A DNA stretch of 64,000 nucleotides, from assembly GCF_001641085.1 (NCBI RefSeq), contig NZ_LXIE01000004.1, forward strand, positions 1-64,000, written 5' to 3'. The first letter of the stretch is position 1. Every line of letters begins with the position of its first letter. This document shows positions 1 through 64,000 of the stretch, piece after piece. The stretch comes from Aequorivita soesokkakensis (GTDB lineage: Bacteria; Bacteroidota; Bacteroidia; Flavobacteriales; Flavobacteriaceae). The notes under the pieces are model-generated. The model saw only the letters and a program-made list of their open reading frames with translations. It searched no databases and was not told where the DNA came from. A program made the translations under genes and the position numbers.

Positions 1-28
1 TTCATTATTCATTATTCATTCATTAAAC
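1..28. repeat. heptanucleotide array upstream of the ABC-F gene
   Basis: Words ttcatta, ttcatta, ttcattc follow each other at exact 7-nt spacing from base 1, ending a short distance before the promoter of the first gene. The array may extend left of the window. It is one of a family of period-7 arrays at gene boundaries here. Confidence 0.6.
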
Positions 29-36
29 ATTTACAG

Positions 37-44
37 TACTTTTG
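37..44 (+). promoter_or_regulatory. Bacteroidetes-type -7 element for the ABC-F gene
   Basis: TACTTTTG matches the Bacteroidetes -7 consensus TAnnTTTG and lies 15 nt before the GTG start at 60. No convincing -33 box is visible because the heptanucleotide array occupies that position. Confidence 0.5.
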
Positions 45-59
45 CCGAAAATTTAAACT

Positions 60-1934
60 GTGAATTACCTTTCAGTAGAAAATATCTCCAAATCCTTCGG
101 GATGCGGGTTTTGTTTGAAAATATTTCCTTTGGAATAAACGAAGGACAAAAAATAGGTTTCGTTGCCAAAAACGGAACGGGGAAAACTTCCCTTCTTAAT
201 ATTATTGCCGGAAACGACAAGGCCGATACGGGAAATGTGGTTTTCAGAAAAGGCTTAAAAATTGCCTATCTGCCACAGGAACCAGATTTGGATCCGAAAC
301 TAACGGTGGAACAAACTATTTTTTCTTCAGACAATCCCATTCTGAAAATAATTGAAAATTACGAACACGCCATTGAAAATCCAGATGATTCCGAAACCTA
401 CCAAAAGGCATTCGACGCTATGGATGCGCATCACGCTTGGGATTTTGAGACTCGCTACAAACAGATTCTTTTCAAATTAAAGTTGGAAGACTTGCACGCC
501 AAAGTGGGCAACCTCAGTGGCGGACAGAAAAAACGTTTGGCATTGGCAAATGCACTTTTAACTACTCCAGATTTGTTGATAATGGATGAGCCCACCAACC
601 ACTTGGATCTTGAAATGATTGAGTGGCTGGAAAATCTTTTCGCAAAGGAAAACTTCACTCTTTTTATGGTTACGCACGACCGTTATTTCTTGGAACGCGT
701 TTGTAATGAAATTGTAGAATTGGATGAGGGAACGCTTTACAGCTATAAAGGAAATTACAGTTATTATTTGGAGAAACGCGACGCCCGAATAGAAAACGAA
801 GCCACGGAAACTGGCAAGGCGAAGCAACTTTTCAAAAAGGAATTGGAGTGGATGCGCCGCCAACCCAAAGCGCGAACCACTAAAAGCAAAAGCCGAATCG
901 ACGATTTCCACGAAATAAAGGACCGTGCCAGCAAACGCCGAAACGATCACCAAGTTCAACTTGAATTAAACATGGAGCGCATGGGCACCAAGGTTGTGGA
1001 ACTTCACAAAATTTCAAAATCGTTTGGCGAGAAAGTGCTTTTGGATAAGTTTGAATACAACTTTAACCGTGGGGAAAGAGTGGGAATTATCGGAAAGAAC
1101 GGAACAGGAAAATCCACATTTTTGAATATTCTTACGGGAGCTTTAAAACCCGATTCTGGGAAAGTGGTCGTAGGTGAAACAGTTCAGTTTGGATACTACA
1201 CCCAAGCCGGAATCAATATTAAGGAAGGCCAAAAAGTAATAGATGTTATTCGCGAATACGGCGATTATATCCCATTGAAAAAAGGTCGGCAGATTTCTGC
1301 TTCGCAGCTTTTGGAACGCTTTCTTTTCGACCCGAAGAAACAATACGATTTTGTTGAAAAACTGAGCGGTGGCGAACGTAAACGCCTTTATTTGTGTACC
1401 GTTCTTATCAAGAATCCAAACTTTTTAATTCTTGATGAGCCTACGAACGATTTAGATATTGTTACGCTAAATGTTTTGGAGAGTTTCCTTTTGGATTTTC
1501 CCGGCTGTCTGTTGGTTGTGAGCCACGACCGGTATTTTATGGATAAAATTGTGGATCACCTTTTTGTTTTTAGAGGGGATGCCGAAGTGGAAGATTTCCC
1601 CGGAAACTATTCAGATTTTAGGGCTTATGAAGATAGCAATGTGCAGGAAAAACGTGAAGCGAGTGAAGCTACTCCAAAGGTTAAAAAAGATTGGAAACAA
1701 GACTCCAGCCCCGCAAAACTTAATTATAACGAGCAAAAGGAGTACAACAAGCTAGAAAAGGAAATAGCCAATCTTGAAAAAAATCGGGAGGAACTTCAGA
1801 ATAAATTTGCCACTGAAAACTGGGATGGCGCCGAGATTGACAAACAATCCATAAAGCTACAGGAGATTATGGATAAAATTGAAGCGAAGGAAGAACGTTG
1901 GTTTGAGCTTTCAGCGAAAATGGAGGAATTCTGA
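60..1934 (+). CDS. ABC-F family ATPase (Uup/EttA-like)
   Basis: A 624-residue soluble protein with two ABC domains and no membrane segment, the layout of ABC-F translation factors that act at the ribosomal E site. Domain 1 has Walker A AKNGTGKT (residues 36-43, with Ala for the usual first Gly), LSGGQ (152-156) and LLIMDEPTNHLD (172-183). An ABC-F linker rich in Arg and Lys follows (about 240-330). Domain 2 has GKNGTGKS, LSGGE and ILDEPTNDLD. Residues about 555-624 form a charged coiled coil like the DNA-binding C-terminal tail of Uup. The start is GTG; the reading MNYLSVENISKSFG fits the family start, and a TAnnTTTG box lies just upstream. Its stop codon lies in a heptanucleotide array shared with the next gene. 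Family is sure; the exact ABC-F subgroup is inferred from the C-terminal coiled coil. Confidence 0.93.
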   Translation: MNYLSVENISKSFGMRVLFENISFGINEGQKIGFVAKNGTGKTSLLNIIAGNDKADTGNVVFRKGLKIAYLPQEPDLDPKLTVEQTIFSSDNPILKIIENYEHAIENPDDSETYQKAFDAMDAHHAWDFETRYKQILFKLKLEDLHAKVGNLSGGQKKRLALANALLTTPDLLIMDEPTNHLDLEMIEWLENLFAKENFTLFMVTHDRYFLERVCNEIVELDEGTLYSYKGNYSYYLEKRDARIENEATETGKAKQLFKKELEWMRRQPKARTTKSKSRIDDFHEIKDRASKRRNDHQVQLELNMERMGTKVVELHKISKSFGEKVLLDKFEYNFNRGERVGIIGKNGTGKSTFLNILTGALKPDSGKVVVGETVQFGYYTQAGINIKEGQKVIDVIREYGDYIPLKKGRQISASQLLERFLFDPKKQYDFVEKLSGGERKRLYLCTVLIKNPNFLILDEPTNDLDIVTLNVLESFLLDFPGCLLVVSHDRYFMDKIVDHLFVFRGDAEVEDFPGNYSDFRAYEDSNVQEKREASEATPKVKKDWKQDSSPAKLNYNEQKEYNKLEKEIANLEKNREELQNKFATENWDGAEIDKQSIKLQEIMDKIEAKEERWFELSAKMEEF

Positions 1935-1974
1935 ATTCAGAATTCAGAATTATGAATTATGAATTATGAATTAT
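1926..1974. repeat. heptanucleotide array bridging stop and start codons
   Basis: Seven consecutive 7-nt words, gaattct, gaattca (twice) and gaattat (four times), run from inside the last codons of the ABC-F gene to the ATG of the methyltransferase gene. The stop TGA (1932-1934) and the start ATG (1973-1975) are both in phase with the repeat. Each gaattat unit creates an ATGA in a new reading frame. Confidence 0.9.
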
Positions 1975-2755
1975 GATACACCAATCAAAAAGCTACATAA
2001 AATTCATTCGGCTTGCCAAAAACAAACACGGCGTGCATTCGCCATTTGTATATGATTTGGTGACGAAGTGTTTTAATGATAAAACGAAATATCACGAATA
2101 CGAAATTCTGAAATCGCACAGAAAAGCTTTGCGAAGCGATACTTCAACTTTTGAAATGAAGGATTTTGGTCAAGGTTCGCGAGTTTTTAAAGGCAGCGCA
2201 CGAAAAGTTTCCGCGGTTTTGAAAAATGCGGGAATGCGCAAAAAACGCCAACGACTACTATTCCGCTTGTCGAAATATTTCAACAGTGAAAATATTTTGG
2301 AACTTGGGACTTCACTGGGTTTGGGAACGGTTGCGCTTTCACTTTCGAATGAATTTGCCGCCATTAATACCGTGGAAGGTTGCCCGAACACCTTACGTAA
2401 AGCACAGGATTATTTTGAAAAATTCAACTTGCACAATATTCAGATACACCAAAAGCTTTTCAGAGAATTTCTTCAATCCCGAAATTTCGGGACAGAAAAA
2501 TTCGATTTAATATTTATAGACGGCGACCACAATGGAGAAAGGACTTTCGGGTATTTCAATTCCCTTTTAAAAAATATACACAATGATTCTATAATTATTT
2601 TTGATGATATTTATTGGAGCAAGGATATGACTGAGGCTTGGCAGAAAATAATCGCAAATGAAAAAGTAACGGTAAGCATCGATACTTTTCAATGGGGGCT
2701 GGTTTTTTTCAGAAAGGAACAACCCAAGCAGCATTTTGTGATAAGGATTGGTTGA
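1973..2755 (+). CDS. class I SAM-dependent methyltransferase (O-methyltransferase-like)
   Basis: A 260-residue protein with a Rossmann methyltransferase core. Motif I is ILELGTSLGLGTVAL near residue 105, followed by an acidic loop (NTVEGCPNT) and FDLIFIDGDHNGERT near residue 180, then a DDIYW segment. The GDH motif and DD pair resemble cation-dependent O-methyltransferases. The N-terminal 90 residues are basic. The ATG at 1973 is the last unit of a heptanucleotide array and there is no other in-frame start nearby. No Shine-Dalgarno is seen, which is usual in this group. Substrate is unknown. It probably shares a transcript with the ABC-F gene. Confidence 0.8.
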   Translation: MIHQSKSYIKFIRLAKNKHGVHSPFVYDLVTKCFNDKTKYHEYEILKSHRKALRSDTSTFEMKDFGQGSRVFKGSARKVSAVLKNAGMRKKRQRLLFRLSKYFNSENILELGTSLGLGTVALSLSNEFAAINTVEGCPNTLRKAQDYFEKFNLHNIQIHQKLFREFLQSRNFGTEKFDLIFIDGDHNGERTFGYFNSLLKNIHNDSIIIFDDIYWSKDMTEAWQKIIANEKVTVSIDTFQWGLVFFRKEQPKQHFVIRIG

Positions 2756-2770
2756 TGGTTGATGGTTGAT
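2750..2770. repeat. heptanucleotide array at the methyltransferase stop codon
   Basis: Three perfect copies of ggttgat begin 3 nt before the TGA stop (2753-2755) and continue into the intergenic region. Each copy repeats TGATGG in another frame. Confidence 0.85.
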
Positions 2771-2789
2771 GGTAAAGATGACTTTTTGC

Positions 2790-2810
2790 TTTAAACTTTC
2801 AACTTTGAAC
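2790..2810. repeat. heptanucleotide array tttNaac in the promoter region
   Basis: Words tttaaac, tttcaac and tttgaac at 7-nt spacing. The last one carries the TTTG that is the best -33 candidate for the next gene. Confidence 0.65.
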
Positions 2811-2830
2811 TAAATTTGTAACAACCCACG

Positions 2831-2838
2831 TACCTTTG
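2831..2838 (+). promoter_or_regulatory. -7 element of the LolD-like ATPase gene
   Basis: TACCTTTG matches TAnnTTTG. A TTTG at 2804-2807 is 23 nt upstream, at the long end of the accepted -33/-7 spacing. The start codon is 30 nt downstream. Confidence 0.55.
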
Positions 2839-2868
2839 CGTCCTATTAAATCATATTGAAAAACGTCT

Positions 2869-3573
2869 ATGAGCTTAGTTATTAAAATCAGAAACATCAC
2901 AAGGGATTTTCCGCTTGGGAATGAAGTGGTTAAAGTTTTAAAAGGAATTGATCTGGACATTGAACGCGGCGAATACGTTGCATTGATGGGGCCTTCCGGT
3001 TCTGGAAAATCTACTTTAATGAACCTTTTGGGATGTTTGGACACGCCAACTTCCGGTACTTACGAGCTAAACGGAAGTAATGTAAGCAATATGACCGATG
3101 ACGAGTTGGCTGAAATTCGGAATAAGGAAATCGGCTTCGTCTTTCAAACCTTTAACCTTCTCCCTCGAACCACTGCGCTGGAAAATGTTGCTTTGCCCAT
3201 GATTTATGCGGGTGCCTCAAAAAGCGAAAGAACTGAACGTGCAAAACAAGTATTGACCGATGTTGGCCTTGCAGACCGAATGGACCACAAACCCAACCAA
3301 CTTTCAGGAGGACAGCGCCAGCGTGTTGCCGTGGGCCGGGCTTTGGTAAACCACCCTTCCATCATTTTGGCAGATGAGCCAACAGGAAATTTAGATTCTA
3401 AAACTTCAGATGAAATAATGAATCTTTTCAATGAAATTCACAAAGCAGGAAACACAGTGATTTTAGTAACCCACGAAGAGGAAATTGCAGAAAATGCACA
3501 CAGAATTATTCGGCTTCGGGATGGTGTTGTTGAGAGCGATACGAAAAAAAGTCTCAGTTTGCAGTCGCAGTAG
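2869..3573 (+). CDS. ABC transporter ATP-binding protein, LolD/MacB family
   Basis: A 234-residue single ABC domain with GPSGSGKST (Walker A, about residue 41), a [10 protein letters not shown] segment typical of the LolD/MacB/FtsE group, [18 protein letters not shown] (Q-loop region), [15 protein letters not shown] (signature) and [12 protein letters not shown] (Walker B). Members energise MacB-type mechanotransmission or lipoprotein-release permeases from the cytoplasmic side. No permease gene is adjacent, so its partner must be elsewhere. The stop codon falls in a cagt-rich near-heptameric repeat (3555-3581). Confidence 0.9.
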
Positions 3574-3581
3574 GCAGTTTT
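3555..3581. repeat. imperfect heptanucleotide cagt array at a stop codon
   Basis: Words cagtttg, cagtcg, cagtagg, cagtttt: spacing 7, 6, 7 nt. The TAG stop of the LolD-like gene (3571-3573) is inside. It matches in style the longer cagt array at 3850-3898. Confidence 0.55.
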
Positions 3582-3673
3582 TCTGGGTGAGTTTGTGAAT
3601 TAATTAACCTTGTTTCTTGAATTAGAAAAAAGATATTTCTAACCTCTAATTTCATATTTCCCATTTCGTATTT

Positions 3674-3681
3674 TATCTTTG
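3674..3681 (+). promoter_or_regulatory. -7 element of the 58-residue membrane protein gene
   Basis: TATCTTTG (TAnnTTTG) lies only 4 nt before the ATG at 3686, so the transcript would be nearly leaderless. It lies in a region phased by ttt every 7 nt (3650-3684). Confidence 0.45.
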
Positions 3682-3685
3682 AAAT

Positions 3686-3862
3686 ATGAATTTAGACCTT
3701 TCAAATCCATTGCTTTTAATAATTGGCGGAATACTTCTTTTAGCCATTCTCTATTTTTGGAATAAAAGAAATGCTACAAATCAGCGGCAACGCAGAACGA
3801 AAAATTTCAGAAACAGTTATTACGAACGGAAAAAGGATCGGGAGCAGGACAGTACGCAGTAG
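3686..3862 (+). CDS. 58-residue single-span membrane protein
   Basis: A short reading frame giving a hydrophobic segment (NPLLLIIGGILLLAILYFW, about residues 7-25) followed by a strongly basic and aromatic tail (many Arg, Lys, Tyr, Gln). This looks like a signal-anchored small protein with a cytoplasmic basic tail. Support: its own TAnnTTTG box and a stop codon placed at the start of a heptanucleotide array, as for larger genes here. No family is recognised. Confidence 0.5.
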   Translation: MNLDLSNPLLLIIGGILLLAILYFWNKRNATNQRQRRTKNFRNSYYERKKDREQDSTQ

Positions 3863-3898
3863 TCAGTACGCAGTAGTCAGTACGCAGTGGACAGTTTA
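3850..3898. repeat. heptanucleotide cagt array, seven units
   Basis: Words cagtacg, cagtagt, cagtacg, cagtagt, cagtacg, cagtgga, cagttta at exact 7-nt spacing, so the basic two-word unit is 14 nt. The TAG stop of the small membrane protein gene is in the second word. Confidence 0.9.
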
Positions 3899-3965
3899 AA
3901 AATTATTCTTTTTAGAAAAACTTCGTGTCTTAGCGCCTTTGCAAGAATTTTAAATCAGTTATTCG

Positions 3966-3973
3966 TAACTTTG
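3966..3973 (+). promoter_or_regulatory. -7 element of the adenosyltransferase gene
   Basis: TAACTTTG matches TAnnTTTG and is 39 nt before the ATG. A period-7 stretch lies between it and the start codon and so forms most of the 5' leader. Confidence 0.5.
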
Positions 3974-4015
3974 AAAAACAACAAACTTCAAACAATAAAC
4001 CACAAACTCTAAATG
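3974..4015. repeat. heptad-phased leader of the adenosyltransferase gene
   Basis: Six words, aaaaaca, acaaact, tcaaaca, ataaacc, acaaact, ctaaatg, share AAA at positions 3-5 and end exactly on the ATG. Only acaaact repeats exactly, so this is a degenerate array. Confidence 0.55.
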
Positions 4016-4585
4016 AAAATATATACCAAAACCGGCGATGCAGGCACTACTGCCCTTTTCGGCGGCACAAGAGTTTCCAAACACAACATTCGTATTGAAA
4101 GTTACGGTACGGTGGATGAGCTTAATTCGTATCTGGGGCTTATCCGCACTCAAGAAATTGACCCTCGCAGCAAAGAAATTTTGGTTCATATTCAAGATAG
4201 GCTGTTTACACTTGGAGCTATTTTAGCAACCGATCCTGCGAAAGCCACACTGAAAAGCGGAAAGGAACGTTTAAATATTCCAAAAATTGACGAAGAAGAT
4301 ATCGAGCTCCTAGAAAAAGAGATGGACAGGATGAACGACTCCCTGCCACCAATGACGCATTTCATTTTGCCAGGTGGAAATTCTACCGTGTCATATTGTC
4401 ACATTGCCCGTACTGTCTGCCGCCGTGCAGAACGCCGTACTACGCTTTTAAATGAAAATGAACCCATTGACGAAAAGGTGCTGATGTATTTAAACCGACT
4501 ATCTGACTACCTCTTTGTGCTGGCACGAAAGTTGTCTAAAGACACCAACGCAGAAGAGACACAATGGATTCCTAAGAAGCTGTAA
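4013..4585 (+). CDS. cob(I)yrinic acid a,c-diamide adenosyltransferase, PduO type
   Basis: A 190-residue protein starting MKIYTKTGDAGTTALFGG, the ATP-binding N-terminus of PduO/MMAB-type ATP:cob(I)alamin adenosyltransferases. YGTVDELNSYLGL and the late CRRAERR and LNRLSDYLFVLAR segments are the conserved helices of the trimeric helical bundle. It transfers adenosyl from ATP to cob(I)alamin in the cytoplasm, making adenosylcobalamin. The MeaB GTPase at 19743-20822 serves the same cofactor, so a methylmalonyl-CoA mutase probably exists elsewhere in the genome. Confidence 0.93.
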   Translation: MKIYTKTGDAGTTALFGGTRVSKHNIRIESYGTVDELNSYLGLIRTQEIDPRSKEILVHIQDRLFTLGAILATDPAKATLKSGKERLNIPKIDEEDIELLEKEMDRMNDSLPPMTHFILPGGNSTVSYCHIARTVCRRAERRTTLLNENEPIDEKVLMYLNRLSDYLFVLARKLSKDTNAEETQWIPKKL

Positions 4586-4696
4586 ATTTCTTCCAAAACA
4601 ATAATTTTAAATAATTGATTTTCAGTTGTTTAAATAAGTTCTTTAAAATATAGCAGAAATAATTAAGATTTTTCTTGACTTTTTGATCTAAAAAAT

Positions 4697-4704
4697 TACT
4701 TTTG
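4697..4704 (+). promoter_or_regulatory. -7 element of the DUF2795 gene
   Basis: TACTTTTG (TAnnTTTG) with a TTG at 4674-4676 20 nt upstream as the -33 element. The ATG is 23 nt downstream. One of the best-formed promoters in the window. Confidence 0.6.
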
Positions 4705-4727
4705 CAGAAAATTAAACCTATAGTGCT

Positions 4728-4949
4728 ATGTACTGGACATTAGAATTGGCATCCTATTTAAGCGATGCACCCTGGCCCGCAACCAAAGACGAATTGATTG
4801 ATTACGCGATCAGGACCGGTGCTCCACTGGAAGTAGTGGAAAACCTTCAGGCAATTGAAGACGAAGGAGACTCCTATGACTCTATTGAAGAGATCTGGGC
4901 AGACTACCCTACCGACGACGATTATCTCTGGAATGAGGATGAATATTAA
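4728..4949 (+). CDS. DUF2795 family small acidic protein
   Basis: A 73-residue acidic protein, MYWTLELASYLSDAPWPATKDELIDYAIRTG at its front (given here as the family marker region), with an alpha-helical fold like DUF2795. The C-terminus is very acidic (DDDYLWNEDEY). It stands alone between a well-formed promoter and a terminator hairpin, which points to strong independent expression. In Bacteroidetes the family is short and of unknown role. Confidence 0.8.
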   Translation: MYWTLELASYLSDAPWPATKDELIDYAIRTGAPLEVVENLQAIEDEGDSYDSIEEIWADYPTDDDYLWNEDEY

Positions 4950-4985
4950 TCCCAAGATTTTGGGAAAAATTAAAAAATAATATAA

Positions 4986-5012
4986 AAAGTCTCTTTTACG
5001 AGGCTTTTTTTT
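4986..5012 (+). terminator. rho-independent terminator of the DUF2795 gene
   Basis: Short stem agtctc / gaggct with loop ttttac and one G-T pair, followed by a run of eight T. Confidence 0.6.
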
Positions 5013-5042
5013 ATTTAAAAAGTATCGGAAAAGTCGTCCTGA

Positions 5043-5069
5043 TGTCAGGTTGAGCGCAGTCGAAACCTC
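5043..5069. repeat. palindromic element with GAGCGCAGTCGA core (copy 1)
   Basis: The 12-nt core gagcgcagtcga (5052-5063) follows tgtcaggt. The same core occurs at 28579-28590 and inverted at 28632-28643. It is an intergenic repeat of the REP type, here between the DUF2795 terminator and the secA leader. Confidence 0.7.
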
Positions 5070-5143
5070 ATTGGCAACGAAAAACATAATATAAATTGAC
5101 AAAACTGTGTTGCGCTGCAGCACATCAAAATAACACACACATC

Positions 5144-8503
<3,360 letters not shown>

Positions 8504-8527
8504 TATTTTTCCTAAACTTATAATAAG

Positions 8528-8555
8528 ATCCCGAAGCATTCCTTCGGGATTTTTT
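8528..8555 (+). terminator. rho-independent terminator of secA
   Basis: Perfect 9-bp stem atcccgaag / cttcgggat with 5-nt loop cattc, followed by T5. The same stem sequence recurs at 9890-9913. Confidence 0.85.
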
Positions 8556-8598
8556 ATTGGGAAAATGAAGTATCTTTAAGCTCAAAACAAGATTATTT

Positions 8599-9075
8599 AT
8601 GAAAAAAATATACATTGAACTGAAGTGGGCAGTGATTTTCACCATAACCATGCTTTCATGGATGTTGCTCGAAAAAACCTTGGGCTGGCACGAAGAACAG
8701 ATTGCAAACCACCAATGGCTAACGCTTCTTTTTGCTCCTTTCGCAATTTTGATGTATTTACTGGAAATGCGCGAAAAAAGAAGACGGGTTTATGGCGGCA
8801 AAATGACCTGGTTGCAGGGATTTATTTCAGGAGTTATACTGAGTGTTTTTGTAGCACTGCTTTCACCATTGGCCCAATATATTACACATGAATTTATCAC
8901 CCCGAAATACTTCAACAACGTGATAGAATATTCCGTTACCAATGATTTAATGACACGCACAAAGGCCAACGAATATTTCAATATAAATAGTTATATGTGG
9001 CAATCTGCTTTTGGAGCCTTGGGTTTCGGCATTGCTACTGCGGCAATTGTTGCCATTTTTGTTCGAAAAAAATAA
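8599..9075 (+). CDS. DUF4199 family integral membrane protein
   Basis: A 158-residue protein with four hydrophobic segments (about residues 10-25, 42-58, 75-95 and 135-155) and a basic MREKRRRVYGGKMTW loop, the layout of DUF4199 membrane proteins that are common in Bacteroidetes. No catalytic residues can be named and the function is unknown. It starts 48 nt after the secA terminator, so it has its own promoter. Confidence 0.75.
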   Translation: MKKIYIELKWAVIFTITMLSWMLLEKTLGWHEEQIANHQWLTLLFAPFAILMYLLEMREKRRRVYGGKMTWLQGFISGVILSVFVALLSPLAQYITHEFITPKYFNNVIEYSVTNDLMTRTKANEYFNINSYMWQSAFGALGFGIATAAIVAIFVRKK

Positions 9076-9210
9076 ACTTATTTCTTCAGAAAAAATTTCT
9101 TTTTAAAAGTTGCTCAAAGAAATTAAACAGCTTATAATGAGTTGAATACTTATTGCATAATAGTTTTTTTCATAACTTAGCTATTAAAATCAACCTTAAA
9201 ATCAACACGT

Positions 9211-9864
9211 ATGAAAAAACTAATTTTAGCAACAGCAGCGCTTGCCCTTTGTTTCGTTTCCTGCAAAAATGAAACGAAAAAACCAATGGAAGCTGAAGAT
9301 TCCGTGGTAAAGGACAGCATAGTAATGGAAGAACCTGAAACCCCGGAAGCACCGATGGATTCCGTGGCAATGCAAAAAGCTTGGGAAGCATATATGACGC
9401 CCGGTGAGCCCCACAAAAGAATGGCTGCCGAGGAAGGCAAATGGAATGATGAACTCACTTTTTGGATGGGACCTGATGCGCCCCCAGAAAAAGCAACTGC
9501 AACTGAAGAAGTAAAAATGATAATGGGCGGTCGCTATCAAGTTAGTACCACTACGGGCGAAATGATGGGAATGCCTTTTGAGGGAAGAGGCACTTTGGCT
9601 TATGATAATGCCACCAATGAATACATTTCCACTTGGATTGACAATATGGGTACTGGTTTGTCCGTAATGCGAGGTAAATATGATGAGGCCAGTAAATCCA
9701 CAACACTTACAGGCACGATGGTAGACCCTATGACAGGGAAAGAAAAACAGATGAAACAAGTGTATACCATAATAGATGACAATACCCGAAAAATGGAAAT
9801 GTTTGAGACCGCTCAAGGGGGTGGAGAATATAAAAACATGGAAATTGTGATGAAGCGCGCTTAA
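9211..9864 (+). CDS. DUF1579 family lipoprotein
   Basis: A 217-residue protein whose N-terminus (MKKLILATAALALCFVSCK) is a lipoprotein signal with Cys at residue 18. An acidic, Pro-rich linker (about 20-50) leads to a DUF1579-like beta domain with the typical WNDELTFWMGPDAPP, MIMGGRYQVSTTTG and ISTWIDNMGTGLSVMRG stretches. Likely periplasmic or outer-membrane-anchored. It is bounded downstream by a terminator and is monocistronic. Function is unknown. Confidence 0.8.
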   Translation: MKKLILATAALALCFVSCKNETKKPMEAEDSVVKDSIVMEEPETPEAPMDSVAMQKAWEAYMTPGEPHKRMAAEEGKWNDELTFWMGPDAPPEKATATEEVKMIMGGRYQVSTTTGEMMGMPFEGRGTLAYDNATNEYISTWIDNMGTGLSVMRGKYDEASKSTTLTGTMVDPMTGKEKQMKQVYTIIDDNTRKMEMFETAQGGGEYKNMEIVMKRA

Positions 9865-9889
9865 TTTTTCCGTACTCAGATATTTTAAG

Positions 9890-9920
9890 TCCCGAAGTGT
9901 AAAATCTTCGGGATTTTTTT
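9890..9920 (+). terminator. rho-independent terminator of the DUF1579 gene
   Basis: 8-bp stem tcccgaag / cttcggga with an 8-nt loop and a T7 tail. The stem is the same as that of the secA terminator. Confidence 0.8.
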
Positions 9921-10025
9921 GTTTTAAATAACAACTTTCAGTTGTTTTGCCCTGTCTGGGTGAACAGTATTTTTTTGGACGGAAAAAGTAATTTTTACGT
10001 ACCTTGAACGCTTGTAGGTCTTATT

Positions 10026-11594
10026 ATGCGGTTTTCTTTATCTATCATATTTTTTTTCTTATTTCTCATAAATAGTTTCGGACAAAGTGATAACGACTAT
10101 ACCGAAATGTTGCAGGAAGCCGAAAATATTCTCTACACCCAGCCTTCGGAAACCGTTAAAATAACGGAACATATAATTCAAAAAGCCACAAAATCCTCAC
10201 AGCAAATTCAGTCCTATTTATTAGCTGCAGAAGCATATAATGTTATGGGAAATTTTGATAATGCGGTTAAAGCTACAATAGAAGCAAAAAAACTGGCTGA
10301 AAGCACTCAAGATCTGGAGATGCTTTTAAAAACTAGTATTTCTTCCATTTCACTTCTTAACCAGTTGGGGATGGATATAGTAGCCGAGGAGTATTTTACA
10401 AGAACGAAAGCTACTGTGGGAGAAACAAGCGAACAAAAAACCACAAGGTATTTAAATGCCGGAACAGCGTTGATTGAGGGTCATAAACTTATAGAAGCAG
10501 AAAATTATTCGGAAGCATTAAAAAAACTTTTAGAAGCGAATGCTTTTTTTGAAGAGATTCCAGATAAAATACTTAAGAACCAAACAACTGCTTTAATCAT
10601 AGAAATTTATTTGGCCGCTACAAATCTCGATACTGCAAAAAAGTATTTACAATCCACATTGGAAGATACTTCAAAAGCACCATCCAATATTTTTTTGCGG
10701 ATGGTTACACTTAACCAGCTCGGCAGATTGTATTTTCTTCAGAAGGATTATCCCCAATCGCTTATGGCATATCAAGCAGCATTGGAAATTTCAGAAAACC
10801 TAGATAATAAGCCCTATACCTCAAAAATAATGGAAGGGCTTTCCGCAACTTATTTGGTAATGGACAAGGCTTCGCTTTTCTATTCCAACAGAACTGAAAG
10901 TAGCCAAATAACCAGCAATATAGAGGCAGAAGAAGATAAGGCTGTAAACTCGCTCTACAATTATATAAACGACAATCACACGGCGCAAAAAGAGAAGGTA
11001 AAAAAAACATACCAAAGAAATCTTATAATCATGGGAGCCATTTTACTTCTTTTGCTGCTCAGTTGGGTGATTTTGAGGTACAGGTATAGAAACAGAGCCA
11101 GGCAATATGAGCGTTTTATAAATTATTTCGAAAAGAAACAAAACCCAATAGAAACGCTGCCAGAAAAAGAGGTTTCTAAAAGAATGAACATTCCCAAGGA
11201 AACGGAAGAGGCCTTGATAAAAAAATTGAACCAGTTTGAAAATTCCAAACAATTCACGAAACAGGATATGTCGTTAGCCATGTTAGCTTCGCAGTTTGAG
11301 ACCAACACCAAATATCTTTCCGAAATAATAAACAACTATAAAAACAAGAACTTCAACAGTTACATAAATGAACTGCGAATAAACTATATAACAGAAAAGC
11401 TTAAAAACAATAGAACTTATCTGCAATATAAAATAAGCTATTTAGCCGAAGAAAGCGGTTTTTCTTCGCACAGCAGTTTTGCCACAGTTTTTAAGGCCGT
11501 TACGGGTATACCTCCTACTGTGTTTATAGAACTTCTACGGGATAAAAAAGTGAAATCGAAAATTTACACAGAAGAATATGAAGATGTGGAATAG
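10026..11594 (+). CDS. TPR membrane regulator with cytoplasmic AraC-type HTH
   Basis: A 522-residue one-component regulator. It has a signal peptide (1-20, ending INSFGQ), TPR-like helical repeats (about 25-290), a transmembrane segment (LIIMGAILLLLLLSWVILRY, about 332-352) and a C-terminal AraC double helix-turn-helix (about 400-515; LAMLASQFETNTKYLSEIIN, then SYLAEESGFSSHSSFATVFK). The TPR part should lie in the periplasm and the DNA-binding part in the cytoplasm, so it could pass an envelope signal straight to DNA. It overlaps the next gene by 17 nt. The target is unknown; the secreted protein at 12905 is the nearest candidate. Confidence 0.85.
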   Translation: MRFSLSIIFFFLFLINSFGQSDNDYTEMLQEAENILYTQPSETVKITEHIIQKATKSSQQIQSYLLAAEAYNVMGNFDNAVKATIEAKKLAESTQDLEMLLKTSISSISLLNQLGMDIVAEEYFTRTKATVGETSEQKTTRYLNAGTALIEGHKLIEAENYSEALKKLLEANAFFEEIPDKILKNQTTALIIEIYLAATNLDTAKKYLQSTLEDTSKAPSNIFLRMVTLNQLGRLYFLQKDYPQSLMAYQAALEISENLDNKPYTSKIMEGLSATYLVMDKASLFYSNRTESSQITSNIEAEEDKAVNSLYNYINDNHTAQKEKVKKTYQRNLIIMGAILLLLLLSWVILRYRYRNRARQYERFINYFEKKQNPIETLPEKEVSKRMNIPKETEEALIKKLNQFENSKQFTKQDMSLAMLASQFETNTKYLSEIINNYKNKNFNSYINELRINYITEKLKNNRTYLQYKISYLAEESGFSSHSSFATVFKAVTGIPPTVFIELLRDKKVKSKIYTEEYEDVE

Positions 11595-12705
11595 TTTAAG
11601 AAATGCGCTGTTTTTAGGAAGCATTTTTTTGCTTTTACAAACTACTTATGCCCAAAAAAACGTAGACAGTCTGTTGGAAAAATCCACCGTGTTGATCTAC
11701 GAAAACCCTGACAAAGCCATAATTCTCGCTCAACAAGCCTATGATTATCCCGATGTTTCCGTAAAGAATAAAGTGAATGCCTTGCTTACAATTTCAACCG
11801 CCTACTCCTCAAAAAGGGATTACAACAAAGCCACAGAATATGTGGAACGAATTAAAAGTTTAATCCCAGATATAAAAAACGAGCGGCAACAGATGAACAT
11901 TCTTAACCGAATTGCCGGCCATTATCAAGAACTTCAGATTTACGACAAAGCAATTGATTATCTGGACCAATCATTGCTATTGATTGAAAGCTATCCAATT
12001 CAAGATTCCGTGCAGCCTTTTTTGGGGTATAACGCAACCCTAAGAGGCTTTATCTATCGGGAGCAAATGAACTGTGAAATTGCATTGAAATATTTCGACA
12101 AAGCAATTAAAGCCTATGAAAAAGCTACGGAGCCACATTTAAGAAACGCCAACCTCAGCATTTGCTATTACAATAAAGGAAACTGTCTTTTAACTCTCAA
12201 TAAAATAGAGGAAGCAAAAACCAGTTTTTTAAATTCTATTGATTATGCACAAAACGCAGAGGCAAAAAGCTTAATTGCATTTGGGCAAAAAGGTCTGGCA
12301 GAAGCAAAAACACTGGAAGGAAACTATAATGAAGCCATAATTCTTTTAAACAATGCTAGTCAAACATCAGAAAATGTGGGCGATTTAATTTTAAATAAGG
12401 GACTCTATGATGGGCTGGCGAATAATTATCTTGCCTTACACGATTGGGAAAACTATACTCTTTATCACAACAAATTTTTAGCCCTGCAAAAACAGACCAA
12501 AAAAGCGGAAAGAAAATCAGTAAACCAATCCTTGATAAACCTCACGGAAAGCAAAGCCGAAGAAATTGACTCTTTACATAAATTTTATAGTCCCATACAA
12601 ATCTTCTTAATATTATTCATCATTATTGCATTGGGCATGATAATTAGATTGCTAATTTCTGAAGAGAAAAAACTTAAAAATCTTCAAGAAAAACTTAAAA
12701 ATTAG
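11578..12705 (+). CDS. TPR membrane protein, twin of the upstream regulator without HTH
   Basis: A 375-residue protein with a signal peptide (ending TTYAQ), TPR repeats (about 30-300; for example NKIEEAKTSFLNSIDYAQNA) and a transmembrane segment (IQIFLILFIIIALGMIIRLL, about 340-360), then only about 16 charged residues. It has the sensor half of the preceding regulator but no DNA-binding domain. The 17-nt overlap implies translational coupling and joint function, perhaps a hetero-oligomeric sensor. An ATG two codons later (11584) is an equally possible start. Confidence 0.8.
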   Translation: MKMWNSLRNALFLGSIFLLLQTTYAQKNVDSLLEKSTVLIYENPDKAIILAQQAYDYPDVSVKNKVNALLTISTAYSSKRDYNKATEYVERIKSLIPDIKNERQQMNILNRIAGHYQELQIYDKAIDYLDQSLLLIESYPIQDSVQPFLGYNATLRGFIYREQMNCEIALKYFDKAIKAYEKATEPHLRNANLSICYYNKGNCLLTLNKIEEAKTSFLNSIDYAQNAEAKSLIAFGQKGLAEAKTLEGNYNEAIILLNNASQTSENVGDLILNKGLYDGLANNYLALHDWENYTLYHNKFLALQKQTKKAERKSVNQSLINLTESKAEEIDSLHKFYSPIQIFLILFIIIALGMIIRLLISEEKKLKNLQEKLKN

Positions 12706-12904
12706 GTTGAAAAACCTTTTTTATACTTCATTTTAAATTTCTACAAAATATTTCAAAAAGCTATTGATTAACAGCGCTTTATACGTTTTTTTTCGCTTTT
12801 AAAATTCACGAATTTCAAAAGATAGTTTCTTTTATTATAGTATAACAGCACATACTTTAGCCATCAGTTAAAAGACTACCATTTAATCAATAAAAACTTT
12901 TAAA

Positions 12905-15559
12905 ATGAAAAAAACACTATTACTAATTTTGCTTTTTTGTGTTGCAAGCACAAGTACACTATTTGCCCAATTTGTGGTAAAGCCTTCCTTTTTTGAAACC
13001 CAAGGGGTTTCAAATGACGGGGTGGTTTCTGGATATGAGGCCCAAGCAGGGCCATACTCTCTTTGGAATGCCGACGCGAATACTTTTGAAGAAATTGGAG
13101 GTGCTGCTCCAGGCTTTGGAGTTGGTGGTGGAGTAAGGTTTTCAGCGGATGGAAATTTACTCTCTGGGACTTCTTACATGGAAATTACCACCCCAACCGA
13201 ATGGGAAAAAATGAATACAGGTTATAACTATATATTTACAGGTATTGAGTTCCCGGACAATCAGAACTCTCTTGGTTTTGCCGCTGGACAATCCTCAACT
13301 TATAATGGAAATGGAATAATATTAAGAACGTATGATGCTGGAGATACTTGGGAACAACTTTGGACAGGTACCAATCAAGGTATTGAGGGAATGAGTTTTC
13401 CAGATTCCTACACTGGTTATGTAGCTGGATGGAGCGGCTATGCAGGAAAAACTACTGATGCTGGAAACACTTGGACCGCTATGGCCCCTGGAACAGATAT
13501 TTGGTATTATACCGATGTAGTTTTCAAAGATTGGCAAAATGGAATTATAGGTGCTTTCCCAAACAGTGCCCCCGGTACAATATATTATACATCTGATGGA
13601 GGTACTACTTGGACTCCAGCTACTGGGGTTGATGCAATTCCGGACAGACTGACGTATGTGGGTGGCGATACTTATTTTATGCTATCAAACGGAGGCACCA
13701 TCCAAAAATCAACAGACAACGGTGCAACGTGGACTACGGTACTCTCAGGTGCGGGTGTCTTGGCTGGCATTGAATTTTATGATATGAACACCGGTTTTGC
13801 GGTAGGTGACGACATCGTACTTAAAACCACAGATGGAGGAGCCACTTGGCAAACCATTACTGTGGCAAACAGTCCCGGACCTATTTGGCGCGATGTAGCA
13901 TGGTTGGATGCAGATCATGTTACACTCGTTGGAACTCCCGAGATGATATTTTCTTCAGAAGACGGTGGGGAAACCTTCCCTATTAACAATATGGGAACTT
14001 CTAATTATAACGAGGCGCTATACGAAGTGTTATATACCCCGAACGGTCGTGGATTTATTTTTGGATCCCAAGGTGTAATGTTCCGAAAAGAATCTGAAAA
14101 CAATACCTTTTCCATACAATCCATGTATAATGTTGCAAATGCTGAATGGACCATTCTTGATAGTTTTGATTATCCAGTGGATAACAATTTAAGCTCGGGC
14201 TATAATATTTCTGCAGATGGAAGCACCGTAGTGGGAAGTGCCTATGTAGAACCAACTCCGGGGGAACCAGGTATAGCCGTACATGCTACGGCTTGGACAG
14301 CAGCAGACGGGCTTGTTGATTTGGGAAGTCTTTACACAAACATCAACCGCAGCACAAGGGCAAACGCCGTTAGTGGCGATGGAAACATAATTGTAGGTTG
14401 GCAGGATTTTAATGGGCCTTGGAAATCGGCTGTATGGCGAAAAGATGCAAACGGGAATTGGCTGCCAAACGAATATCTCTTGGTTGACCCCAACGGAGAT
14501 CCAACAGATGAATACAACCAATTGGGCGAGTGCAGCGCTATCTCTGCAGATGGAAATTGGATTGGAGGCCGTGGAGACTATGCAAACAATGGCGAACCAT
14601 GGATTTGGAGTGAAGCTACGGGATATATGTCATTAGGTACTTTGGCTCCCGGAAGTTCAGGAAATGTTACGGGTATAAACTACGATGGTAGTATTGTAAT
14701 CGGGTATTTTCAAATTGGTCCTTGGGATCCAAACGTTCCATTTATATGGACAGCAAGTGGTGGTTTGCAGGAATTTAATTCATTCGTAACCGATACCTTA
14801 GGCTACACTATGGATGCAAGCCCAATATGGGTTCCAAACGCAATTTCTTTTAACGGCGAATATATTACCGGTTGGGGCTATGACCCTACAATTGGCCCTT
14901 GGGGAGATTTATTTACTTACCGTGTTCAGCTTCCTGCCGTGCCAACTAATGATGGCTGTGAGAATGCGATAGTATTGAATTGTGGCGATTTGGTTACAAA
15001 CTCAACAATATTTGCAACAAACTCTGGTGGAAATGCTTCTCCCGATGTGTTCTATTCTTATACTGGAACTGGCACTCCCCAAACCATTACCCTTAACGCT
15101 TGTGGACCTGATACAAATTTCCCTACAACAGTAAGAGTTTATTCAGATTGCACACTTACCAATCAAATAGCGTTTAACGACAGTTCTTGCGTGAACCAAC
15201 CAGAACTTGAATTTGAATCTGATGGTACATCTACTTATATCATTATGATTGAAGGGTATGATGACACCCAAGCAGGGAATTTCCAATTGCAATTAACTTG
15301 TGAAGCATTAGGTGTAAATGACAGCCAATTAACAGAGCTAGCACTTTATCCAAATCCAGTGAATGATATTTTGCAAATTTCGGCTAAAACTGAAATCACT
15401 TCGGTTGAGATATATAACATCAACGGTCAACAATTAATGACGAAAAGTTTAAATGCAATGCATGGTGAGATCAATCTAAATTCCTTATCAACAGGTATTT
15501 ACTTTGCAAGGGTAATAGCAAACAATGCTACGGAAACTTTCAAAATAATAAAAAACTAA
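12905..15559 (+). CDS. T9SS-secreted protein with YCF48/BNR and HAF-like repeats
   Basis: An 884-residue extracellular protein. It has a signal peptide (1-21), BNR/YCF48-like beta-propeller repeats (about 60-395; recurring TxDGGxTW as in TSDGGTTWTPA and TTDGGATWQTI), a HAF-like repeat block (about 430-660; repeated SADGNxIxG and HATAWTAADGLVDLGSL), a PPC-like segment with paired Cys (about 680-800) and a type A sorting domain (about 805-884; LYPNPVNDIL, GIYFARV, FKIIKN). Secretion is through the type IX system, with surface anchoring or release after sorting-domain cleavage. Adhesion or glycan binding is possible but not shown. It follows the TPR regulator pair after about 200 nt. Confidence 0.88.
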   Translation: MKKTLLLILLFCVASTSTLFAQFVVKPSFFETQGVSNDGVVSGYEAQAGPYSLWNADANTFEEIGGAAPGFGVGGGVRFSADGNLLSGTSYMEITTPTEWEKMNTGYNYIFTGIEFPDNQNSLGFAAGQSSTYNGNGIILRTYDAGDTWEQLWTGTNQGIEGMSFPDSYTGYVAGWSGYAGKTTDAGNTWTAMAPGTDIWYYTDVVFKDWQNGIIGAFPNSAPGTIYYTSDGGTTWTPATGVDAIPDRLTYVGGDTYFMLSNGGTIQKSTDNGATWTTVLSGAGVLAGIEFYDMNTGFAVGDDIVLKTTDGGATWQTITVANSPGPIWRDVAWLDADHVTLVGTPEMIFSSEDGGETFPINNMGTSNYNEALYEVLYTPNGRGFIFGSQGVMFRKESENNTFSIQSMYNVANAEWTILDSFDYPVDNNLSSGYNISADGSTVVGSAYVEPTPGEPGIAVHATAWTAADGLVDLGSLYTNINRSTRANAVSGDGNIIVGWQDFNGPWKSAVWRKDANGNWLPNEYLLVDPNGDPTDEYNQLGECSAISADGNWIGGRGDYANNGEPWIWSEATGYMSLGTLAPGSSGNVTGINYDGSIVIGYFQIGPWDPNVPFIWTASGGLQEFNSFVTDTLGYTMDASPIWVPNAISFNGEYITGWGYDPTIGPWGDLFTYRVQLPAVPTNDGCENAIVLNCGDLVTNSTIFATNSGGNASPDVFYSYTGTGTPQTITLNACGPDTNFPTTVRVYSDCTLTNQIAFNDSSCVNQPELEFESDGTSTYIIMIEGYDDTQAGNFQLQLTCEALGVNDSQLTELALYPNPVNDILQISAKTEITSVEIYNINGQQLMTKSLNAMHGEINLNSLSTGIYFARVIANNATETFKIIKN

Positions 15560-15608
15560 AAATTTATTATTCAGTATTTTTTTCATAATTAATTTAGTTT
15601 TCTAGAGT

Positions 15609-15639
15609 ACCGCCTTCAAAAGCTTTGGGGGCGGTTTTT
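15609..15639 (+). terminator. terminator-like hairpin after the T9SS gene
   Basis: Stem accgcc / ggcggt around a loop of 15 nt with T5 after it, 50 nt downstream of the stop codon. Confidence 0.65.
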
Positions 15640-15710
15640 AAAAATCTTATAAAAAGAGCCCTGTAAAATAAATTGTAGACTCCCCTATTTCTAAGCACTT
15701 ATAGGTGCAG

Positions 15711-15742
15711 ACCCCTTTTCATTTTTGGAAAGGGGTTTTTAT
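15711..15742. terminator. second terminator-like hairpin in the convergent region
   Basis: Stem accccttt / aaaggggt with loop of about 10 nt, followed by T5 on the plus strand. It lies between the convergent T9SS and DUF4097-like genes; the rest of this 241-nt gap shows nothing else. Confidence 0.65.
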
Positions 15743-15800
15743 TATGAAGATATTTTATGAAGAAATGATATAGTAGAATTTCAAATCATACGAAAACTCT

Positions 15801-17210
15801 TTATTGAAGTGAAACATTGCTGTAAGTAGAATTGATTGTTATGGTTTTATTAGAGGTATTGTTTTGGTTATATCCCTTTACTAAAACTCTATCTGCGCTT
15901 TTGGATTCTTTCAGATGAAGTGATTTTGGATATTTCAAAGTAGATTTTTTTCCGTTGAAATAAAACGAAAATGCACCCATTGGCACTTTCACTTTGGCAT
16001 CGGTATTTTCCAAACGGATGTCTATAGTTTCAAAACCGTCCGAAATTTTAGCGATGCTCAAATCTCCAAACGATCCGGAAAGAAAGGCTTGATTAGTAAT
16101 ATTGCCGATACGCACATCGCTGGAATTGGCTTGCAGATTTACGTTCTGAACATTTTCAATTCTACATTTATCCACATATTTCACATTCAGCACGCCTTGT
16201 TTCCATAAATTCACAACTACGGGAGCATAAGAAGCATTGATGAGGGTTTGCCCCCCATCAACGCTGTTTGCTGTAAAAGATGTATAATCAAGATTGGCTT
16301 TGATGTTATTAGCATCTGCCATTTTTAAATCGCCGTGACGTATGTTCACATTCGTTTTTGCATTTTTTGGCAGACGGATGATAATGGTCTTTTTAGCATT
16401 ACCAGTATTAATGTTACTGCTTCGGTTTCCCTGAATAACTATTGAGGTTCCATTTGGGCTTTTGGTAACCGTTTTTGTGTAATTGCCTCCTTCTTTTTCA
16501 AGCTGTTCGGCCCAAGCTTCCATTTTTTTCCCGTAAGCCTCGCCCCAGGCTTCCATTTGCTTTCCAAAATTTTCTCCCCAAGCTTCCATTGCTTCTCCAT
16601 AAGCTTCGCCAATGCTATCCCCTTTTTTTTCGTCCCAGGTTGCTTCAAAACTTTTGCCCCATTCTTCCATCTTTTTTTCGAAATCCTTACCAAATTTCTT
16701 TTCTATTTGCGCATTAAATTTCTTCATATAAGCTTCTTCATCTTTTTGGCATTCCTCATAATCAAACTGAATATTGCCAAGATCCTCAAACAGACCCTCC
16801 GGAAGTGGCGGTACCTGTATGTTTTGAATCATTGGCATAACCATATTTTCCATCATGGGGCCAATAAATTCTAATTGCGGCATATCATTCATCGCAAAAC
16901 TTTGATTGCCCGCGTTGGATGTGATACTTACTTTTTTACTGTTTCCGGTAATGTCAAGATTCCAGTTTTTCATCAAATCTTGCTTGTCTTTTTCTGACAG
17001 TTTTTCACCGTCAATATAGGCTTCAACCTCTACTTTGTTTTTGTTCCAAGTTTCAAAAACAACATTGGTGAACGAAGTATTTATGGATACTTCCACATCA
17101 TCGGCCACATTGAAGCTCTCCACATAATTTTTTTGTGAATGGCCCAGTGTGCCAATAAACAGCAGTACTAATACTGCAACGTTACGATTGAATAGTTTTA
17201 AATTCATCAT
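15801..17210 (-). CDS. DUF4097-like secreted protein with an 11-residue repeat insert
   Basis: A 469-residue exported protein with a signal peptide (1-25). A beta-rich N-terminal part (30-100) and C-terminal part (255-469) resemble DUF4097-type right-handed beta structures often found beside ECF sigma/anti-sigma pairs. Between them, residues about 172-240 are helical and repetitive. Three 11-residue units share the pattern AYGxxMEAWGE, a hendecad typical of a right-handed coiled coil. It overlaps the upstream gene by 29 nt in the sigma-factor operon, so it is probably an effector or sensor of that regulon. Either of two adjacent ATG codons can be the start. Confidence 0.75.
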   Translation of the reverse strand: MMNLKLFNRNVAVLVLLFIGTLGHSQKNYVESFNVADDVEVSINTSFTNVVFETWNKNKVEVEAYIDGEKLSEKDKQDLMKNWNLDITGNSKKVSITSNAGNQSFAMNDMPQLEFIGPMMENMVMPMIQNIQVPPLPEGLFEDLGNIQFDYEECQKDEEAYMKKFNAQIEKKFGKDFEKKMEEWGKSFEATWDEKKGDSIGEAYGEAMEAWGENFGKQMEAWGEAYGKKMEAWAEQLEKEGGNYTKTVTKSPNGTSIVIQGNRSSNINTGNAKKTIIIRLPKNAKTNVNIRHGDLKMADANNIKANLDYTSFTANSVDGGQTLINASYAPVVVNLWKQGVLNVKYVDKCRIENVQNVNLQANSSDVRIGNITNQAFLSGSFGDLSIAKISDGFETIDIRLENTDAKVKVPMGAFSFYFNGKKSTLKYPKSLHLKESKSADRVLVKGYNQNNTSNKTITINSTYSNVSLQ

Positions 17211-17802
17211 TGTTTTGGTTTTTAAGTTCTTTTAATTTGTTTTTAAGTTTGAACAGCAAATCCAAACGTATTTTCAAATTATCAATCAAAGCGGTTACGG
17301 TGGCTTCGGTTGGGCCTACTTTGCTCAATTCAGCATTCAGCGCAGTGTATTCCTTGTCCAATTCTGAAAGTCTCTGCATATAGCCATCTACCAGTTCTTT
17401 ATTTTCATCTGTGATTTTCAGTGAAGCCAATTGCACATTGATTCCCGTCATATAATAATCCTGCACCTTTTTCAAATCTGGTGAAATATCTGCCAATGTA
17501 AGTTTAGGGGTGTCGCTTTGGTTATTATTTTCGGTATTAGTATCCACCACAGAATTCTTTGGATCGTTTGGAATGTTGCCCCCTGTTTTAGATAATTGTT
17601 GGTACCCAAAAAAGCTTACCGCAAAAAATACGATTGCCACAGCCGCGATTTTCAGCCACTGGAATGAAGTGCTTTTTTCTTCAGAAATGTTTTCTGAAAA
17701 AACTTTCTCCAATTTCGCCTCAAACCGTGCTTCGTGCCCCGTTGGAGGGGTTGAAGGTTCCGGAGTGTAGTTCTCAAACATTTTTTTAATATCCCGTGCC
17801 AT
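17182..17802 (-). CDS. putative anti-sigma factor membrane protein
   Basis: A 206-residue protein with a cytoplasmic N-terminus of about 45 residues, one transmembrane segment (WLKIAAVAIVFFAVSFFGYQ, about 50-68) and a periplasmic helical C-terminus that ends in a Lys/Glu-rich coiled coil. It sits directly after the ECF sigma gene (17-nt overlap) and before the secreted DUF4097-like gene (29-nt overlap). Position and topology point to an anti-sigma factor. A ZAS-type zinc motif is not visible, so this remains an inference. Confidence 0.6.
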   Translation of the reverse strand: MARDIKKMFENYTPEPSTPPTGHEARFEAKLEKVFSENISEEKSTSFQWLKIAAVAIVFFAVSFFGYQQLSKTGGNIPNDPKNSVVDTNTENNNQSDTPKLTLADISPDLKKVQDYYMTGINVQLASLKITDENKELVDGYMQRLSELDKEYTALNAELSKVGPTEATVTALIDNLKIRLDLLFKLKNKLKELKNQNNDEFKTIQS

Positions 17803-18331
17803 AGCGCAAGTGTTTTAGTTTTTCTTTCAATTTTGTTTTTCCACGGTGCAGGTAGGTCCGCGATGCATTTTCAGAAATCTGCAGTATTTCTGAAATTTCC
17901 TGATGGTCATACCCTTCAATTAAAAATAATTTTACCGCAGTTCTATAATTATCCGGCAGTTCATCAATTGCAGCCATTACTTCCGAAACAGTAGTTTCAT
18001 CTGCTATGGACCAATCTTCCTCACTTTGGACAATTGTAAAAACTTCCTCATTAATGGATTCCGTTTCAAGTTTTCTTGCCTTGATTGCATCTAGGCAAGT
18101 GTTGATTACAATCCTTTTTAACCAAGCCCCAAAAGTGACGTCTCCTTTAAACTGGCTCAGTTTTTTAAAAGCTTTAATAAAAGCTTCCTGCATCGCGTCT
18201 TCCGCGGCCGCGGTGTCCTTTAAATATCTCTGGGCTATTACAAACATGCCGTCACAATATTTTCCATAGAGCGCCATTTGCGCCTTACGGTTGCTCTGTT
18301 TGCATTGCTCGATGAGTAATAAATCGGACAA
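17786..18331 (-). CDS. ECF-type RNA polymerase sigma factor
   Basis: A 181-residue sigma-70 family protein without region 1. Region 2 is at about 20-90 (AEDAMQEAFIKAFKKLSQFK, GAWLKRIVINTCLDAIKAR) and region 4 at about 120-175 (IDELPDNYRTAVKLFLIEGY, HQEISEILQISENASRTYLH). It directs RNA polymerase to a specific regulon and usually its own promoter. It is first in a three-gene overlapping operon and its promoter must lie in the 314-nt region shared with the gene at 18646. Confidence 0.93.
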   Translation of the reverse strand: MSDLLLIEQCKQSNRKAQMALYGKYCDGMFVIAQRYLKDTAAAEDAMQEAFIKAFKKLSQFKGDVTFGAWLKRIVINTCLDAIKARKLETESINEEVFTIVQSEEDWSIADETTVSEVMAAIDELPDNYRTAVKLFLIEGYDHQEISEILQISENASRTYLHRGKTKLKEKLKHLRYGTGY

Positions 18332-18518
18332 ACTTGATGGTTTTTTTGGTTGCTGTTCCCTTAAAAGACGACAAAAGAAATTGGTTGTTGCAAATTTTGA
18401 ATTTTTTTTGAAAAAATTTTATCAAACCCCAATCTAAAAAATTTCGTATATTAGGCAGATAAACTGGTCGCGTTCTTTTTTAAAAATACACAATACAGTT
18501 TTTCTCCCCTTGAAATTT

Positions 18519-18534
18519 TTGGCACAAATTATGC
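18519..18534 (+). promoter_or_regulatory. sigma-54-like promoter
   Basis: TTGGCACAAATTATGC has GG and GC separated by exactly the spacing of the -24/-12 consensus TGGCAC-N5-TTGC, with one mismatch in the -12 half (ATGC for TTGC). A transcript would start near 18546, leaving a leader of about 100 nt before the ATG at 18646. Confidence 0.5.
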
Positions 18535-18622
18535 CTGTATAAATACATAATTTAGCTTATAAAATACTGTTATCTTCTTCATAAAAAAAGTGAAGATTTT
18601 TTAAAACAGTTGTTTTTTGTGC

Positions 18623-18630
18623 TAAATTTG
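18623..18630 (+). promoter_or_regulatory. -7 element upstream of the DUF2383-like gene
   Basis: TAAATTTG matches TAnnTTTG, 15 nt before the ATG at 18646. No good -33 box is visible. It argues against an earlier in-frame start at 18610. Confidence 0.4.
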
Positions 18631-18645
18631 ATAAAACCATCCGTT

Positions 18646-19167
18646 ATGAAAAAGAAATACGCCGATTTTGACAAACTAAACCGTTTATTGGTAGCCTGCT
18701 TTGAAGCAGAAAAATTATACTATAACGCTGCCCAAGACGCCCAAACCACCGATTTAAAAAGGTTTTTAAACTACATGGCCGTTGAACGCAATCGAATGAG
18801 CCACGACATTTCCAACGAGCTTCACTCACGCGACATTGAACCTTTAAAAGAAGATTCTGAAAAAGGAAACTTGGACCGCACTTGGCAGGAAATAAAAGAA
18901 GCCTTGGAGCATTTTGATGCCGAAGCCATTGTTAATTCTTGCATAAGCCGAGATAGAAACAACATCAAAAGATATGATGAGCTTTTGGAACGCAAGGAAT
19001 TGCCAGATGGCATTCTTGAGCTTCTGGAAAAACAGAAATATCAATTAGAGTGGTACATCAAGCAAGCCGCGCAACAGCCTAAGAAAAATCCTTTTGTGGA
19101 AACAAAAAAAGAAGATCCAAAAAAAGAAGATGAAGGTGGGAAGGTGATAAACTTAAAAGCAATGTAA
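18646..19167 (+). CDS. DUF2383/PA2169-like four-helix-bundle protein
   Basis: A 173-residue all-helical protein. Residues 1-145 look like a ferritin-like bundle of the DUF2383/PA2169 type (LLVACFEAEKLYYNAAQDAQ, NYMAVERNRMSHDISNEL, WQEIKEALEHFDAEAIVN, LEKQKYQLEWYIKQAAQ). The C-terminal 25 residues are Lys/Glu-rich and probably disordered. A start at 18610 is possible but would place the TAnnTTTG box inside the gene. The family is linked to stress responses, with no known activity. It ends in a strong palindromic terminator. Confidence 0.7.
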   Translation: MKKKYADFDKLNRLLVACFEAEKLYYNAAQDAQTTDLKRFLNYMAVERNRMSHDISNELHSRDIEPLKEDSEKGNLDRTWQEIKEALEHFDAEAIVNSCISRDRNNIKRYDELLERKELPDGILELLEKQKYQLEWYIKQAAQQPKKNPFVETKKEDPKKEDEGGKVINLKAM

Positions 19168-19170
19168 AAA

Positions 19171-19206
19171 AGAAAAGCCCTGAATTCAGGGCTTTTCTTT
19201 TTTTAT
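19171..19206. terminator. bidirectional terminator
   Basis: Perfect 28-nt palindrome with arms agaaaagccctgaa / ttcagggcttttct, A-rich before and T-rich after, between the convergent DUF2383-like gene and ohr. Confidence 0.9.
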
Positions 19207-19225
19207 AAATATTTAAATAATCTGT

Positions 19226-19651
19226 TTATTCGTCTAACAATAAATTTAGGTTTACAGTAATATTATCCTGGGTTGCTTTTGAAAAAGGACATATTTTGTG
19301 GGCATTCTTAATTATACTCTCGCCCGTTTTTACATCCACCCCCGGCAGATAACAATCCAACGTTGCTTCTAAAAAAGCACCATCTTCATCTTCACAAAAA
19401 CCGATGGTTGCCGTAATACTGAAGTCGTCTGAAAGTTCAATTTTCTTCTTTTTAGCAATTACTTGCACCGCTCCACCGAAACACGCAGCATAGGCTCCGC
19501 CAAAAAGTTGTTCGGGATTTGTTCCATCGCCGCCATCGCCACCCATACCTTTTGGAACAGAAAGAGCCAAGTCCAGCTTGCCATCATCAGTATTTAAATG
19601 TCCTTTTCTTCCGCCTACCACAGTAGTTGTTGCTTCATATAATGTTTTCAT
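19226..19651 (-). CDS. ohr: organic hydroperoxide resistance protein (OsmC/Ohr family)
   Basis: A 141-residue thiol peroxidase subunit. MKTLYEATTTVVGGRKGHL opens the protein, and the two reactive Cys lie in NPEQLFGGAYAACFGGA and KICPFSKATQDNI, the Ohr-type positions. It reduces organic peroxides in the cytoplasm as a dimer, probably with lipoyl-dependent recycling. It is monocistronic, with the terminator at 19171 between it and its convergent neighbour. No OhrR repressor gene is adjacent. Confidence 0.92.
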   Translation of the reverse strand: MKTLYEATTTVVGGRKGHLNTDDGKLDLALSVPKGMGGDGGDGTNPEQLFGGAYAACFGGAVQVIAKKKKIELSDDFSITATIGFCEDEDGAFLEATLDCYLPGVDVKTGESIIKNAHKICPFSKATQDNITVNLNLLLDE

Positions 19652-19742
19652 CTTTTCTATTTTTGATTAAATTCCAGTCAATATACTACCGAAAACTGGC
19701 TTTTTAAAAAACATATTCATAAAATTGTCCTAAATTCACGCT

Positions 19743-20822
19743 GTGGCTGCTAACAAAAAAAATACAACTGCTTTAAACGAAAAAGAGGGCGTTTCGCAAC
19801 CCGAAACCCTAAACAAGGAAATTGTAAAGCATCTTAAAAAGAAACAGCTATCCGTCAAGGAATTGGTTGCAGGTATCTTAAATCAAAACCAAGCAGACCT
19901 TAGCCAAGCTATTACTATTATTGAAAGTACGGCCCAAAAACACCAACAGCAAGCAAAGGAAATTATAGAGAAATGCTTGCCACATGCAAATCGCTCTATC
20001 CGCATAGGAATTACAGGTGTTCCAGGGGTGGGTAAAAGTACTTTTATTGAAAGTTTTGGAAAGCTGCTTATTTCCGAAGGGAAAAAAGTAGCTGTTTTAA
20101 CCGTAGATCCCAGCAGCAGCATTAGCAAAGGCAGCATTTTAGGCGATAAAACCCGAATGGAAGATTTGGTAAAAGAAGAAAACGCCTTTATCCGTCCTTC
20201 CGCAAGTGGCGACACCTTGGGAGGCGTAGCCCGAAAAACACGGGAAACAATAATTCTTTGTGAAGCGGCTGGTTTTGATGTTATCTTGATTGAAACCGTT
20301 GGCGTTGGCCAAAGCGAGACCGCTGTCCATTCCATGACCGATTTCTTTTTATTGCTAAAACTTGCCGGCGCTGGCGACGAACTGCAAGGCATAAAACGAG
20401 GTATTATGGAAATGGCAGATTCCATAATCATCAATAAAGCTGATGGTGAAAATTTGAAGGCTGCAAAAATGGCCAAAACGGAATTTAATCGTGCATTACA
20501 TCTTTATCCGGCAAAGGAAAGCGATTGGGCACCAAAAACCCTTCTGTGCAGCGCCATTAAAAACGAAGGTATTTCAGAAATTTGGGAAGTAATTATGAAT
20601 TATTTTGACACCGTAAAAAGCAACGGCTATTTTCAGTATAAAAGAAAAGAGCAGAACAAATTCTGGTTGTTGCAAACTATTGAAAGTAGATTGAAAAGTG
20701 AATTTTACGCAAATGCTGCCGTGAAAAAAGAACTTGAAAACCAATTGAACGCTTTGGACAAAAACAAAACTACTCCTTTTGAAGCAGCTGAAAAATTGCT
20801 TTCAATAACAAAAAAGAAATAA
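19743..20822 (+). CDS. meaB: methylmalonyl-CoA mutase-associated GTPase MeaB
   Basis: A 359-residue G3E-type GTPase. Walker A is GVPGVGKST (about residue 95), switch segments include TVDPSSSISKGSILGDKTRM and ETVGVGQSE, and the base-recognition motif is NKADG. MeaB protects methylmalonyl-CoA mutase from inactivation and gates adenosylcobalamin loading in the cytoplasm. The start is GTG. The N-terminal 35 residues are variable. The mutase genes are not in this window, but the PduO-type adenosyltransferase at 4013 fits the same pathway. The stop codon is 1 nt from the stop of the convergent DUF1003 gene. Confidence 0.93.
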   Translation: MAANKKNTTALNEKEGVSQPETLNKEIVKHLKKKQLSVKELVAGILNQNQADLSQAITIIESTAQKHQQQAKEIIEKCLPHANRSIRIGITGVPGVGKSTFIESFGKLLISEGKKVAVLTVDPSSSISKGSILGDKTRMEDLVKEENAFIRPSASGDTLGGVARKTRETIILCEAAGFDVILIETVGVGQSETAVHSMTDFFLLLKLAGAGDELQGIKRGIMEMADSIIINKADGENLKAAKMAKTEFNRALHLYPAKESDWAPKTLLCSAIKNEGISEIWEVIMNYFDTVKSNGYFQYKRKEQNKFWLLQTIESRLKSEFYANAAVKKELENQLNALDKNKTTPFEAAEKLLSITKKK

Positions 20823-20823
20823 A

Positions 20824-21525
20824 TTATTCCTTTTTTAAACGTTTCATAATATCTTCCATCATTTCTACCTGAACTTGCTGAATATTTAGTAGTTCCTGTT
20901 GTTGGTGAATAATCAAATGATCCAGTTTTTCGTGCAGCATCCGTATTTCCAACTCAGATTTCAGATTTATCATATAATCCTGTTTGGCGCGCTCGCGATC
21001 TTTTTCTTCCTGCCTGTTTTGGCTCATCATAATCACTGGAGCTTGCAACGCAGCCAAACATGAAAGAATTAAATTCAGCAAAATAAACGGATAAGGGTCA
21101 AAAGCCTTACTAGACAAAAAAATGATGTTGATGCACATCCAAACAAGGATGAAAGCCCCAAAGATGATAATGAACTTCCAACTGCCCCCAAAACTCGCAA
21201 TAGTATCAGCCAAGCGTTGCCCGTAGGTGAATTTTACGGAACCTTCCTCCATAATTATTTTAGAGGAAATAGCTTCTTGGTTTTGAATGGTTTCCAACAC
21301 GTCTTTTTCAAGCTCTCCCAGTTCGCCAACCTCATCCAGAAGATATTCCGAAATGTACTTTTGGCGGTACTGGTTCAGTTCTGAAACAGATATATAACTG
21401 TTATGGTTAAAGGAAGGGTGCTCTTTATTTATTAAATCGAAAATAGCTTTTCGAATTATCTTGGCATGCATTTTTTCACTTTCGGGAAATTCCTTTCCTG
21501 AAATACTGCTTACGAATGTTTTCAT
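20824..21525 (-). CDS. DUF1003 family membrane protein
   Basis: A 233-residue protein starting MKTFVSSISGKEFPESEKMH. An in-frame ATG at 21567 would add 14 residues but gives a less typical N-terminus. The core has two hydrophobic segments (FIIIFGAFILVWMCINIIFL and DPYPFILLNLILSCLAALQA) with the DPYPFILLN signature of DUF1003, then APVIMMSQNRQEEKDR and a long C-terminal coiled coil. Function is unknown. It is tail to tail with meaB with 1 nt between stop codons and no terminator hairpin. Confidence 0.85.
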   Translation of the reverse strand: MKTFVSSISGKEFPESEKMHAKIIRKAIFDLINKEHPSFNHNSYISVSELNQYRQKYISEYLLDEVGELGELEKDVLETIQNQEAISSKIIMEEGSVKFTYGQRLADTIASFGGSWKFIIIFGAFILVWMCINIIFLSSKAFDPYPFILLNLILSCLAALQAPVIMMSQNRQEEKDRERAKQDYMINLKSELEIRMLHEKLDHLIIHQQQELLNIQQVQVEMMEDIMKRLKKE

Positions 21526-21641
21526 CTGTAGAAAATATTTAAGAAAGCGGAAGATGGAATGCCCCAATTTACATCTTCGGTTGGTTTATAAATCGTTAAT
21601 GGGCATTTCATAACTACAAAATTTAGTGTAAAAATAGGCTA

Positions 21642-22529
21642 TTATAAAACACAGACGTTCAAGTTTTTCGGATGAATTGTTATTTCAATTTTTGGCTCTT
21701 TCGGAACAAAAAACTCCCCGTCTTTTTGTGTTTTCAAAATAATATTATCCACACTTTTAATTTCCAAAGAAGTAATTTGTTTAAACCTAACTTCCTCCAG
21801 CCAATGATGTTTTTTAAAAAGAAAAAGTAAAGTAAATATGAAAAGTTTAAAATTTGAAAGCTCGGGAACGATAACCAAATCAAGTAATCCATCCTGTAAA
21901 GACGCTCTCGGGGTCAAACTCATTTTATAACCCATTTCGTTGGAGTTTGAAACGAAAAGCAGAAAGGGTGAAATCAGTTCAGTGGTTTCATTGTATTTCA
22001 ACTCTACCGTATTTTTATAATGGTATTTTTTCAGCGTTCGCAACGTGGATTGCAAATAACTAAAAAGTTGTCGGGTAGTATTTTCCTCAAAATCTGAAAT
22101 AACGTGCGCATCAAACCCAACGCCTGTATTGCTGAAAAACGGTTCGCCATTTATGGTTCCCGTATCAATAGCAATGATATTTTGGTTCTTAATAATGGCG
22201 AGCGCCCTTTTTATATTTTTTGAAATTTTTAGATTGGAAGCCAAACCGTTGCCCGAACCCATTGGCAAAATTCCAAATATCACCGATGTATTCACCAAAC
22301 AGGAAGCCACTTCGTTAATAGTGCCATCACCGCCACAGGCAACAATAATTTCTGCTCCTTCTTCAATAGATTTTTTCGTGAGCGCTGTGGCATGAAGCAC
22401 AAATTCTGTTTTCTTTATTGAAACTGAATATTCCGTTTTTGGAAAATATGCTTCCAGCAAAGCCTCGGAAAGTTCATTTTTTCCTTTGCCCGCAATGGGA
22501 TTTACAATAAAATGAATATTAGTCCTCAA
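21642..22529 (-). CDS. diacylglycerol kinase family lipid kinase
   Basis: A 295-residue cytoplasmic lipid kinase. NPIAGKGKNE (about residue 11) and IIVACGGDGTINEVAS (about 60) form the nucleotide-binding GGDGT motif; GILPMGSGNGLASNL and FFSNTGVGFDAHVISDFEEN follow. It phosphorylates diacylglycerol, sphingoid or related lipids. It overlaps the upstream LTA-synthase-like gene by 11 nt. The pairing fits a cycle in which the headgroup transferase releases diacylglycerol and the kinase recycles it. The exact substrate is unknown. Confidence 0.88.
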   Translation of the reverse strand: MRTNIHFIVNPIAGKGKNELSEALLEAYFPKTEYSVSIKKTEFVLHATALTKKSIEEGAEIIVACGGDGTINEVASCLVNTSVIFGILPMGSGNGLASNLKISKNIKRALAIIKNQNIIAIDTGTINGEPFFSNTGVGFDAHVISDFEENTTRQLFSYLQSTLRTLKKYHYKNTVELKYNETTELISPFLLFVSNSNEMGYKMSLTPRASLQDGLLDLVIVPELSNFKLFIFTLLFLFKKHHWLEEVRFKQITSLEIKSVDNIILKTQKDGEFFVPKEPKIEITIHPKNLNVCVL

Positions 22530-24516
22530 GTCCTAAACTTTTCAGCTTCAACCCACCGTTTGAAAATAGATAGTCCGCGGTTTGATAGTTTGAAATGATT
22601 TCTTTTAAGAAAGCTTCGTTTTCCTTTAATGGAATAAGTTCGTTACTTTCCCGATTCCATTGATAATAGTTCGAAATTTTTTGATCGCCCAAAACCATTA
22701 CTTTATCATCGCCTTTTAATAGCCCTAGTTTTCGGTACGTGCCCACAAAAGCACGTTCTTCCTCGGGTTTCATTTTTAAAACATCGGTACCGTATAAATT
22801 GGTATTATAATTCCAGTTTAATAATGAAAACAGCGTTGGAAAAATATCAATCTGCGAAGCCATTTTATCAACCTTTTCTGGTAAAATGTTTGGCAAGTTC
22901 AACATCAAGCCGGGAATATGATAATTTTTCACATCAAGCTCCTGCCTTCCAGCGCTGGAAGCACAATGGTCCGCCATAATTATTATTACCGTGTTTTTGT
23001 ACCATTCTTTTTGCTTGACTTTCCTTAAAAATTCGCCAATGGCATAGTCTGTATATTTCACCGCTCCACTTCTACCCGAGCCCGATGAAATATCAATTTT
23101 CCCTTCCGGATACGTATATGGACGGTGGTTTGAGGTCGTCATCACAAAATCAAAGAAAGGTTTACCAGCATTGTGGGCTTCATCGGCAACTTTTATTACT
23201 TTGTTGTAAATATCCTCATCTGCAATTCCCCACGCATTTTCAAAAGTTACTTCTTCATCCTCTATATTGGTGCGAGTTGTGGTAATGCTAGCATCCATTA
23301 AAAAACCTCGACCGCGATCCACAATATTAAAACCGTTTCCTCCAAAAAAACTGTTCATATTATCAAAATAGCCGTCGCCGCCGTAGAAGAAATTCCGAGT
23401 GTAACCTTTCTGCTTAAAAACCTCGCCAATGGTGAAAAGATGCTGGTTATTTTCACGTTTCACAATGCTTCGGCCCGGCGTTGGTGGAATTGATAAGGTT
23501 ATCGCTTCCATACCGCGTACAGTTCGGGTTCCATTTGCAAAAAGATTGTTGAAAAACAAGCTGTGGTTTGCTAAAGAATCTAACGTTGGCGTGATGTTTT
23601 CGGTATTGCCAAAGCTGCCGAGAAATTTTGCGCTAAGGCTTTCCACGCAAATAAAAATAACGTTTGGTTTTTGTTCGGGTAGTGAATCTATATTTGAAAT
23701 ATTACGGTAAATCAATTCCTTTTCGGGGAAAAGAAGACTGTCGCCGCGTTTTCTGAATTCAGAATTAACTTCCGCAAAGGCATCTTTTACGGGAATAGTT
23801 TTATAGAAATCAGTAAACGAAAGTTCATTGTTCTGAAAAGCCGCAAAGAAGGAATAGATTCCTGTTTTAGCAATTTCGTTATTGTAGCGGTTTTCAAATT
23901 GTTCGGCATCCTTGTTTTTTACGAATAGCGCAAAAATTGCGGCAATAGCTATAAAAAAAGCCGTTGGCAATAACTTCTGCCTAAAAGTGGTTTCGTTGTG
24001 GAATGTTTTCTGAAAAATGCCTTTGCGTTTCGTCATAAAAAGAAGAAAAGCCGTCAGCAGTAAAATACCGCCCACCAATAATGGAATTGGGTAAGATTCG
24101 TTAATGTTTTTTACTACTTCGTAGGTATAAATTAAATAATCAACCGCTATAAAATTGAAGCGATTTTTGAATTCTTCCCAAAAAGTTATTTCCGCAAAAA
24201 AGGAAAAAAGAAAAATAACGAGACCCAATGTATAAGCAAACCAAGTTATAATTCTATCAAATAATGATCCGTACCATTTCTTTGGAAAAACCAATAAATA
24301 CAGTGCATACGGAATTGCAAAAAAGGAAACCGTACCAATATCAAAAAGAAAACCGATGAGTAATGTATTGCCAATTTTGAAGAAGGAAGTATCTACTTCG
24401 GGCAACATCCAAAAAGTAAAAACTAGACGGATAATGGTTGAAAGCACAATAAAAGTACCAACAAAATACCATAAAAGCCGAAACCTTTTTGGTGAAAATT
24501 TTGAGAATAATGTCAT
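22519..24516 (-). CDS. LTA synthase family (sulfatase-fold) membrane transferase
   Basis: A 665-residue protein with five N-terminal transmembrane segments (within residues 12-200) and a periplasmic sulfatase-fold domain (about 275-610). PNVIFICVESLSAKFLGSFG carries the metal-binding Glu, NGTRTVRGMEAITLS the catalytic Thr and IIIMADHCASSAG the Asp-His pair. Family members transfer phosphoglycerol or phosphoethanolamine from phospholipid to an envelope glycan. A Gram-negative bacterium has no lipoteichoic acid, so the acceptor is probably a surface glycolipid. It heads an operon with the lipid kinase. Confidence 0.87.
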   Translation of the reverse strand: MTLFSKFSPKRFRLLWYFVGTFIVLSTIIRLVFTFWMLPEVDTSFFKIGNTLLIGFLFDIGTVSFFAIPYALYLLVFPKKWYGSLFDRIITWFAYTLGLVIFLFSFFAEITFWEEFKNRFNFIAVDYLIYTYEVVKNINESYPIPLLVGGILLLTAFLLFMTKRKGIFQKTFHNETTFRQKLLPTAFFIAIAAIFALFVKNKDAEQFENRYNNEIAKTGIYSFFAAFQNNELSFTDFYKTIPVKDAFAEVNSEFRKRGDSLLFPEKELIYRNISNIDSLPEQKPNVIFICVESLSAKFLGSFGNTENITPTLDSLANHSLFFNNLFANGTRTVRGMEAITLSIPPTPGRSIVKRENNQHLFTIGEVFKQKGYTRNFFYGGDGYFDNMNSFFGGNGFNIVDRGRGFLMDASITTTRTNIEDEEVTFENAWGIADEDIYNKVIKVADEAHNAGKPFFDFVMTTSNHRPYTYPEGKIDISSGSGRSGAVKYTDYAIGEFLRKVKQKEWYKNTVIIIMADHCASSAGRQELDVKNYHIPGLMLNLPNILPEKVDKMASQIDIFPTLFSLLNWNYNTNLYGTDVLKMKPEEERAFVGTYRKLGLLKGDDKVMVLGDQKISNYYQWNRESNELIPLKENEAFLKEIISNYQTADYLFSNGGLKLKSLGLED

Positions 24517-24573
24517 AATTAAAGTTGGTTAGTTTTATTAAAACGAATACTTAATTCGTTAATTATAAGTTTT

Positions 24574-25512
24574 TTAAAAACTATTTCTGAACCATTCCGT
24601 TTGTGCCAGCAAACCTTCTTTTAAAGTAGTCTTTGGGTTATAGCCAAGCAATTTTCTGGCTTTGTCAATATTCGCTTTGGTTCGCGATTGGTCGCCCGCG
24701 CGAGGTGGTTTTTTTTCGGTTGCAATTTTCTTTTGAAGAATTTCTTCAACCGTTGCAATCCCTTGTGCTGTGGTACTTTCGGTCTCAGTTCCCAAATTGA
24801 AAATTTCGCCGTTGCAAATTGTTTCTTTTCCAATAGCGCTCACAATTCCGTCCACAATATCCTGCACATAGGTGAAGCTTCGCAAATGTTTTTCGCTTCC
24901 TTCAAAAAGTGGAAACGCTTTGTTGTTCAAACCACAATCTATCAATCGGGTGTAAAGCTTATCCGGCCTTTCGCGCGGACCGTAAACGGAAAACAAACGA
25001 AAAGATGTTCCCTGTAATTTCTTTTCACGGCTTTTTGCAAGCACCAATTGTTCCGCAGCAAGTTTTGTGACCCCGTACCACGAAGCTGGTTTTGGAGGAA
25101 CACTTTCAGGAAAAGTAGCCTCCAAACCGTAAATGGATGATGTGGCAATATTTACAAAAAATGGCTTCTTTGGAAGATTTTCCGCAAACTCAAGCAGGCG
25201 TTGGGTTGCCAAAATATTATTTGTAAAATAATCCTCAAAAGTGGAAGTATTTGAAATTCCGGGATGCGCGGCAAAATGGAAAATATAATCGAAATCGTTT
25301 GGAAGTTTTTCAGCTAAATCGTCGCTTCGCAAATCAACTTGAAGTATTGTAATATCCTTATCTGAAAGTGCTTTGGCATTCAGTTTTTTTAAAGAAACAT
25401 CGTAATAGGGCGAAAAATTATCGATACCAACAACCTCGTGTCCAAGTTCTTTCAATCTTTCCGAAGTATGCGAACCTATAAACCCCGCAGCACCTGTAAT
25501 TAAAATCTTCAT
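24574..25512 (-). CDS. NAD-dependent sugar-nucleotide epimerase/dehydratase
   Basis: A 312-residue extended SDR protein. It has GAAGFIGSH at the N-terminus (NAD binding), Asp at GIDNFSPYYDVS, DYIFHFAAHPGI, the catalytic YGVTK (in ASWYGVTKLAAEQ) and SVYGPRERPDKL, a pattern close to UDP-glucuronate 4-epimerases. It interconverts nucleotide sugars for surface glycans. It is divergent from the GT2 operon and lies in the envelope cluster. The exact sugar cannot be read from the sequence. Confidence 0.85.
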   Translation of the reverse strand: MKILITGAAGFIGSHTSERLKELGHEVVGIDNFSPYYDVSLKKLNAKALSDKDITILQVDLRSDDLAEKLPNDFDYIFHFAAHPGISNTSTFEDYFTNNILATQRLLEFAENLPKKPFFVNIATSSIYGLEATFPESVPPKPASWYGVTKLAAEQLVLAKSREKKLQGTSFRLFSVYGPRERPDKLYTRLIDCGLNNKAFPLFEGSEKHLRSFTYVQDIVDGIVSAIGKETICNGEIFNLGTETESTTAQGIATVEEILQKKIATEKKPPRAGDQSRTKANIDKARKLLGYNPKTTLKEGLLAQTEWFRNSF

Positions 25513-25577
25513 AAAATTAATTTCACATGCAAAATAACATCTTTTTTAACGTTCTGCGGTATTCTTCAAAAAAGAAA

Positions 25578-25585
25578 TACTTTTG
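25578..25585 (+). promoter_or_regulatory. -7 element of the GT2-LAB_N-GT39 operon
   Basis: TACTTTTG (TAnnTTTG), 23 nt before the ATG at 25609. A convincing -33 box was not found. Confidence 0.5.
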
Positions 25586-25608
25586 CAGAAACCTTTTCAA
25601 AAATCGAA

Positions 25609-26319
25609 ATGTACGAATTCACCATAATTGTGCCCGTTTACAACGAAGAAGAAAACCTGCAAAGGGTAGAAAAGGAATTACTGGATTACACAAAAATAGC
25701 AACCAAAAAAACTTCCATTCTTTTTGTTAACGACGGTTCCAAGGACAACAGTCAAGCGTTAATTGAAGAAATCTGCAATCGCAATGAAGCTTTTCATTTT
25801 ATTTCTTTTAAGGAAAACAGAGGCCTGAGCGCTGCTATAAAAGCTGGTTTCGACACTGCCGAAAGTCCGTTGGTTGGCTATATTGATAGCGATCTGCAAA
25901 CGGCGCCGGAAGATTTTAATCTTTTGTTGGAACATATTGGCGAATACGATTTGGTAACAGGCGTTCGCGCCGAAAGAAAGGATAAGTTTGTAAAAAACAT
26001 GTCGTCAAAAATTGCAAATGGTATTCGCCGCGCCTTTACGCACGACGGCATGGACGATACGGGTTGCCCTTTAAAAGTAATTAAAACAGATTATGCCAAA
26101 CGCATCCCAATGTTTAAGGGGCTTCACCGCTTTTTACCTGCAATGATTTTGTTACAAAACGGAAAAATAATTCAAATTCCCGTAAAACATTTTCCAAGAA
26201 TGGCAGGAACCGCAAAATTTGGACTTTGGAACAGATTGATAGGTCCTTTGATGGACTGCTTCGCTTACCTTTGGATGAAGAAAAAATACATCAACTACGA
26301 AATTAAAAGCAAGGGATGA
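25609..26319 (+). CDS. glycosyltransferase family 2 (DPM1/ArnC-like)
   Basis: A 236-residue GT-A fold enzyme. FTIIVPVYNEEENLQRVEKE opens the protein, then FVNDGSKDNS, KENRGLSAAIKAGFDTAES and the DxD motif in GYIDSDLQTAPEDF. Without the C-terminal membrane segments of ArnC it resembles dolichyl/undecaprenyl-phosphate sugar synthases of the DPM1 type. It probably makes a polyprenyl-phosphate sugar on the inner face of the inner membrane. It is first in a three-gene operon; the next gene overlaps it by ATGA. Confidence 0.88.
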   Translation: MYEFTIIVPVYNEEENLQRVEKELLDYTKIATKKTSILFVNDGSKDNSQALIEEICNRNEAFHFISFKENRGLSAAIKAGFDTAESPLVGYIDSDLQTAPEDFNLLLEHIGEYDLVTGVRAERKDKFVKNMSSKIANGIRRAFTHDGMDDTGCPLKVIKTDYAKRIPMFKGLHRFLPAMILLQNGKIIQIPVKHFPRMAGTAKFGLWNRLIGPLMDCFAYLWMKKKYINYEIKSKG

Positions 26320-26948
26320 GCAACTGGATTGTGTATGGCATTGGCTTTTTGGCACAAATTCTTTTTAGCGGAAGGCTTATTGTTCAGTGGATTCTTTCCG
26401 AAAAAAGCAAACGCATCATAACACCTTCCGCATTTTGGAAACTGAGTTTGCTCGCTTCTTTTTTACTTTTTGTTTATGGACATTTGCGTGATGATTTCGC
26501 AATTATGCTTGGGCAAGCGCTGACTTATTATATTTACATTCGCAATTTACAATTGCAGGGTGAATGGCAGAAATCGCCAAAACTGCTGCAGGTTTTTCTT
26601 TATATTTTTCCAATTTTTGTGGTTGTTTACGCATACAATAATGGCGAATACGACATTGAAAAACTTTTCAAAAATGATGCAATCCCGCTGTGGCTTTTGT
26701 TATTGGGTATTATTTCCCAACTAATATTTACGCTTCGTTTTGTGTACCAATGGATGGTTTCCGAAAAAACAAAAACTTCACAACTGCCGGTTGGTTTTTG
26801 GAGGATGAGCGTTTTGGGAGCGTCCTTAATCTTGACGTATGCCATCTTCAGAAAAGATCCGGTACTTTTTGTAGGCCATATTGCTGGTTTGATAATTTAC
26901 GTCCGCAATATTTTTATTTGGAAAAAACAGATGCGTTATGAAAGTTGA
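26316..26948 (+). CDS. duplicated LAB_N (lipid-A-disaccharide synthase N-terminal) membrane protein
   Basis: A 210-residue membrane protein made of two related halves, each resembling a LAB_N domain: IGFLAQILFSGRLIVQWILSE near the start and IISQLIFTLRFVYQWMVSEK near residue 130. Each is followed by an FWxxS segment, a hydrophobic helix and YIRN or YVRN. LAB_N proteins occur beside ArnC/ArnT-type genes and may move or flip polyprenyl or lipid substrates. It overlaps the GT2 gene by 4 nt and the GT39 gene by 11 nt, so the three products are made together. Confidence 0.85.
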   Translation: MSNWIVYGIGFLAQILFSGRLIVQWILSEKSKRIITPSAFWKLSLLASFLLFVYGHLRDDFAIMLGQALTYYIYIRNLQLQGEWQKSPKLLQVFLYIFPIFVVVYAYNNGEYDIEKLFKNDAIPLWLLLLGIISQLIFTLRFVYQWMVSEKTKTSQLPVGFWRMSVLGASLILTYAIFRKDPVLFVGHIAGLIIYVRNIFIWKKQMRYES

Positions 26949-28563
26949 GAAAAATTATCTCTTGCTACTTTTGCTTACCTGCGCGGCTATTTTCTTCGTG
27001 AATCTGGACTCGCTTCCGGTAAACATTATGGAAGCGCGAAATTTTATTACAGCTCGCGAAATGCTTCACGACGGCAATTGGCTTTTAACCACAATAAACG
27101 GCGAACCTCGCTATCAAAAACCCCCGCTGCCCACATGGTTAACGGCTTTTTCAGCAGCAATTTTCGGGATAAAAAGTATTTGGGCACTGCGGCTTCCAGC
27201 AGCGATTATGACGCTTTTTCTCGTGCTGTTTTCCTATAAACTTGCAAAAAAACTTACTTCAGAAAAATTGTATGCTTTTATCAGTGCCTTAGTAATGGCT
27301 ACTTCTTTTTACATAGTTGCCTCTGCACGCGATGGGCAATGGGATATTTACACCCACGGTTTTATGGTGGTTTGTATCTACCTACTTTATTTATTTTTCA
27401 CGGAAGAAAAACACAAATATAGAAACGCGCTTTTGGCCGGACTTCTCTTTGGCTGTTCGTTTTTAAGCAAAGGCCCTGTTTCTATGTACGGTCTGCTCCT
27501 GCCCTTTTTGATAGCCTTCGGAATTGTTTATAAATACAGAAATTTTAAATCGTGCTGGCTGCCTCTCATTACATTTTTGGCGGTTGCCTTCGTGGTTTCT
27601 GCTTGGTGGCATTGGTACACGCTTACATTCGATCCCGCTGCGGCAGAAATCACCAAAAAGGAAACCACCAATTGGATAAGCTATGAAATAAAGCCATTTT
27701 ATTATTATTGGAGCTTTTTCACACAAAGCGGCGTTTGGACGATTCCCGCATTTATTGCATTGCTTTACCCTTACTTAAAAAATCGGGTTTTCAATAAAAA
27801 AGCATATCTGTTTACCTTTCTTTGGACCATGCTTTCGGTGATTTTACTTTCGCTGATTCCTGAAAAAAAGGCACGCTATCTGTTGCCTGTTTTAATTCCG
27901 ATGGCTCTTAATACAGGGTTTTATATTGAATATCTTTTCCGAAGATTTAAAGAATTGAAAGATAAGAAAGAAACAATTCCTGTTTATTTTAACTTCGGAC
28001 TGATTGCTTTTATAGGAATTGTATTCCCTGTTGGCGGCTACATTTTTCTGAAAGATGGTCTAGCAGGAAATTGGGTTTGGTTTGGTTTGCTTTCAATCGG
28101 TTTGTTTGCAATTGGGGTTTTTATGTTTCGAAATCTTTTCCGAAGAAATATTGCAAAGGTCTTTTATTTGACGATTGCTTTTATCGTGACCGTTATTTGG
28201 TTCGGCCTTCCGCTGAGCAAAGCCATCACTATAAATCCCGACTACAAACCGTTTTCGGAATTGCATGCTTTTGAGGAAAAAGAAAACATAAAGGTCTATG
28301 AGTTTTCAGGAATGACGCCCGAACTTATTTGGGATTACGGCGAAAAGATGGAAATGCTCAACAATGAAGGGGAATTCACAATTCCTAATGAGAAGCGTTT
28401 CGGAGTTTTGGTTTCAGAAGAAAGCCTGCAACATTTTGCTGAAGTTTATGCAGATTTTAAAAGAGAGCACATAATCCGTTACGACATGAACCCAAAAGGG
28501 CCAGATAGCAAAACCCATAAAACCAGACTTTATAGGGAATTGTTTGTCGTTACTAAAAAATAA
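26938..28563 (+). CDS. GT39/ArnT-like membrane glycosyltransferase
   Basis: A 541-residue GT-C enzyme with about eleven transmembrane segments. The first periplasmic loop carries an acidic motif (MEARNF) and GEPRYQKPPLPTW, the YxKPPL motif of ArnT-type 4-amino-arabinose and mannosyl transferases. A soluble C-terminal part starts near residue 440. It takes a sugar from a polyprenyl-phosphate donor, probably the product of the upstream GT2, and adds it to lipid A or a surface glycan in the periplasm. The acceptor is inferred from family and context. Confidence 0.88.
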   Translation: MKVEKNYLLLLLLTCAAIFFVNLDSLPVNIMEARNFITAREMLHDGNWLLTTINGEPRYQKPPLPTWLTAFSAAIFGIKSIWALRLPAAIMTLFLVLFSYKLAKKLTSEKLYAFISALVMATSFYIVASARDGQWDIYTHGFMVVCIYLLYLFFTEEKHKYRNALLAGLLFGCSFLSKGPVSMYGLLLPFLIAFGIVYKYRNFKSCWLPLITFLAVAFVVSAWWHWYTLTFDPAAAEITKKETTNWISYEIKPFYYYWSFFTQSGVWTIPAFIALLYPYLKNRVFNKKAYLFTFLWTMLSVILLSLIPEKKARYLLPVLIPMALNTGFYIEYLFRRFKELKDKKETIPVYFNFGLIAFIGIVFPVGGYIFLKDGLAGNWVWFGLLSIGLFAIGVFMFRNLFRRNIAKVFYLTIAFIVTVIWFGLPLSKAITINPDYKPFSELHAFEEKENIKVYEFSGMTPELIWDYGEKMEMLNNEGEFTIPNEKRFGVLVSEESLQHFAEVYADFKREHIIRYDMNPKGPDSKTHKTRLYRELFVVTKK

Positions 28564-28567
28564 TCGC

Positions 28568-28654
28568 AATGTCCCCCTGAGCGCAGTCGAAGGATTTCTT
28601 CTATTTTAAATTTTTGGTTGAAAATTAGGTCTCGACTGCGCTCGACCTGACATT
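28568..28654. repeat. inverted pair of GAGCGCAGTCGA elements
   Basis: The core gagcgcagtcga (28579-28590) and its exact complement (28632-28643) are flanked by aatgtc and gacatt, giving a 12-bp plus 6-bp stem around a 41-nt loop. It lies between the convergent GT39 and PAP2 genes and can act as a terminator for both. The right arm lies inside the end of the PAP2 gene. Confidence 0.8.
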
Positions 28655-29212
28655 AAACTTCCGCTGCCCCCATTTCTGCAAAAGATAAAAAAGCCAGCCC
28701 GTCAATCCGCCAAAGGCCATTCCGGTAATTACATCCAACGGATAATGGACGCCTAAGTAAATTCGACTATAACCAGTAATTACAGCCCAAATTAATAAAA
28801 GAAAAGGCAAATATTTATACCATTTTTGAAGACTCAATCCTAAAAAAACAGCCGCAGCCATAGAGCTTGCCGCGTGCGCAGAGAAATAACCAAACCTGCC
28901 GCAACCATCAGCTATAAAACGCATGTGTTCTTTCAGTTCAGCAACTTGACAAGGCCGTGGACGACGGACGCCGTATTTAAACAAACTGGCAATTTGGTCA
29001 GTAGCCGTAATCATCAGCGCTACACAAACCACAATTACTAAAGTTCCTTTCCAACCGTAATTCTTAAAAATCAAATAAAGAAGAATAGCATAAATAGGTA
29101 TAGATGACCATTTTTCGGTAACAAAAAGCCAAAATCCGTCCCAAGAAGTGTTTCCCAGATTGTTTAGAAAAAGGAAAAATTGGGTGTCGTATTTTAGGAG
29201 TTCTTCGAGCAT
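28625..29212 (-). CDS. PAP2-family lipid phosphatase
   Basis: A 195-residue membrane phosphatase with five or six transmembrane segments and the three phosphatase motifs: KYGVRRPRP, YFSAHAASS (in place of the usual PSGH) and SRIYLGVHYPLD. The active site faces the periplasm. Substrates could be undecaprenyl diphosphate or lipid A phosphate; the position beside the ArnT-like operon makes lipid A plausible. The last eleven or so residues (FNVRSSAVET) are encoded by an intergenic repeat element, so the native C-terminus was replaced or extended. Confidence 0.88.
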   Translation of the reverse strand: MLEELLKYDTQFFLFLNNLGNTSWDGFWLFVTEKWSSIPIYAILLYLIFKNYGWKGTLVIVVCVALMITATDQIASLFKYGVRRPRPCQVAELKEHMRFIADGCGRFGYFSAHAASSMAAAVFLGLSLQKWYKYLPFLLLIWAVITGYSRIYLGVHYPLDVITGMAFGGLTGWLFYLLQKWGQRKFNVRSSAVET

Positions 29213-29251
29213 TCAAAAATCTTTTTTAATGTTTAATTTGAAATGTTTCGC

Positions 29252-29295
29252 CACGAATTCATGAATAATTATATAAAAGTATTCGTGAATTCGTG
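29252..29295. repeat. 16-bp inverted repeat hairpin
   Basis: Arms cacgaattcatgaata and tattcgtgaattcgtg pair over 16 bp with one G-T pair around a 12-nt AT-rich loop. It lies between the PAP2 gene and the 76-residue gene on the minus strand. There is no T-run, so a REP-like element or mRNA-stabilising hairpin is more likely than a terminator. Confidence 0.75.
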
Positions 29296-29304
29296 TTGAA
29301 AAAA

Positions 29305-29535
29305 TCAATCTTCATCATATAACGAAATCTCCCGATCGTAAAAATCTGTCGCGCCTTGAATTAAATTTTCAGCTTCGTTCTCCAGTTCTTTCTGGTCTTG
29401 GGCATCAAAATCTTCCAACCATTCCACCTCATCGTTTTCAAGATTAATGATGAAACGCGGAAATTCAGTATGTATCACGAAAATCGCCGTTGGATAATCG
29501 CTGTTGTCGCCTAATAAATATTTTGGGAAATCCAT
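29305..29535 (-). CDS. small acidic protein of unknown function
   Basis: A 76-residue, very acidic cytoplasmic protein (MDFPKYLLGDNSDYPTAIFV at the front, then a helical DxxDQKELENEAENL part and an acidic tail DREISLYDED). No family is recognised. It lies downstream of the MATE gene on the same strand, with heptanucleotide arrays filling the gap between them. Confidence 0.6.
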   Translation of the reverse strand: MDFPKYLLGDNSDYPTAIFVIHTEFPRFIINLENDEVEWLEDFDAQDQKELENEAENLIQGATDFYDREISLYDED

Positions 29536-29542
29536 TTTTTTG

Positions 29543-29570
29543 GAGTTATGAGTTATGAGTTCGGAGTTAT
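29543..29570. repeat. heptanucleotide array gagttat
   Basis: Words gagttat, gagttat, gagttcg, gagttat at 7-nt spacing, ending 8 nt from the start codon of the minus-strand 76-residue gene. Read on the minus strand each unit ataactc holds a TAA. Confidence 0.85.
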
Positions 29571-29592
29571 GATTTTTAAAAACTATTCTCTT

Positions 29593-29613
29593 TTCGCTAT
29601 TCGCTAATCGCTA
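29593..29613. repeat. heptanucleotide array ttcgcta at the MATE stop codon
   Basis: Words ttcgcta, ttcgcta, atcgcta at 7-nt spacing. On the minus strand the units read tagcgaa/tagcgat. One of these TAG trinucleotides (29597-29599) is the stop codon of the MATE gene. Confidence 0.85.
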
Positions 29614-30985
29614 CTTCCTGCCTAATTAATTTCTTCGAAAGATAATTAAATCTGATGAATAACATAATGCCACTAGCGGAAAGCCCTGCCAACAAGCCTA
29701 TCCAAATGCCCATACTTTCCAGGGAAGTTTCCATACTTAAGTAATACGAAATAGGGAAACCAATTATCCAATACGCTATAAAGCAAATCACTGTTGGTAT
29801 TTTCACATCTTGCATTCCGCGCAGCGCTCCCAGAGCTACTACTTGCAAGGCATCGGTAAATTGAAATATTGCTGCAATAATCAAAAGCTGTGCAGCTATG
29901 GAAACCACTTCGTGATTGTCGGCAAAATCGGTTATACTGTTGTAATCGAGAAATATTTTCGGCAATTCGCCATTAAAAAGTATAAATCCAATGGCAAAAA
30001 TCAACGATAAAATAGACGTTAATAACACAATGGAAATGGCCACGCGCCGCAATTCCCTAAAGTTTTTCAATCCTTTTTGGTTACCAACGCGTATCATTGC
30101 CGCAACGCTAAATCCCATTGCCACCATAAAAGTCATAGAAGCTAGGTTCAGTGCTATTTGGTTTGCAGCCTGTGGATTCTTCCCAAGAATTCCGGAAAGC
30201 CATATTGCGGAAGTGAAAATAGCCACCTCAAAAAACATCTGCATCGCCGAAGGAAAGCCGAGATTTAAAAGCTTTTTAAGCATCGCTTTGCTGAGAGTGA
30301 AAATTTTTATACTTGTAACAAAAAACCGCGATTTCTCTTTTCTGCTTAATAAATACCACAAATAAAGCACCATCACAACCCTAGAAGCCAAAGTGCCAAT
30401 GGCAGCTCCAACAACGCCAAGTTCTGGCGCACCAAACTTTCCGAAGATAAACATATAGTTAAGCAGCACATTCACCAAATTCGCCACAATAGTAGCATAC
30501 ATTGGGAAGCGCGTCATAGACATACCATCGCTGAATTGCTTAAAACCCTGAAAAATAATCAAAGGCACAAGCGAAGCCGCAACCAACGTTAAATAGGGCA
30601 TCGCCAAATCAACAACTTCGGGTGGCTGTTTCATTACATACATCAGCGGTTTGGCGGCCATCACCATTCCGAAAAGCATCAAACCAAGCACGATACACAA
30701 AAACAGTCCGTGCTTAAAGGAAGATTTCCCCTTCTCGCGATTGCCTTCGCCATCGGCTTCGGCAACAAGCGGCGTGATTGCCGTAGAAAAACCAACCCCC
30801 AAACTCATCGCCACAAACATAAAACTGTTCCCTAGCGAAACCGCAGCAAGCTCAGCAGTACCCAGTTGGCCCACCATAATATTATCAACCAGCGCAACCA
30901 CTTGGTGGCCCAACATGCCCAAAATTACGGGTGTTGCCAATTTTATGTTGAATTTAAACTCTTTAGAATAATCGCTAAATGCCAA
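29597..30985 (-). CDS. MATE family efflux transporter
   Basis: A 462-residue inner-membrane protein with twelve hydrophobic segments in two related halves. The first half starts LATPVILGMLGHQVVALVDNIMVGQLG, here noted by its PVILGMLG and VDNIMVGQLG motifs; the second half starts LKKLLNLGFPSAMQMFFEV. This is the NorM/DinF-type multidrug or toxin extrusion fold driven by Na+ or H+. The C-terminal codons run into a heptanucleotide array. Substrate is unknown. Confidence 0.9.
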   Translation of the reverse strand: MAFSDYSKEFKFNIKLATPVILGMLGHQVVALVDNIMVGQLGTAELAAVSLGNSFMFVAMSLGVGFSTAITPLVAEADGEGNREKGKSSFKHGLFLCIVLGLMLFGMVMAAKPLMYVMKQPPEVVDLAMPYLTLVAASLVPLIIFQGFKQFSDGMSMTRFPMYATIVANLVNVLLNYMFIFGKFGAPELGVVGAAIGTLASRVVMVLYLWYLLSRKEKSRFFVTSIKIFTLSKAMLKKLLNLGFPSAMQMFFEVAIFTSAIWLSGILGKNPQAANQIALNLASMTFMVAMGFSVAAMIRVGNQKGLKNFRELRRVAISIVLLTSILSLIFAIGFILFNGELPKIFLDYNSITDFADNHEVVSIAAQLLIIAAIFQFTDALQVVALGALRGMQDVKIPTVICFIAYWIIGFPISYYLSMETSLESMGIWIGLLAGLSASGIMLFIRFNYLSKKLIRQEVAISE

Positions 30986-31075
30986 AACTTAATTTTTTGC
31001 GCAAAGATAGTTGTTGGGTTTTTTAAAATGCTATTTGAAAAAAAACTATTACTTTAATTAATCAAAAAATAGAAG

Positions 31076-31567
31076 ATGAAAAATAGCCAACAATTGGCAA
31101 ACCGGTTTCGGGAAGTAATTCTTAACGGCACTTTTATAGCCAATACCAATTATAAAGACCAACTGCAAAACCTACCGCTGCAAATTGCCCAAACAAAAGT
31201 TGGCGATTTAAACACCATTTCAATACTTGCGCAGCACATCCATTATTATATAAAAGGGGTGGCTACTGTTTTTAAAGGGGGAAACTTAGAAATTAAAGAT
31301 GCCTATAGTTTTGATTTTCCTCCGTTAACTTCTGAAAATGAATGGAAAAATTTCTTGGATACTTTCTTTATGGATGCCGAGGAATTTGCAAATCTCGTAG
31401 CGCAACTTTCAGAAAACAATTTGAACAATGCATTTACAGATGAAAAATACGGAACTTTTCAAAGAAATATTGATGCAATGATAGAACACTGCTACTATCA
31501 TTTAGGTCAGATTGTTTTGATAAAAAAATTGATAGCCAACAACCATCAACTAACAACCATCAACTAA
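31076..31567 (+). CDS. DinB-like/DUF1572 helical bundle protein
   Basis: A 163-residue helical protein. A late segment, DAMIEHCYYHLGQIVLIKKL, has the HxxxH pattern that binds metal in DinB-type bundles, with an earlier His pair at LAQHIHYYIKG. Flavobacterial proteins of this type are often listed as DUF1572 or DinB-like; activity is unknown. The last residues NNHQLTTIN are encoded by the heptanucleotide array at 31540-31581, so the C-terminus is repeat-derived. Confidence 0.7.
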   Translation: MKNSQQLANRFREVILNGTFIANTNYKDQLQNLPLQIAQTKVGDLNTISILAQHIHYYIKGVATVFKGGNLEIKDAYSFDFPPLTSENEWKNFLDTFFMDAEEFANLVAQLSENNLNNAFTDEKYGTFQRNIDAMIEHCYYHLGQIVLIKKLIANNHQLTTIN

Positions 31568-31581
31568 CAACCAACAACTAA
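31540..31581. repeat. heptanucleotide array caacNNN bridging stop and start codons
   Basis: Six words caaccat, caactaa, caaccat, caactaa, caaccaa, caactaa at exact 7-nt spacing. It contains the TAA stop of the DinB-like gene (31565-31567) and ends immediately before the ATG of the ABC exporter gene (31582). Confidence 0.92.
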
Positions 31582-33417
31582 ATGCCCCGTCCAATCCCAA
31601 AATCCATAACAGATAAAGAAAAAACCAGCGTTCGCGATTCCTTCAAAGCGCTGAAAACCATACCGCGCTTCTTTAAGGAAATATACCGCGCCAGCCCAAA
31701 ACTGTTTTTTGTGAACGCCTTCAGCCGTTTGCTCAACGCCTTCACGCCCGTAGTAATCCTTTGGGTGGGAAAAATGATTATTGATGAAATAATCCTCCAA
31801 GTTTCCTTAGAAGACAAAGATTTTACAATGCTTTGGAATTACGTAATCATCGAATTTTCCGTTGCCGTACTTTCAGATTTGTTGGGAAGATTGATAAACC
31901 TAACGGACGGACTGCTGGGCGATTTATACAGCAACGCCTCTTCCGAAAAAATAATCCGAAAAACCAGCGAGCTCACCATCGCCCAACTGGAAGACCCCGA
32001 ATTTTACGACAAACTGGAACGCGCCCGAACCCAAACCAACAGCCGGGTAGATTTAATGACCAACGCCTTGGGACAAGCAGAAAGCCTGATTTCTATGGTT
32101 TCGCTGATTGCGGGCTTGATTTATTTTGAACCTATTTTAATACTTATCTTGGTGCTCAGCATTATTCCTTCGTTTATAAATGAAGCGAAATTCAGCAGCA
32201 CCCGTTACTCTTTGGCGCGCAGTTGGACCGCCGAACGCCGCGAACTGGATTACCTTCGTTTCATCGGCGCCAACAACCAAACCGCTAAGGAAATCAAGCT
32301 TTTCGGTCTAACAGATTTTATCGCGGAACGCTTTAAAAACCTTTCAAACGACTATTACCTCATCAACAAAAAACTCTCGCTTAGGCAAAGTTTTTACGGT
32401 TCGCTTTTCAATATTCTCGGCGTGCTCAGTTATTACGGCGCCTATGTTTACATCATCCTGCGGGTGCTTACGGGCGTGATTACCATTGGGGAACTCACCT
32501 TCCTTTCCGGTTCCTTCAACCGTTTGCGCAACAATCTGCAGGGCTTCTTTTCGCGCTTTACCCGTATTTCCGAAAGCGCGCTTTACCTTCAGGATTATTT
32601 TGACTTTATCGATTTAACTGTAGAGCAAAATGCCGAAGCAAAAACGGCTATGCCCAAAACCATTAAAGAAGGTTTTCAGGTTAACAACCTACACTTCGCT
32701 TATGCTGGTAGCGAAACCGAAGTGCTAAAAGGCGTAACCTTTATCCTAAAAGCAGGCGAAAAAATGGCCTTTGTAGGCCAAAACGGCGCGGGAAAAACTA
32801 CGCTTATAAAACTCTTCCTCCGCTTTTACGAACCCACCCAAGGCGAAATACTTTTGGACGGCATCAACATAAACCAGTTTGATGTGGACGCCTACCGAAA
32901 ACGTTTTGGCGTCATCTTTCAGGACTTTTTTAAATATGAGTTTACCCTACGTGAAAACATAGCCGTGGGCAATATAGACCAAGTGCAGAACGACGAAGTA
33001 ATAAACTACGCCGCCAGCAAAAGCCTCGCGGAACAAGTGGTGACCGAAATGGCCGACGGGCTGGAACAACGCCTTGGCAGAAGGTTTTACAAAGGCACCG
33101 AACTAAGCGGCGGGCAGTGGCAAAAAGTGGCCCTGGCACGCGCCTATATGAAGGATGCCGATGTGATGGTGCTGGACGAACCCACCAGCGCGCTGGATGC
33201 CCAAGCAGAGTTTGATGTTTTTGAACGCTTTATTGCCCTCACCAAGGGCAAGACCAGCATTATTATTAGCCACCGCTTTAGCACCGTGCGCATGGCAGAC
33301 CGTATTTTGGTATTGCAAAACGGCCAAGTGCTGGAGCTGGGCACCCACGAAGCGTTAATGGCAAACCCAAAATTGTACTCTGAGTTGTTTAAGTTGCAGG
33401 CGGCGGGGTATCAGTAG
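31582..33417 (+). CDS. ABC exporter with fused permease and ATPase
   Basis: A 611-residue half-transporter. The N-terminal part (about 1-350) is a membrane domain whose first cytoplasmic helices are amphipathic and whose transmembrane segments include LLGRLINLTDGLLGDL and SLIAGLIYFEPILILILVLS. The C-terminal part is the ATPase: VGQNGAGKTTLIKLF (Walker A), LSGGQWQKVALARAY (signature), VMVLDEPTSALD (Walker B) and IIISHRFSTVR (H-loop). It works as a homodimer exporting lipids, peptides or drugs. Base composition is richer in C than its neighbours, unlike the AT-rich ATPase gene that follows. Confidence 0.9.
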   Translation: MPRPIPKSITDKEKTSVRDSFKALKTIPRFFKEIYRASPKLFFVNAFSRLLNAFTPVVILWVGKMIIDEIILQVSLEDKDFTMLWNYVIIEFSVAVLSDLLGRLINLTDGLLGDLYSNASSEKIIRKTSELTIAQLEDPEFYDKLERARTQTNSRVDLMTNALGQAESLISMVSLIAGLIYFEPILILILVLSIIPSFINEAKFSSTRYSLARSWTAERRELDYLRFIGANNQTAKEIKLFGLTDFIAERFKNLSNDYYLINKKLSLRQSFYGSLFNILGVLSYYGAYVYIILRVLTGVITIGELTFLSGSFNRLRNNLQGFFSRFTRISESALYLQDYFDFIDLTVEQNAEAKTAMPKTIKEGFQVNNLHFAYAGSETEVLKGVTFILKAGEKMAFVGQNGAGKTTLIKLFLRFYEPTQGEILLDGININQFDVDAYRKRFGVIFQDFFKYEFTLRENIAVGNIDQVQNDEVINYAASKSLAEQVVTEMADGLEQRLGRRFYKGTELSGGQWQKVALARAYMKDADVMVLDEPTSALDAQAEFDVFERFIALTKGKTSIIISHRFSTVRMADRILVLQNGQVLELGTHEALMANPKLYSELFKLQAAGYQ

Positions 33418-33488
33418 AGTTATTAACTCAAAAGTAAAATCAATTATGGACTATTTAACTTTTCATAACTATCTTTACTAAAACTTTA

Positions 33489-33496
33489 TAATTTTG
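33489..33496 (+). promoter_or_regulatory. -7 element of the P-loop ATPase gene
   Basis: TAATTTTG (TAnnTTTG), 31 nt before the ATG at 33528. The gene therefore appears to have its own promoter after the ABC exporter. Confidence 0.4.
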
Positions 33497-33527
33497 AAAT
33501 GTTTGGAATTTTATTTAATAAGAAAAT

Positions 33528-35633
33528 ATGAAGAAAGAAAAATTTCTTGAGGCCGTAAATTCATTAAAACTCTATAGAAGAGCAGAGTTAATGGATCAAA
33601 AAGGACGTAAATTAATAAAAGAATTATATGCCGATCCTCTTCCCAATGATCACGTTTTAAAAACTTTGTTAAATGACAACACTACATTCCTTATTGGAAG
33701 AAAAGGAACAGGAAAATCTACGATTTTTCAAAGAGCTCAATATGAATTAGATCAAAAAAAAAATATTACGTGGGCTTATATTGATATCAAGTCCTTATAC
33801 GAATCCTCTACATCAGAAGTGATTGGAATTTCCCACACTGATGTAACCGGAACTTTAAATTCACACACCATACAAAAACTGCATGTTTTTCGAGCATTTA
33901 TGGCAGAATTGGTTAAAGAAATTAAAAAGCAAATCGAAAAGAGGATTGAGTCAAATATCTGGGCAACTATGAAGGATCGTTTCACGGGTTCTTCTTCTGA
34001 GCTTTTCGAAAAACTCGATCAATTCATTGCTGAAATAAATTCGGAACAATATATAAATGTAACAGGAGGTTTCGTGAAGAACGCTTCAATGGAACAAACA
34101 GATGGAAAAATATCTAAGGAAGAATTAAAGGTTACAGCTACCGCTTCTAAAACTCCTTCTTTTACAGGATCCTACTTTATTTCTGAACTAAAAAATCAAG
34201 AATCAAAACATAACGAAAACTTTTCTAAGATATTTATTCGTCTTTTTAAAATAAGAGAACTCATTCAGCAATTAAAGGAAATTTTGGCAACATTGAATTT
34301 AGACCGAATTCATATTTTTATTGATGATTTTTCTGAGTTACCAAAAACGGAAATGATAGAAGTAGTTGATGCAATCTTAACTCCCTTTAATAATTGGTCT
34401 GACGAATTTATTAAGTTAAAAGTAGCTGTTTATCCTGGCAGATTATATTTGGGAGATATAGATAAAACAAAAATTGACGAAGTATATTTAGATATTCACA
34501 GAGCTTATGGAAGAGGCGATATTAGTACAATGGAAGCCCAAGCTGTGGAATTTACAAAAAGATTACTTGAAAAAAGACTCAATTATTATACAAAAGATAA
34601 TCTAGAAGAATATTTTTCATCCTCTAAATCTGTAGAAGAAATTTGGTTAAATTTATTTTATTCCAGCATGGGTAATCCAAGAATTCTGGGTTATATTCTC
34701 TATTACTGCTATGAAACTTCAGTTATTTACGGAAATAAAATTAACGTACAAAGCATTAAAGATGCCTCCAAAAGATATTTTTCAGAGAAAATTGGCGCTT
34801 ATTTTAAATTAAATAAATTTCTTCACGAATCTTTCGAAGAAAGATCTTCAATTTATAGCCTTAAAGAATTGTATGAACAAATTGTTATAAGGTCAAAAGA
34901 ACTTCGATCATACCAAGGATCTAAATTAATGAAAGATATAGCAGGACGACCACCCACAAGTCATTTTCATGTGATCTCCGAATATGAATCAGTCTTATCA
35001 TCTTTGGAGTTAAATTTTTTTATTACCAAATACTACGAAATGAAAGATCGTGATGGTAAAGAAGTATCTATATATGCTCTCAATTATGGTTTATGTCAAC
35101 AAGAATCTATAAATTTTGGCAGACCCCAAGGTAAAAGAGAATATAGGTTATATTACGTAGAACGAATATTTGATTATAGCCCAATAGTTACTTCATATCT
35201 ATCTATGAACCAGGAAATTATTTGCGATTCTTGTGGAGTAAAGCAGGAAGCCTCTGCTCTACCAAGTTTACAAAAATATGACATGCTTTGTCCGGTCTGT
35301 AAAAATGGAAAATGTAAAGTAATAAACCTTTCAATAAAATATGGTGATCTTATAAACGAAGTATCAAAAGAATCTCTATTACCTAGAACTGAGCTTGGAA
35401 TTTTAAAAACGCTACATGATGAAAGATCAAATATGTTCGCAAACCAAATTGCAGCAGAATTAGATTGCTCGTATCAATTAATCGGAAAAAGAGGGCGCAA
35501 CCTTTCTGATAGAGAATTAGTTACTCGATCAGAAAATGAAACTGGAAGAAGAATTTTTACAATTACAGAGGAAGCACAAGAAATTTATTTTAACGATGAA
35601 GAGGCGGAGGATACTTTTAACTTTGAATCATAA
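33528..35633 (+). CDS. P-loop ATPase with C-terminal zinc ribbon and winged helix
   Basis: A 701-residue protein. Walker A GRKGTGKST lies at residues 57-65 and Walker B is IHIFIDDFSEL (about 262-272). Between them is a helical insert with charged coiled-coil stretches (LVKEIKKQIEKRIE, SELKNQESKHNENFSK). Near residues 563-600 two CxxC pairs (ICDSCGVK, LCPVCKNGKC) form a zinc ribbon. The last 80 residues (RTELGILKTLHDERSNMFAN, AAELDCSYQLIGKRGRNLSD, then a GRRIFTITEEA wing) form a winged helix. The layout recalls Sll1717-type or ORC/CDC6-like P-loop ATPases of accessory regions. Codon use is markedly AT-rich compared with the exporter before it, suggesting horizontal gain. DNA binding is inferred; a defence or replication role is possible. 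Confidence 0.75.
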   Translation: MKKEKFLEAVNSLKLYRRAELMDQKGRKLIKELYADPLPNDHVLKTLLNDNTTFLIGRKGTGKSTIFQRAQYELDQKKNITWAYIDIKSLYESSTSEVIGISHTDVTGTLNSHTIQKLHVFRAFMAELVKEIKKQIEKRIESNIWATMKDRFTGSSSELFEKLDQFIAEINSEQYINVTGGFVKNASMEQTDGKISKEELKVTATASKTPSFTGSYFISELKNQESKHNENFSKIFIRLFKIRELIQQLKEILATLNLDRIHIFIDDFSELPKTEMIEVVDAILTPFNNWSDEFIKLKVAVYPGRLYLGDIDKTKIDEVYLDIHRAYGRGDISTMEAQAVEFTKRLLEKRLNYYTKDNLEEYFSSSKSVEEIWLNLFYSSMGNPRILGYILYYCYETSVIYGNKINVQSIKDASKRYFSEKIGAYFKLNKFLHESFEERSSIYSLKELYEQIVIRSKELRSYQGSKLMKDIAGRPPTSHFHVISEYESVLSSLELNFFITKYYEMKDRDGKEVSIYALNYGLCQQESINFGRPQGKREYRLYYVERIFDYSPIVTSYLSMNQEIICDSCGVKQEASALPSLQKYDMLCPVCKNGKCKVINLSIKYGDLINEVSKESLLPRTELGILKTLHDERSNMFANQIAAELDCSYQLIGKRGRNLSDRELVTRSENETGRRIFTITEEAQEIYFNDEEAEDTFNFES

Positions 35634-35652
35634 AAATTTATCCTCCCCCGCT

Positions 35653-35675
35653 AGCGCGAGCGTCCCGCTCGTGCT
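35653..35675. repeat. GCGAGCG palindromic hairpin
   Basis: Arms agcgcgagcg and cgctcgtgct pair over 10 bp with one mismatch around loop tcc, 20 nt after the ATPase stop codon. It may serve as a terminator, but lacks a T-run, and related GCGAGCG palindromes occur at 36039-36064 and 37549-37569. Confidence 0.65.
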
Positions 35676-35783
35676 CACAACAGTAATAAAATAATTTCTA
35701 AACTTAAAAAGCCCCCTCTGGCGCGCTTTTGCAAAGAGTGTCCATCTAAACAGCGCATTTGTAATGCGACCTTTCCCAATTAC

Positions 35784-36092
35784 CTAACATACGTTACTAA
35801 AAATATAATATACATTACCAATTGCAACACATACAAAGGCAATCACAACTCCTGCAAAATCAATTACAACTCCTGCATAACCAATTGCAACTCCCGCAAA
35901 CCCATTTATATCTCCTGCAAACCCATTTACAACTCCCGCAAAGCACATTTCATCTTCTGCATAGCCAATTGTAATTCCTGCAAAATTAATTGTAACTTCT
36001 GCGTAACCAATTGCAAATCCTTTAAAACCAATTGCCCCACTATCGCGAGCGTACTGCTTATAGTATTGAAGAATAAACCTACTAAACACCAA
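35784..36092 (-). CDS. doubtful reading frame over the 21-bp repeats (heptapeptide repeat)
   Basis: A 102-residue frame on the minus strand runs through the whole 21-bp array and would encode ten seven-residue units with consensus [VI]-x-[IN]-G-[FY]-A-[GE]. Differences between units include synonymous changes (GCA/GCG, TAC/TAT, GGT/GGC), which hints at coding, but there is no ATG (TTG or GTG only), no promoter box and no signal peptide. Overlapping frames on both strands are also open. I treat it as unproven. Confidence 0.2.
   Translation of the reverse strand: MVFSRFILQYYKQYARDSGAIGFKGFAIGYAEVTINFAGITIGYAEDEMCFAGVVNGFAGDINGFAGVAIGYAGVVIDFAGVVIAFVCVAIGNVYYIFSNVC
35828..36037. repeat. 21-bp direct repeat array, about ten units
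   Basis: Anchor words ctcctgc/ctcccgc/cttctgc occur at 35849, 35870, 35891, 35912, 35933, 35954, 35975 and 35996, each exactly 21 nt apart, with degenerate units at 35828 and 36017. Each unit divides into three 7-nt words (ctcctgc, aaaacca, attgcaa). It fills most of the 529-nt gap between the ATPase and the lipoprotein gene; the rest of that gap holds the GCGAGCG hairpins and no clear gene. Confidence 0.9.
36039..36064. repeat. second GCGAGCG palindrome beside the 21-bp array
   Basis: actat and atagt pair around cgcgagcgtactgctt. It directly follows the repeat array and shares the cgcgagcgt core of the element at 35653. Confidence 0.5.
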
Positions 36093-36162
36093 ACATATTT
36101 ATCAACTATATTCCATACTTTTAACCCATCTAAAGCAATAACAAACACGCTTCTTTCGCTAA

Positions 36163-36543
36163 ATGAAACCATATAAATCCCTTAAAGCCACCATTCTTTT
36201 TCTCGCTATCACAACACTCCTATCCTGCAACAATGATGAAAAAAACAACAATGCAGATTCAACCAAAAGCTTACTTGGCGTATGGCAACGCAGCGACTTT
36301 AGCGAGGAATATGACTACAAACTGTATTTTAATACGGAAGGCAACGGCTACAGTACTGAATACATAGCCCAGCCGGACGGTACCGCAATTTCAAACCTGC
36401 GGCCCTTTAGCTGGAGCAGCAGCGAAACCACCCTTACCCTAGATTATGACGACGGCGCTACCGATGCCACCCCCTTTACCATAAACGCCGCCGGACAATT
36501 GCTGGCCTCGGGTTTAGGCAATGTACCCTTCAACAAGCTTTAA
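36163..36543 (+). CDS. small lipoprotein, lipocalin-like
   Basis: A 126-residue protein with a lipoprotein signal (basic start, hydrophobic core, TLLSCNN with Cys near residue 23). The mature part starts with an Asn/Asp-rich linker, then LLGVWQRSDFSEEYDYKLYF, which resembles the first strand of lipocalin-like Bacteroidetes lipoproteins, and a beta-rich rest. Likely anchored to the outer membrane. Function is unknown. Confidence 0.7.
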   Translation: MKPYKSLKATILFLAITTLLSCNNDEKNNNADSTKSLLGVWQRSDFSEEYDYKLYFNTEGNGYSTEYIAQPDGTAISNLRPFSWSSSETTLTLDYDDGATDATPFTINAAGQLLASGLGNVPFNKL

Positions 36544-36676
36544 TAGGTCTTAGCCTAATTTCCAATACTTTTCAATACGCATCCAACTAAGGGCTCTTTT
36601 ACAAGGTTGCCGAGCACCAACCAATTCCTAAATGTTGTATTTTTAACTATATGCATCATTTAAATCCTGTTCAAAA

Positions 36677-37516
36677 ATGAAAAAGAGCTTCCTTTTTAAT
36701 GCTATAATCATTTTATTTATAGCAGCACCTTGTCTAAACGCACAAGAACCAATTTCTGAAAATGGCAGATTTACTTCTGTAAATGGTGCCAAAATATATT
36801 ATGAAGAGTACGGCCAAGGAGCGCCATTGATTCTGCTTCACGGGTTTGGCAGAACGGCATCAGACTGGAAAGCTTTTATTCCCGAACTCTCCAAACAATA
36901 CCGGGTAATAGCTTGGGATATGCGCGGGCACGGCCGTTCCACAAACCCAGACACTACCAATGTTTTTCTGCATGCAGTAGCCGCTCAGGATTTGCTGATG
37001 CTAATGGACAATTTAAAAATTGAAAAAGCAAAAGTGATTGGCCATAGCAGCGGCGGAATTATTGCGCTCTATGTTGCACATTTACAACCAGAACGTTTTG
37101 AAGCTATTGTGCCGGTGAGTGCGCAATTAAATTTCAGTACGGAAACTCGGGAATTTATTGAACATAATGCCAAGCCTGAAGATTTCTATATATTCAATGA
37201 TGGCGAAAAATTGCACGGGGCCGAAAAGGGGATGCAGCTGGCATATCAATTTTATAATTTTAGAAATTTAACTGGAGATCCCAACATAACTTCAGAGCAA
37301 CTTTCAAGAATAAAAGCACGCACCCTAATAGTTCACGGCGACAATGACTTTGTTCCCGTTTCCAATGCCTGGGAAATGTTCACCACCATCCCCAACGCAC
37401 ATCTTTTTATTGTTCCCAATGGCTGGCATATGCCCCATGAAGGCTCCTTAAATAGTGCAGATTTTACACGTAGAACCTTAGCATTTTTGAACGGCGAATG
37501 GAACAATCAAAACTAG
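36677..37516 (+). CDS. secreted alpha/beta hydrolase
   Basis: A 279-residue protein with a signal peptide (1-22, ending LNAQ). The hydrolase core has an oxyanion-hole segment LILLHGFGRTASDW, the nucleophile elbow GHSSGG (Ser near residue 120), the acid in VHGDNDFVPV and the catalytic His in NGWHMPHEG. A complete triad is therefore visible. The fold matches esterases, haloperoxidase-like and epoxide hydrolase-like enzymes. The substrate is unknown; the location is periplasmic or extracellular. Confidence 0.87.
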   Translation: MKKSFLFNAIIILFIAAPCLNAQEPISENGRFTSVNGAKIYYEEYGQGAPLILLHGFGRTASDWKAFIPELSKQYRVIAWDMRGHGRSTNPDTTNVFLHAVAAQDLLMLMDNLKIEKAKVIGHSSGGIIALYVAHLQPERFEAIVPVSAQLNFSTETREFIEHNAKPEDFYIFNDGEKLHGAEKGMQLAYQFYNFRNLTGDPNITSEQLSRIKARTLIVHGDNDFVPVSNAWEMFTTIPNAHLFIVPNGWHMPHEGSLNSADFTRRTLAFLNGEWNNQN

Positions 37517-37548
37517 ATTGAATTTTAAGTTTTTCCCTCTAGCCCCAA

Positions 37549-37569
37549 CGAGCGGAAGCATCCAGCTCG
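37549..37569. repeat. CGAGC palindrome, degenerate copy
   Basis: cgagc and gctcg flank an 11-nt centre, in the gap between the hydrolase and the PLP enzyme. It looks related to the GCGAGCG elements at 35653 and 36039. The remainder of this 225-nt gap shows nothing further that I can name. Confidence 0.4.
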
Positions 37570-37741
37570 AATCCAACCATTTGAATGAATAAAACTCCGC
37601 ACGCGAGAGCAAAAATTGAGCATTTTGGATGAAGCGTCACAAGTCTTTTAAATCCGTAAAACCCATTGTTACAAAACTCTTAAATCATCTTCAAAAAAAT
37701 CTAATTAACGTAACTTGCGGACCTATTTAAAAGTGAAAAAC

Positions 37742-39580
37742 ATGCAAGACACTAACGTGCAAAATTATATAAAAGAGGTATTAGAAAATATGCCTGCAGA
37801 CTGGCTAAACCTCACTACCCACAGACTTGATATTTATAATGAAAGCTTGGCAAAAACCCAGTTTTTAGATCAGTTTGAAAACTTATATCATGCCAATAAT
37901 GCGGAACCGGCAGCCCTAAAAAAATTACCCACGGCTTATGATTATATCCGTTTGGGCCATCCACTATCCTGCATATTGGAATGGGGAATTGCCAACCTCA
38001 ATAATTTAGCTCCCGAGCATGTAATAACCTTTTCCTCCAAAACGGTTCCCATCCTGGCAATCCTACGGAAGAATTTATTGGCTAATAAAAAAACCCAAAT
38101 CCTTTATACCGATGAATTACCAAACTTTTTCGATGCTGACATCGTAAAAAACATCTACGGCTATAATTTTGAACTAAAGAAAATAGAGCAAGGAGCAGCC
38201 ATTCCAAAATTTAATGGCAGCACCCTCTTCATTTCAGAGAATGAGAAGATTGGCGCTGTTGCGCTCACGCCAACCATTGACTTTTTCCTAAGCCTTCAAG
38301 GGCAGCTCGGAAGTACTTTAATTGTAAATGGCGAAAAGAACAAAGATTACATTTCAGAAATTCAGCACGTACGGAGAAGGGAAACCATTGCCATGACGCC
38401 TGCCAACTGCTTAATTGCATTAAAATGGCTTGGTAAACAACCCTCTATTGCGCTAAATAATGAAGATGAAAATAAACCAAGCGTATTAAATTCCATAAAG
38501 GAAATTACCGGCTCCCCCACAGCTGCACTCGTTGGTTCCAGCGGACTCTCTATTCAGTACGCCATTATGATGGGCCTCATCCACGATGCGCAGGAAAAAC
38601 ACAAAGGGAAGGCCATCAAATTTATTGTCCCTCCAAATTGTTACGGCGGCACAAACGACCAGGCAAGACGTGTGGCAGCTTGTCTTGATAATGTTGAAAT
38701 AGTAGATTTATTGGTTGATGGTGATAATGAAATGGTGCAAAGTATCGATGCCGTTTTAACTAAAATAGCTGCCGAAGATGCCATCCCTTACATCATTGCT
38801 GAAATCCCAACAAACCCAAGAGTTGAAGTCCCGGATCTGCAACAATTGAAAGCTGTTTTAAGCAAAGAGCGCAAAACCTCAACGGGTGAAACTGCTATAG
38901 ACCCTGTTTTTATTTTGGATCAAACTTTTTGCCCCAACTATCACTTCTTGGGCGAAGGGGAAATACTTTCAACGGTGCGGGCTATTTCATACGCTAGTGG
39001 TTCCAAATTCCCAAGTGGCGGAAAATGTACGGCAGGTTATGTGGTAGGAAATACAAAAACGATAGCCTTGATGGAAAAAATAGAGTTGCATCTAACCCTC
39101 TGCGATAACGAGGCTACAGCGCTTCAATATGAAATCCTGGCAAAGCAATTGCCTTCCATGAACAAACGGATTATTGATGCTTACTACAACACGCGTGAGT
39201 TTGTAAACTTCATCCACGAAACCTTACCGGAAGCAAAGATCAATTTTGTTTCAGAAAGTTTAGCAGCCCAAGGCTTTACCCCTTCTGTGTTTTCATTGGA
39301 TCTTCCAACAAAGGGAAATACTGCTGAAGAAAAGGAAAGCTACAAAAGAGCCTTGAATTTGAAGCTAATTAATTTAATGATTACTGAAATTCCCAATGAA
39401 AGTAAGTTCTGCGTAAGCTATGGCCAGTTAAAAGGAAGTTATTGGACCATTCCCGCAACTTCTACGCAAGGCACGACCAAGGAAGGTGATAAGGATTATA
39501 TTGTTCGCGTATCACTTTCAGGAAATATGGATCTTGCCCATCATAAAAGGGTGTTTTTAAAATTTGTGGAAAATATTTAA
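37742..39580 (+). CDS. large PLP-dependent enzyme of the Cys/Met metabolism fold
   Basis: A 612-residue protein, about 200 residues longer than usual cystathionine synthases and lyases. The C-terminal part has the PLP fold: ALVGSSGLSIQYAIMMGLIH, a cofactor Asp in FILDQTFCPNYHF and the likely Schiff-base Lys in YASGSKFPSGGKCTAGYVVG. The N-terminal 200 residues have no clear family. The start at ATG 37742 (MQDTNVQNYIKE) is preferred; an in-frame TTG at 37715 would add nine residues. The reaction is not certain: a lyase or synthase acting on a sulfur amino acid is likely by fold only. Confidence 0.75.
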   Translation: MQDTNVQNYIKEVLENMPADWLNLTTHRLDIYNESLAKTQFLDQFENLYHANNAEPAALKKLPTAYDYIRLGHPLSCILEWGIANLNNLAPEHVITFSSKTVPILAILRKNLLANKKTQILYTDELPNFFDADIVKNIYGYNFELKKIEQGAAIPKFNGSTLFISENEKIGAVALTPTIDFFLSLQGQLGSTLIVNGEKNKDYISEIQHVRRRETIAMTPANCLIALKWLGKQPSIALNNEDENKPSVLNSIKEITGSPTAALVGSSGLSIQYAIMMGLIHDAQEKHKGKAIKFIVPPNCYGGTNDQARRVAACLDNVEIVDLLVDGDNEMVQSIDAVLTKIAAEDAIPYIIAEIPTNPRVEVPDLQQLKAVLSKERKTSTGETAIDPVFILDQTFCPNYHFLGEGEILSTVRAISYASGSKFPSGGKCTAGYVVGNTKTIALMEKIELHLTLCDNEATALQYEILAKQLPSMNKRIIDAYYNTREFVNFIHETLPEAKINFVSESLAAQGFTPSVFSLDLPTKGNTAEEKESYKRALNLKLINLMITEIPNESKFCVSYGQLKGSYWTIPATSTQGTTKEGDKDYIVRVSLSGNMDLAHHKRVFLKFVENI

Positions 39581-39661
39581 GTAATTTAGGATCGCGAGTA
39601 TATTTTCAGAATATTGTGTTTTTATAACCATCGCGAGCCATGAATGCTAAATAATTATAGA

Positions 39662-40012
39662 ATGAAAAACGATAGAATCTATAAAATGATTTTTGCTAGC
39701 GTATATCCACATTACGTAGCCAAAGCAGAAAAAAAAGGCCGAACCAAAGAAGAGTTGGACACCATAATCTATTGGCTAACAGCTTATGACCAAAAAACAT
39801 TGCAGAAACAAATAGACAAAAAAGTAACCTTCGAAACCTTTTTTGACGAAGCCCCACAACTAAATCCCAATGTTTCAAAAATAACGGGCGTAATCTGTGG
39901 CTACCGCGTAGAGGAAATAGAAGATCCACTGATGAAAAAGATTCGCTATTTGGATAAGTTGGTGGATGAGCTGGCAAAAGGCAAGGCGATCGAAAAGATT
40001 TTAAGGAAGTAG
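39662..40012 (+). CDS. DUF2200 family protein
   Basis: A 116-residue cytoplasmic protein starting [19 protein letters not shown], the hallmark of DUF2200, followed by [20 protein letters not shown] and [14 protein letters not shown]. An in-frame ATG at 39644 would add six residues that do not fit the family. Function is unknown; related genes often appear singly on accessory DNA. Confidence 0.87.
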
Positions 40013-40105
40013 ATTGATAAAGACCAAAAGGGGTAAACTATCAAACTTTTCAATGCTTAAAATAAACTATCTTTAATGTTTAATTTTTAAACATTCCTCT
40101 CCCCG

Positions 40106-40834
40106 ATGAAAGAACCGTTGCTGGAACTAATACAAAAGGTAAAAGCATTTTTAATTCGCAACTTTCACCAATATAACAGCAAACTGCCCTACATCATCAC
40201 GGTTTTGGTCGCTTTGATTATTGTTATTGGCGGCATCAATCTGTTTATTGAACTTACCGAGGAATTAAAGGATCAACTCCTGCCACAATATGACCAAGCA
40301 ATAACCGATTATGTTATTTCCTTTCGGAATCCTGCGCTTACAAAGTATTTTATTTTTATGACCAACGTGGGCGATTTATACGGTTATTTGATAGTTGTTG
40401 CAATTTCAGGGATAATATCCTATTTCGTTTTTAAAAAATGGCGGGGCGTAGTGCAAACTGTTTTCGTTTTGCTATTGGCTTCCCTATCGAATATGATGTT
40501 GAAACGCTTCTTTGACCGCGCAAGACCCAGTATTGAACATTTGGTCTCGGTAGAAACCTTGAGCTATCCCAGCGGCCACGCGATGAGTGCGATGGCTTTT
40601 TATGGATTTGTGATTTATCTTTTTTTCAGATTCAAGATCAATCATTTTTTAAAAACCGCAATAATTATATTGCTGGTTTTTGTCATTTTAAGTATTGGCA
40701 TCAGCAGGATTTACTTGGGAGTACACTTTCCTTCAGATATTGCCGGCGGATATATTGCCGGATTTATTTGGGTGGCTTTTTGTATTCTTATTTTTAATTT
40801 GGTTGAAGTATTCAGAAGAGATCCAAAGACTTAA
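40106..40834 (+). CDS. PAP2-family phosphatase
   Basis: A 242-residue membrane phosphatase with about six transmembrane segments and all three motifs: KRFFDRARPS, SYPSGHAMSAMAF and SRIYLGVHFPSDI. It keeps the usual PSGH, unlike the copy at 28625. The substrate may be undecaprenyl diphosphate, a phospholipid or lipid A; nothing in the neighbourhood decides. Monocistronic. Confidence 0.9.
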   Translation: MKEPLLELIQKVKAFLIRNFHQYNSKLPYIITVLVALIIVIGGINLFIELTEELKDQLLPQYDQAITDYVISFRNPALTKYFIFMTNVGDLYGYLIVVAISGIISYFVFKKWRGVVQTVFVLLLASLSNMMLKRFFDRARPSIEHLVSVETLSYPSGHAMSAMAFYGFVIYLFFRFKINHFLKTAIIILLVFVILSIGISRIYLGVHFPSDIAGGYIAGFIWVAFCILIFNLVEVFRRDPKT

Positions 40835-40958
40835 ATGATATCCCCATATTCACTTTTATTACCTGGCACAACACACTTCACAAAAAAAAAGATGATGAAA
40901 TATTATATCAAAAGAGAAAAGCAGTATATTTAATATCAACACTTTAACCAAATTACCC

Positions 40959-42308
40959 ATGGCAATATTCCACTCTTTCCGTAAAGTATCGGCTTTGTTG
41001 TTTACTCTTTTGTTTCTCTATTCCTGTGGAGGTGATAAAAAGAAATCCAACAGTTTTTCAAATACTTATATTGTTCCAAAAACTGAAACTTTTGAAGTAA
41101 CTAAGCAGGAAAATACCCAAACAGTTTCAGGAAAAGTTTTGGATGATTTAGAGTCTTACAATGCAGAAACGGGCACCTATGTTTTCTCTGATAGCGCAGA
41201 CGAAGTGGAAGATTTGGAACCTGGAAAGGTAGTTTTGTTTGAAACACATTCACTACGGAAAGTAACAAGTGTACGAAAAGAAAGTGGTAAAATAATTGTA
41301 GAATCTGAATATGCACGCCTTACAGATTATTACAAAGATGCCAAAATAAGCTATTCGGCGCCCATTACTTGGGATAAATCGCAGGTGAGTGCCGCAAAAA
41401 TGAAAATAGGAACGCCCGTGGCAACTATGTCAGTTCCAATGTTTGGATTTACAAATCCTCAAAATGAAGGAGAAGAAGAGCAAGAAATAGAGTCAGGAGG
41501 AGATTCAGAGCTTCATATTGCACTGGAGCGTGATATAAACGGATGGAATGTAAAATTTGAATTGACTCCCGAAGCGGGCGGTAAACTTAATATTAGCCTT
41601 ACGGCAACAAAAGGAAATTTGTGCAGTATTAAAGCCGAAGGATTTATTTCCTCCTTTACAAGCAATGCAAATATTGACATTCAAGGGGGCGAAACACAAA
41701 GCGCTTCATACAGTAATGATGGTATGGAAGGTGAAATGGAAGTTAAATTTGCCGCGGTGGGTTTGGGATCGGATATTGCAATATTGGAAATTCCTGCGGA
41801 AATATCCCAAACTATCCTTATAAATGGAATCATTCCGGTAACCTTAAAACTGAAGGCCAATCTTAAAATTTATCCCGAAGTAGCTGTAGGTAGCAGTAGC
41901 CAAGTAAGTATGAAAGTTAAATATAACAGCAATATAGGTTTTTCATATGAGGATGGGGAAGTAACTTCAAGAGGCGATGTTACAGGTGATTCCGCAGAAC
42001 AAACTGGAGACAGTAATACTGCAACAGCTGGAATTGCTGGAATGGGTGTGGGCGTAGAATTCCCAAGAATTGAAATAAGTATGTTAGGAAATTTAATAGT
42101 GCCCTATATTTTATTGGATACACGCACCTCATCTTACCTTTCCACAGGGCTTTTAGACAATAGGCCATGCCATACGGCTAGGTGTAAATATGAAGTGCAC
42201 GTAGGAGTCAGTTTAAATTTTCTAAATATTGCATCAATCAATAATGACTATAAAGCCTTTGAAAATGAAAAGAATTGGGTTGCCCCCGGTTCGCATTGTA
42301 ACGATTAA
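40959..42308 (+). CDS. large lipoprotein of unknown function
   Basis: A 449-residue protein with a lipoprotein signal (LLFTLLFLYSCGG, Cys near residue 23). The first mature part, about residues 48-135, deals with a linker and a beta domain (TVSGKVLDDLESYN, DLEPGKVVLFETHSLRKVTS), followed by an acidic stretch and a long beta-rich C-terminus that includes paired Cys (RPCHTARCKYEVHVG). It does not match a family I know. The stop is 10 nt before the KOW gene. Confidence 0.65.
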   Translation: MAIFHSFRKVSALLFTLLFLYSCGGDKKKSNSFSNTYIVPKTETFEVTKQENTQTVSGKVLDDLESYNAETGTYVFSDSADEVEDLEPGKVVLFETHSLRKVTSVRKESGKIIVESEYARLTDYYKDAKISYSAPITWDKSQVSAAKMKIGTPVATMSVPMFGFTNPQNEGEEEQEIESGGDSELHIALERDINGWNVKFELTPEAGGKLNISLTATKGNLCSIKAEGFISSFTSNANIDIQGGETQSASYSNDGMEGEMEVKFAAVGLGSDIAILEIPAEISQTILINGIIPVTLKLKANLKIYPEVAVGSSSQVSMKVKYNSNIGFSYEDGEVTSRGDVTGDSAEQTGDSNTATAGIAGMGVGVEFPRIEISMLGNLIVPYILLDTRTSSYLSTGLLDNRPCHTARCKYEVHVGVSLNFLNIASINNDYKAFENEKNWVAPGSHCND

Positions 42309-42318
42309 TTTAAAAAAT

Positions 42319-42504
42319 ATGAACAACAACCCAGAAAGCCTAAAAGACGGTGAGCTTTGTGATGTTATTAAAGGAACGCACAGAGGAAAATCCGGCACCG
42401 TGCGTGACATCAATACCAGTAAGACTGGGCATATAACCATTACCGTGGTACAGGCAAACGGAGTCCGTTTTAAAACTTTGGGCAAGAACGTTGTGGTTAA
42501 ATAG
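42319..42504 (+). CDS. small KOW-motif protein
   Basis: A 61-residue protein from ATG 42319. DGELCDVIKGTHRGKSGTV followed by RDINTSKTGHITITVVQ is a KOW/SH3-like barrel as in ribosomal protein L24 and NusG. The frame is open further upstream (to 42229), but that part lies in the end of the lipoprotein gene and is not KOW-like. It may bind RNA or a ribosomal surface. Freestanding KOW proteins like this are of unknown role. Confidence 0.7.
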   Translation: MNNNPESLKDGELCDVIKGTHRGKSGTVRDINTSKTGHITITVVQANGVRFKTLGKNVVVK

Positions 42505-42540
42505 GTTAGTGATAAGCATGCCGGACAAAATAAAAATTAG

Positions 42541-42687
42541 ATGAAGAAAGTCCTTTTAGTAAGATCCATTCTTCTCACACTAAGTTATTCCCAAAATGAA
42601 TTGATTGTTCCTGGCATTTTAAATAGTAATCCAGATTTTACAAATTACTTTCACAAACGCATTGTAGTACTGGAGTTTAGTTTCTAA
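42541..42687 (+). pseudogene. remnant: signal peptide joined to an outer-membrane C-terminal strand
   Basis: A 48-codon frame reads a signal-like start (MKKVLLVRSILLTLSYSQN) followed by DFTNYFHKRIVVLEFSF and a stop. The end looks like the last beta-strand of an outer-membrane barrel (alternating pattern with final Phe). The simplest reading is a large internal deletion in an outer-membrane protein gene. A real 48-residue secreted peptide is the alternative. Confidence 0.35.
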
Positions 42688-42689
42688 AA

Positions 42690-42729
42690 ATCCAATCATC
42701 CAAAAATCTAACAATCCAAAAATCTACTT
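42690..42729. repeat. octanucleotide-phased repeat at a stop codon
   Basis: Words atccaatc, atccaaaa, atctaaca, atccaaaa, atctactt each start with ATC at 8-nt spacing. The last holds the stop codon of the minus-strand gene (42724-42726). Confidence 0.65.
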
Positions 42730-43056
42730 CCGTTTTCTAAAAATATAACTCATCCATACAGGGTCATTATCATCAGAAACCACAGATTGACGATCCAAAA
42801 ACTCCCAGTCGTGCGCGTTCATATAATTGAGCAAGGTTGAAGTTTCCTCAATATCCTCAATTTCTTCAATAGAGATATTTTGGCCAATCAGCGAAGTCTG
42901 TTCCTCCACTTTTATACGTTTCACCTTCCCCCGGTTATTGGCTTTTTGAACTACAATTATTTCAAGAAAATTATATTTCGTAATTTCTTGTGAATGCCCT
43001 TCTGTAGCTATTGATAAGAAAAGGGCAATTATTAAAAATGCTATAAATTTTTTCAT
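42724..43056 (-). CDS. exported protein of unknown function
   Basis: A 110-residue protein with a signal peptide (1-22, ending GHSQ). The mature part has a basic strand NRGKVKRIKVEEQ, an acidic helix EEIEDIEETSTLLNYMN and HDWEFLDRQSVV, then WMSYIFRKRK at the end. The pattern of a short YMNxHxWEF motif followed by a terminal aromatic strand is common in small Bacteroidetes secreted proteins. No function can be given. Confidence 0.6.
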   Translation of the reverse strand: MKKFIAFLIIALFLSIATEGHSQEITKYNFLEIIVVQKANNRGKVKRIKVEEQTSLIGQNISIEEIEDIEETSTLLNYMNAHDWEFLDRQSVVSDDNDPVWMSYIFRKRK

Positions 43057-43166
43057 CTTTTCTGTTTATTTTATCGAAAAGTACAATTATATTTTTGGTA
43101 TTAAAAGTTGCTATAAAAAATACCGACCTCCTCCTTAAATTTAAAAAAAAATTAACCCGTATTTAC

Positions 43167-43221
43167 TTAAGGGATAATTAAGGGTTACTTAAGGTTTACT
43201 TAAGGTGTAATTAAGGTCAAT
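43167..43221. promoter_or_regulatory. five 11-bp direct repeats upstream of a promoter
   Basis: TTAAGG begins at 43167, 43178, 43189, 43200 and 43211, an exact 11-nt period; units read ttaagggataa, ttaagggttac, ttaaggtttac, ttaaggtgtaa, ttaaggtcaat. It lies 22-76 nt upstream of the TAACTTTG box at 43243, the place for an activator or repressor binding on one face of the helix. Confidence 0.8.
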
Positions 43222-43242
43222 CGGAATTCAGTAAAATTATTT

Positions 43243-43250
43243 TAACTTTG
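43243..43250 (+). promoter_or_regulatory. -7 element of the DUF1801 gene
   Basis: TAACTTTG matches TAnnTTTG and is 26 nt before the ATG at 43277. The 11-bp repeat array ends where the -33 element should be. Confidence 0.55.
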
Positions 43251-43276
43251 AAATTTCAGCTTTAAACCATCAAAAA

Positions 43277-43732
43277 ATGCAATCCAAAGCAATCACGCCA
43301 GACCAATACATAACCGAGCTGCCCGAGGACAGAAAAGAAGTAATGCAAAAACTTCGGGAAACTGTAAAGAAAAACCTCCCCAAAGGTTTTGAGGAAACCA
43401 TGCAATATGGAATGATAAGCTATGTGGTGCCACACAGTATTTATCCAGCTGGCTATCATTGCAAGCCTGCTGACCCTCTGCCGTTTTTAAGTATCGCCTC
43501 ACAGAAAAACCACATTGCTTTTTACCATATGGGCATTTATAGTGACCCCAATTTGTACAAATGGTTTACAGAAGAATATCCCAAACACGCCGCAGGAAAA
43601 TTGGATATGGGCAAAAGCTGCATCCGCTTCAAAAACCCAAAAAACATTCCGTTTGATTTGTTGGGTGAACTCACAACTAAAATTACCGTAGAAGATTGGA
43701 TTTCAAAATATGAAAGCTTACTAAAACGATAG
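43277..43732 (+). CDS. DUF1801 family protein
   Basis: A 151-residue protein with the DUF1801 core: YITELPEDRKEVMQKLRETV, a conserved FEETMQYGMISYVVP segment and HIAFYHMGIYSD, then GKSCIRFKNPKNIPFDLLGE at the C-terminal side. The fold is that of the iron-chaperone-like YdhG family; no activity is established. Upstream lies an unusual 11-bp repeat array. The following DUF1853 frame begins at its stop codon, so the two may be co-transcribed. Confidence 0.88.
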   Translation: MQSKAITPDQYITELPEDRKEVMQKLRETVKKNLPKGFEETMQYGMISYVVPHSIYPAGYHCKPADPLPFLSIASQKNHIAFYHMGIYSDPNLYKWFTEEYPKHAAGKLDMGKSCIRFKNPKNIPFDLLGELTTKITVEDWISKYESLLKR

Positions 43733-43872
43733 CCATCAAAGCAAGCAACATATTACAGCACTTTAAAAACACTCCGGACTTAAAAATCCGTTCAGAAAAC
43801 TATCCTTTTGAATATTTTGAATTTTCTGATGAAAAAATAAACGAAAAGGAATTTAGCTTTCCAAAGGATTCC

Positions 43873-44535
43873 GTGCTCGGCATACAGGCGGAAGCTTGTT
43901 TTGAAGCATATTTAAAACAATCAAACAATATTGAATTGCTAGCTTCAAACCTTCAGATTCAAGGTGCAAAGGAAACTTTGGGAGAGTTGGATTATATAAT
44001 TCGAAACCTTAAAACCAGTGAAGTTGTTCATATTGAATTGGCCTGCAAATTTTATTTATATGATAAGGCTATTGATGATGCAATAGAACAAAAATGTATC
44101 GGCCCCAACCGAAAAGACAGTTTGTATGACAAGTTGGAGAAGGTAAAGTTGAAACAGTTTCCATTGCTTCACTATCCTGAAACCATTCAAAAGTTAACAA
44201 CACTCGGTTTACCCAAACCTACTTCGCAAAAGTTGTGTTTAAAAACTTTTCTATTTGTTCCGAAAGATATAAATGCTGAAACATTTCCAAAGTACGTTCA
44301 AGATTGCATTGTGGGCCATTATCTAAAGCCAAAAGATTTAGAGAAAGACGAAACGGCGCGCTATGCCATTCCCACTAAAAAAGAATGGCTTTTACCCGTA
44401 GAAAAAGTGACAGCTTGGTATTCGTTCACTGAAATAAAACAATTAATTGACGAACAATTAAAAGTGAAGAAATCACCTTTAATCTATAAAAAAACGCCCC
44501 ATAAAATGGAGCGTTTCTTTATAGTTTGGTGGTAA
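43873..44535 (+). CDS. DUF1853 family protein, start codon unclear
   Basis: The first usable start (GTG at 43873) gives 220 residues with QAEACFEAYLKQSNNIELLA, GELDYIIRNLKTSEVVHIEL and ACKFYLYD, features of DUF1853 proteins, which have a nuclease-like ELDYxxR core. The same frame is open without any ATG, GTG or TTG for about 53 codons upstream to a TGA at 43711, and reads like the missing N-terminus of the family (HFKNTPDLKIRSENYPFEYF). It may begin at an unusual codon such as ATA (43729) overlapping the previous stop, or have lost its start. The last residues are encoded within a terminator hairpin. Confidence 0.7.
   Translation: MLGIQAEACFEAYLKQSNNIELLASNLQIQGAKETLGELDYIIRNLKTSEVVHIELACKFYLYDKAIDDAIEQKCIGPNRKDSLYDKLEKVKLKQFPLLHYPETIQKLTTLGLPKPTSQKLCLKTFLFVPKDINAETFPKYVQDCIVGHYLKPKDLEKDETARYAIPTKKEWLLPVEKVTAWYSFTEIKQLIDEQLKVKKSPLIYKKTPHKMERFFIVWW
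44492..44520. terminator. terminator hairpin inside the end of the DUF1853 gene
   Basis: Arms aaacgccccat and atggagcgttt pair over 11 bp with one mismatch around loop aaa, with T-rich sequence after. It lies before the stop codon at 44533-44535 and serves the convergent pair DUF1853 / M28. Confidence 0.7.
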
Positions 44536-44538
44536 AAT

Positions 44539-45930
44539 TTATTTAGTGCCATAGGTATCAAAAAGATAAACCAAGCTCGCCATAGTAGCCGCACCAAGTT
44601 CCAATTCCCGTTTGTTTACGGCATCAAAAGTGTCATTGGCAGCGTGGTGATAATCAAAATACCGCTGACTGTCTGGGCGCAGTCCGGCAATTACATCAAT
44701 ATTTCCTTCCAATGGACCAATATCGGAACCACCGTGGCCTTTTTCAAAAGAATGGATTAAATACGGTTTAAATAACGACTGCCATGACTGTGCTTTCTTA
44801 AAATTGGCAGCATCCGTTTGGAATGAAAATCCGCGGGGTGTAAAGCCTCCCGCATCACTCTCCAAAGCGAAGAGATGCTTTTCTCCTTTGCGCTTTACTT
44901 CTTCTGCATATTTGGTTCCACCTCGCAGTCCGTTTTCTTCATTCATAAACAAAACCACTCTAATAGTGTGTTTGGGCTTGTAGCCTATTTTCTTAAAAAG
45001 CCGCAACACTTCCATACTTTGCACACAGCCCGCCCCGTCATCATGAGAGCCGTCGGCAAGATCCCAACTGTCCAAATGGCCGCCCACGACCATATATTCA
45101 TTAGGATTGGTACTGCCCGTAATTTCACCAATCACGTTATAGGATTGCACATCGTCAAAGGTTTTACAGTTCTGCTTGAAATAAAACAGAAGATTGGGCT
45201 GTAACTTCAAAAGACTGCTTAAATATTCCGCACCATTGGTACTAATTGCCGCCGCAGGAATGCGTTGCGAAACTGGCGTGTCGCCATAACTCATCGCACC
45301 AGTATGCGGATAATCATCCAAGCGAAGGTTCATAGAACGAACAATCACGCCAAGCGCGCCGTATTTTCCAGCTTCCGCAGCACCAGCATAGCGTTGGTCC
45401 ACGCAACCTCCGTAAGCCTCAAAAGTCTGTATTAAATCTGCCTGCATCGGTCTGTTAAAGAAAACAATCTTTCCAGCAAGCTTTTCCTTGCCTAAGGCAG
45501 CAAGCTCATCCAGTCCTTTTACTTCAACTATTTCGGCTTTTATTCCCAAACTTGGCGTAGCTACCGAACCCCCAAGGGCACAAATTTCAGTAACTGTCTT
45601 CTCTCCATTGCTTGTTTCTATATAGGCGTATTCCTTAAAACCCCTTGTCCATTTTGGAACCATTACGGGCTGCAGCCAAACCTTGTCCAAACCAAGTTCT
45701 TTAAGTTGCGCCTCTGTATATTTTACAGCGTTTTCCGCTTCAATGGAACCAGAAAGTCTACCACCAATTTCATTGGAAAGATAATCCAGCCATTCATAGC
45801 TTTTGCCTTCCGTTAAGGATGCGGTATAAATCTTCCTGAGCATAATGGAATCCTGAACTGCGTTCTGCGAAATGCTTACTGAAGAAATAAATAGAAAGAA
45901 AAATAATGTGGGGAGGAAACCGATTTTCAT
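44539..45930 (-). CDS. secreted M28 family metallopeptidase
   Basis: A 463-residue protein with a signal peptide (1-21). A protease-associated domain is inserted at about 130-250 (AGKIVFFNRPM, RYAGAAEAGKYGALGVIVRS). Zinc ligands of the M28 fold are visible: His in VVGGHLDSWD, Asp in SHDDGAGC, Glu pair in FMNEENG, Asp in LESDAGG and His in YFDYHHAANDT. It acts as a co-catalytic di-zinc aminopeptidase or carboxypeptidase outside the cytoplasm. It is 31 nt downstream of the PPK2 gene and may be the last gene of that transcript. Confidence 0.92.
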   Translation of the reverse strand: MKIGFLPTLFFFLFISSVSISQNAVQDSIMLRKIYTASLTEGKSYEWLDYLSNEIGGRLSGSIEAENAVKYTEAQLKELGLDKVWLQPVMVPKWTRGFKEYAYIETSNGEKTVTEICALGGSVATPSLGIKAEIVEVKGLDELAALGKEKLAGKIVFFNRPMQADLIQTFEAYGGCVDQRYAGAAEAGKYGALGVIVRSMNLRLDDYPHTGAMSYGDTPVSQRIPAAAISTNGAEYLSSLLKLQPNLLFYFKQNCKTFDDVQSYNVIGEITGSTNPNEYMVVGGHLDSWDLADGSHDDGAGCVQSMEVLRLFKKIGYKPKHTIRVVLFMNEENGLRGGTKYAEEVKRKGEKHLFALESDAGGFTPRGFSFQTDAANFKKAQSWQSLFKPYLIHSFEKGHGGSDIGPLEGNIDVIAGLRPDSQRYFDYHHAANDTFDAVNKRELELGAATMASLVYLFDTYGTK

Positions 45931-45961
45931 TATGATTGTTTTAAAAAAAGTTTAATTGAAG

Positions 45962-46840
45962 TTAGTCATTCTTAAGCCTTTCGCGGTACTCGGAAATCTT
46001 GGCTTTTATATCGTCATCCAGCTCGGGCTCTTTGATGTCTTTGTATTTTTGAAGTTCCTGAAGCATAATTTCCGCAACAATAACCCGCGCGGTACGCTTA
46101 TCATCGGAAGGAATTAAATACCAAGGTGCATACGGTTTTGAAGTTCTATTGATAGCTTCTTGATAGCATTTTTGGTATTCACCCCAAAGTTCGCGTTCAT
46201 CCAAATCTCCCGGGGAAAATTTCCAGTTTTTTTCAGGTTTGTCCAAACGTCGCAGTTGGCGGTGCTTTTGTTCTTCTTTACTAAGATTTAAAAAGAATTT
46301 AAATATAATCGTTCCATTTTGCTGAATGGTCTTTTCAAAATCATTGATCTGCTGAAAACGTTTGTCCCAGAATTTTTCATTAATATCTTCCAAACTGTTA
46401 ACATTGGGCAAGTTTTCGCCAAGAATATATTCGGGATGGACTCTTGTTACCAAAACATTTTCATAATGGGTTCTATTAAATACTCCAAATTTTCCGCGTT
46501 CGGGCAGTGCAATGTAATGCCGCCAAAGGTAATCATGTCTTTTTTCCAGAGCCGTTGGCGTTTTGAAACTATAAACCACCACCCCGCGAGCATTGAAATC
46601 CTTAAAAACTTCCCGGATCAAGCTATCTTTTCCCGCAGTATCCATTCCTTGCAGACAAACCAAAACGCCATATTTTCCATGGGCATAAAGTGTATCCTGC
46701 AATTTGCCCAATTTTTTTCGGGTTTTTTCCAGTTGGTCTTCCAATTCGTCTTTCGACGCCTCTAGGTCCCACGAGGTTTTTGTTCCGTCAATTACAATTT
46801 TTTCAGAAACTTTAAAATCTGTAATGTTTACTGTTTTCAT
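45962..46840 (-). CDS. PPK2 family polyphosphate kinase
   Basis: A 292-residue enzyme that uses inorganic polyphosphate to phosphorylate nucleotides. Walker A lies in LQGMDTAGKDSLIREVFKD. FNRTHYENVLVTRVHPEYI and LRRLDKPEKNWKFSPGDLDE are conserved family segments, and the lid RYxxLPERGK-like region is present as HYIALPERGKFG. It starts 6 nt after the stop codon of the response regulator, so it is likely co-transcribed and possibly phosphate- or stress-regulated. Confidence 0.92.
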   Translation of the reverse strand: MKTVNITDFKVSEKIVIDGTKTSWDLEASKDELEDQLEKTRKKLGKLQDTLYAHGKYGVLVCLQGMDTAGKDSLIREVFKDFNARGVVVYSFKTPTALEKRHDYLWRHYIALPERGKFGVFNRTHYENVLVTRVHPEYILGENLPNVNSLEDINEKFWDKRFQQINDFEKTIQQNGTIIFKFFLNLSKEEQKHRQLRRLDKPEKNWKFSPGDLDERELWGEYQKCYQEAINRTSKPYAPWYLIPSDDKRTARVIVAEIMLQELQKYKDIKEPELDDDIKAKISEYRERLKND

Positions 46841-46845
46841 AGTTT

Positions 46846-48009
46846 TTATTTACTTGCAAAAAGTTTTACATCTTCTTCGCTAATTTCCTTCCCTCCAAGA
46901 ATAATCAAGCGTTCCACTACATTTCGAAGTTCGCGGATGTTTCCCGTCCAGTCATATTCCTGTAAAAGTTTTATCGCTTTCGCGGAAAATTTCTTTTGGG
47001 AAGTTCCGTGGTCGCTTGCTATTTTTTCGGTAAAATATTCCACCAAAATTGGAATGTCTTCGCGCCTGTCGTTTAGAGAAGGTACTTTTATAAGTATTAC
47101 CGCCAACCTGTGGTACAGATCCTCGCGAAAGCGGCCTTCCTCAATTTCTTTCTTTAAATCTTTGTTTGTAGCCGTAATAACGCGAACGTCCACTTTTATG
47201 TCTTTATCGCTACCCACGCGCTGCACCCTATTTTCCTGCAAAGCCCGAAGTACTTTTGCCTGCGCGGGAAGACTCATATCCCCCACTTCATCCAGAAAAA
47301 TAGTTCCGCCATTGGCAGCTTCAAACTTGCCCGCCCGATCTTTAATTGCTGAAGTAAATGCGCCTTTTACATGCCCGAAAAGTTCGCTTTCAATCAGCTC
47401 ACTCGGGATTGCGGCACAATTCACCTCAATCATTGGTCCGCTACTGCGTTCGCTTTTTTGATGGAGCCAATGCGCCACCAACTCCTTGCCCGTTCCGTTG
47501 GGACCTGTTATTAAAACGCGGGCTTCGGTAGGTGCTACTTTCTCTATCATTTCCTTTATCCTGTTTATTTCAGGAGATTCGCCTACCATTTCATAATTTT
47601 TACTGACCTTTTTCTTCAGTAATGTATTCTCCACAACCAGCTCTTTTCTATCCAAAGCAATGCGGACGGTATTGAGCAAACGATTTAAATCCGGCGGTTT
47701 TGAAATGTAATCAAAAGCGCCCAAACGCATCGTGTTTACTGCAGTATCCAAATCGCCGTGTCCAGAAATCATAACCATCGGGATTTCGGGTTTTATTTTT
47801 TTCACAGCTTCCAAAACCTCAACGCCGTCCATTTTTGGCATTTTAATGTCGCACAGCACTAAATCAAAATCTTCTTTTTTGATGATTTCCATTCCGGAAA
47901 GGCCATCTTCGGCTTCAAAAACCTCATAGCCTTTGTTTTCTTCGGAAAGAATTTTCACCAAAACCCTTCGGATGGCTGCTTCGTCTTCTATTATAAGTAT
48001 TCTTGGCAT
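46846..48009 (-). CDS. sigma-54-type response regulator lacking a DNA-binding domain
   Basis: A 387-residue NtrC-family protein. The receiver domain (1-120) has FDLVLCDIKMPKMDG with the phospho-accepting Asp. The AAA+ domain (about 140-370) has VLITGPNGTGKELVAHWLHQ (Walker A), GHVKGAFTSAIKDRAGKFEA (the GAFTGA loop with Ser for the second Gly), GGTIFLDEVGDM (Walker B) and a sensor II region. The protein ends 15 residues after RELRNVVERLIIL, with no Fis-type HTH. It may act from solution or bind through a partner. It overlaps the upstream DUF6268 gene by one base (TAATG). Confidence 0.88.
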   Translation of the reverse strand: MPRILIIEDEAAIRRVLVKILSEENKGYEVFEAEDGLSGMEIIKKEDFDLVLCDIKMPKMDGVEVLEAVKKIKPEIPMVMISGHGDLDTAVNTMRLGAFDYISKPPDLNRLLNTVRIALDRKELVVENTLLKKKVSKNYEMVGESPEINRIKEMIEKVAPTEARVLITGPNGTGKELVAHWLHQKSERSSGPMIEVNCAAIPSELIESELFGHVKGAFTSAIKDRAGKFEAANGGTIFLDEVGDMSLPAQAKVLRALQENRVQRVGSDKDIKVDVRVITATNKDLKKEIEEGRFREDLYHRLAVILIKVPSLNDRREDIPILVEYFTEKIASDHGTSQKKFSAKAIKLLQEYDWTGNIRELRNVVERLIILGGKEISEEDVKLFASK

Positions 48010-48953
48010 TAATATTTGAATTTTAATCCAGCCCTAAAATAAGGCGAGTTCTCGGTATTGATCTTGTAAATTTTATTTCCATCAGCATCTTCCAAACGGA
48101 AATCATTATATACTGAATGTGCTGCATACCCATAAAACAAAAGGTGCTTGGTGAAAAAATGCTCATAGCCCAACCCCAGAAGACCGATAGTTTCCTGGAT
48201 GCTTTCGGCAACTTTCCCGTCGGAATTTTGACTGGATAAAGGCACAAAATTCTGTTGGATGTTTGCATAAACATTATCCAAGGTAGCAAAAGCCTGAATA
48301 GCATCTTTATGGTTATCATTTAAATAATGCCTCACGTTCGTTTTGGGCACCCCCAAAGTGTAGGTCCAATTTGGGTGAAATTCTTTATAATAATTTAAAA
48401 TAGGCAAAGGAAATCCCCTTCCCGGAGTGTTTGAATATGTAAGCCCAAGCACCAATCTGTATGGTTTGTGGCCTTCCGTGGTATCATTTTTTTTATCCTT
48501 TATGGCGTAAACAGCACCTTCATAAATAATATCATCACTTTGAAGGCCATCCTTAAAATCACTTTGGAATTTTGGTCCAAATTTTAAACCAAATCTCCAA
48601 TCATTTTTCGCAGTCCATGTGTAACCCAAATAAGCGTCGATTTGCTGGACAGAAGTTACAAGATTGTCCCGAAAATTTGAATTTGGAATTGGTTCCGTAA
48701 AAGCCAAAACATCTTCATTATCCTTTATATTAATATCTACATAACGATATTCAAAACCTATGACCAAATAGTTTTTCTTTTCTTTATTGATGGGAATAGG
48801 CGCCTGTACCAATGCGCGGTATCTGCTGATTGAGTTGTCTGATTTTGAAAATGGCAGGTATAGATATTCAATACGTGCTAAATCTGTTGTTTGAGCGGTC
48901 ATTGCAAATGCAAACAGCAATAGCAATGAACTTATAAAGATGGTTTTTTTCAT
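48009..48953 (-). CDS. DUF6268-like outer membrane beta-barrel protein
   Basis: A 314-residue protein with a signal peptide (1-20) and alternating beta-strands to a C-terminal aromatic residue (YFRAGLKFKY). Segments RYRALVQAPIPINKEKKNY and WRFGLKFGPKFQSDFKDG fit the DUF6268 outer-membrane family. Its stop codon overlaps the ATG of the sigma-54-type regulator, so it heads an operon with the regulator and PPK2. Function is unknown. Confidence 0.78.
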   Translation of the reverse strand: MKKTIFISSLLLLFAFAMTAQTTDLARIEYLYLPFSKSDNSISRYRALVQAPIPINKEKKNYLVIGFEYRYVDINIKDNEDVLAFTEPIPNSNFRDNLVTSVQQIDAYLGYTWTAKNDWRFGLKFGPKFQSDFKDGLQSDDIIYEGAVYAIKDKKNDTTEGHKPYRLVLGLTYSNTPGRGFPLPILNYYKEFHPNWTYTLGVPKTNVRHYLNDNHKDAIQAFATLDNVYANIQQNFVPLSSQNSDGKVAESIQETIGLLGLGYEHFFTKHLLFYGYAAHSVYNDFRLEDADGNKIYKINTENSPYFRAGLKFKY

Positions 48954-48977
48954 AATTTTTCTTTTTTTAATAGGGAA

Positions 48978-49007
48978 TTTGCCGAATTCATAGCATTTTT
49001 CGGCAAA
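48978..49007. terminator. inverted repeat downstream of the ABC-2 permease
   Basis: Arms tttgccgaa and ttcggcaaa pair over 9 bp around a 12-nt loop. On the minus strand it lies between the permease stop codon and the DUF6268 gene. The T-run is on the plus-strand side only, so a terminator role is uncertain. Confidence 0.4.
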
Positions 49008-49016
49008 GCCATTTTT

Positions 49017-50324
49017 TTAATATTTAAGCCATTTAAATATTTCCTTGTAAGTAGGTTTTTTTCCATACATTAAAATACCTACACGATAAATTTTCGCCGC
49101 AAACCAAACCATTCCAACAAAAGTGGCAAAAAGAATTACTACCGAAATAATCTGTTGCCAAAGCGGAACCCCGAAAGGAATACGCATCAACATTACCACG
49201 GGCGAGGTAAAGGGAATATACGAGAAAACTTGTGAAACAGTTCCATGCGGATTGTCTATTACAGTGAAAATACCTACATAAACCGCTAAAATAAGCGGCA
49301 TTAAAATAGGCATCATAAACTGTTGGGTATCAGTTTCACTATCCACTGCTGCCCCAACAGAAGCATACATAGAAGCGTATAATAGATAACCGCCCACAAA
49401 AAAGAGGATAAACATTATAATAAGATTCGCAATGGGGAGATTGTTTATTTCCATCATTACTTCCTGAATTAACTGCTGTGTACCGCCATCTACTGTTTTT
49501 TCTATGGCTTGGCCTGAAGCAGAAACGCTGGTGGGGTCAATTCCAAAAATAGAGGTAACGGCTGCCATTAAAATCAATATGAGTATAACCCAAACCAAAA
49601 ACTGTGTAACCCCTGCCAAAGTGGTCCCGAATATTTTTCCCAAAAGCAATACCCTGGGTTTTACGGATGAAATGATTACTTCAATCACACGGCTTGTTTT
49701 TTCTTCAATAACACTTCGCATAATCATATTACCGTATATTATGATAAACATAAAAAGTAAATAACCAGCCAGCCCGCCAAAGCCCAACTTTAGGCCTGCG
49801 CCAAGTTTGGATGTTTCCATTCCCTTAAAAGTCTCTTGATTGGCACTGATGTTTATGTGTAGGTCCTTAATAGTTTCCGAATCAATTCCCGCTTCTTTAA
49901 GCTTTAGGGTATTTACTTCACGTTCCAAAATATCGTTAATATTTCCCATTAAAGAAAGGGAAGGGGAATCTTCCGAATAGAACGTTATTTCCTTTGAAAG
50001 CGATTCAAGGTTTTCGGTTTTGGGAATGTAAAGCAAACCATAAATTTCAGTAGATTCGGCTTCTTTTTTTGCATCAGCCAAAGAAGTACCGCTAAGTATT
50101 TTATAGTGGGTAGTTGATGAATTGGTGAATTCATTTGCAAACAAACCGCTTTCATCCAAAATTGAGATGTTGCGAACGGTATCATTATTCAAACTCGAGA
50201 GGTATGCAACCAATGCAAAAATCCCCACGAAGATGATTGGGCTTAAAAACGTCATGATTATGAACGATTTATTGCGAACTTTGGTAAGGTATTCCCTTTT
50301 AATGATAAGAGGAAGATGGTTCAT
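49017..50324 (-). CDS. ABC-2 type transporter permease (NatB-like)
   Basis: A 435-residue membrane protein with one N-terminal transmembrane segment (FIIMTFLSPIIFVGIFALVA), an extracytoplasmic domain of about 130 residues, and a cluster of five or six C-terminal segments including MRSVIEEKTSRVIEVIISSV, the motif common to the NatB/YhaP group. It pairs with the ATPase just upstream (3-nt gap). Members export Na+, drugs or lipids; the substrate is unknown here. Confidence 0.9.
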   Translation of the reverse strand: MNHLPLIIKREYLTKVRNKSFIIMTFLSPIIFVGIFALVAYLSSLNNDTVRNISILDESGLFANEFTNSSTTHYKILSGTSLADAKKEAESTEIYGLLYIPKTENLESLSKEITFYSEDSPSLSLMGNINDILEREVNTLKLKEAGIDSETIKDLHINISANQETFKGMETSKLGAGLKLGFGGLAGYLLFMFIIIYGNMIMRSVIEEKTSRVIEVIISSVKPRVLLLGKIFGTTLAGVTQFLVWVILILILMAAVTSIFGIDPTSVSASGQAIEKTVDGGTQQLIQEVMMEINNLPIANLIIMFILFFVGGYLLYASMYASVGAAVDSETDTQQFMMPILMPLILAVYVGIFTVIDNPHGTVSQVFSYIPFTSPVVMLMRIPFGVPLWQQIISVVILFATFVGMVWFAAKIYRVGILMYGKKPTYKEIFKWLKY

Positions 50325-50327
50325 TGT

Positions 50328-51254
50328 TTAGTTTTTTTGTACGGTTTCAATAAAAATATCGCTGGCGGAAGGGATTACTTCCACAAAATGGGTCAATTGC
50401 CCTTGTGAAGTTAAATAGTTCACCAAGTCATTCGGAGAGACGGAATCCGGAATTTTCACTTTGTACTGTAGCTCGTCATTGATACTTTTAAAAGTTGCAG
50501 GGAACACTTCAAATTTTTCTTTCAATAAAACTGAAGTGACCTCGTGATTTGTGGTTTTCAGACCTATTTCGAAAATATTACTTCGGTATTGGCGCTTTAT
50601 ATCTATCAACCTGCCGTCCAATATTTTATTGGATTTATGAATTAATGCAATGTGGTCACACATTTCTTCAACAGATTCCATACGGTGCGTTGAAAAAATA
50701 ATGGTGGCTCCATCTTCGCGAAGTTTTAAAATTTCATCTTTAATGAGGTTTGCATTAATGGGATCAAAACCGCTGAAAGGTTCATCAAAAATCAACAATT
50801 TTGGATTGTGAAGCACGGTAACCACAAATTGTATTTTCTGTGCCATCCCCTTGGAAAGTTCCTGTATTTTTTTGTCCCACCAATCGCCTATTTGCAAACG
50901 ATTGAACCAATATTTAAGACGTTCCTTTGCCTCCTGTTTTGAAAGTCCTTTTAGTTGCGCCAAGTATAGGGCCTGCTCGCCCACTTTCATTGTTTTGTAT
51001 AGTCCGCGCTCTTCGGGAAGATACCCAATATACTGAATATGATGCGGCTGTAGCGGTTCGCCATCAAGAATAACCGAACCTGTATCGGGCATTGTAATTT
51101 GGTTTATAATCCTGATTAAAGTTGTTTTTCCGGCACCATTTGGACCCAATAAGCCAAAGATGCTTCCTTTTTCAACCTCGATGGATACATCGTTTAGCGC
51201 TTTATAATCACCGTAGGTTTTGGAAACATTGTTGACCTCTAAAAGTTTTTCCAT
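50328..51254 (-). CDS. ABC transporter ATP-binding protein (NatA-like)
   Basis: A 308-residue protein with the ABC domain in the first 220 residues: GLLGPNGAGKTTLIR (Walker A), ELSKGMAQKIQFVVTVL (signature, with SKGM in place of SGGQ), LLIFDEPFSGFDPIN (Walker B) and IIFSTHRMESVEE. The C-terminal 80 residues form a regulatory domain. DUF4162-like features are present. It energises the ABC-2 permease encoded 3 nt downstream. Confidence 0.92.
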   Translation of the reverse strand: MEKLLEVNNVSKTYGDYKALNDVSIEVEKGSIFGLLGPNGAGKTTLIRIINQITMPDTGSVILDGEPLQPHHIQYIGYLPEERGLYKTMKVGEQALYLAQLKGLSKQEAKERLKYWFNRLQIGDWWDKKIQELSKGMAQKIQFVVTVLHNPKLLIFDEPFSGFDPINANLIKDEILKLREDGATIIFSTHRMESVEEMCDHIALIHKSNKILDGRLIDIKRQYRSNIFEIGLKTTNHEVTSVLLKEKFEVFPATFKSINDELQYKVKIPDSVSPNDLVNYLTSQGQLTHFVEVIPSASDIFIETVQKN

Positions 51255-51384
51255 AAATTTTATTTGAAGTATGTAAATATATTGATTTGACTACGAAGCG
51301 CTATAATTATTAAGAGTATTTTAAGTGACAGAGTTTTAAAAAAAGAATAAAATAGCTGAAATAAAATATTTCCATAAAACAAAA

Positions 51385-51412
51385 CCCACCCAAAAATAAA
51401 TTCTTGGGTGGG
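51385..51412 (-). terminator. terminator of the grpE-dnaJ operon
   Basis: Perfect 9-bp stem cccacccaa / ttgggtggg around a 10-nt loop, with a T-rich tail on the minus strand, about 90 nt beyond the dnaJ stop codon. The rest of this 246-nt gap holds the promoter region of the downstream ABC pair and no gene. Confidence 0.75.
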
Positions 51413-51500
51413 AAAAAAAATTGCTATGAAAAAGAAAAATTATCACTTCTAGAAGAAGCGACATTTCAAATATATGGAAAAAAATTAATTTAACGTTTAT

Positions 51501-52616
51501 TTAAGAGAACATATCTTTTACTTTTTCAAAAAATGATTTGTCATCTTTTTCAGGTTTGGGCTGAAAGTGTTCGTCATTGCTCATTTTTTCAAAAAATTCC
51601 TTTTGCTCTTTTGAAAGCGATTTTGGAGTCCAAACGTTTATGTGAACCAATAAATCTCCCGTTCCATAACCGTTAATGCTTGGTATTCCCTTATTGCGGA
51701 GTCTTAATATTTTTCCGCTCTGCGCACCACTATCAATCTTTATACGAACTTTCCCCGTAACGGTTTCTATTTCTTTGGATGTTCCCAAAGCTGCTTCAGA
51801 AAAACTGATGTATAAATCATAATGAAGATTATCTCCTTCACGCTGAAGAGTATCGTGCGGTTTTTCTTCAATTGCAACCAAAAGATCGCCTGGAATTCCA
51901 TTACCGGGGGCATCGTTTCCTTTTCCTGAAACTTTAAGTTGCATGCCATCCACAACACCAGCAGGTATTTTTATTGAAACTGTTTCTTCGGTTACCAACA
52001 TTCCCTCTGCATCCGCATTCGCAGGTTTTGAGTCAACAATTTGGCCCAAACCGCCGCAAGCGCTACAGGTTGCAGCAGTTTGCATACGCCCCAAAATAGT
52101 ATTTTGGATTCGGGTTACCTGCCCCTGACCATTACAAGTTGAACAGGTTTTATATGTGGTGCCCTTGGCAAGTTTTTTAATTTTTACTTTTATCTTTTTC
52201 TCAACGCCGTTTGCAATTTCTTCCAAAGTAAGTTGCACGCGAATACGCAAATTGCTTCCTTTCACGGTTCTGCGGCCACCGCCACCAAAGCCGCCGCCGC
52301 CAAAACCACCGCCAAAAGCGCCTCCGAAGATGTCCCCAAACTGGCTGAAAATATCGTCCATATTCATTCCGCCACCACCAAAGCCGCCGCCACCTTCAAA
52401 AGCACGGTGACCAAATTGGTCATATCTGGAACGTTTGTTTGGGTCACTTAGCACTTCATAAGCCTCTGCTGCTTTTTTAAACATGGCTTCTGCTTCGTGA
52501 TCGCCCGGATTTTTATCGGGATGATATTGCAGTGCTTTTTTTCGATACGCTTTTTTAATTTCAGCAGCCGAAGCACTTTTTGAGATTTCTAGAATTTCGT
52601 AATAATCTTCCTTCAT
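51501..52616 (-). CDS. dnaJ: chaperone protein DnaJ
   Basis: A 371-residue type I J-protein. J domain with HPD ([20 protein letters not shown]), then a Gly/Phe-rich stretch (about 78-112), a short zinc region and the client-binding beta domains ([12 protein letters not shown]-like, [19 protein letters not shown]). Only two CxxCxGxG motifs are present ([16 protein letters not shown]) instead of four; they match the second and third, so zinc centre II is kept and centre I is absent. It stimulates DnaK ATPase and delivers clients. It lies 3 nt downstream of grpE. Confidence 0.95.
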
Positions 52617-52619
52617 ATT

Positions 52620-53171
52620 TTATTGTCCTATAACTACTTTTGGGTAGCGGATTATTCTGTCGCCCAAGGTGTAACCCTTTTCAACAACGTCTATAATTTT
52701 GCCTTTTAACTTATCTTCCGGGGCTGGGATTTGTGTAATGGCTTCGTGCGAGTCTGCATCAAAAGTATCCCCCGCCTTAACATCCATCACCTGAAGTCCT
52801 TTTGCCTTTAGGGTTTCGCGCAACTTATTATTGATAAGTTCAACTCCTTTATAAAGATTATCGTCATCGCTTTTTTCAATTTCTTTCAAAGCGCGTTCAA
52901 AATCATCCAAAACCGGCAACATAGAATTGAGTACGTCTTCCCCTGCAGTTTTACGAATCTCAATATGCTCGCGGGCGGTACGTTTTTTATAATTTTCAAA
53001 TTCCGCAAAAAGGCGCAGATAACGATCCTTTTCGCGCTGAAATTCTTCCTGCAATTCAGAAAGGGCGTCGGTTACTTTTTCTTCCGCAAGTTCCTGTTCA
53101 TTTAAATCTTGATCGTCAAAACCAACTTGGTTTTCACGTTCGGTATCTTTCAATTTATCGTTTTTGCTCAT
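52620..53171 (-). CDS. grpE: nucleotide exchange factor GrpE
   Basis: A 183-residue protein with an acidic disordered start, a long coiled coil (EEKVTDALSELQEEFQREKD, FAEFENYKKRTAREHIEI) and the C-terminal beta domain that opens DnaK (AGDTFDADSHEAITQIPAPE, VVEKGYTLGDRIIRYPKVVI). It releases ADP from DnaK as a dimer. It is the first gene of the grpE-dnaJ operon and has a strong promoter at 53206-53213. Confidence 0.95.
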   Translation of the reverse strand: MSKNDKLKDTERENQVGFDDQDLNEQELAEEKVTDALSELQEEFQREKDRYLRLFAEFENYKKRTAREHIEIRKTAGEDVLNSMLPVLDDFERALKEIEKSDDDNLYKGVELINNKLRETLKAKGLQVMDVKAGDTFDADSHEAITQIPAPEDKLKGKIIDVVEKGYTLGDRIIRYPKVVIGQ

Positions 53172-53205
53172 AGTAGCGTTTCTTTCAATTTTTTTCAGAA
53201 GGGAG

Positions 53206-53213
53206 CAAAAGTA
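53206..53213 (-). promoter_or_regulatory. promoter of the grpE-dnaJ operon
   Basis: On the minus strand TACTTTTG (TAnnTTTG) with TTGAC centred near 53235, spaced by about 21 nt, a well-formed Bacteroidetes promoter. The same bases also fit a sigma-54 -24/-12 pattern (53204-53219). Confidence 0.65.
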
Positions 53214-53292
53214 CTGCCATTTGTTCTAAATTGTCAAAATGTCACAGCAATTAATTTAGTATTTGTTTAAGAAAAATCATTTTGTTTAAGCA

Positions 53293-53300
53293 TATTTTTG
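53293..53300 (+). promoter_or_regulatory. -7 element of the YceI-like gene
   Basis: TATTTTTG matches TAnnTTTG, 25 nt before the ATG at 53326. Two direct copies of tttgtttaag lie at 53262 and 53281, one before and one overlapping the spacer. Confidence 0.5.
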
Positions 53301-53325
53301 CACTTCAAAACAAAAACCAATATCT

Positions 53326-53979
53326 ATGAAATCTACATTCTTAAAAATTACACTATTTACTTTTATTGCAGTGGGAGCAATTTCTTGCAAAAACACTGAG
53401 AAAGAAACGGAAACTGCGCTTGAGGAAGTTGCCGAAGCTACAGAAATGGCCAGCGAATATACTGTTGATACTGCCGCTTCACAAATTATGTGGGAAGGTT
53501 CAAAACCTACCGGAACGCATCACGGAACTATAAAACTTTCCTCTGGCACAATTCATTTGAATGAAGGAAAACCAGAAGCCGGAAACTTTGTGATTGATAT
53601 GAACTCTATCAATGATGAAGATTTGGAAGGAGACCAAAAAGCTAATTTGGAAGCACACTTAAAAGGTACTGCCGAAGGAAAAGAAGGCGATTTCTTTAAC
53701 GTGAAAGAATTTCCAACCGCAAAATTTGAAATGACAAGTCTTGAAAACAATATGGTGAAAGGAAACTTAACCATAAAAGACAAAACAAATGCTATTGAAT
53801 TCCCTGCAACTGTAACCATGGAAGGTGAGAAAATGATGCTGAAAAGCGAAGCTTTTGAATTGGACAGAACAAAGTGGGATGTAAACTACGGTTCAAAATC
53901 TATTTTCCCAAACCTGGGTGATAAATTTATTAATGATACAATGAAAATTACAGTTTCTTTAGTTGCTACAAAGTCATAA
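53326..53979 (+). CDS. YceI-like lipoprotein
   Basis: A 217-residue protein with a lipoprotein signal (AVGAISCKN, Cys near residue 22), an acidic linker and a YceI-type lipocalin barrel: YTVDTAASQIMWEGSKPTGT, HHGTIKLSSGTIHLNEGKPE, FVIDMNSINDEDLEG, then SLENNMVKGNLTIKDKT and FELDRTKWDVNYGSKS. YceI proteins bind long isoprenoids such as quinone precursors. It is likely anchored in the envelope. It ends in a strong terminator. Confidence 0.92.
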   Translation: MKSTFLKITLFTFIAVGAISCKNTEKETETALEEVAEATEMASEYTVDTAASQIMWEGSKPTGTHHGTIKLSSGTIHLNEGKPEAGNFVIDMNSINDEDLEGDQKANLEAHLKGTAEGKEGDFFNVKEFPTAKFEMTSLENNMVKGNLTIKDKTNAIEFPATVTMEGEKMMLKSEAFELDRTKWDVNYGSKSIFPNLGDKFINDTMKITVSLVATKS

Positions 53980-54000
53980 TCAAAGAAGAAAACAAAAGAA

Positions 54001-54032
54001 AGAGAGGCAGATTCTGCCTCTCTTTTTTTTTT
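54001..54032. terminator. bidirectional terminator
   Basis: Perfect 10-bp stem agagaggcag / ctgcctctct with loop att and T9 after, between the convergent YceI-like and TIGR01777 genes. Confidence 0.9.
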
Positions 54033-54939
54033 ACAATAAATCCTGCAGCGCGTTTTCAAGATTGTAAAACTTAAATTGGTACCCAAGTTGCTCAATTTTA
54101 TGGGAACTGACCAATTGTCCCTCCAAAACCAAAACAGACATTTCGCCCAATAAAAGTTTTAAAACAAAAGCAGAAATATTGGGAAGCCAAAGTGGACTTT
54201 CCAATTGCGATGCAATCAATTTGGTCATTTTTTTGTTTTGAACGGGGTTTGGAGCCACGGCATTAAATTTTCCTTCCAATTGATTTTTAAGTATAAACAT
54301 ATAAATCCCTATAATATCTTTAATGTGAATCCAAGATTGCCATTGCTCGCCACTTCCCAACGGCGCACCAACGCCTAGTTTAATTGGCTTTGCAATTTGT
54401 GGCAAAGCACCCTCATCTTTGGCAAGCACGATACCGGTGCGCACTTTGCTCACTTCCATTCCCAAATCTTTAAATTTCACGGCTTCAGCTTCCCAAGCAA
54501 CAACTACTTCCGCCAAGAATGTATTGTCAATTTCCAAATCCTCTTCGGTGTATAATCTAGTTTTTGAATTTGGATAAATATTTATTCCACTGGCCGAAAT
54601 GAAATGTTCAATATTATGATCTATCTTTTGGAGTGTTTCATAAAGAAGTTTCATTGATTCCACCCTACTATCAATAATAACTTTCTTATATTTTTTTGTC
54701 CAGCGTTTTGAAATTGAAGAACCAGCTAGATTAATTATAGCACTTACGCCGTGAAATGCTTTTTCATCAATCTCTTTTGTTTGGGGATTCCAGTAAAAAC
54801 CGTTATAATTTTCAGAATTTTCAATCTTTTCTTTACTGGTAGTAAAATAATTAACAGAAATTCCCTCGCGATGACATTGCTTTACCAATTCACTTCCAAT
54901 AAGTCCTGTGGCTCCTGTTATCAATACTTTATTGCTCAT
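54031..54939 (-). CDS. TIGR01777 family epimerase-like SDR protein (YfcH type)
   Basis: A 302-residue NAD(P)-binding protein from the ATG at 54939: MSNKVLITGATGLIGSELVK, followed by the family motif YNGFYWNPQTKEID, NLAGSSISKRWTKKYK and SGINIYPN in place of the usual YxxxK active site. GAPLGSGEQWQSWIHIKDI near residue 215 is the TIGR01777 signature. An in-frame ATG at 54975 would add 12 residues with no family match. Substrate is unknown; relatives are linked to cell division and photosystem stability in other lineages. Confidence 0.88.
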   Translation of the reverse strand: MSNKVLITGATGLIGSELVKQCHREGISVNYFTTSKEKIENSENYNGFYWNPQTKEIDEKAFHGVSAIINLAGSSISKRWTKKYKKVIIDSRVESMKLLYETLQKIDHNIEHFISASGINIYPNSKTRLYTEEDLEIDNTFLAEVVVAWEAEAVKFKDLGMEVSKVRTGIVLAKDEGALPQIAKPIKLGVGAPLGSGEQWQSWIHIKDIIGIYMFILKNQLEGKFNAVAPNPVQNKKMTKLIASQLESPLWLPNISAFVLKLLLGEMSVLVLEGQLVSSHKIEQLGYQFKFYNLENALQDLL

Positions 54940-55002
54940 ACTTTTTAAATTTAAATATTCAAAAGTGAACTGCAAAGACCCTTAACGGAAGATTGTGAAA
55001 TC

Positions 55003-55044
55003 GGGAAGTGGGAAGTGGAAATTTGGGATTTGGAATTTGGGATT
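55003..55044. repeat. heptanucleotide array between two minus-strand genes
   Basis: Six words at 7-nt spacing: gggaagt, gggaagt, ggaaatt, tgggatt, tggaatt, tgggatt. It lies in the 161-nt gap between mnmD and the TIGR01777 gene. Confidence 0.85.
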
Positions 55045-55100
55045 TTACAAAATTTAAATCTTTACCGCCCAATGTATTTAGCTATGATGAATATTGACAA

Positions 55101-55766
55101 TCACTTTGTACCTCTCAACATTTCCTTTTTCCCCGGCGGTCCGGCAAGTCTTTCTACTTTAAATCCGACCGCTTGCATGGCTCGACGTGCATTTCCGTTT
55201 GCGGCATAGGTTACTAAAGCCCCATTTGGTATTAGGGCATTGTGCATTTTTTGGAAAATTTCCTCCGTCCAAAGTTCGGGCTGCACGCGGATTCCGAAAG
55301 CATCAAAATAGATAAGGTCAAAAGTATTTTCAGCAGTTATTTCAGAAAAGAATTTTTGTTGTTTTGTGAGGTTGAAATTTTCAGAAATAATCGTTTTTTC
55401 TTCCCAAGGAGATGTATGCAATTGTAAAAATATTTCTTCCGAAGCCTTTAAAAGCGAAGTGTAATTGAGTGTTTTAATTTCCTCAAGAATTAAAGGATAC
55501 GCTTCAACTCCCGTATAATTTACTTTTAGTTTATTTTTTTCGCTTTCCAAAAAAGTAAGAAAAGCATTCAAACCCGTGCCGAAACCAATTTCCATGATAG
55601 AAATTTCAGTTTTAGAATTTTCAGAAAGCCAATAATAAAGCCCTTCCTTTATAAAAACGTGAAGGGCTTCAGCTATCGCTCCGTGCTTGGAATGATACTG
55701 CTCATCCCATTCCGAAATATGTAATGTATATGAACCGTCGCCGGTTTTTAATAATGTGCGTTTCAA
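55101..55766 (-). CDS. mnmD: tRNA (mnm5s2U34)-methyltransferase MnmD
   Basis: A 221-residue SAM-dependent methyltransferase without the FAD domain of MnmC. Motif I is EIGFGTGLNAFLTFLE (about residue 60), then NYTGVEAYPLILEE, FDLIYFDAFGIRVQPELWT and LVTYAANGNARRAMQAVGF, the DAF..PELW and YAANG motifs of MnmC1/MnmD. It completes the wobble-uridine modification mnm5s2U in tRNAs for Lys, Glu and Gln. It is 3 nt downstream of the DUF4920 gene. Confidence 0.9.
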   Translation of the reverse strand: MKRTLLKTGDGSYTLHISEWDEQYHSKHGAIAEALHVFIKEGLYYWLSENSKTEISIMEIGFGTGLNAFLTFLESEKNKLKVNYTGVEAYPLILEEIKTLNYTSLLKASEEIFLQLHTSPWEEKTIISENFNLTKQQKFFSEITAENTFDLIYFDAFGIRVQPELWTEEIFQKMHNALIPNGALVTYAANGNARRAMQAVGFKVERLAGPPGKKEMLRGTK

Positions 55767-55769
55767 ATA

Positions 55770-56285
55770 TTACTGTTTTTCCACTTCAGGAATAAGTACG
55801 CCGTCTGCCTCAAAAGCCAAAGTGCGTTTAGGCTCTGTGATTGCAGCTATTTCCTCAGCAGATTTTCCTCCGTCTTCAGCATAATGGCGCTGATCTTCAA
55901 CGCTCATTTCTTCAACATAGGCTTTTCCGGAAACTATAACTTCCTGTCCGGCTATGTCTTTTGGCATAAAAAATCCATAATCCTTAAAACGAACCATGGT
56001 TTCGGCATCGCCCATTTCAAGGTTCATCCAGCATCCTTTTTTCTGGCAAACATCTTTTACAGTGGAAGCAAATTTCACATTTACGGTATCGCCAGGCTTA
56101 AGATTTTTATACTTTTCGGTCATTTCAGTATTTGTCATGACATTATCGTCAGAAATTTCAGTACCAAAAGATTGGTAGTTCATCGCAACTTCTTCAACTT
56201 CGGCAGTAGGTTTTTCTTCAGTCTTTTCGTTTTTACAGCTTGTTATAATTGCCATCAGGGAAAATACAAATAGAATTTTTTTCAT
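55770..56285 (-). CDS. DUF4920 family lipoprotein
   Basis: A 171-residue protein with a lipoprotein signal (LMAIITSCKN, Cys near residue 17), a Glu-rich linker and a DUF4920 beta domain: VKFASTVKDVCQKKGCWMNLE with its two Cys, and MVRFKDYGFFMPKDIAGQEV. The KGCWM motif resembles metal- or thiol-active sites in related periplasmic proteins. Function is unknown. It is the first gene of the pair with mnmD. Confidence 0.85.
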   Translation of the reverse strand: MKKILFVFSLMAIITSCKNEKTEEKPTAEVEEVAMNYQSFGTEISDDNVMTNTEMTEKYKNLKPGDTVNVKFASTVKDVCQKKGCWMNLEMGDAETMVRFKDYGFFMPKDIAGQEVIVSGKAYVEEMSVEDQRHYAEDGGKSAEEIAAITEPKRTLAFEADGVLIPEVEKQ

Positions 56286-56396
56286 TTTGAACGGTTTAAT
56301 AAATTATTGATTGGTAACACATTGCAATTTTAATGATTTTTTGAATTTTTTATGGTTTAAATTTTACCTATTTTTACCAAATAAATATTTCTTTTC

Positions 56397-57467
56397 ATGA
56401 ATTCTTCCACCAAGCAAAAATTAGATATACAAAAAGCTGAATCCTCCAGAATTGGGCAAGTTGATTTTAACAACCTCACCTTTGGAAGCACTTTTAGTGA
56501 CCACATGTTTGAGTGTGATTATAAAGATGGCGAGTGGCAAAATCCAACAATTAAGCCTTATGGCCCATTGACTATTTCGCCCGGAGCAAAGGTTTTTCAT
56601 TATGGCCAAGCAGTTTTTGAGGGAATGAAAGCCTATAAAGATGATGATGGAAAGGTATGGCTTTTTAGACCTGAGGAAAATTTTAACCGAATAAACAAGT
56701 CATCAAAAAGGATGGCAATTCCCGAATTTCCAAAAGATATATTTTTTGAGGCATTAACTGAACTTGTAAAAATTGACAAGGAATGGGTAAAAAAAGGATT
56801 GGGCAATTCACTGTACATTCGTCCTTTTGTTATGGCTACACAGGTTGGGGTCTCCGCGTCTCCTTCCACAGAATATAAATTTATGATTTTGATGTCGCCA
56901 GCGCAAGCTTATTATACGGGCGATGTGAAAGTAGAAATTGCAGAGCATTATAGCCGTTCCGCAAATGGCGGTGTGGGCGCTGCAAAAGCTGCGGGTAATT
57001 ATGGCGCACAGTTTTTCCCAACAAATTTGGCCCGTGAAAAGGGTTTCCAACAGGTTATTTGGACTGATGCCAGCAAGCACGAATATTTAGAGGAAGCTGG
57101 CACCATGAACGTTTTTTTCCGTGTGAACGATACACTTTTAACAGCCCCAATTAGTGATAGAATTTTGGACGGGGTGACCCGAAAAAGCGTGATTGCCCTT
57201 GCCAAAAGAGACAATATAACGGTAGAAGAAAGACCTGTTTCGGTTTCAGAAATTGTGGAAGCCGCAAAGAATGGAAACCTTAAGGAAATATTTGGCGCTG
57301 GAACCGCTGCGGTAATAAGCCCGGTGAGCGCTTTTAGTTATCACGATACAGTTTATGATCTTGAACATCAAGATAACGGTTTTGCTATGCGGTTCAAAAA
57401 AGAACTGATGGATATTCAGCACAATCGTAGCGAAGATCCATTTGGATGGAGATATGAAGTTTTGTAA
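56397..57467 (+). CDS. ilvE: branched-chain amino acid aminotransferase
   Basis: A 356-residue class IV (fold type IV) PLP enzyme. YGQAVFEGMKAYKDDDGKVW and WLFRPEENFNRINKSSKRM are conserved in the N-terminal domain; the Schiff-base Lys is in GAAKAAGNYGAQFFPTNLA; LEEAGTMNVFFR and ISDRILDGVTRKS bind PLP and substrate. It makes or degrades Leu, Ile and Val by exchange with glutamate. Monocistronic and ended by a long hairpin. Confidence 0.95.
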   Translation: MNSSTKQKLDIQKAESSRIGQVDFNNLTFGSTFSDHMFECDYKDGEWQNPTIKPYGPLTISPGAKVFHYGQAVFEGMKAYKDDDGKVWLFRPEENFNRINKSSKRMAIPEFPKDIFFEALTELVKIDKEWVKKGLGNSLYIRPFVMATQVGVSASPSTEYKFMILMSPAQAYYTGDVKVEIAEHYSRSANGGVGAAKAAGNYGAQFFPTNLAREKGFQQVIWTDASKHEYLEEAGTMNVFFRVNDTLLTAPISDRILDGVTRKSVIALAKRDNITVEERPVSVSEIVEAAKNGNLKEIFGAGTAAVISPVSAFSYHDTVYDLEHQDNGFAMRFKKELMDIQHNRSEDPFGWRYEVL

Positions 57468-57489
57468 AAAAACTTAAACTCCAATACTT

Positions 57490-57535
57490 AAAATTCCAAA
57501 TTTCAAAAACTTATCTTTTTGGAATTTGGAATTTT
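57490..57535. terminator. 20-bp bidirectional terminator hairpin
   Basis: Arms 57490-57509 and 57516-57535 pair over 20 bp with one G-T pair around loop cttatc, between the convergent ilvE and nucleotide pyrophosphohydrolase genes. The right arm contains two heptanucleotide tggaatt words (57520-57533) and touches the minus-strand stop codon. Confidence 0.85.
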
Positions 57536-57920
57536 ACTTTTCAAGGGTTTCCTTAATATTTGGCTTAAAATAATTCGGTCCTTTTAAAACCTTACCATCC
57601 TCACGGTAAATTGGTTTTCCATCCTCTCCCAATTTGCTCATATTGCTTCGTTGAATTTCGTTGAAAACTTCCTCAATTTTATGTTGCATTCCGTGCTCGA
57701 TAATTGTCCCGCAGAGAATATAGAGCATGTCGCCCAAAGCATCGGCAACTTCCACCAAATCATTATTATTGGCAGCTTCAAGATATTCCTCATTTTCCTC
57801 GCGCATCAATTCATAGCGCAATAAATTCTTTTTTATTCCAAGATTGGCGGTTGGTGATTCTTTCATTCCGAGACCAAAAGCTTTGTGAAATTCAGAAACT
57901 GCGGCTATTTTATTCTTCAT
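57534..57920 (-). CDS. MazG-like nucleoside triphosphate pyrophosphohydrolase
   Basis: A 128-residue all-helical enzyme of the MazG/PRA-PH superfamily. Metal ligands are seen in LMREENEEYLEAA (ExxEE) and VEVADALGDMLY (DxxxD, with ALGD). The C-terminal part KLGEDGKPIYREDGKVLKGP is the substrate-proximal segment of this subgroup. It hydrolyses a nucleotide triphosphate to the monophosphate and PPi, either as house-cleaning or in nucleotide biosynthesis. The specific substrate is unknown. Confidence 0.85.
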   Translation of the reverse strand: MKNKIAAVSEFHKAFGLGMKESPTANLGIKKNLLRYELMREENEEYLEAANNNDLVEVADALGDMLYILCGTIIEHGMQHKIEEVFNEIQRSNMSKLGEDGKPIYREDGKVLKGPNYFKPNIKETLEK

Positions 57921-57938
57921 AATATAAGTTTAAGGTTG

Positions 57939-57946
57939 TAAATTTG
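57939..57946 (+). promoter_or_regulatory. -7 element upstream of a small membrane protein gene
   Basis: TAAATTTG matches TAnnTTTG, 20 nt before the ATG at 57967. A -33 box is not clear. Confidence 0.4.
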
Positions 57947-57966
57947 CTTCGTAAAACTACAAATTT

Positions 57967-58155
57967 ATGTTTACTACCGGCCAGTTGATTTTTGCTATTT
58001 TATTTTTTGTTGCTTTTGTGGGCATCCTAATTTATAGCTATCGTGGCGATAAGAAACTTCATAAAAAATATTATAAAGGGAGCCTTTGGATATTGTTGGG
58101 GTTTATTCTTTTTATCGTTTTTTTGCTGGCGATAAAAACATATATGAAAAATTAA
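57967..58155 (+). CDS. 62-residue membrane protein with two spans
   Basis: A small protein with two hydrophobic segments, GQLIFAILFFVAFVGILIYS and LWILLGFILFIVFLLAI, separated by a basic loop GDKKLHKKYYKG. Both ends probably face the same side. It is not part of a recognised family, but its own promoter box and compact layout support expression. Confidence 0.6.
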   Translation: MFTTGQLIFAILFFVAFVGILIYSYRGDKKLHKKYYKGSLWILLGFILFIVFLLAIKTYMKN

Positions 58156-58377
58156 TTTCATTTCTCAAGATTACTCTTTTCTAGACCTTCAAAAATAAGT
58201 TTGACTTGAAGGTATCATCTTACCAATTCTAAAAATTTCTCCAAAACATTTTTCATAAGATGCAATATTAGTTCTGTTAATCTAAAATTTATCTCAATAA
58301 AGTTGATAATTTGCTTCAACTTTATATTTTAGCCAAAATTTTTAGAAATTAATACTAACCAACCAAAATTTAAAATT

Positions 58378-59085
58378 ATGATTTTTAAAACAAAATTACT
58401 TTTTCCATTATTATTACTTATTTTTTCAATCTCCGTTTCTTGCGATAAGGAGGAAGACGAAATTTCTGGCTGTACAGACTCTTTAAGCTACAATTATAAT
58501 CCTAGCGCTGTTTCTGACAATGGAACTTGTGAATATTACTACGGTGGTCGTGAGAAAGGTCAAATAGATGTTGGAGCAATAGTGGATTTAAACAATGAAT
58601 ACAATATTTATATAGATGGTGAATATATTGGCAGACTTACTTATTATTTCCCTAACGGACTAGAATGTGGAAACCCAGATGCGGTAGGCAGAATTTTTGA
58701 TTCTGGATCCCATGTAATAAGGGCTGAAGGAAATGGTGGAAGTGAAATACGTGAAGGATTGGTAGTGTTGGATCCACAGGAATGCCTGGTAGTTTTGGTG
58801 GAAAATTTACCCATTATTGGCAACAATAAAGGGGATGTTAAATTTTGGGTAAATCAAGATTATGGTTGTGGATTAATAACTGTAAATTTGAATGGCGTGG
58901 GTTCTAGCACAATTAGCGGTTATTACAATGGTAGCCCAGATTGTATAGTAGATGGAGTTGGAGGGAACTTTAATGATCTTTTGCCAGGAATCTATAATTA
59001 TTCAGCAAGTTGCCAAGGCTATAATTGGAACGGGTCAGTTACAATCACTCAAAATGGTTGTTTTAAGCTCCAGTTAGTTCTTTAA
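58378..59085 (+). CDS. lipoprotein with beta-rich repeats
   Basis: A 235-residue protein with a lipoprotein signal (LLIFSISVSCDK, Cys near residue 22). A Cys-bearing stretch SGCTDSLSYNYNPSAVSDNG followed by TCEYYYGGREKG is the GCTDxxAxNYxPxAxxxDGSC-type motif common in secreted Bacteroidetes proteins. The rest is beta-rich with Cys pairs. Surface location is likely. Function is unknown. Confidence 0.72.
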   Translation: MIFKTKLLFPLLLLIFSISVSCDKEEDEISGCTDSLSYNYNPSAVSDNGTCEYYYGGREKGQIDVGAIVDLNNEYNIYIDGEYIGRLTYYFPNGLECGNPDAVGRIFDSGSHVIRAEGNGGSEIREGLVVLDPQECLVVLVENLPIIGNNKGDVKFWVNQDYGCGLITVNLNGVGSSTISGYYNGSPDCIVDGVGGNFNDLLPGIYNYSASCQGYNWNGSVTITQNGCFKLQLVL

Positions 59086-59111
59086 GTTTTTTTTTTAAAA
59101 TTGTTTATAAA

Positions 59112-59145
59112 AAAAGCTCTTCGGATATTCGAAGAGCTTTTTTAT
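59112..59145. terminator. bidirectional terminator
   Basis: Perfect 12-bp stem aaaagctcttcg / cgaagagctttt around loop gatatt, with T-run, between the convergent lipoprotein and M49 genes. Confidence 0.9.
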
Positions 59146-59161
59146 TACTGTAAAATTTTTA

Positions 59162-61201
59162 TTAATTAGTTGCAGGCAAATTGCTGTAGTTTTCAGAATA
59201 GAATAACATTTGTTCTGCAAATGTTTTTGGCTGCTCAATTGTGAAACTTTCAATCTCGCCGTTGTCATCCATCTTAGGCACAAGTACTGGATTTACAAAT
59301 CCGCTGTAAGGCGCAGAAGTAAACTGTTTGTTGCGCTCCAAAATTTCTTTGTGAAGGGTTTGATCCACTTTTACACCGTAGGTTTCAACCAAATGTTCAA
59401 CCGCTGCATAATCGCCTTCACTTTTAATGCGTTGTGTTTCGCGAAGCAATTCACCGAAAAGTTCGTGCAGTTTTTCATAATCGTTAATGTTATAATAGGT
59501 TTTTCCGTCACGTGTAATTTTTTCAATTACATTATCGGCTTTTCCTTTTTCAAAAACCCAAGCAGAAACCCATTGACGGTTACGCATATGCGCTTCTTCA
59601 ACGTCATCACCTAAATTCAAACGAATCAATTGCGTCATCAAACCATTGCGAATGTAGCCGTCATAAGCTGCCATTCCCACTTTTTTCCAATCGTCAACCA
59701 AACCAAGTTCCTGTAATTTTGGGCTATATAAATAATAAAGTCCTACCAAATCTGCGCGACCTTCTTCCAAAGTAGAAGCGTAATTTTTAAGCGTTTCCTT
59801 CGTTTCGCCCACACCAGGATTTAATTGTCCGGAAGCGTGACCAATTACTTCGTGAAGCGCAGTGTGAAGTTTATCTGCAAGTTGGCCGTATTTTTCTTCA
59901 AGTTCAAGTTCGGTGGAATCGTTTACAAATTCCTTCAATCTGCCTGTGCTTCCTGCGTTGTTGTATGAATCAATAATATTTCCAAGGGAAACGGATTTAC
60001 TGCCCACAGCTGCGCGAATCCAGTTTGCATTTGGAAGGTTTACCCCAATTGGCGTGCTTGGGGAAGCATCTCCGGCTTCGCCGGCAACGTTCACCACTTT
60101 ATAGGTTACTCCCACTACATTTTTCTTTTTATGCTCTGGCATCAATGGAGAATTATCCTCAAACCATTGTGCATTTCCTGAAATAACAGACATTTTTTCA
60201 GACATATCAAAATCCTTTATTTGCACAACGGTTTCGTAAGAACCTCTGTAGCCCAATGGATCGTTATAAACTTCAATAAAACTGTTTATATAATCTATGT
60301 TTCCTTCGGTTGCACCAGTCCAAGCTACGTTATAGTCATCCCAAGTTTGAAGGTCGCCAGTTTTGTAGTATTGAATCAAAAGACCGATTGCATCTCCCTG
60401 TGCTTGGTTTTCGGCAACGCCTTGGGCTTTTTCAAGCCACTCTATTATTTTATCAATTGCAGGACCGTATAGCCCACCAGATTTGTAAACCAATTCTTTA
60501 AGCTGTCCATTTTCCTTAACCAATTTAGAATTCAAACCGTACGAAAGTGGTTTTTCAGGATTTGGAGATTTCATTTTTGCATAGAAATTTTCCACATCTT
60601 TATTGGTAACGTCCGGTCCGTAGAAATTTACTGCGCTCATAGCAACATTATCCACACCTTTTGCAAGATTCACTTTTTTGGAATCCTTATCGTTGAAGAT
60701 TACCTCAAAAGCTTCTCCTTCCAAAGTGGTATTGGTATCGGTTAAAAGTTGTTTTAAATATTCCGAAGAAAAGTCCGGCTTCATTTTATCGTTGGAATAG
60801 TGATGGTGGATACCGTTGCTGAACCAAACTCTTTTCAGGTATGTTTCAAAATTTTTCCAATCTTCGGTAGTTTTATCACCTTTATAGTTTGTGTATATGT
60901 TTTCCAAAGCTTTTCGTATTGTAAGGTTGTAACGGTAGTTTTGGTCCCACATAATATCTCTTCCTGCCAATCCGGCTTGGGTAAGGTAGTACACAAGTTT
61001 TTGTTCTTTTAGTGAAAGTTTTTCCCAACCCGGAATTTGATAACGTAAAACCTTTACGTCGCCAAACTGCTCCACATTGTAATCAAATTCTGTGGAAGCT
61101 GCTGTTTCCACTTGGGCTACATCTTTTTCCTCCTTGTTTTCTTTACAGGAAAAAAAGAATAAACCAACCATTGCCATTGCAATAAAAAGGGTGTTCTTCA
61201 T
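59162..61201 (-). CDS. M49 family dipeptidyl-peptidase III-like lipoprotein
   Basis: A 679-residue zinc peptidase with a lipoprotein signal (VGLFFFSCKEN, Cys near residue 19), unlike the mainly cytosolic DPP III of animals. The zinc motif is HEVIGHASGQLNPG (HExxGH of family M49), and LEEGRADLVGLYYLYSPK supplies the third ligand (EExxAD form). It cleaves dipeptides from peptide N-termini, here probably at the cell surface or in the periplasm. It may feed on exogenous peptides. Start and length agree with Bacteroidetes homologues. Confidence 0.9.
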   Translation of the reverse strand: MKNTLFIAMAMVGLFFFSCKENKEEKDVAQVETAASTEFDYNVEQFGDVKVLRYQIPGWEKLSLKEQKLVYYLTQAGLAGRDIMWDQNYRYNLTIRKALENIYTNYKGDKTTEDWKNFETYLKRVWFSNGIHHHYSNDKMKPDFSSEYLKQLLTDTNTTLEGEAFEVIFNDKDSKKVNLAKGVDNVAMSAVNFYGPDVTNKDVENFYAKMKSPNPEKPLSYGLNSKLVKENGQLKELVYKSGGLYGPAIDKIIEWLEKAQGVAENQAQGDAIGLLIQYYKTGDLQTWDDYNVAWTGATEGNIDYINSFIEVYNDPLGYRGSYETVVQIKDFDMSEKMSVISGNAQWFEDNSPLMPEHKKKNVVGVTYKVVNVAGEAGDASPSTPIGVNLPNANWIRAAVGSKSVSLGNIIDSYNNAGSTGRLKEFVNDSTELELEEKYGQLADKLHTALHEVIGHASGQLNPGVGETKETLKNYASTLEEGRADLVGLYYLYSPKLQELGLVDDWKKVGMAAYDGYIRNGLMTQLIRLNLGDDVEEAHMRNRQWVSAWVFEKGKADNVIEKITRDGKTYYNINDYEKLHELFGELLRETQRIKSEGDYAAVEHLVETYGVKVDQTLHKEILERNKQFTSAPYSGFVNPVLVPKMDDNGEIESFTIEQPKTFAEQMLFYSENYSNLPATN

Positions 61202-61351
61202 TTTAAGAAATTTTAGATTTTCGCAAATGTACTAAAATATTTTCCGCAATATTAAATGCGTTGAACTACAATGAGATTGCACATACTGATTTTCAAAAGC
61301 ATCAATGAAATTTCCTTATCTTAGCAACACCAATTAACACCCCGCTAACAC

Positions 61352-62407
61352 ATGAAAATAATAAAATACTTACTCTTTCTTATTCTTCTTATAATTATTG
61401 GCAGCGCCATCTACTTCGGAACGAAGGAAGGAACCTACGATATTCAGGATTCCATGGTTATTCAAGCGCCGCCGGAAGTTGTTTTCAATAAGGTAAATGA
61501 TTTTAAAAGTTGGGAAAAGTGGGGTCCTTGGAAAAAAGAAGACTCTACAATGACTTTTACCTATGCCGAAAAAACGGCGGGAGAAGGTGCGTCCTATTCC
61601 TGGGATGGCGATATGAGCGGTTCTATGACCACGACAAAAGTAATTCCAAATAAAGAAATTCAACAAGATTTAACCTTAGATACTCCAGGTGGGGAAAGAC
61701 ATCCGAAAGTGTATTGGACTTTTGAGGAAGTAGAAGGCGGAACCAAAGTAACTTGGGGAATGAAAGGCGAACATACCTTGATTGATAAAGCCTATTATTC
61801 TTTGAGCGGAATGGACTTTGATGCGGAAATGCACAAAATGTACAAAAGTGGTTTGGAAGGAATTGCTACCGAAGTAGCCGAAGACATGAAGCAATATTCC
61901 ATAAACGTTGATGGTGTAACCCAATACGGCGGCGGCTATTATATGTACACAACTTCAGTAGCAAAACTGGACGAGCTCGACGAAAAAATGAAACCGATGA
62001 TGGATGTGGTTATGGGCTTTATTGCGAAAAACAGCCTAAATATGGCCGGAAAGCCATTCACTATCTATAATGAAATTGACAACGCAAACGGAACGGTTAT
62101 CTTTTCAACAGGCGTTCCTGTAAAAGAACAAGTAATTACACCCGAAGGAAGCCCCGTGGTTTGTGGGTTTATGGAGCCAGTATCGGCTGTAAAAATTTCA
62201 TTAAAAGGAAATTATGACCATCTTCCCGAGGCTTATACAAAAGGAAGGCAATACATAGAAAAAAATGGCCACCAAATTGACCCAAACGGAAAAATGTTCG
62301 AGGTTTATATGACCGACCCAGAAACAACTCCAAATCCGGCAGCGTGGTTGACGGAAGTTTACATTCCTATAATTATAGCACCAGAACCCGTTGAAGAAGG
62401 CATTTAG
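61352..62407 (+). CDS. SRPBCC plus GyrI-like two-domain membrane-anchored protein
   Basis: A 351-residue protein with an N-terminal membrane segment (YLLFLILLIIIGSAIYFG). Residues about 35-185 form an SRPBCC ligand-binding fold (VIQAPPEVVFNKVNDFKSWE, WTFEEVEGGTKVTWGMKG) and about 195-345 a GyrI-like effector-binding fold (GVTQYGGGYYMYTTS, PEAYTKGRQYIEKNGHQ, YMTDPETTPNPAAWLTEVYI). Both domains bind small hydrophobic molecules in other proteins. Its stop codon touches the crcB start (TAGATG), so the two are translationally coupled. Confidence 0.85.
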   Translation: MKIIKYLLFLILLIIIGSAIYFGTKEGTYDIQDSMVIQAPPEVVFNKVNDFKSWEKWGPWKKEDSTMTFTYAEKTAGEGASYSWDGDMSGSMTTTKVIPNKEIQQDLTLDTPGGERHPKVYWTFEEVEGGTKVTWGMKGEHTLIDKAYYSLSGMDFDAEMHKMYKSGLEGIATEVAEDMKQYSINVDGVTQYGGGYYMYTTSVAKLDELDEKMKPMMDVVMGFIAKNSLNMAGKPFTIYNEIDNANGTVIFSTGVPVKEQVITPEGSPVVCGFMEPVSAVKISLKGNYDHLPEAYTKGRQYIEKNGHQIDPNGKMFEVYMTDPETTPNPAAWLTEVYIPIIIAPEPVEEGI

Positions 62408-62779
62408 ATGAAACAATTAGCACTCGTTTTTATTGGTGGTGGTTTTGGAAGCACTCTTAGATATGGGTTTTCAAAATATTTGAATAATTATGAAACCGGT
62501 ATTCCCTACGGTACATTTGCAGCGAATATTTTAGGGAGTTTATTGATAGGAATTATTCTCGGGATCGCCTTAAAAAATGAAACTCTTTCTGAAAATACCG
62601 TGCTGTTTTTGGCAACCGGTTTTTGCGGCGGGTTTACAACCTTCTCAACCTTTGCGTATGAAAACCACGTTTTTTTAAAAAGTGGCGACTTTATGTCTTT
62701 TGCGCTTTATACCATTGCAAGTTTTGTAGTGGGTTTTGCAATGGTTTTTTTGGGAATGTGGTTGGTCAAGATTCTTTAA
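62408..62779 (+). CDS. crcB: fluoride channel CrcB/FluC
   Basis: A 123-residue four-span membrane protein. GGGFGSTLRYGFSKYLN, YGTFAANILGSLLIGIIL (with the conserved Asn) and CGGFTTFSTFAYENHVF (Phe and Thr residues lining the pore) are the FluC signatures. It works as an antiparallel dimer exporting fluoride. No fluoride riboswitch is seen upstream, and it depends on the upstream gene for transcription. Its stop codon overlaps that of the convergent DUF1684 gene. Confidence 0.93.
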   Translation: MKQLALVFIGGGFGSTLRYGFSKYLNNYETGIPYGTFAANILGSLLIGIILGIALKNETLSENTVLFLATGFCGGFTTFSTFAYENHVFLKSGDFMSFALYTIASFVVGFAMVFLGMWLVKIL

Positions 62780-63381
62780 TGTTTCCCAAAATCTTTCACT
62801 CCCGCTTCAATTCTGATTAAAAGATCATTTTCCTTTGGCGGAATGGGGCAAGAAAAACGAGCACTATAGGCACAGTATGGATTATAGGCTTTGTTGAAAT
62901 CTATATTAATTGTATTCCCTTCCGGAATACGTTGGTCCAAAAATCTGCCGCCTCCGTAGGAACCGTCCCCACTGGTTAAATCTGTAAACGGAAGGAACAA
63001 ATAATCTTCATAACCCGGTTCATCGTATGGCTGTGTGCTTTTGAAAAGGTTCAGCACAAAATCCTTTCCTTCCAAAGAAAAATGGGCTTCGCCATATTTA
63101 ACATATTCCGGAGTTCGCGAAGTGGTTGTTGGCATCAGAAAAGGTTTTTCATCTGGTGTGCGAATAAATTGCGCTTCAACAATAAATTTTTCAGTGATTG
63201 GGTAAAATTCCAAACCGTGAAAATCTTTAAAATCCTCAGGCTCCAAAATCGTGGTTTCGGGATTGCTGAATTCTTCATTCAGTTCTATTTGTGCGGCTTT
63301 GCTTTCAGAAATAAGAGCTTCGTCCTGCGCGGAAACAACAATACTTAAAAGCAAAAACGAAAGAAAAAATAAATTCTTCAT
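62776..63381 (-). CDS. secreted DUF1684 family protein
   Basis: A 201-residue protein with a signal peptide (1-18, ending VSAQ). DUF1684 features: DFKDFHGLEFYPITEKFIVE, GEAHFSLEGKDFVLNLFKS, GGRFLDQRIPEGNTINIDF and the highly conserved NKAYNPYCAYSARFSCPIPP. Function is unknown. It converges on crcB so tightly that the palindrome TTAA (62776-62779) supplies both stop codons. Confidence 0.88.
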   Translation of the reverse strand: MKNLFFLSFLLLSIVVSAQDEALISESKAAQIELNEEFSNPETTILEPEDFKDFHGLEFYPITEKFIVEAQFIRTPDEKPFLMPTTTSRTPEYVKYGEAHFSLEGKDFVLNLFKSTQPYDEPGYEDYLFLPFTDLTSGDGSYGGGRFLDQRIPEGNTINIDFNKAYNPYCAYSARFSCPIPPKENDLLIRIEAGVKDFGKH

Positions 63382-63432
63382 GATTAGTTTTTAGTAAAAA
63401 TAGAAAACAATTCCATACTTCATAATTATTTC

Positions 63433-63440
63433 TATTTTTG
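63433..63440 (+). promoter_or_regulatory. -7 element of the last gene
   Basis: TATTTTTG matches TAnnTTTG and lies 16 nt before the ATG at 63457. Confidence 0.45.
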
Positions 63441-63456
63441 GGCAAAACAAAATTTT

Positions 63457-64000
63457 ATGAAATTTAAATTTTTACTATTCACCCTTTTTGTTGCTATTGG
63501 CACCCAATTTTCAGTTGCACAACATATTAGACTTGACAAAAAGGAAATGTCGTTTTTAGCTTCTCAGCAAAAAGTAAATGTAATTTTTACTTATGAGGAT
63601 CTTCATTTCAATGCCGATAATTTTACAGAGAGTGAATTTCTTGATTATATAAAGAAAAAAATAGAAGGAAAATTAAATCTGGAAGAAGCTTTGGATTGGG
63701 AACAAAAACATCTCACTGCCAAAGACTCTATTTATCCTAAAATTTTTGTTGCTTCATTAAATAATCGCATCAAAAATTATGACCATCCCATAGAATTTGT
63801 TTGGAATGATCCCTCCATAAAATATACAATGAAGGTTCAAACGGACTGGATGTATTTTGGTTACGACGCTGGAATAGCGCAACAACCTGCAAAAGCAAAC
63901 CTTAAAATTTATTTTTATGAAACCTCAAATCCTGATACTATTATTTCACAAATTGATGTAGAAAGAGCCGAGGGTTTTGATGTTGTTGGTAATCTTTCAT
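63457..64000 (+). CDS. secreted protein, partial (cut by window end)
   Basis: The first 181 codons of a longer gene. A signal peptide (1-22; FLLFTLFVAIGTQFSVAQ) is followed by KVNVIFTYEDLHFNADNFTE, a helical segment and an extended part with DHPIEFVWNDPSIKYTMKVQ. No family is recognised from this fragment. The frame is open to the end of the window. Confidence 0.7.
   Translation, partial: MKFKFLLFTLFVAIGTQFSVAQHIRLDKKEMSFLASQQKVNVIFTYEDLHFNADNFTESEFLDYIKKKIEGKLNLEEALDWEQKHLTAKDSIYPKIFVASLNNRIKNYDHPIEFVWNDPSIKYTMKVQTDWMYFGYDAGIAQQPAKANLKIYFYETSNPDTIISQIDVERAEGFDVVGNLS

What the first reader, a model, noticed from the sequence alone, without database searches (positions are those of the whole stretch)
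1..57533. A window-wide rule: boundary arrays with different words but the same 7-nt period
At least eleven places show it (1-21, 1926-1974, 2750-2770, 2790-2810, 3850-3898, 3974-4015, 29543-29570, 29593-29613, 31540-31581, 55003-55044, 57520-57533). The words are unrelated (gaattat, ggttgat, cagtacg, gagttat, ttcgcta, caactaa, gggaagt), yet the period is shared and many arrays touch a stop or start codon. A shared period without a shared sequence points to a mechanism or selection on length, not spread of one element. I know of heptameric tandem repeats in cyanobacteria; I do not know a described equivalent at gene junctions in Flavobacteriaceae.
Basis: partly seen in the sequence, partly recalled or inferred. 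Interest (0 to 1): 0.72.

Follow-up and report, generated by a model that had tools for sequence, protein, structure and literature searches.

The report
Seven-base repeats expanding between bacterial genes
In this bacterium and its close relatives, gaps between genes carry short tandem repeats that are usually seven bases long but spell a different word at most places; comparing species shows them growing on the spot in steps of seven, a known kind of repeat expansion that is unusually strong in this one genus.

Summary
8 of the 11 listed places pass a lag-7 or lag-14 threshold. In about 400 kb of the genome, intergenic lag-7 arrays number 21 against 0.0 expected. In the genus their density is 43 times higher between called genes than inside them. 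The excess sits in discrete arrays; once these are cut out lag 7 is at expectation. Words are mostly unrelated (22 necklaces in 26 arrays). Arrays lean on stop codons (31 of 79 against 17.9 by chance), not on starts (14 against 18.4).

It marks this genus among those sampled: 16 genomes of other family genera give 3 lag-7 arrays in 142 kb.

Most likely mechanism: expansion in place by slippage in whole heptads. Between the same flanks, relatives hold 13, 20 and 62 nt at one junction, and 15, 36 and 57 at another. Arrays recur at orthologous junctions (0.49 against 0.15 expected) while most words change.

The class is known (heptameric simple repeats; Xanthomonas, cyanobacteria, some Bacteroidetes). 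New here: many words under one period, and a sharp contrast with sister genera. Why seven stays open.

The parts
1..20 (.). heptad array TTCATTA, 2.9 copies, at the first base of contig C4
1926..1976 (.). heptad array GAATTCT/GAATTCA/GAATTAT, 7.3 copies; overlaps the stop of 60-1934 and the start of 1973-2755; folds modestly (z -2.7)
2749..2773 (.). heptad array TGGTTGA, 3.6 copies, over the stop of 1973-2755
2789..2811 (.). degenerate heptads TTTAAAC/TTTCAAC/TTTGAAC; pairs with 2749-2773 in a predicted hairpin (2745-2815, z -6.5)
3850..3895 (.). 14-nt array CAGTACGCAGTAGT with CAGT every 7 nt
3974..4015 (.). degenerate heptads with AAAC core, up to the start of 4013-4585; below my threshold
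29543..29570 (.). heptad array GAGTTAT, about 4 copies, past the stop of the MATE gene 29597-30985(-)
29586..29613 (.). heptad array TTCGCTA over the stop of the MATE gene; arrays at this junction in 8 of 10 genus genomes compared
31536..31581 (.). 14/7-nt array CAACCAT CAACTAA over the end of 31076-31567 up to the ATG of 31582-33417; array also in 2 of 3 other genomes sharing the called junction, with other words
55003..55045 (.). heptad array GGGAAGT to TTTGGGA, inside the gap between two minus-strand genes
57489..57536 (.). 21-pair hairpin between convergent genes; the 2.4-copy heptad TTTGGAA (57518-57534) is its 3' arm

Best explanation
Each array is a local tandem expansion. A chance pair of similar heptads, often at the end of a gene and just past its stop codon, gains and loses whole 7-nt units by slipped-strand mispairing in replication. 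Copies spread and mutate together, so the word drifts while place and period stay. Purifying selection removes arrays from genes and thins them in divergent promoter regions, so they survive where DNA is least constrained. Something heritable makes this far more productive in this genus than in the sister genera sampled. Shown: step size at two junctions, conserved flanks, word change at fixed places, placement, contrast with other genera. Inferred: that the event is replication slippage and that selection shapes placement. Unknown: what sets seven.
For: Growth between fixed flanks: 13 nt in G018, 20 in G005, 62 in G017 at one junction; 15 in G018, 36 in G010, 57 in G017 at another. 98 arrays in 221 kb intergenic against 14 in 1.36 Mb coding; arrays in 63 of 638 tandem, 10 of 147 convergent, 10 of 194 divergent junctions; at stops 31 of 79 against 17.9. 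No background lag-7 signal after arrays are cut out. Variable positions sit side by side in the heptad (59 arrays, autocorrelation -0.056 against -0.167, 0 of 500 permutations), as expected if mispairing needs a contiguous match. Same-junction words agree to one mismatch in 22 of 105 pairs, different-junction words in 22 of 904. Tandem-duplication gaps of 4 nt or more between relatives: 4 nt 2, 5 nt 1, 7 nt 5, 8 nt 1, 21 nt 1, 26 nt 1. The four single-contig genus genomes sampled (G001, G002, G016, G017) carry arrays, so draft assembly is not the cause.
Against: Indels in general show no preference for 7 (98, 87, 70 gaps of 6, 7, 8 nt), and only 5 of the 87 7-nt gaps are tandem duplications. 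Slippage alone does not explain why 7 beats 8 and 9. In the 58 loci from other Bacteroidota 7 hardly leads (lags 7, 8, 11: 15, 12, 10), so seven is not a general optimum. No within-strain length change could be measured. Recurrence at the same junctions exceeds all four placement nulls (0.49 against 0.11 to 0.21); inheritance and permissive sites can explain it, but it would also fit selection.
Confidence: 0.77

Rival explanations
1. The arrays are functional spacers or RNA elements: a 7-nt period of any word at gene ends is selected, for instance for termination, mRNA stability or binding of a repeat-reading protein.
For: Arrays recur at orthologous junctions with different words (0.49 against 0.15 length-weighted, 0.21 without divergent junctions), 8 of 10 at the MATE junction. 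Two window places fold strongly (z -7.5, -6.5).
Against: Most words are not kept. Over 91 arrays inverted matches are barely above shuffled (6.1 against 5.8 nt) and below direct ones (6.9). No Rfam family in the window. Relatives lack arrays at the same junctions (for example 6 of 8 at the junction after 4013-4585).
Confidence: 0.12
2. A mobile or copied repeat element that seeds heptads at many sites.
For: One word (AAATTCC) is at 4 of 26 own-genome arrays, and similar word pairs are 8% against 4.0 and 4.5%.
Against: Different-junction words are no closer than shuffled words (3.43 against 3.40); flanks at the two junctions measured are intact and differ by multiples of 7.
Confidence: 0.04
3. 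Not replication slippage but another local route, such as recombination between copies or template switching at hairpins, with the same outcome.
For: Some junctions hold heptads on both arms of a hairpin (for G017 and G023, for 2745-2815).
Against: Growth begins from about two copies, short for homologous recombination (own knowledge); hairpins are not general.
Confidence: 0.07

Closest known systems
Heptameric long simple sequence repeats of prokaryotes (Mrazek et al. 2007; not held, known here through PMC4692102 and PMC4679880 passages)
   Same: Seven is the most abundant unit in most genomes of that survey; slippage tied to polymerase contact length was proposed
   Different: Here dense arrays mark one genus against 16 other sampled genera of its family, growth in heptads is seen at orthologous sites, and the word changes at a fixed place
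GGGAATC and GGGGA(C/T)T repeats of Xanthomonas and Nostoc (PMC4692102; passages and Discussion read)
   Same: Heptads, intergenic, close to ORFs, rare between divergent ORFs, between the same genes in two species with varying length and sequence
   Different: One G-quadruplex-forming word family there; many words of mean G+C 0.29 here
TAACTGA direct repeats of Beggiatoaceae, cyanobacteria and five Bacteroidetes (PMC4679880; passages and section 12 read)
   Same: Intergenic heptads; other heptamer repeats noted beside them in Gramella, Aequorivita and Elizabethkingia
   Different: One fixed word studied, mostly just before start codons; here TAACTGA is one word among many (an array in G001) and stops are favoured
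Prokaryotic satellites (PMC6749651; passages read)
   Same: Some of the most abundant bacterial families derive from heptamers and are thought to arise locally as duplication errors
   Different: Grouped there by sequence; here sequences hardly group

Membership tests
Heptameric simple sequence repeats (slippage class) | tandem unit of 7 nt in excess over other units | tested here: met
   intergenic lag 7: 73 against 2 (one shuffle); lag 8: 14, lag 9: 7, lags 4 to 6: 0, 1, 1
Heptameric simple sequence repeats (slippage class) | mainly outside coding sequence | tested here: met
   density ratio 43
Heptameric simple sequence repeats (slippage class) | length differs by whole units between relatives at one site | tested here: met
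   two junctions measured: 13/20/62 and 15/36/57
Heptameric simple sequence repeats (slippage class) | length instability within a strain | not testable with these tools
   one genome per species is held
GGGAATC-type G-quadruplex repeats | G-rich unit able to form a quadruplex | tested here: not met
   mean word G+C 0.29; 77% of 26 words lack G or C; folding as quadruplex itself was not tested
TAACTGA direct repeats | one fixed word | tested here: not met
   22 necklaces in 26 arrays
Mobile repeat family | shared sequence at many sites | tested here: not met
   3.43 against 3.40 mismatches for shuffled words; one word at 4 of 26 is the exception

The most novel reading that the evidence does not exclude
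A single heritable difference in the replication or repair machinery of this genus sets a 7-nt slippage step that works on any word, so the genus has dense heptads and its sister genera do not; comparing their genes would then identify what measures seven bases.
Probability: 0.3. Interest if true: 0.72.

Novelty: new variant of a known kind. Interest (0 to 1): 0.45.

Why it matters
Why heptamers are favoured among bacterial repeats has lacked an answer. A genus that makes them from many words, next to genera of the same family that hardly do, gives a natural comparison to find the cause. The arrays could also serve as typing markers, and 2 of 10 contig starts looked at lie in arrays, so they may break assemblies.

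Tried and rejected
General 7-nt periodicity of intergenic DNA: rejected, no excess after arrays are cut out. Helical phasing (7 as a third of 21): not supported, lag 14 (34) exceeds lag 21 (19). A 7-nt bias of indels in general: not seen. Missing mismatch repair: a MutS match in 35 of 35 genomes, 34 over the cut-off. Y-family polymerase: in 27 of 27, copy numbers overlap. Both tests are of presence only. Known RNA families: none in the window at gathering score. Suppression of short units as the cause: runs at lags 2 to 5 are depleted in the genus, but lags 2 to 4 clearly and lag 5 weakly also in 14 heptad-poor family genomes. Hairpins as a general feature: not borne out. Genus name: not obtained; no locus of the genus was listed in the SecA scan, whose note says near records may be left out.

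Limits. Genes were called by a home-made model in scripts, so starts are rough. Thresholds differ: searches use mismatch penalty 2 and score 11; penalty 1 and score 15. One search used one shuffle. The printout was cut. The split of the 80 SecA loci into 22 'Flavobacteriaceae' and 58 others was set by locus number from their titles and is rough. In one search one junction pattern missed G010; one search measured it with other flanks, so lengths differ by 2. G010 holds N letters in some stretches.

Full report
Observation. I read all 11 stretches. Seven pass a lag-7 score of 11 and one more passes at lag 14. Exact lag-7 runs of 12 or longer number 5, against 0.05 in 20 Markov resamplings. Two of the three that fail are degenerate. 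The third, 57520-57533, is the 3' arm of a strong hairpin between convergent genes.

Genome and genus. In about 400 kb (window plus 17 stretches) intergenic lag-7 arrays number 21 against 0.0 in 5 resamplings, lag-14 11, lag-21 12; coding lag-7 number 5 against 0.8. In stretches of 14 genomes of the genus, with a looser score, lag 7 gives 73 against 2 in one shuffle, lag 8 gives 14, lag 9 gives 7, and lags 4, 5, 6 give 0, 1, 1; coding lag 7 gives 11 against 1. At the stricter score 12 of 14 genus genomes have intergenic lag-7 arrays. The two without, G015 and G016, show 1 in 5.4 kb and, in a larger sample, 8 in 29.3 kb at the looser score.

Beyond the genus. Sixteen genomes, one for each of 16 other genera of the family: 3 lag-7 arrays in 142 kb intergenic, in 2 of 16; one of these, G061, has more arrays of 11 nt. 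Eleven genomes from other families of the order: no intergenic lag-7 array, though G025 has one at lag 14 and one at lag 21. Eighty SecA loci across Bacteroidota: 14 lag-7 arrays in 5 of 22 loci that I labelled Flavobacteriaceae, 15 in 10 of 58 others, where lags 8 and 11 come close with 12 and 10. E. coli, 100 kb: none at lag 7. So heptads occur here and there across the phylum, without a clear lead of seven outside the family, and are dense in this genus.

Placement. 98 arrays in 221 kb intergenic, 14 in 1.36 Mb coding. Arrays lie in 63 of 638 tandem, 10 of 147 convergent and 10 of 194 divergent junctions. Of 79 arrays in tandem junctions, 31 touch the stop against 17.9 by random placement, and 14 touch the start against 18.4. 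At 31536-31581 the array encodes the end of one protein and runs to the next start.

Words. 26 own-genome arrays give 22 necklaces; AAATTCC occurs 4 times. Pairs within one mismatch are 8%, against 4.0% for letter-shuffled words and 4.5% for random intergenic heptamers. Variable positions within the heptad sit side by side more than chance.

Growth in place. At the junction after the cobalamin adenosyltransferase gene (4013-4585, family), the stretch between the same two flanks is 13 nt in G018, 20 in G005 and 62 in G017. At another junction it is 15 in G018, 36 in G010 and 57 in G017. The differences are 7, 42, 21 and 21. Relatives without repeats there keep outer sequence but lack the seed (G000, G019, G004 at the first; G005 at the second). 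I measured only these two junctions in this way.

Hot junctions. In 64 junctions found in three or more genomes, 39 of 339 instances of 12 nt or more carry arrays. Given an array, another genome has one in 118 of 241 ordered pairs (0.49), against 0.15 for length-weighted and 0.21 for length-weighted placement without divergent junctions; none of 1000 permutations reached it in any of four nulls. Words at one junction agree to one mismatch in 22 of 105 pairs, against 22 of 904 for different junctions. The MATE junction has arrays in 8 of 10 genomes with several words. I read this as inheritance plus drift at permissive sites; selection is not excluded.

Period. In the genus, runs at lags 2 to 5 are fewer than expected, lag 6 is near expectation, and lag 7 is the shortest with an excess (75 runs of 12 or more against 0.5; lag 8: 13 against 1.0). 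Lags 2 to 4 are also depleted in 14 heptad-poor family genomes, which have no lag-7 run of 12 or more. After arrays are cut out lag 7 is at expectation.

Structure. Many junction folds that I could see are near resampled energy (printout cut). Over 91 arrays, the longest inverted match averages 6.1 nt against 5.8 resampled. Two window places do fold strongly.

Literature. PMC4692102 (passages; Discussion) and PMC4679880 (passages; section 12) say that heptamers are over-represented in many prokaryotes and that a 2007 study proposed slippage tied to polymerase contact length; that 2007 paper is not held. PMC4692102 describes arrays mostly kept between the same genes with changing length and sequence in two Xanthomonas, under-represented between divergent ORFs. 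PMC4679880 notes mixed heptamers in Gramella, Aequorivita and Elizabethkingia. PMC12699852 (passages) finds some 6 to 9 bp repeats highly enriched in prokaryotic phyla. PMC4060949 (passages) finds short units suppressed. In the listings of five searches I saw no report of word-independent heptads marking one genus; the library lacks most subscription papers.

Verdict. Real, strong, and of a known kind. The most likely mechanism is slippage in 7-nt steps, with purifying selection shaping where arrays survive. The contrast between genera and the cause of seven remain open.

Noticed in passing
window 1-20; L017 1-18: 2 of 10 contig starts looked at lie inside heptad arrays, which suggests that arrays break the assembly.
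   Followed up: partly
window 43162-43217 and 42686-42726: Arrays of other periods: 11 nt (TTTAATTAAGG, 5.1 copies) and 8/16 nt.
   Followed up: no
window 35813-36035: A 21-nt/63-nt repeat inside a minus-strand ORF (35784-36092, TTG start) that reads as seven-residue repeats such as GFAGVVI and GYAGVVI.
   Followed up: partly
window 3550-3578; L065 from about 3071: A 13-nt repeat at the end of the ABC gene (AGTCGCAGTAGGC); the same junction in G023 holds many copies of a related 13-nt unit, AGTCGCAGTTGAC.
   Followed up: partly
L120 7598-8423: About 800 bp of successive heptad arrays with different words upstream of SecA in Winogradskyella costae.
   Followed up: no
G010:C15:663792-666354: MutS matches in two pieces below the cut-off in one genus genome; the same contig has two stops inside the ABC gene, so sequence errors are possible.
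   Followed up: no
window 57489-57536: Hairpin between convergent genes whose arms hold heptads in some relatives (AAATTCC type) and another word in others (ATCCAAAAC type), by eye.
   Followed up: partly
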